Positions 1-18,757 of a DNA stretch of 18,757 bases are shown here, piece by piece; within the stretch, counting starts at the first letter, position 1; each line of letters starts with the position of its first letter. The DNA lies in contig ONMY01000053.1 of NCBI GenBank assembly GCA_900318975.1, forward strand, positions 1-18,757, given 5' to 3'. The stretch comes from an uncultured Bacillota bacterium. Its GTDB lineage: Bacteria; Bacillota_I; Bacilli_A; Izemoplasmatales; UBA1188. Made by a program: the position numbers and the translations under genes. The notes beneath the pieces were generated by a model. It was not told the DNA's origin, searched no databases, and worked only from the letters and a program-made list of their open reading frames with translations.

Positions 1-735
1 ATGTATGAATATCAAGATGATGATTCACTCATGGCTAAAGTTCAAAGAGAAAACGCAATAGAACATATAAATAAGTTTGATAGTAAGTTATTAAAACTTG
101 TCATACCAGTAATACTCCTTGCATTTATGATTTCAGCATGTGTTCTTGGAGTGTCTGCTAGTACTGTTTCAGTATTAAGCGCAACTGGTGTTATCAAGAG
201 TGGAAGACAAACCATTATTGATATTATTCCAACAGAAGATGTTTATTATTCAGTTACTTATACCGCTAAAAAAGGCGGAATAATTGAAGGCGAACTCGAA
301 CAAACTATTAAAGAAGGAGAAGATGCATCGCCAGTAATCGCTATCGCAAGCCATGGATATATTTTCGTAACTTGGTCAGATGGCGTAAGAGATCCATATA
401 GACTCGATCTAGCTGTTAATAAAACAATTGATGTCTTCGCAAGTTTCATTACTATTGATGAATATATGGAATTAATGAAGAATCCAGGTGAACCTGAAGT
501 ACCAGAAGAACCTGCAATGGGTAATATCCCAATTCCAAAAGATGAGGGTGATGGTGACCCAACAATGCAAAGATATGATGAAAATGCCCAAATAATTGAT
601 GGCGAAACATACTATGGTGAAAGCGTTTTCGATGAATATCAAGCTGATATGATCGAAACACTTGCACAAGACACTGAAATGTCTACTAGTACTAAAAAAA
701 TAATCAACGATTATTTTGATACTATTGAAAAATAA
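1..735 (+). CDS. Membrane-anchored protein with one divergent InlB B-type repeat
   Basis: A 244-residue protein, not assignable to a named family. Residues 1-31 are polar and probably cytoplasmic. Residues 33-54 form one hydrophobic membrane segment, and the rest would lie outside. Residues about 82-150 look like a divergent InlB B-repeat (Flg_new_2-like): a YTAKKGG start, a GY-F-x-W-SDG core near residues 119-128 and a closing A-x-F. A Pro/Glu/Asp-rich linker (about 160-190) leads to an amphipathic C-terminal helix ending KKIINDYFDTIEK, which could be a docking tail. It lies 17 bases upstream of the MoxR gene in the same direction, so it is probably part of that complex. The ATG falls on the first base of the window, so a ribosome site cannot be seen and the gene could begin further upstream. 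Cys47 sits in an ISAC lipobox-like setting, but the 30-residue lead makes a lipoprotein doubtful. Function unknown. Confidence 0.75.
   Translation: MYEYQDDDSLMAKVQRENAIEHINKFDSKLLKLVIPVILLAFMISACVLGVSASTVSVLSATGVIKSGRQTIIDIIPTEDVYYSVTYTAKKGGIIEGELEQTIKEGEDASPVIAIASHGYIFVTWSDGVRDPYRLDLAVNKTIDVFASFITIDEYMELMKNPGEPEVPEEPAMGNIPIPKDEGDGDPTMQRYDENAQIIDGETYYGESVFDEYQADMIETLAQDTEMSTSTKKIINDYFDTIEK
244..450 (+). repeat. Divergent InlB B-type repeat domain (single copy)
   Basis: Residues about 82-150 of the first protein. Recognised from the order: beta strand YSVTYTA, K-GG-I-EG, a Q-x-I-x-EGE turn, then GYIFVTWSDG and a final strand ending in ASF. Domains of this kind are extracellular beta-grasp-like modules. 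Two of the downstream lipoproteins carry related modules, which supports a shared surface role. Confidence 0.6.
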
Positions 736-752
736 AATAGGAAAATAAAAAT

Positions 753-1748
753 ATGATTAATGAAAAAGATATTAATGATTTTAGTCTAAAAATAAAAGAA
801 ATATATGAACAAATCAATAGAGACGTTATCGGTATAAAAGAAGTAATCGAAGGAACAGTTGTTGCGATGATTGCCGGTGGTAACGTTCTACTTGAAGGTG
901 TTCCAGGCGTTGGTAAAACACGTCTTGTTAGAACTTTAGGTAGAGTATTTGGACTTCCATTTTCAAGAATCCAATTTACTCCAGACTTAATGCCAGCTGA
1001 TGTTACAGGTACAAATATGGTTGTTAAGGATGATAGTGGTAAAACATCATTTGAATTCCAACCTGGTCCAATCTTCGCAAGTATCATCTTAGCCGATGAA
1101 ATAAACCGTGCAACACCTAAAACACAATCAGCTCTACTTGAAGCGATGCAGGAACATAAAGTTACTGTAATGGGCGTTTCAAGACCACTTCAAGAACCAT
1201 TCTTCGTTCTTGCAACCCAAAACCCAATTGAACAAGATGGTACATACCCACTACCAGAAGCGCAAATGGACCGTTTCATGTTCAAGATCTTAGTACCAAA
1301 CCCAGGCCTTGAAGACTTAATGACAATCGTCAACTTAACTCAAAAGACTATGGCAGAGGTAGCTGACACTGTTTGTAGCGGTGAAGAGCTCTTAAAGATG
1401 AGAGAAACTGCAAATAGTATCCCAGTTGCAACTGATGTATTAACATACGCAATGATTTTAGTTGCTGCAACACATCCAACTGGTGAATATGCATCAGAAA
1501 CAGCTAAAAAATACCTACGTTTAGGCGCATCTCCACGTGCTGGTCAAGCATTTATAAGTTGCGGTAAAGTAAAAGCTTTAATTAAAGGAAGATATAATGT
1601 TGCATACGAAGATATCGATGAACTTGCAACAATGATTCTTCGTCACAGAATTAAACTCAATTTCGAAGCTGTTGCAGATAGAATATCTCCTGATACAATT
1701 ATCGAAGAAATTATCAAAGAAGTAAGAGCAAAATATAAAATAAAATAA
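753..1748 (+). CDS. MoxR-family AAA+ ATPase
   Basis: A 331-residue protein of typical MoxR length with all family landmarks. Walker A GVPGVGKT lies at residues 49-56 and Walker B ending DEINR at 115-119. Sensor-1 TQNPIE is at 155-160, QMDRF (arginine-finger region) at 171-175 and the sensor-2 signature GASPRAG at 258-264. It is cytoplasmic with no membrane segment. MoxR ATPases form ATP-driven rings and are known to work with MIDAS (vWA) proteins in maturing or inserting metal centres and complexes; the target here is not known. The start is preceded by a weak TAGGAAA site about ten bases upstream. The next gene is a DUF58 protein, the standard MoxR partner, 34 bases downstream. Arginine codons are a mixture of CGT and AGA, with CGT more evident than in the following genes; this may reflect stronger conservation or expression. 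Family assignment is very secure. Confidence 0.97.
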   Translation: MINEKDINDFSLKIKEIYEQINRDVIGIKEVIEGTVVAMIAGGNVLLEGVPGVGKTRLVRTLGRVFGLPFSRIQFTPDLMPADVTGTNMVVKDDSGKTSFEFQPGPIFASIILADEINRATPKTQSALLEAMQEHKVTVMGVSRPLQEPFFVLATQNPIEQDGTYPLPEAQMDRFMFKILVPNPGLEDLMTIVNLTQKTMAEVADTVCSGEELLKMRETANSIPVATDVLTYAMILVAATHPTGEYASETAKKYLRLGASPRAGQAFISCGKVKALIKGRYNVAYEDIDELATMILRHRIKLNFEAVADRISPDTIIEEIIKEVRAKYKIK

Positions 1749-1750
1749 TA

Positions 1751-1769
1751 CTCTAGTATTCTAGAGGAG
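1751..1769 (+). promoter_or_regulatory. Perfect hairpin overlapping the ribosome site of the DUF58 gene
   Basis: In the only intergenic gap above 20 bases, CTCTAG (1751-1756), a TATT loop and CTAGAG (1761-1766) form a perfect 6-bp inverted repeat. The 3' arm runs into GAGGAG (1764-1769), the likely Shine-Dalgarno sequence of the DUF58 gene, so half of that site would be paired in the folded state. A second purine run, GGAAGTGA (1771-1778), lies outside the stem and could serve as an alternative site close to the ATG at 1783. No U-run follows the stem, so it is not a terminator. It could tune DUF58 output relative to MoxR or mark an mRNA processing point; both are inference, and a stem this short can occur by chance. 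Confidence 0.4.
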
Positions 1770-1782
1770 TGGAAGTGATATT

Positions 1783-2682
1783 ATGGAACTATCATATATT
1801 AATGACGCATTTTTTAGTCGTCTTGAATCTTTGTCTTTCAATTTAAAATCATATTTAAGCGGTTATTTCGGCGGAAAACATCTGGTCAAAACATTTGGCC
1901 AGACCGTCGAGTTTGCCGATTTTAGAGATTATCAGCTTGGTGATGATATTAGAAGAATCGACTGGAATTTATACAGTAGATTTGAAAAATTCTTCATTAG
2001 GCTTTTTACTGATGAAAGACAAATGAAAGTATCAATATTCCTAGATGTATCTGCATCTATGGGAAAGGATAACCCTAAAAAAGCGGCTTATGCAACTGCG
2101 TGTGCTGCAGGTATTGGTTATCTTGCAATACATAATATGGATAAAGTTTCTTTTAATATCATGAAAGAAGAAAAATCAGAAAACAAGTATGGTACAATCG
2201 TTGGTAAAAACCAATTTTTCCGTTCGATTGAAGTACTTGAAAATATCACCTTTGAAGGTGAAACCGATATCACAAAATGTATTCTAAGTTCTAATGACGA
2301 TGGAACTGCGAATGGACTTACTGTGATTATTTCCGATTTCCTAACTGATGGAAACTGGAAAAAGGCAGTTGATTACTTATTATATAAGAAAAGACAAGTT
2401 TTATTACTCCAAATATTAACACCTGAAGAACTCGAACCAACATATACTGGTAGAGTTAATTTAATCGACTCAGAATCTTTAGATATTTCAGATCCAAAGA
2501 ATATGAGACTTAGAATCAATACTGGTCTTCAAAGCGCGTACCAAATGGCTCTTGAGGAATTCAAAAAAGATATAGCTGACTACGCTAAAAAAAGAGAAGT
2601 AGATTATATCTCAATAGATACAAGCGAAGCCATTGAAAGTGTGCTTTTTAAACAATTATTAAAGGTAGGAATGATGTCATGA
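1783..2682 (+). CDS. DUF58 domain protein with intact MIDAS (vWA-like)
   Basis: A 299-residue soluble protein. The DUF58 hallmark is clear: YQLGDDIRRIDW at residues 50-61 followed by an aromatic/basic stretch. A vWA-like fold then begins with the metal-ion site FLDVSASMG (DxSxS at 88-92). Thr161 in ETD and Asp185 in ISDF are plausible second and third metal ligands. DUF58 proteins are the usual partners of MoxR ATPases, and the MIDAS site is expected to bind Mg2+ and a protein ligand. No membrane helix is evident, so it probably acts on the cytoplasmic side with MoxR and the membrane vWA proteins. Its stop overlaps the next start in ATGA (2679-2682), which favours translational coupling. Ribosome site: GAGGAG at 1764-1769, with GGAAGTGA nearer the ATG. 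Family assignment secure; client unknown. Confidence 0.95.
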   Translation: MELSYINDAFFSRLESLSFNLKSYLSGYFGGKHLVKTFGQTVEFADFRDYQLGDDIRRIDWNLYSRFEKFFIRLFTDERQMKVSIFLDVSASMGKDNPKKAAYATACAAGIGYLAIHNMDKVSFNIMKEEKSENKYGTIVGKNQFFRSIEVLENITFEGETDITKCILSSNDDGTANGLTVIISDFLTDGNWKKAVDYLLYKKRQVLLLQILTPEELEPTYTGRVNLIDSESLDISDPKNMRLRINTGLQSAYQMALEEFKKDIADYAKKREVDYISIDTSEAIESVLFKQLLKVGMMS

Positions 2683-4631
2683 CTTTAATGAACTTAATCG
2701 GTTTATTATCGCTCATAAGTCTTATTATATTACTAATTATTTATATACTTAAACCAAATTATCAACAACAATTTATTTCAAGTACTTATATTTGGAAGTT
2801 AAGTTTAAAATACAGAAAGAGAAGACTTCCAACAAGTAAACTTAGAAATATATTATTGATAATCTGCCAAGTTCTCTTATTATTAACTTTAACAGCTATT
2901 ATTGTTAGACCTGTGAATATCACAAAAGAAACAGTAGAAAATGAAGCAATAATAGTAATAGATGCATCAGCTAGTATGAGAACGCAATATGAAGATAAGA
3001 CAAGATTTGAAAGAGCAATAGATCTAGTAAAAGAAAAAGCAAATGAAACATTTGATAAAGAAGGAGCTGTAACAGTTGTCATATCTGATAACAACCCTCA
3101 TTTCTTAGTACAAAGAGGGACAATTAATTCAAAAGATGATATTCAGCATGATTTGGATAATTTAAAATCCGATTTTTATTCATGTTCCTACGGAGAAACT
3201 AGTCTTTCAGATTCAATTAGCCTTTGTCATGATATCCTAATTGACAATCCAAATGCTCATATCTATATCTATACTGATACTACAGTTTCTTATACTGATG
3301 ATACAATCGAGGTTATCAACGTTTGTACAGAAGGCGAAAACAACTTCGCAATACTCGATGCTTATGCAGAAATAGTAGATAACTATTATTCATTTGTTGT
3401 AGAAGTTGCTGGATATGGAAGAGATGAAAATGTCCTTGTTACACTTTCTGTTTATGGTGCAAATGCGACTGATGTTGACCCAGATGGTGTTAATCTAACT
3501 TTCTCTCTTGATGTTGATTTAACAAGCGACAAACCAAAAAGAGTAGTATTTATAAATGAATATCCTGAAACCTTTAATGAAGAAGAAAATACAGAATTTT
3601 ATATTATCAGTGAGCTTGAAAGAATTTTCTCATACGAATCAGCTCACGTTGAAATAGATATCGAAGATTGTTTCAACGAAGACAATTTTATAGAAATCTA
3701 TGGTGGAACAAAAGAAGACATTAAAGTCTTATATTGTTCAAATAAATCAAACAGCTTCTTTAATGGTATTATGTTTGTTTTAAGAGATGCTCTTAAGAAT
3801 AAATATCATATCGATTATACAGAGATTAAAGAAGGCGATGTTCCATATAGAGGATATGATTTCTATATCTATGAACATGAAATGATGCCTGATGTTACAC
3901 CAAATGATGGTATCGTTCTTTATGCCGATCCACAAAAAGATACAGAATCAACTGGTTTTAGAGTTTATGGATACTATGATCTTGATAAGGTATCTGTTTC
4001 CTTTACACAGGAATCTGAACATCCATTACTTGATGGAGTAGTAGTAGATAATATTACAGCATCTAGATATACTGAACTTTCACAGTTTGATCGTAACTAT
4101 GAAGTTTTAGCAACTCTAAACAATAGACCAGTTTTAATGGTTAAAAACGAAGAAAACTATAAGATAGTTGTAATGCTATTCAGTTTACACTATTCAAATT
4201 TAGCATTATTAAAAGAATTCCCAATCTTAATCAACAACATGTTTGAATATTTCCTCCCATCAACAATCGAAGGAAATTCATTCGAAGTTAATGATGAAGT
4301 AAAGGTAAATTCAAGAAGTCAAGAAATTACAATTACTGGTTATGATGAAACAATAAGGATTGATGAATTCCCAAGTACAGTTTCACTCAAACTCCCAGGA
4401 TCATACACAATCGAGCAAACAACATATTTTGGAAAGAATATCACCGAAAAGATATACGCAAAAGTTCCAAAAGATGAATCAAATATATTCCCAGTACTAG
4501 ATAGTCTTTCTAGTCCTATTTCAGCTGTTGATGAATACGATTACATCAATGACTGGTTATTCTATTTAGCTATTGCCTTATGCGCACTTGCTTTTGTTGA
4601 GTGGCTATTAAAAGGCAATGAGTCGGCGTAG
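2679..4631 (+). CDS. BatA-like membrane protein with vWA domain
   Basis: A 650-residue membrane protein. The N-terminus has the BatA layout: a first helix (about 4-24), a short basic loop, then a second helix (about 57-78) ending in the typical RP. A vWA domain follows (about 90-215) with MIDAS DASAS at 95-99, Thr174 in GETS and Asp200 in YTD. Residues about 220-330 look like a beta-rich domain. Residues about 345-530 resemble the glutamine-amidotransferase-like region found in large BatA/vWA proteins, here likely non-catalytic. Another beta domain precedes a C-terminal helix (about 626-644). The vWA part is probably outside or at the membrane face, as in Bat proteins. The start overlaps the DUF58 stop by four bases, and the TAG stop lies inside the next gene's ribosome site. 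It most likely forms a membrane complex with the next vWA protein under control of MoxR. The family is clear; the exact subfamily is less so. Confidence 0.88.
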   Translation: MTLMNLIGLLSLISLIILLIIYILKPNYQQQFISSTYIWKLSLKYRKRRLPTSKLRNILLIICQVLLLLTLTAIIVRPVNITKETVENEAIIVIDASASMRTQYEDKTRFERAIDLVKEKANETFDKEGAVTVVISDNNPHFLVQRGTINSKDDIQHDLDNLKSDFYSCSYGETSLSDSISLCHDILIDNPNAHIYIYTDTTVSYTDDTIEVINVCTEGENNFAILDAYAEIVDNYYSFVVEVAGYGRDENVLVTLSVYGANATDVDPDGVNLTFSLDVDLTSDKPKRVVFINEYPETFNEEENTEFYIISELERIFSYESAHVEIDIEDCFNEDNFIEIYGGTKEDIKVLYCSNKSNSFFNGIMFVLRDALKNKYHIDYTEIKEGDVPYRGYDFYIYEHEMMPDVTPNDGIVLYADPQKDTESTGFRVYGYYDLDKVSVSFTQESEHPLLDGVVVDNITASRYTELSQFDRNYEVLATLNNRPVLMVKNEENYKIVVMLFSLHYSNLALLKEFPILINNMFEYFLPSTIEGNSFEVNDEVKVNSRSQEITITGYDETIRIDEFPSTVSLKLPGSYTIEQTTYFGKNITEKIYAKVPKDESNIFPVLDSLSSPISAVDEYDYINDWLFYLAIALCALAFVEWLLKGNESA

Positions 4632-4638
4632 GAGGTGA
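4630..4638 (+). promoter_or_regulatory. Near-consensus Shine-Dalgarno overlapping the upstream stop codon
   Basis: AGGAGGTGA is essentially the full anti-16S complement and lies four bases before the ATG at 4643. Its first two bases belong to the TAG stop (4629-4631) of the preceding gene. This fixes the start of the 958-residue protein and points to strong, coupled translation. Confidence 0.85.
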
Positions 4639-4642
4639 AGAT

Positions 4643-7519
4643 ATGTTAGGTATTTCAATGCACTTCTCTCGTCCATTATTACTATTACTCTTAATTCCAT
4701 TCTTAGCATTTACGGTTATTCCATATTTTAGACTTTCTAAGAAATATAGAAGGACAAGAAACCGTATCACATCAATGGTGCTTCATGGATTATTATCCAC
4801 TCTTGCAGTATTGCTTCTTGCTGGGTGTATCTTTGTTAGCAGCAAGAAGAACCCAGATAATGAATTAATAATTTTAGTCGATGTCTCAAATACAGAAAAC
4901 GAATCAAAAGATTCTAGAGACAAGTTTGTAAAAGATTTAATTAATCAATGTTCATTCGATAACGTAAAAGTTGGTGTTGTGACATTTGGATATGATCAGG
5001 AATACGCTATAGAACTAACTGATGAATATGATGGTTTATATGAAAAATATTTAAATGCACCACTTCCTGATACTTCTGCAACTAATATTGCAGCCGCAAT
5101 CAACTATGCAAAAGAATTATTCACTAATTATGAATCAGGAAAGATAGTAGTCGTTTCTGATGGTAAAGAAACCGATGAAAATAGTAAGACTGTCATTAAA
5201 GGTGCTGTTGCATCAGGTTTAAAGATTGATACAGTCTATGTTCCATCTATGTATGATGGCGATGAAACAGAAATAGTTAGTGTTGAATATCCTGAATACC
5301 ATATCAATAAAGGTGAAGAATTCACTCTTACCTTAAATATAAAGAGTAATTTTACACATAATGCGATTATATCATTGTATGATAATGGTATTTTAGATAC
5401 ACTTTCAGATACTCCAGTTGATATTATTGAAGGTGAACAACAAGTATTATTTAAACATACATTTGCGAACGATGGACTTCATGAATTATCATTCAAAATC
5501 AACGATCTAAAAGATGTAGTAGAAGAAAACAATGAATACATCTCTTATATGTATGTTGAATCATTCAATAAGGTTCTAATATTAGAACAAAATAATGGTG
5601 AATCAAATCTCTTAAGAAATGTCTTAACTGAAAATGATGAATTCCAAGTTGACGTGATGAACGTTAGAACTGATGCACTTCCAAAAACAGCACTTGAACT
5701 TTGTGCATATGATGAAGTGATTTTAAACAACATTGCAAATTCTGATTTAGAAGAAGGCTTCACAGAAGCATTAAATGAATATGTTTATAACTATGGAGGC
5801 GGACTCTTCACAACTGGTGGTAATGATGCAGAAGGAACTATGTCTCATTCTTATAATAGAACAGATATGGTTGGTACCCTCTATCAACAGATGCTTCCAG
5901 TTCAAGTAATTAATTATACTCCTCCAGTTGGTGTAATCTTCATCATCGATAGATCAGGCTCAATGTCTGAACTCGCAGAAGATGGTGATACACTTCTTGA
6001 ATGGGCAAAAGCGGGTACTTTCTCTGCTGCAATAAACGCTCTTACAGAAAGAGATTATGTCGGAATCATGAGTCTTGAATCTGATTATGGTATGATTCTT
6101 GAATTAACTCCAAGAACACAAGAAGCTAAGATCAGATCTGCAATCGATAGTATTGATACAGCTGATGGTAGTACAACTTTCTCAGGCGCTATAGAAAGAG
6201 CGGGACAAATACTACGTTCTGCTAAAAACGTCGATAAAAAACATATCGTAATAGTATCTGATGGTTGGGTAACTGAATCAAGCAATGAAACATATGAAAA
6301 ACTTGCAAAACAGTATTATGAAACTGATGGTATCACAATTTCTGTTGTCGGTGTAAGTATGTCTACACCAATTGATGCAGTAAATTATAAAGATGAAACT
6401 AATGTTGATAATATTCCAGCTGTTGGCGCTTATTACATGATGTTAAGGCTAACAATGCTTGGCCATGGTAGACTTCATGCAATTCCTACTAACGAATCAG
6501 CAAGAATCGTCCCAGAAATGAGAGAAGACTTAAAAGCTCCTGATATTAAAGAAGTAAGTGATGAACCATTCTATCCAATAATTGTAAATAATACTGCCTC
6601 AGTATTTAATGGTGTTGAAAGATTAAACGATGAAGAACACGGTAACACCATGACTATGCAAATAGAAGGTTTCTATGGAACTAAGATACGTGACGGTGCA
6701 ACTCTCCTTTTAACAGGCGATTATAATGTTCCACTCTATGCTCAGTGGAAGTATGGAAATGGTATGGTTGGTAGTTTCATGTCTGATGTTTATGGACTAT
6801 ATACCGGTGACTTCATGAGCGATCCTAGTGGCACAACCTTCTTAAAGAACGTTATTAAGAATTTAACTCCAACATCAAATATTAGAGATAACGATATAAA
6901 ACTCACACTCTATGAAGAAAACTATTCTAACCAATTAAGTATTCTAACTGGATTTAATGAAGGTGAATACCTAGAAGGTAAGATTATATATGAGGACACT
7001 GAAACAGGTACAGTTGAAGTATCGATGAATAATCTCGTTGAAGATGCAACAAAAGAATTAATTAGGAATTCAAGTGTCTTCGTTTTAACTCCAATGACGG
7101 AAACTAATAACTATTCAAGATGTAAGTTTATAATTAGAAAGCCTGGTACATATACTATTGAAATCAATAAATATAATGAAGCAGGTGAACTCGTTGGTTC
7201 TAATACCTTAAATAAGACACTTGCATATTCTAAAGAATATGAAGCGTTCGAAGAAGAAGATTATAATCCAAAAGAATTACTATCAATAATATCTAAGAAT
7301 GGTAATGGTATCCTAGTTGATGATTTAACTGATGCTCATAGTATAATCAATTCCTTTGAAACAATAATCTATAAAGAATTTGACCCAAGATACTTATTCT
7401 CAATTATTATGATTGTATTATTCTTAGCTGATGTTGCAGTAAGAAAGTTCAAATTCAAATGGCCTCACGAAATCATTAAGAATTATCGTGAAAAGAAACT
7501 TGAAGGTGACAAGAAATGA
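4643..7519 (+). CDS. Large membrane protein with two vWA domains and an amidotransferase-like domain
   Basis: A 958-residue protein. Two N-terminal helices (about 8-29 and 42-66) give a BatA-like anchor, and a third helix (about 917-932) precedes a basic cytoplasmic tail. The first vWA domain (about 74-200) has an altered metal site: DVSNT at 80-84 instead of DxSxS, with SDG at 172-174. A linker beta domain (about 205-305) and a glutamine-amidotransferase-like region (about 308-425, including YGGGLFTTGG at 384-393) follow. The second vWA domain (about 430-600) has a canonical DRSGS at 436-440, Thr511/512 and SDG at 539-541. Residues 697-715 (PLYAQW then GNGMVGSFMSD) match a segment common in large bacterial vWA/amidotransferase-like membrane proteins. 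The second vWA may be the active ligand binder and the first structural or differently tuned (inference). The ATGA overlap with the LRR lipoprotein gene ties it to the surface proteins downstream. Confidence 0.87.
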   Translation: MLGISMHFSRPLLLLLLIPFLAFTVIPYFRLSKKYRRTRNRITSMVLHGLLSTLAVLLLAGCIFVSSKKNPDNELIILVDVSNTENESKDSRDKFVKDLINQCSFDNVKVGVVTFGYDQEYAIELTDEYDGLYEKYLNAPLPDTSATNIAAAINYAKELFTNYESGKIVVVSDGKETDENSKTVIKGAVASGLKIDTVYVPSMYDGDETEIVSVEYPEYHINKGEEFTLTLNIKSNFTHNAIISLYDNGILDTLSDTPVDIIEGEQQVLFKHTFANDGLHELSFKINDLKDVVEENNEYISYMYVESFNKVLILEQNNGESNLLRNVLTENDEFQVDVMNVRTDALPKTALELCAYDEVILNNIANSDLEEGFTEALNEYVYNYGGGLFTTGGNDAEGTMSHSYNRTDMVGTLYQQMLPVQVINYTPPVGVIFIIDRSGSMSELAEDGDTLLEWAKAGTFSAAINALTERDYVGIMSLESDYGMILELTPRTQEAKIRSAIDSIDTADGSTTFSGAIERAGQILRSAKNVDKKHIVIVSDGWVTESSNETYEKLAKQYYETDGITISVVGVSMSTPIDAVNYKDETNVDNIPAVGAYYMMLRLTMLGHGRLHAIPTNESARIVPEMREDLKAPDIKEVSDEPFYPIIVNNTASVFNGVERLNDEEHGNTMTMQIEGFYGTKIRDGATLLLTGDYNVPLYAQWKYGNGMVGSFMSDVYGLYTGDFMSDPSGTTFLKNVIKNLTPTSNIRDNDIKLTLYEENYSNQLSILTGFNEGEYLEGKIIYEDTETGTVEVSMNNLVEDATKELIRNSSVFVLTPMTETNNYSRCKFIIRKPGTYTIEINKYNEAGELVGSNTLNKTLAYSKEYEAFEEEDYNPKELLSIISKNGNGILVDDLTDAHSIINSFETIIYKEFDPRYLFSIIMIVLFLADVAVRKFKFKWPHEIIKNYREKKLEGDKK

Positions 7520-10308
7520 AAAGATTAGGTCATATCCTCATTTGTCTATTTGCTTTTCTAAGCGTATTAACTCTTACATCTTGTAAAAAAGAATTATTAG
7601 CTCAGCCAGCAAATATTTCAATTGACGAAGAAAACAACTTAATATGGGACAGTGTCGATGATGCAAAATCTTACACAGTTTACTTTTTAAACGTTGATAC
7701 AAACATCACCACTTTTGAAACTGTTAGAAAAACTTCATTCAGCTTATCTGAACTCGAAGAAGGAGATTATCAAATCACTATTAGATCTATTTCTGGTGTT
7801 AATGATAAAAAAGATTCCCTAGATTCTGAAATCATCTATTATCATAAATATCCAGAAACTGGATGTGTTTATAAACTTATTAATAATAATACTGAATATG
7901 CGATATCTAAAGTAGGTAGTGCTCAAGGTACATTTGTGATTGAGGACTATTACCGTGGTAAGGCAGTAACCGAAATCTCTGATAAAGCTTTTAAAGGTAG
8001 CACAAAAGTCGTTGATATTACCTTAGGTTCAAACATTATTTCAATCGGTGAATCAGCATTTTGGAACTGTCCAAAACTAGAAAGAATCACTCTTCCAAAC
8101 TCCCTAATCTCAATCGGCAAGAGTGCATTCCAATCTTGTAGATCACTTAAAACTATTACTATTCCTTATTCAGTAACCATAATACCTGAATATTGCTTTG
8201 CATACTGCAGAAATCTTGAAAGTATTACTTTCCCAGAAAATTTAAAATCAATCTTAGAATCTTCATTTGTTGATTGTTCACTTCTTACAACTATTACTAT
8301 TCCAGATAAAGTAGAATTAGTTGGTGCATCAGCTTTCTTTGGATGTGAGAAGTTAGAAACAGTTATAATTGGTCCTAATGTTGAATATATTAAAGAATCT
8401 GCATTCTCTACATGTCATTCTTTAAAAACTGTAACATTTAAAGAAGGTTCTAAATTAAAAGAAATAGGAACTAGTGCTTTTAGAGAATGTAGTGTGCTTG
8501 AAACTATAACTTTACCAAATGGCCTAACATTTATTGGTGAGGCATGTTTCGGTAACGATATAAAATTAGATTCTATTATTATTCCTGATACAGTAACTGG
8601 CATTGGTAATAATGCTTTCCATGGCACAAAATTATTCAATGATCAAATTGAAGCAGGAGAAGATTTCATTTATGCTGACAACTGGTTAATATTCTCACCA
8701 GCTGCAGTAAGAAATACTATTGAAAATATTACTACTGAAACACTAAAGGATACAGTAGTTGGCATTGCGGATAATGTGTTTGAAGGATGTCCTGAATTAA
8801 AAACTGTAACCCTACCACAATCATTCAAATACATTGGTGCATATGCATTTAATAGTTGCCCTAATTTATGGAAACTTGTTACTTTAGAAAATAGTATTAA
8901 AATAATTGGCGATTATTCATTTACTGGATGTAATCTTTTCAACGTCCAACTTGGTTATGGTCTTGAAAGGATTGGACATTTTGCTTTCTATGGTAATATT
9001 ATGCTTGATAATAACACACAAAACCCATATGACTGGATTCCAGAAACTGTAACATCAATAGGAAAAGGCGCATTTAATAATACTATGATGTACAATAATG
9101 CAGCTGCAGGTAGTGGAATTGTTTATGCAGGAAACTGGGCAGTAGGACTCGCTCTTCCTCTAACCACAATTGATTTAAAGTTTGATCCAGACCATATTGC
9201 TGGTGTTGCGGATTATGCATTTATGTATGAAGGCTTCCCAGAACTTGCATCAATACTTTCTATTAGATCAGTATCAGGTCTTGTAAACTGTAAGTATATT
9301 GGTGTTGGCGCATTTTACGGCAATGTCGAACTCTCAAGTGTATCATTAAACAGAAACTTAACAGAAATAAGAGAAGCGACTTTCTATAATACAGGTTTAG
9401 TAAGAGCAACTCTTCCAAGAACTTTAAAATCTATCGGCGATTATGCATTTTATGGAACTCAGCTCACTTCTCTAGATTTATCAACAACTAACGTTGAAAC
9501 TATAGGAAAGAGCGCTTTTTGTGGCGTTTCTGGACTCGTTAATGTTACATTTAATGATAGATTAACAACAATCGGTGATTATGCATTCTTCGGTTGCAGC
9601 AACATTAAGAATCTTGATATTCCTGATAATGTAACTTCAATTGGAGAAAATGCCTTCTGTGGTTGTGAATCAGTTGAAACACTACATGTATCAACAAATG
9701 TTGAAACATTAAGAACTGCAGTATTCGCACACTGCACAACACTAAAGAATGTTACTGGACTTGAAAATATTAAAGTAATTGAACCAGAAGCATTTTATGG
9801 ATGTACACTACTTGAAACTATAGATTTAGGTGAAAAGCTTGAAACTATTGGTGATGCAGCATTCTATATGGATGAAAATCTAACAAGTATTTATTTATCA
9901 TCTAAAGTAAAAGAAATAGGAATTTATGCATTCCAAGGCTGTTCTATGCTTAAATCTATCACAATACCTAGTTCAGTTAGAACTATTCAACAGCACGCAT
10001 TCTATGAATGCTTTAACCTTACTATCTATACGTCTTTTGAATCAAAACCAGGAGATTGGCACAATAGATTCAATTCAAGCAGTAGAACAATTTTCTATAA
10101 AACTGAACTCGATGAAGAAAATAATGTAATATCGGTTGATATAACAAATGATAATTTACAATTTAGAAATGCTCTCAATGGTATTTCAGCACCAATTTAT
10201 AAAGGTAAAACATTTATTAATTTCGTCGACGAAGAAAATAATACATATACATTAGATGATATTAAGTCAATAGATAAAGATATCAAACTAATCGCAAGAT
10301 ATGAATAA
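7516..10308 (+). CDS. BspA-type leucine-rich repeat surface lipoprotein
   Basis: A 930-residue lipoprotein. The signal peptide has a short basic start, a hydrophobic core and lipobox LTSC, with Cys23 as the lipid-modified residue. Residues about 30-110 resemble a fibronectin type III domain (strand NLIWDSV, then YTVYF and YQITIRSIS). Residues about 150-838 hold about 27 BspA/LRR_5 repeats of about 23 residues, patterned I-x-x-x-AF-x-x-C-x-x-L-x-x-I-x-LP. Two longer related variant units interrupt the array. A W-containing terminal cap (about 838-862) and a C-terminal InlB-type repeat (about 891-930, ending LIARYE) follow. BspA-type proteins are cell-surface adhesion or ligand-binding modules; the ligand here is unknown. 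The start codon overlaps the double-vWA stop (ATGA), with AAGGTGA at 7503-7509 as ribosome site. That coupling is unusual for a surface protein and suggests it is a client or part of the vWA complex. Confidence 0.92.
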   Translation: MKRLGHILICLFAFLSVLTLTSCKKELLAQPANISIDEENNLIWDSVDDAKSYTVYFLNVDTNITTFETVRKTSFSLSELEEGDYQITIRSISGVNDKKDSLDSEIIYYHKYPETGCVYKLINNNTEYAISKVGSAQGTFVIEDYYRGKAVTEISDKAFKGSTKVVDITLGSNIISIGESAFWNCPKLERITLPNSLISIGKSAFQSCRSLKTITIPYSVTIIPEYCFAYCRNLESITFPENLKSILESSFVDCSLLTTITIPDKVELVGASAFFGCEKLETVIIGPNVEYIKESAFSTCHSLKTVTFKEGSKLKEIGTSAFRECSVLETITLPNGLTFIGEACFGNDIKLDSIIIPDTVTGIGNNAFHGTKLFNDQIEAGEDFIYADNWLIFSPAAVRNTIENITTETLKDTVVGIADNVFEGCPELKTVTLPQSFKYIGAYAFNSCPNLWKLVTLENSIKIIGDYSFTGCNLFNVQLGYGLERIGHFAFYGNIMLDNNTQNPYDWIPETVTSIGKGAFNNTMMYNNAAAGSGIVYAGNWAVGLALPLTTIDLKFDPDHIAGVADYAFMYEGFPELASILSIRSVSGLVNCKYIGVGAFYGNVELSSVSLNRNLTEIREATFYNTGLVRATLPRTLKSIGDYAFYGTQLTSLDLSTTNVETIGKSAFCGVSGLVNVTFNDRLTTIGDYAFFGCSNIKNLDIPDNVTSIGENAFCGCESVETLHVSTNVETLRTAVFAHCTTLKNVTGLENIKVIEPEAFYGCTLLETIDLGEKLETIGDAAFYMDENLTSIYLSSKVKEIGIYAFQGCSMLKSITIPSSVRTIQQHAFYECFNLTIYTSFESKPGDWHNRFNSSSRTIFYKTELDEENNVISVDITNDNLQFRNALNGISAPIYKGKTFINFVDEENNTYTLDDIKSIDKDIKLIARYE
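7963..10029 (+). repeat. Array of about 27 LRR_5 (BspA-type) repeats
   Basis: Counted by the recurring AF/CF/SF/VF/TF pair, at residues 157, 181, 204, 228, 250, 273, 296, 321, 344, 367, 421, 444, 469, 490, 519, 568, 599, 622, 644, 667, 690, 713, 736, 759, 782, 805 and 828. Normal spacing is 21-25 residues. The two gaps of 54 and 49 residues after 367 and 519 are variant units. Neighbouring units share short near-identical DNA, for example around 9432-9450 and 9571-9587, which shows past internal duplication and could allow copy-number change. Confidence 0.9.
10186..10305 (+). repeat. C-terminal InlB B-type repeat of the LRR lipoprotein
   Basis: Residues 891-930 read as a Listeria-Bacteroides repeat: GKTFINF in place of the usual GYTFxGW, then DEENNTYTLDDI and a closing strand LIARYE. 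The usual tryptophan is replaced by Phe. It caps the protein rather than sitting beside the anchor. Confidence 0.65.
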
Positions 10309-10327
10309 TTAGGAGGATGGTAGTCTT

Positions 10328-13300
10328 ATGAAGAATATTAAAAATACAGTATTTCTATTTATTTTAATAATTTCACTAGCCCTTATTCTAACCGGATGTA
10401 AAGGTAAAAAAGAGCTTGTTTTTGAGACAAATGGTGGAAACGAAATAGAAACTGTTCAAGTTGATTCAAAAGAAGAATATACTCTTCCAGTACCAACTCG
10501 TGAGGGATATCAATTCATTGGATGGTATTTATCAGATGATTTTAGTGGCGAAAGCATTCTTACTATTAAAATTGATAAGAAGACAACAGTTTATGCAAAG
10601 TGGGAAGCACTTCTTAAGATTACTCTAGATCCTGCTGGTGGTACTTTATCAAAAACTACTGTCTATGGTAAAAATGGTGATACTGTTTTAGACCTCGTAA
10701 AAGATTCTATCCCAACTAAAGATGGAGAAGTATTTGGTGCTTGGTTTAATGGAAACTTAGAATTAAGCGCAAACGCAAAGCTCACAAAAGATATGACTCT
10801 TACTGCTAAATACAAAGTAGAATACACAGTAAATGTCTATAAAGAAAAACTCACTCATGATGGTTATGATCTTGAAACAGTTAAACTATATGATTATATT
10901 GGAAAAACTGTTTCATATGAACTCGATAGTGATGAAGGTTTCACTGAAATCGAAAAAGAAGATACTAAAGATGAAATCACATTATCAAATAACAAATCAA
11001 CAAACATACTCACACTCTATTTCGATAGAGAATACTATACTGTAACACTTAGAAGTAATTATCCAAACTCATCAAAAGCTGAAGAGACAAAGACAATAAA
11101 CCTTTATTATGGTGAAGAAGTAGATCTTCCTGAAACAGGATTTAGTATTGATGGATATTACCTTTTAGGTTTTAGCACAGCGGCAAATGGCGAAATCATC
11201 TATGATGCTCATGAAATAGATAATCTTCCAGTTAATAAAGATCCTGATGAAATCGTTAAAGATAAATTAAGCGCATCAAGAACTACATCTTTATATGCGA
11301 TTTGGAATAAGGGATATAAAGATATGTTTGGCGGAACCGATTATATCTTTGTTGCTAAAGATGAAAAGACCGCATATCTTGAAAGAGAAGGTGTATATTT
11401 CATCGGTGAATACTTTAAGAGTGATAAATCATTTATCTTCTATAACGATAAAGAAAACCTTGAAGGTATGATCTATGATGATGGAACATATGCATATTAT
11501 AATGTTTCAAGAGATGAATATTCTGCAGTATTATATACTGTTGGTAGCGGTCTTGATGAAGATATTAAAATCCTCTTTGACCCATACAATGGAATCACAT
11601 ATTATGATGGCTATCAAGATGCTGATAAGAGAGAATCAAAAGGTACATATACAATCGATGAAAACAATTTCTACCATGTAACATTCACAGAAGGCTTAAA
11701 AGCTGGTGAAACAATGATAATAATTGTTGGTAGAGTTACAGCTGACTATGTCACAACTGATGCCTTCCAGCTTAGAAAAGAAAATGAATATGAGATGGGA
11801 GAACTCGTAAGATTTGCAGTCATAAATTCAGAGATTACTTACTACCTTTATGCATATCAAATTGAACTTTCAGGTTTTGGTACTCTAACATTCAATAATG
11901 GTGAATCAATAGAGACTTATTACTATAGCTATGATGAAGAAAAAGATCTATATACTGTAAATGGTCAAAATGGTTCTAAGTTTGGAACTATCAAGATAAT
12001 GGAATATTTAGATAAGAAAGGCTATATGTTCTATGATGAAAGCTTAGATCAAACATTCACACATGCTGATGGTTCAACACTTAAACTTGATGGTATATCA
12101 AACGCAATCTATACAAAAGAAGACACAAGTGTATCTGGCACTTATTCAATAAAAGAATCTGTATTTGGTGGATATATTGTTACATTTAAGAATAATGGAA
12201 AAGAATACACATTCTTAACATCATCAAAGACAGAAGAATCAATCATTGATACAAATACTAGTGGTGAGGCAGAAACCATTACAACTTATTCATTCACAGT
12301 TAAACCTAATGGATATAATGAATATTACTATAAAGATGAAGATTCAATCTATTATGCACCACTCGTTGTAATAAATGACAATGAAGAAGGAAAAGCTAAT
12401 GTTTATGGCTTTACACCTGATAGAACATTTGAACTTGTGCTAGAGGGAACATATGTATTTGATGAAGATACAAATCTTTATGTTTTCACAACAACTAGTG
12501 TCCACAACAAGAAAGTCTTAACATCTCCAGTAGATATTAAAAAGTATAAATCATTTATCTTCGCAGTTGATTCATCTATTACACAGTATTCAATCAACTA
12601 CTGGTACGAATCAACTACAGATGATGGCACTACGAATTATTCTGTTGAATATAGAAATACTGATAATTCTAAACTTCTCCTAGTTAATGGTGTTGCAATA
12701 CTTTCTAAAGATGGATATGTAGTTACTGGTACATATAGTATTAGAAATGGTCTTATTGTCATTTCTAATCAAAATGGATCAGTCTATGTTGAATTAAATA
12801 TTCTAAATAACACATTTATCGTTTTAGATCATGCTCCATATAATGCTTATGTTGTACTAAATGATGGTTCTTATTCAACAAAAGAACATATGGAATTTGA
12901 TGGAAGAGGAAACGCAACATATGTTTATACAACTGTTGAAGATGATGTAGACGTTCTACATGAGATTAATGGAACTATCACAAAGACAAGTGATACTAAT
13001 AGAAACGGTAATGAAATCTATGAATTTAGATCATCTGAAAAGACTATTAGATATCTACTTATTCATAAAAATGAAGGAAGTTTCGTTTATCCATATAATG
13101 TAAATTACAATGGTTCATATGCCGGTGAAGGTATCCTATTCTTAGATGGATATCTAGATTATGTAAGTTATACAAATACCGATGGTGATGAATTAATCGG
13201 AAGTTATGTAATAGAGGATAACAATCTAATCAAAGCCGATTTTGATGGAGTAATTAGATATTTTGATCTAAGTTCTCGTTCATTTACTATTAAAGGAATT

Positions 13301-15250
13301 GAATATGGTTCATATGTAGTTGTTGATAACCAGGGTACAAATGATCTTTATCTTGATCTTGATGGATATGGAAAAGGAATATTATATACTCTTTCAGGTG
13401 AAACTAAGACTATCATAGATAGTAATGCAACATATACAAAAGAAAATGATAAATATCTAGTTTCATATAAAGAAAGTGCAGTTGATTACACTCTAATTGG
13501 CTATACTGGAACATACAAGAATAATGGTATAGTAGAAGATGCATTCTTAATTGAAAATATCGATTCAATCCATACATATATCAATAATAAAGACTGGTCT
13601 ATCTTAAAGCTTGATTCTAAGGGTTATGCAATAAGAGTTGATAATAAAGGCATAAAAGATGAAGGTATATACACAATCATCACTGATAACCTTCTTTACT
13701 ATGAAAATAACGATGGAACATATGCAAATATCTATAAATACAATAATACAAATAACACAATCACTGAATCAAAATATGTTCCAAGAGGATATTATACTAA
13801 AGAATTAAAATCATTACTCTTCACTCAATATGGTTTTGCAGTATTCAATTTCAACACAAAATATTACTACAATATCACAGATGATGGCGTAATCATTTAT
13901 CGTCAAGATGTAGATAATCCAAACGCTAATAAATATGGATATGTCGAAGAGAACTTCGGTGCATTTGACAATGAAAAAGAATACAAAGGCGATATCTATT
14001 ATCAAAATGATGGATTCGCAATCAATTTCACAAGAAAAGAAGAGACAAAAGACCTATATCCAGTTCTAATTAGTAGCACTACAGGAGAAAGAGCTCCAAT
14101 TGAGAAATTATCATTCAGTCCAACTGGAAATGATATATTTAAATCTCAAGGCACAGTAGATGTTGGTCCATTCCAAGGCATGCCTTGTACAGTTGTTAGA
14201 GAATATGTTGATGATCACTATGAAATGTATGTTCAAGTAAACTATTATCGTTTCTATATCACAGTTAACTTTAGTGGTAAGAATCCTGATGGTAGTTCTA
14301 ATAGTACATACGAAGTTACTGGAATGACTTGCGAGAGATCATTCGAATCATATAGATACTTCGACAATTACTATATGTATTATATGTTCTACGGTCAATC
14401 ATTTGTAAGCAACTACGAAAACAATATCGGAAGACTCACATTTAGACAACTCTTTAATGAAACAGGTGAAATGACTGATGACTATGTAATCGTCGATTTC
14501 ATGGAAGAAACTAACGCAAAAGATTTAGAGGGAGTACTCCTAAATAGTGAACATGCACTATATGAATATGAAGAAGAAGGAAATGCTTATACTATTACAA
14601 TAGAAGGTACTGATGGTTATACATATAAGCTATACGTTCTATCAAGAATTCATCCAGCATTCAACACTCAAGCATACATCCTCTATGCTGCAGTAAGATG
14701 TGAAAAGATTACATCAGATGATTATACAGTTGATGTTGAAAGAATAGTCTATAGTGATTATAATTTCCCACTTGGTGCATATTTCAGTGTAAAGATGTCT
14801 AAGGGAGAAGATGAGCTTTCAAGCACTGAATCATTTGAAATCGATAAGATCTTACATTATGTTGCAAGAGAATATGATGATAATGAAAAGATTACTAAGA
14901 CAACTTACTATAAATTAAATATTGTATTAAAAGATTCAGAATCTTTAGCTGACACAGTTGTACCAGTAGATTCAATTACTGTTACAAAACTTGAGGCTGT
15001 AACTTACTACAGTGAAGATTCAAAATCATTCATCGATATCCTAGATTCTAAGATTGTATTCATTTCAATAGATGGTTCAAAATATTTAGTTAGTGAATCA
15101 ACTTATGATAGTAATACTAAAGAATATAGAATAGTATTATCATCACTAAAAGAATACACAGTTAAAATCGATGATAAAGGTGTAATGACACTCACAGAAA
15201 TAACTGAAGAAATACCTGAAGAAGCTGAAAACCCAGAAAATAATGAATAA
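10328..15250 (+). CDS. Giant InlB-repeat lipoprotein with tyrosine-rich beta-repeat body
   Basis: A 1640-residue lipoprotein. Signal peptide with lipobox LTGC, Cys24 as the lipid anchor. Residues 29-93, 95-162 and 237-326 are InlB B-type (Flg_new-like) repeats, with cores such as GYQFIGWY at 60-67 and closing strands YAKW, TAKY and YAIW. Residues about 166-234 resemble a MucBP-like unit ending LYFDRE. Residues about 330-1150 contain a degenerate repeat with hallmarks LxLDGxG and GTYxI. Residues about 1150-1610 are Tyr-, Asp- and Glu-rich with no repeat I can define. The end is acidic (EITEEIPEEAENPENNE), with no sortase motif or C-terminal helix. It lies 19 bases after the LRR gene with AGGAGG at 10311-10316. 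It is probably a long beta-rich stalk or binding protein held to the membrane by its N-terminus. The function is unknown; secretion and lipid anchoring are well supported. Confidence 0.88.
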   Translation: MKNIKNTVFLFILIISLALILTGCKGKKELVFETNGGNEIETVQVDSKEEYTLPVPTREGYQFIGWYLSDDFSGESILTIKIDKKTTVYAKWEALLKITLDPAGGTLSKTTVYGKNGDTVLDLVKDSIPTKDGEVFGAWFNGNLELSANAKLTKDMTLTAKYKVEYTVNVYKEKLTHDGYDLETVKLYDYIGKTVSYELDSDEGFTEIEKEDTKDEITLSNNKSTNILTLYFDREYYTVTLRSNYPNSSKAEETKTINLYYGEEVDLPETGFSIDGYYLLGFSTAANGEIIYDAHEIDNLPVNKDPDEIVKDKLSASRTTSLYAIWNKGYKDMFGGTDYIFVAKDEKTAYLEREGVYFIGEYFKSDKSFIFYNDKENLEGMIYDDGTYAYYNVSRDEYSAVLYTVGSGLDEDIKILFDPYNGITYYDGYQDADKRESKGTYTIDENNFYHVTFTEGLKAGETMIIIVGRVTADYVTTDAFQLRKENEYEMGELVRFAVINSEITYYLYAYQIELSGFGTLTFNNGESIETYYYSYDEEKDLYTVNGQNGSKFGTIKIMEYLDKKGYMFYDESLDQTFTHADGSTLKLDGISNAIYTKEDTSVSGTYSIKESVFGGYIVTFKNNGKEYTFLTSSKTEESIIDTNTSGEAETITTYSFTVKPNGYNEYYYKDEDSIYYAPLVVINDNEEGKANVYGFTPDRTFELVLEGTYVFDEDTNLYVFTTTSVHNKKVLTSPVDIKKYKSFIFAVDSSITQYSINYWYESTTDDGTTNYSVEYRNTDNSKLLLVNGVAILSKDGYVVTGTYSIRNGLIVISNQNGSVYVELNILNNTFIVLDHAPYNAYVVLNDGSYSTKEHMEFDGRGNATYVYTTVEDDVDVLHEINGTITKTSDTNRNGNEIYEFRSSEKTIRYLLIHKNEGSFVYPYNVNYNGSYAGEGILFLDGYLDYVSYTNTDGDELIGSYVIEDNNLIKADFDGVIRYFDLSSRSFTIKGIEYGSYVVVDNQGTNDLYLDLDGYGKGILYTLSGETKTIIDSNATYTKENDKYLVSYKESAVDYTLIGYTGTYKNNGIVEDAFLIENIDSIHTYINNKDWSILKLDSKGYAIRVDNKGIKDEGIYTIITDNLLYYENNDGTYANIYKYNNTNNTITESKYVPRGYYTKELKSLLFTQYGFAVFNFNTKYYYNITDDGVIIYRQDVDNPNANKYGYVEENFGAFDNEKEYKGDIYYQNDGFAINFTRKEETKDLYPVLISSTTGERAPIEKLSFSPTGNDIFKSQGTVDVGPFQGMPCTVVREYVDDHYEMYVQVNYYRFYITVNFSGKNPDGSSNSTYEVTGMTCERSFESYRYFDNYYMYYMFYGQSFVSNYENNIGRLTFRQLFNETGEMTDDYVIVDFMEETNAKDLEGVLLNSEHALYEYEEEGNAYTITIEGTDGYTYKLYVLSRIHPAFNTQAYILYAAVRCEKITSDDYTVDVERIVYSDYNFPLGAYFSVKMSKGEDELSSTESFEIDKILHYVAREYDDNEKITKTTYYKLNIVLKDSESLADTVVPVDSITVTKLEAVTYYSEDSKSFIDILDSKIVFISIDGSKYLVSESTYDSNTKEYRIVLSSLKEYTVKIDDKGVMTLTEITEEIPEEAENPENNE
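10412..11305 (+). repeat. N-terminal InlB B-type and MucBP-like repeat block
   Basis: Four consecutive modules directly after the lipid anchor: InlB-type (residues 29-93), InlB-type (95-162), MucBP-like (166-234) and InlB-type with an insertion (237-326). The second keeps FGAWF as its core and the fourth has LLGFST. This order, InlB-type repeats with an interposed MucBP-like unit, is common in low-G+C surface proteins. Confidence 0.75.
11870..13744 (+). repeat. Degenerate 45-60 residue beta-type repeats in the giant lipoprotein
   Basis: Aligning by eye gives at least seven related units, at residues about 515-556, 575-631, 780-826, 850-912, 933-981, 1006-1057 and 1091-1139. The shared pattern is a strand ending LxLDGxGxAxY, a turn, G-[TS]-Y-x-[IV], then one or two strands rich in Tyr/Phe around a Gly-containing turn. 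Good examples are STLKLDG with SGTYSI, LFLDGYL with IGSYVI, and LDLDGYG with NATYTK. Extra GTY signatures at residues 439-443 and 707-709 may be decayed copies. I do not recognise a named domain. Confidence 0.6.
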
Positions 15251-15256
15251 AAGGAG
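15251..15256 (+). promoter_or_regulatory. Ribosome binding site of the subtilase gene
   Basis: AAGGAG lies eight bases before the ATG at 15265 and directly after the TAA stop of the giant lipoprotein gene. It fixes the start, which is followed at once by a convincing signal peptide. Confidence 0.8.
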
Positions 15257-15264
15257 CGCTATTT

Positions 15265-18200
15265 ATGAATTTATTTAAAAAAATCGCAATCCTAATATGT
15301 TCATTATTGATTGCGAATTTCACAGTTGTTCCGAATAAAGGGATTAATAAAGAGACAATAAATGAGAATGAAACTATCAGTAATTCTCTTGTTTCTCTGT
15401 CGTCTTCTAGCACAATTCGAAATATTAGTGATTTAAAGAATCTATTTGAGCACAATATCGAATTATTCTTAGACTCAGACGTTGTATCAAAGCTTCCTGA
15501 AGATTTATCTGATGAAGAGATTATCTCAGTTATCATATCAATGGATACAGATTCTTTATATGATAAATACTTATCAAGTGGATCAACAGCCAAGTTTAGT
15601 AGCTATTTAGAGACTAAATACGCTAAAAAGGAACTCGATAACATAAATGAAAAGATTTATTCTGAACTTAGAAAATTAGATGGTTCAAGTGTTATCTATA
15701 CTCTTGGTGAAAGATATGATACTTTACTTACTGGTTTTGAAGTCGAAATAAAAGCTAAAGATTATTATGCTTTAGAAGAACTATTCCCAACAAGTACACT
15801 CATAATTGGTGATACATACGAAAGATTAGAAACTGACGTTGTAACAAACTATGTAAATGTCTATGATACTGGTATATTCGATAGTTCAGCTATTGAATAT
15901 CAAGGTGATGGTGTAGTAGTAGCTGTACTTGATACAGGTCTTGATTATACTCACTCAGCATTCTCAGTAGATAATTTTACATCAACTAATGAAGCATTTA
16001 CTCTTCCATACGTTCAAGAAAGAATTAAAGATACAAAGGCAGCTACCTTTACTCAAGGACTAAATGGTGAAGATGTATATGTTTCAAGGAAGATTCCATA
16101 TGCCTATGACTATGCAGATAAAGACCCTGATGTTTCACCAATAAATTCAGAACACGGTACTCACGTTGCCGGTATTATTGCTGGACGTGATAGTGAAATC
16201 ACAGGCGTTGCACCAAATGCACAGCTTGCAATCTTTAAAGTATTTAGCGACCATCAAGATGGCGCTAAATCTTCTTGGATTATGGCCGCTCTTGAGGACT
16301 GTGTTGTCCTTGGAGTCGATGTAATCAATATGTCTCTTGGTACATCTTGTGGTTTTTCAAGAGAAGTAGATAAAGAAAACATAAATAAAATATATGATAA
16401 GATAAGCGATGCAGGAATTGAAATGATTGCATCAGCTGGTAACCAGTACAATTCCACAATGGGAAGTACTAAAAATGGTAATAATGGTTTAACATCAAAT
16501 CCAGATTATGGAACAGTTGGTTCTCCATCAACATATGAAGCAACTCTCTCAGTTGCATCTGTTGAAGGAAAGAAAACATCTTATCTAAAACACAAAAACA
16601 ATATCATCTATTTTAACGAAGCATTCACAAATAGTGCTGATCTTACAAAGAGTTTCGTTGATGATATCTTAAATACATTAGGTGATAATGTAGATTCTCA
16701 TACATTTGAATATGTAGTAATTCCTGGAATTGGTAGATCATCAGATTATCCAGATGAAGATTCCTTCTATGAAGGAAAAATCGTTCTTGTAAAAAGAGGT
16801 ATTACTACATTTGAAGATAAGGTTAGAATTGCCCTAAAAGAAAAAGGTGCAGCAGGAATTATCATCTATAACAATGTTTCAGGTTCAATTTCCATGTCAG
16901 TTGGTGCAAATATCGGTGCTGTATGTTCGCTTTCACAAGATGATGGTGAATATCTAGTATCACAGGTAGATCCAACTACAGGTATTGGTAAAATTGAAAT
17001 AAGTAGATCTTTAGTTGCTGGTCCATTTATGTCTGATTTCTCATCATGGGGTCCAACATCTGATTTAAAGATTAAACCAGAAATAACCGCTCATGGTGGC
17101 CAAATCTATTCAGCAATCCCAGGCCAATCTTATGATAGACTATCTGGTACATCAATGGCTGCACCAAACCTTTCTGGTGTAACTGCACTTGTATGTCAAT
17201 ATGTAAAATATAGTGGTATTTTTGGTGATAATCTAACAACTAAAGAAATCACTAATATCGTTAATCAATTAATGATGTCAACTTCTGATATCATCTATGA
17301 TAAGAATGGTCTTCCATCATTTGTAAGAAAACAAGGTTCTGGTCTTGTAAGCCTTGATAAATCAGTCCAAGCTGAAGCATATATTTCAACATATGATAAA
17401 GATGGAAATAAGATGTCTAAAGCTAAACTTGAACTCGGTGATGATAAGAATAGAAGTGGTGTTTATACAATGACATTTGATATAAACAACATCACATCAT
17501 CAAAAGTAACTTATGATTTATCATGTATCGCAGTAACTGAAGGCGTAAATGTAACTTATACAAGTCACAGTGATACAACAGTAACTCAAAAAGCTTATGA
17601 ACTAACTGGTTCAAAAATAACAATCGACAATGTGTCAAGTGGTACTGTAAATGGAAATAGTATAGAAGTTAATCCAAATTCTACATTAAAGGTTACAGTA
17701 ACTTTAACACTATCAGATACTGATAAAGAATATCTAAATACTTCATTCAAAAATGGTATGTATGTTGAAGGCTATTTAATGCTTAAAGCAAAAGGTACAA
17801 CTAAGACTAACCTAAACGTTCCATACCTTGCCTTCTATGGTGATTGGAGTGAGGCTCCAATCTTCGATGAAGAATATTATGATACTCATAAAGATGAAAT
17901 CAATAAAGGCCTTGATGATGAAGATAAGCTAATGGCAGATGCTTATCCAACAAGAGTAATCGGTGGACTTTATAGCGATTACATCTCAACACTTGGTACA
18001 TATTATTTCATCCAAGATCCAAAAGCGACTCAAATCGCTGCATCTAAAGAACATATCGCAGTTTCTAACCAAGATAAGGGTGAAGAAAACGGCTCAACTG
18101 TCTCAAGCATTAGGTCAGTTAGCGCGGGACTACTTAGAAATGCTAAAGAGATCTATATTGAAATTGTTGAAGAATCGACAGGAAATGTAATCTATACAGA

Positions 18201-18757
18201 TAAGGTTACAAACCAACATAAATCATATTCATATGGTTCATCAATTGGCCCATCTTCAATCGATATTAAATATAGTATCTTAGAACACAACCTCAAAAAC
18301 AACACCCGTTATACTTGTACACTCACTGCATATTTAGATTATGAGGCAAATGAGAATCAAAAGAATTCAAGAAACACATTTACCTTCCCATTCTATGTTG
18401 ACTTTGAAGCTCCAATAATCACTGATGTAACATTTAGAAGTGAATATGATAAGACATCTAAAGAAACTCACCTCTATGCAGATCTAAAAGTTTATGATAA
18501 TCACTATGCAATGGGTATCCAATTCGGTCAAATAATTGAGGCAGAAGAAGATTCAGAATATACATTCACTCTCCAATCATTTGGAAAATATGTTACTCCT
18601 GTATATTCTAGTTTCAATTCAACCTCAATTGTTAGTGTAGAACTCACAAACTATATATCAAGTCTTAAGAATTCATGTAGTGTTAAATATAACGCTGATG
18701 GTTCAACTGATGTTCTACATAATACAAATACATTTGTTGCGACAGTTTACGACTATG
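15265..18757 (+). CDS. Secreted subtilisin-family (S8) protease, lactocepin-like, 3' end outside window
   Basis: At least 1164 residues, with no stop before the window ends. A Sec signal peptide (about 1-20, MNLFKKIAILIC...) is followed by a likely pro-region (about 30-200). The catalytic triad is complete: Asp223 in VLDTG, His297 in HGTHVAG and Ser630 in GTSMAAP, with oxyanion-hole Asn393 in SAGN. A protease-associated (PA) domain is inserted at about 470-570 (IVLVKRG, then KGAAGIIIYNN), as in lactocepin and C5a-peptidase type enzymes. From about residue 730 a fibronectin-like domain follows, then further beta domains. It probably cleaves extracellular proteins, possibly the neighbouring surface lipoproteins or host substrates; this is inference. 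The Cys near the signal core lacks a small residue before it, so it is not a clear lipoprotein. The anchoring mode would be at the unseen C-terminus. Family assignment very secure; specificity unknown. Confidence 0.95.
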   Translation, partial: MNLFKKIAILICSLLIANFTVVPNKGINKETINENETISNSLVSLSSSSTIRNISDLKNLFEHNIELFLDSDVVSKLPEDLSDEEIISVIISMDTDSLYDKYLSSGSTAKFSSYLETKYAKKELDNINEKIYSELRKLDGSSVIYTLGERYDTLLTGFEVEIKAKDYYALEELFPTSTLIIGDTYERLETDVVTNYVNVYDTGIFDSSAIEYQGDGVVVAVLDTGLDYTHSAFSVDNFTSTNEAFTLPYVQERIKDTKAATFTQGLNGEDVYVSRKIPYAYDYADKDPDVSPINSEHGTHVAGIIAGRDSEITGVAPNAQLAIFKVFSDHQDGAKSSWIMAALEDCVVLGVDVINMSLGTSCGFSREVDKENINKIYDKISDAGIEMIASAGNQYNSTMGSTKNGNNGLTSNPDYGTVGSPSTYEATLSVASVEGKKTSYLKHKNNIIYFNEAFTNSADLTKSFVDDILNTLGDNVDSHTFEYVVIPGIGRSSDYPDEDSFYEGKIVLVKRGITTFEDKVRIALKEKGAAGIIIYNNVSGSISMSVGANIGAVCSLSQDDGEYLVSQVDPTTGIGKIEISRSLVAGPFMSDFSSWGPTSDLKIKPEITAHGGQIYSAIPGQSYDRLSGTSMAAPNLSGVTALVCQYVKYSGIFGDNLTTKEITNIVNQLMMSTSDIIYDKNGLPSFVRKQGSGLVSLDKSVQAEAYISTYDKDGNKMSKAKLELGDDKNRSGVYTMTFDINNITSSKVTYDLSCIAVTEGVNVTYTSHSDTTVTQKAYELTGSKITIDNVSSGTVNGNSIEVNPNSTLKVTVTLTLSDTDKEYLNTSFKNGMYVEGYLMLKAKGTTKTNLNVPYLAFYGDWSEAPIFDEEYYDTHKDEINKGLDDEDKLMADAYPTRVIGGLYSDYISTLGTYYFIQDPKATQIAASKEHIAVSNQDKGEENGSTVSSIRSVSAGLLRNAKEIYIEIVEESTGNVIYTDKVTNQHKSYSYGSSIGPSSIDIKYSILEHNLKNNTRYTCTLTAYLDYEANENQKNSRNTFTFPFYVDFEAPIITDVTFRSEYDKTSKETHLYADLKVYDNHYAMGIQFGQIIEAEEDSEYTFTLQSFGKYVTPVYSSFNSTSIVSVELTNYISSLKNSCSVKYNADGSTDVLHNTNTFVATVYDY

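What the first reader, a model, noticed from the sequence alone, without database searches (positions are those of the whole stretch)
1..18757. One gap-free gene train joins a MoxR/DUF58/vWA membrane machine to giant surface lipoproteins and a subtilase
Eight same-strand genes have gaps of at most about 34 bases, two ATGA overlaps and no visible terminator. The first five form a MoxR/Bat-like set; the last three are exported proteins (LRR lipoprotein, giant InlB-repeat lipoprotein, S8 protease). MoxR ATPases are known to act with MIDAS proteins as assembly or maturation machines, but the clients are usually unidentified. Here the candidate clients would be encoded in the same transcript. Proposed model: MoxR and DUF58 inside the cell drive the two membrane vWA proteins, which bind, fold or release the large lipoproteins, with the subtilase trimming them or foreign proteins.
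Basis: partly seen in the sequence, partly recalled or inferred. Interest (0 to 1): 0.75.

Follow-up and report, generated by a model that had tools for sequence, protein, structure and literature searches.

The report
MoxR machine with partner surface lipoproteins
A gut bacterium's membrane motor genes (MoxR, DUF58 and two adhesion-domain proteins) are inherited together with genes for very large surface lipoproteins in many related gut bacteria, which suggests what this poorly understood motor may act on; the protease beside it belongs to a separate peptide-import gene set.

Summary
The gene train is real, but both end genes are cut by the contig ends. Relatives show a giant LRR lipoprotein before it and a peptide importer (Opp) after the protease. 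Strong matches to giant lipoprotein g7 occur only beside the unit. In 14 neighbourhoods of distant relatives the core persists with other lipoprotein families: 43 of 98 non-core genes are lipoproteins, 15 of 256 in control regions. So the lipoproteins are probably interchangeable partners or clients of one core machine. The protease is separate: next to the unit in 7 of 28 genomes, yet followed by importer genes in 18 of 20. It still co-occurs with the unit (10 of 10 carriers, 18 of 141 others). A MoxR/DUF58 operon with an FN3 surface protein is known in bifidobacteria. Verdict: new variant of a known kind; the client mechanism is inferred, not shown.

The parts
1..735 (+). g1, cut at its 5' end: membrane protein, three helices in the intact relative, with a DUF4175-like segment read as cytoplasmic, one InlB-like domain read as outside and a C-terminal helical hairpin
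   Evidence: at E up to 1, 10 of 40 relatives hit PF13779 DUF4175 (best 8.7e-6) and 35 of 40 an InlB repeat, other membrane families scoring as well in single members; AlphaFold model of the L009 copy, mean pLDDT 82
753..1748 (+). MoxR AAA+ ATPase
   Evidence: AAA_3 1.6e-61; Walker A and B intact in 54 of 54 aligned copies; PDB 2r44 3e-73
1783..2682 (+). DUF58 protein, read as cytoplasmic, MIDAS motif
   Evidence: PF01882 3.5e-31; D-x-S-x-[ST] in 62 of 62 aligned copies
2679..4631 (+). BatA-type membrane protein, one vWA domain read as outside, conserved basic loop read as inside
   Evidence: PF07584 (at its cut-off) and PF13519; loop mean pairwise identity 0.70 against 0.36 outside
4643..7519 (+). 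g5, double-vWA membrane protein: vWA1, GATase-like domain, vWA2, C-terminal membrane helix
   Evidence: profile matches BatB 3ibs, 4jdu and 2gk3/3soz
4862..5242 (+). vWA1 of g5 with MIDAS
   Evidence: D-x-S-x-[ST] in 77 of 78; T in 77 of 78; D in 78 of 78
5564..5842 (+). glutamine-amidotransferase-like domain of g5 (approximate limits; fold name of 2gk3/3soz recalled)
   Evidence: PF07090 listed for a number of homologues
5930..6382 (+). vWA2 of g5 with MIDAS
   Evidence: motif, T and D each in 78 of 78
7439..7480 (+). short tail of g5 after the last membrane helix, near-invariant in this subtype
   Evidence: mean pairwise identity 0.91 against 0.40 outside; exact nine-residue core in 77 of 97 g5 proteins, a looser pattern in 87 of 97
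7516..10308 (+). g6, lipoprotein: FN3-like domain, BspA-type LRR array, C-terminal InlB-like repeat
   Evidence: lipobox cysteine position invariant in the 40-row alignment; LRR_5 40 of 40, InlB 35 of 40, fn3 7 of 40 at E up to 0.01
10328..15250 (+). g7, 1640-aa lipoprotein: InlB repeats then a long all-beta body
   Evidence: AlphaFold of 986 residues of the body, mean pLDDT 89.6, pTM 0.62, nearly all strands
15265..18756 (+). g8, cut at its 3' end: giant S8 protease (S8, PA, fn3_5; LRR array and terminal membrane helix in the intact relative); head gene of a separate peptide-import module
   Evidence: motifs around the catalytic D, H and S start at residues 223, 297 and 628; Opp genes after it in relatives

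Best explanation
This is a five-gene membrane-spanning AAA+/vWA machine (g1, MoxR, DUF58, BatA, double-vWA) encoded together with the large surface lipoproteins it serves. Inside the cell the MoxR hexamer works with the DUF58 vWA protein. They act through conserved cytoplasmic elements of the three membrane proteins: the g1 helical segment, the basic loops of BatA and g5, and the g5 tail. ATP-driven rearrangement is passed through the membrane to three outside vWA domains, whose metal sites hold a carboxylate of a partner. The partners are the co-encoded lipoproteins: g6 and the giant upstream LRR protein as near-constant partners in this subtype, and g7 or an Ig-domain protein as the variable one. 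The machine assembles them into a surface complex or releases them in working form. The protease and Opp importer next door are a second module that may use the same surface for feeding on proteins. Shown: gene content, order, co-inheritance, MIDAS and Walker motifs, conserved segments. Inferred: topology, direct contact, ATP-driven remodelling and the direction of action.
For: Order kept in 79 loci found with g5 alone, testable loci only: BatA 75 of 75, DUF58 63 of 66, MoxR 58 of 58, g1 51 of 51, upstream LRR protein 45 of 47, g6 78 of 78; g7 44 of 71. Of the 27 without g7, 13 carry a Big_3 Ig-domain lipoprotein relative in the same slot. Strong g7 (over 600 bits) in 8 of 151 genomes, all among the 10 with strong g5 and beside it, and in 3 of 61 relatives, exactly those with g5 and g6. 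Six type B cores are followed directly by a different lipoprotein of about 475 aa, five through a 4-base overlap. In 14 distant neighbourhoods 43 of 98 non-core genes are lipoproteins against 15 of 256 in control regions. The g5 tail, the BatA and g5 loops and the g1 segment are conserved above the outside parts. Both g5 MIDAS sites are intact. NorQD shows a MoxR ATPase working through a vWA partner to remodel a target (PMC13036017, passages); Borrelia BB0173 is a three-helix vWA protein with the vWA domain in the periplasm (PMC5700661, abstract and passages).
Against: No interaction, expression or transport evidence exists. Cores without a large lipoprotein directly after them occur: L087 and L148, while L152 and L153 have a lipoprotein after the core only on the opposite strand. 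Fourteen of 71 loci show neither g7 nor the Big_3 protein after g6, two of them (L030, L038) with little sequence left. A g7-like protein of 175 bits over nearly the whole profile exists in G220, which has no g5 match. BatA lacks the MIDAS pattern in 16 of 71 copies. Some inside-facing stretches are not conserved (g1 N-terminus 0.36, g5 tail end 0.27, BatA tail 0.30) and membrane helices are nearly as conserved as the loops. In genomes with several units, g5 neighbours matched their own g6 better than the sibling's in 8 of 12 comparisons and equally in 4, modest pairing evidence. Block inheritance could reflect shared transfer or regulation. How a cytoplasmic ATPase reaches outside proteins is unexplained.
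Confidence: 0.5

Rival explanations
1. The lipoproteins are not clients but permanent parts of the complex: an adhesive or sensory surface apparatus in which LRR, FN3 and InlB domains bind host or food material and the vWA/MoxR core switches grip or passes a signal inward.
For: LRR, InlB and vWA domains are common binding modules (family knowledge; domains); g6 is constant in this subtype (78 of 78); distances of g6 track those of BatA and g5 (r 0.80 and 0.74) more than MoxR or DUF58 (0.50, 0.60).
Against: Whole lipoprotein families change around the same core, which suits clients better than fixed parts. The correlations may reflect rate and range rather than contact, and no gene outside the unit was compared.
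Confidence: 0.27
2. Protein-foraging reading: unit, giant S8 protease and Opp importer form one surface system that captures, cuts and imports outside protein, with MoxR powering capture or unfolding.
For: S8 of 390 bits or more in 10 of 10 strong-g5 genomes and 18 of 141 others, four of those 18 carrying a diverged g5 (Fisher 1e-8; the 390-bit line was set after seeing the list, the weakest carrier scoring 396). S8 in 27 of 28 carrier genomes; in relatives a strong S8 only in the three genomes with g5 and g6. S8 on the g5 contig about 15 kb away in G397, G503 and G526, one genus. Opp genes directly upstream of g1 in L161.
Against: Adjacent in only 7 of 28. S8-Opp occurs without the unit. Of 12 distant carriers 7 lack a giant S8, and the two core-only relatives G007 and G017 lack it too. 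Shared ancestry of the sampled genomes is not controlled.
Confidence: 0.15
3. Ordinary Bat-type stress operon; lipoproteins merely co-expressed neighbours with no functional tie.
For: A Bat operon is reported to act in stress tolerance (PMC11834572, abstract and passages); some control stretches are also rich in lipoproteins (L174, L177).
Against: g6 at 78 of 78, lipoprotein enrichment over same-genome controls, and strong g7 only with the unit are more than neighbour noise.
Confidence: 0.08

Closest known systems
PFNA operon of bifidobacteria (pkb2, fn3, MoxR aaa-atp, duf58, tgm)
   Same: MoxR of the MRP subfamily and DUF58 encoded with a large FN3 surface protein; its authors suggest MoxR is possibly involved in folding FN3 (PMC8430577, abstract and passages)
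   Different: Here two vWA membrane proteins and g1 are present and no kinase or transglutaminase in the window; partners are LRR, InlB and Ig lipoproteins
Bat (Bacteroides aerotolerance) operon
   Same: MoxR, DUF58 and membrane vWA proteins (PMC11834572, passages; PMC5700661, passages)
   Different: No TPR protein among the eight here; adds g1, a double-vWA/GAT protein and giant lipoproteins
NorQ/NorD and RavA/ViaA
   Same: MoxR ATPase with vWA partner acting on a client (PMC13036017, passages; RavA papers seen only in a listing with abstract starts)
   Different: Clients there are respiratory enzymes; that the vWA partner is not an outside membrane-anchored domain is recalled
Lactic cell-envelope proteinase (PrtP/lactocepin) with Opp
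   Same: g8: S8, PA, fn3_5 surface protease followed by an oligopeptide importer in relatives; the PrtP comparison is recalled, its papers seen only in a listing
   Different: LRR array and terminal membrane helix; no LPxTG in 8 of 8 tails checked
MoxR-vWA ternary conflict systems, beta-propeller class
   Same: MoxR plus vWA logic (PMC7159879, passages); the bpMoxR model also hits at 36 bits
   Different: No propeller protein recognised by Pfam; AAA_3 scores 206 bits

Membership tests
MoxR ATPase (MRP-type gene neighbourhood) | AAA_3 domain with lid, Walker A and B | tested here: met
MoxR ATPase (MRP-type gene neighbourhood) | Neighbouring DUF58 and vWA genes | tested here: met
   MoxR before DUF58 in 58 of 58 and DUF58 before BatA in 63 of 66 testable loci
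MoxR ATPase (MRP-type gene neighbourhood) | Position in a MoxR subfamily tree | not tested
   no subfamily tree was built
Bat operon | BatA-type membrane vWA protein | tested here: met
   PF07584 25.9 bits, exactly at cut-off
Bat operon | TPR protein in the operon | tested here: not met
   no TPR hit at E up to 0.01 among the eight window proteins; flanking genes of relatives were not scanned for TPR
PFNA operon | Ser/Thr kinase and transglutaminase genes | tested here: not met
   no such hit among the eight window proteins
MoxR-vWA beta-propeller ternary system | Beta-propeller third component | tested here: inconclusive
   no propeller Pfam hit; the g7 body is all-beta with no clear PDB match
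Cell-envelope proteinase with Opp | S8 with PA and fn3_5 domains | tested here: met
Cell-envelope proteinase with Opp | Oligopeptide importer nearby | tested here: met
   G003 and G005 and 18 of 20 more distant relatives; not visible in the window itself, which ends inside g8
Cell-envelope proteinase with Opp | Sortase (LPxTG) anchor | tested here: not met
   0 of 8 S8 tails of relatives; the window's own tail is cut off

The most novel reading that the evidence does not exclude
A MoxR-powered, membrane-spanning surface machine of gut Firmicutes that loads or works giant LRR/InlB lipoproteins to seize proteins outside the cell and feeds them to a giant surface protease and peptide importer: a Gram-positive counterpart, for protein, of the surface-lipoprotein uptake systems known for glycans.
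Probability: 0.18. Interest if true: 0.85.

Novelty: new variant of a known kind. Interest (0 to 1): 0.6.

Why it matters
The clients of membrane-type MoxR/DUF58/vWA operons are largely unidentified (family knowledge). Here a conserved core is tied by descent to specific large surface lipoproteins, near-constant in one subtype and different in others, which turns 'what does MoxR act on' into a pull-down and deletion experiment. The near-invariant g5 tail gives a concrete handle for how the inside motor could grip the outside domains. If the link to the protease and importer holds, it would also describe how many uncultured gut bacteria feed on protein.

Tried and rejected
Subtilase as part of the unit: rejected from adjacency (7 of 28 genomes; the 28 were my choice out of 79 loci) and its own Opp module (18 of 20; 20 genomes chosen from those with S8). 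Of the other two, L126 ends after the start of the binding protein and L138 shows no Opp.

Distance correlation as proof of contact: dropped, because fast genes share range and no gene from outside the unit was used as a control. Lipobox regex: it misses true cases (66 of 78 g6 called, several because of upstream start calls; 76 of 88 first-slot genes with a stricter version), so lipoprotein counts are lower bounds in units and controls alike. The first enrichment count (44 of 97) had taken one g1 gene for a lipoprotein and subtracted core genes by rote; one search recounts it as 43 of 98, controls unchanged at 15 of 256 (39 of 90 without L162, a near duplicate of L155). The unit regions are whole stretches of up to 20 kb, both strands, from 12 genomes; the 16 controls are hand-picked stretches from 11 of the same genomes. 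Fisher 4e-16 and Mann-Whitney 3e-4 are indicative only, since genes and genomes are not independent. The g7 count was 48 of 71 with any hit and is 44 of 71 after dropping L038, L059, L071 and L072 (under 100 bits or far away).

Dropped before counts: L015 from the g6 count (contig ends), L049 from alignments and tree (short g5), L009, L071, L072, L086 and L026 from the g7 fold alignment; loci L001-L006 (short pieces) from the per-locus counts.
Full report
What is there. The window is a complete contig of 18,757 bases in an unnamed 1.3-Mb genome of 295 contigs. Eight plus-strand genes follow one another with gaps of 17, 34, -4, 11, -4, 19 and 14 bases; no plus-strand terminator-like site lies in a junction. 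Pfam gives an InlB-type repeat in gene 1, MoxR AAA_3, DUF58, BatA plus vWA, two vWA domains, an LRR_5 array, InlB repeats, and S8 with PA and fn3_5. The end genes are incomplete: gene 1 is 337 aa in the close relative L009 and the protease 2446 aa in G003. In G003 and G005 the train starts with a giant LRR lipoprotein (InlB repeats in the G003 copy). After the protease come a protein of about 510-540 aa, a large lipoprotein and Opp-like permeases; related genes in L125 and L134 are confirmed by Pfam as SBP_bac_5, permeases and ATPase.

Conservation test. With the double-vWA protein g5 alone as bait, 79 loci were fetched from named genome contigs, the best 80 of 123 confirmed stretches, so a sample. 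Most are labelled Clostridia or similar, many from ruminant or deer gut, chicken or 'Lapin' (read as rabbit) samples; one is labelled Anaeroplasma. Counting only loci with enough sequence, BatA precedes g5 in 75 of 75, DUF58 precedes BatA in 63 of 66 (exceptions L019, L076, L084), MoxR precedes DUF58 in 58 of 58, g1 precedes MoxR in 51 of 51, an LRR protein precedes g1 in 45 of 47 (exceptions L022, with 771 bases to look at, and L077), and the g6 lipoprotein follows g5 in 78 of 78. DUF58 and BatA overlap by four bases in 54 of 63. g7 follows g6 in 44 of 71. Of the other 27, 13 have a Big_3 Ig-domain lipoprotein relative there: the 12 of alignment A2 plus L051. In 14 neither was found; L030 and L038 have little sequence left.

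Profiles across genomes. In 61 relatives of the window's genome, g5 occurs in 5 and strong MoxR in the same 5. A strong giant S8 is in the same 3, with only weak hits to shorter proteases elsewhere. In 151 genomes of the order of G063, a carrier chosen as centre, g5 over 600 bits is in 10 and g7 over 600 bits in 8, all 8 among the 10 and beside g5. Weaker g7-like proteins (100-204 bits) exist elsewhere too, one of them spanning nearly the whole profile in G220, which has no g5 match, so the family is wider than the unit. In a g5 tree the window's copy, L007, L008 and L009 form one clade (support 1.0) inside clades of 24 and 43 tips (0.90, 0.986) whose other members are Clostridia-type records, while L086/L087 from the window's own order lie outside these clades. 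This fits horizontal arrival of the unit, as does its presence in 3 of 7 genomes of the genus.

Beyond this subtype. Six 'type B' units in Clostridia-type genomes (L142-L145, L149, L150) keep MoxR, DUF58, BatA and g5, with g1 recognised in L144, L145, L149 and L150. All six carry a lipoprotein of about 470-525 aa directly after g5 (L145 by eye, the regex missing it), five through a 4-base overlap, and several a giant lipoprotein next. Two first-slot proteins and one giant scanned have no Pfam hit. L146 is a g6 + Big_3 unit on the contig of L051, L147 has an LRR lipoprotein 710 bases on, and L148 has none. Twelve neighbourhoods in 10 of these were read: the core is recognisable in all, with g1 moved between DUF58 and BatA in L152, and g1 beyond the contig end and BatA split in L156. 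Lipoproteins of many kinds lie around it, on either strand. With L086 and L087 added, 43 of 98 non-core genes carry a lipobox against 15 of 256 in 16 control stretches; of 400 aa or more, 25 against 6. L087 is a real counter-case: a core followed only by small lipoproteins.

Anatomy and mechanism. g5 contains two vWA domains like BatB and BatA-type structures and, between them, a domain like 2gk3/3soz, which I take as glutamine-amidotransferase-like (PF07090 in homologues). MIDAS patterns are intact in vWA1 in 77 of 78, vWA2 78 of 78, DUF58 62 of 62, but BatA only 55 of 71. From hydrophobic stretches and positive loops I infer that the three membrane-protein vWA domains face outwards, as found by experiment for Borrelia BB0173 (PMC5700661, passages). 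Several segments then facing inwards stand out: g5 tail 0.91 mean pairwise identity against 0.40 outside, g5 loop 0.66, BatA loop 0.70 against 0.36, g1 segment 0.52 against 0.34. Other inside stretches do not (g1 N-terminus 0.36, g5 tail end 0.27, BatA tail 0.30), and membrane helices range from 0.28 to 0.65. The g5 tail motif is exact in 77 of 97 g5 proteins; a looser version is found in 87 of 97. g1 is predicted as three membrane helices, a helical segment with a weak DUF4175 match (10 of 40 members at E up to 1), an InlB-like domain and a C-terminal hairpin. The natural reading, by analogy with NorQ/NorD (PMC13036017, passages), is that MoxR drives DUF58, which moves the membrane proteins through these elements, and that the outside MIDAS sites act on co-encoded lipoproteins. 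No step after the conservation is shown here.

The protease. Homologues of the giant S8 protease are in 27 of 28 carrier genomes but next to the unit in 7. Of 20 stretches after the protease, 18 show at least two of the binding protein, OppB, OppC and OppD on the same strand: 6 of 7 adjacent cases and 12 of 13 non-adjacent ones. It is therefore the head of a protein-to-peptide import module. Still, S8 of 390 bits or more is in 10 of 10 strong-g5 genomes and 18 of 141 others, four of those 18 with a diverged g5 (Fisher 1e-8; threshold set after seeing the list). It is on the g5 contig about 15 kb away in G397, G503 and G526, three genomes of one genus, and Opp genes lie just upstream of g1 in L161. 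Seven of 12 distant carriers have no such protease. A functional tie is plausible, not established.

What is known. Six paper searches were made, five on MoxR operons and one on envelope proteinases with oligopeptide transport. MoxR with DUF58 gave nine papers; MoxR with BspA and leucine-rich repeat gave none. The closest published case is the PFNA operon of bifidobacteria, where MoxR, DUF58 and a large FN3 surface protein are linked and MoxR is said to be possibly involved in folding FN3 (PMC8430577, passages). So the idea of a surface-protein client of MoxR is in print. The lipoprotein-rich surroundings of a MoxR/DUF58/BatA/double-vWA core were not found in these searches, which cover only an open-access library and of which only listings and passages were seen.

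Noticed in passing
L009:15689-20623 (G003:C6:28203-33140): The g7 gene of this close relative is split by in-frame stops (two reported), either a decayed gene or an assembly error.
   Followed up: no
L019, L076, L084: Units in which DUF58 is missing before BatA (MoxR too in L019 and L076); in L019 a MoxR start appears after g7 at the contig end.
   Followed up: partly
L086:12380-14332: The lipoprotein after a core in the window's own order carries a CotH kinase domain with three InlB repeats.
   Followed up: partly
L055:16319-22414: In place of g7 stands a 2031-aa LRR protein ending in an LPATG-like motif, a different way of anchoring a surface protein; its genome was the only one of 28 without an S8 match.
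   Followed up: no
L066:12842-15601: A g6 relative whose N-terminus reads as an uncleaved membrane anchor without a lipobox.
   Followed up: no
L057, L064, L084; G143: Some genomes carry three or four copies of the unit or of g5; the three copies in one MAG differ at about 60 percent of g5 and g6 residues. Mixed assemblies are not excluded.
   Followed up: partly
window 1751-1766: A small palindrome in the MoxR-DUF58 gap, scored as a minus-strand terminator-like site.
   Followed up: no
G003:C14:56952-57842 and G005:C11:17706-18623: A second, diverged MoxR (40-41 percent identity) in two genomes of the window's genus, away from the unit.
   Followed up: no
L152:5994-7106: A core in which the g1 gene sits between DUF58 and BatA instead of before MoxR.
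   Followed up: no
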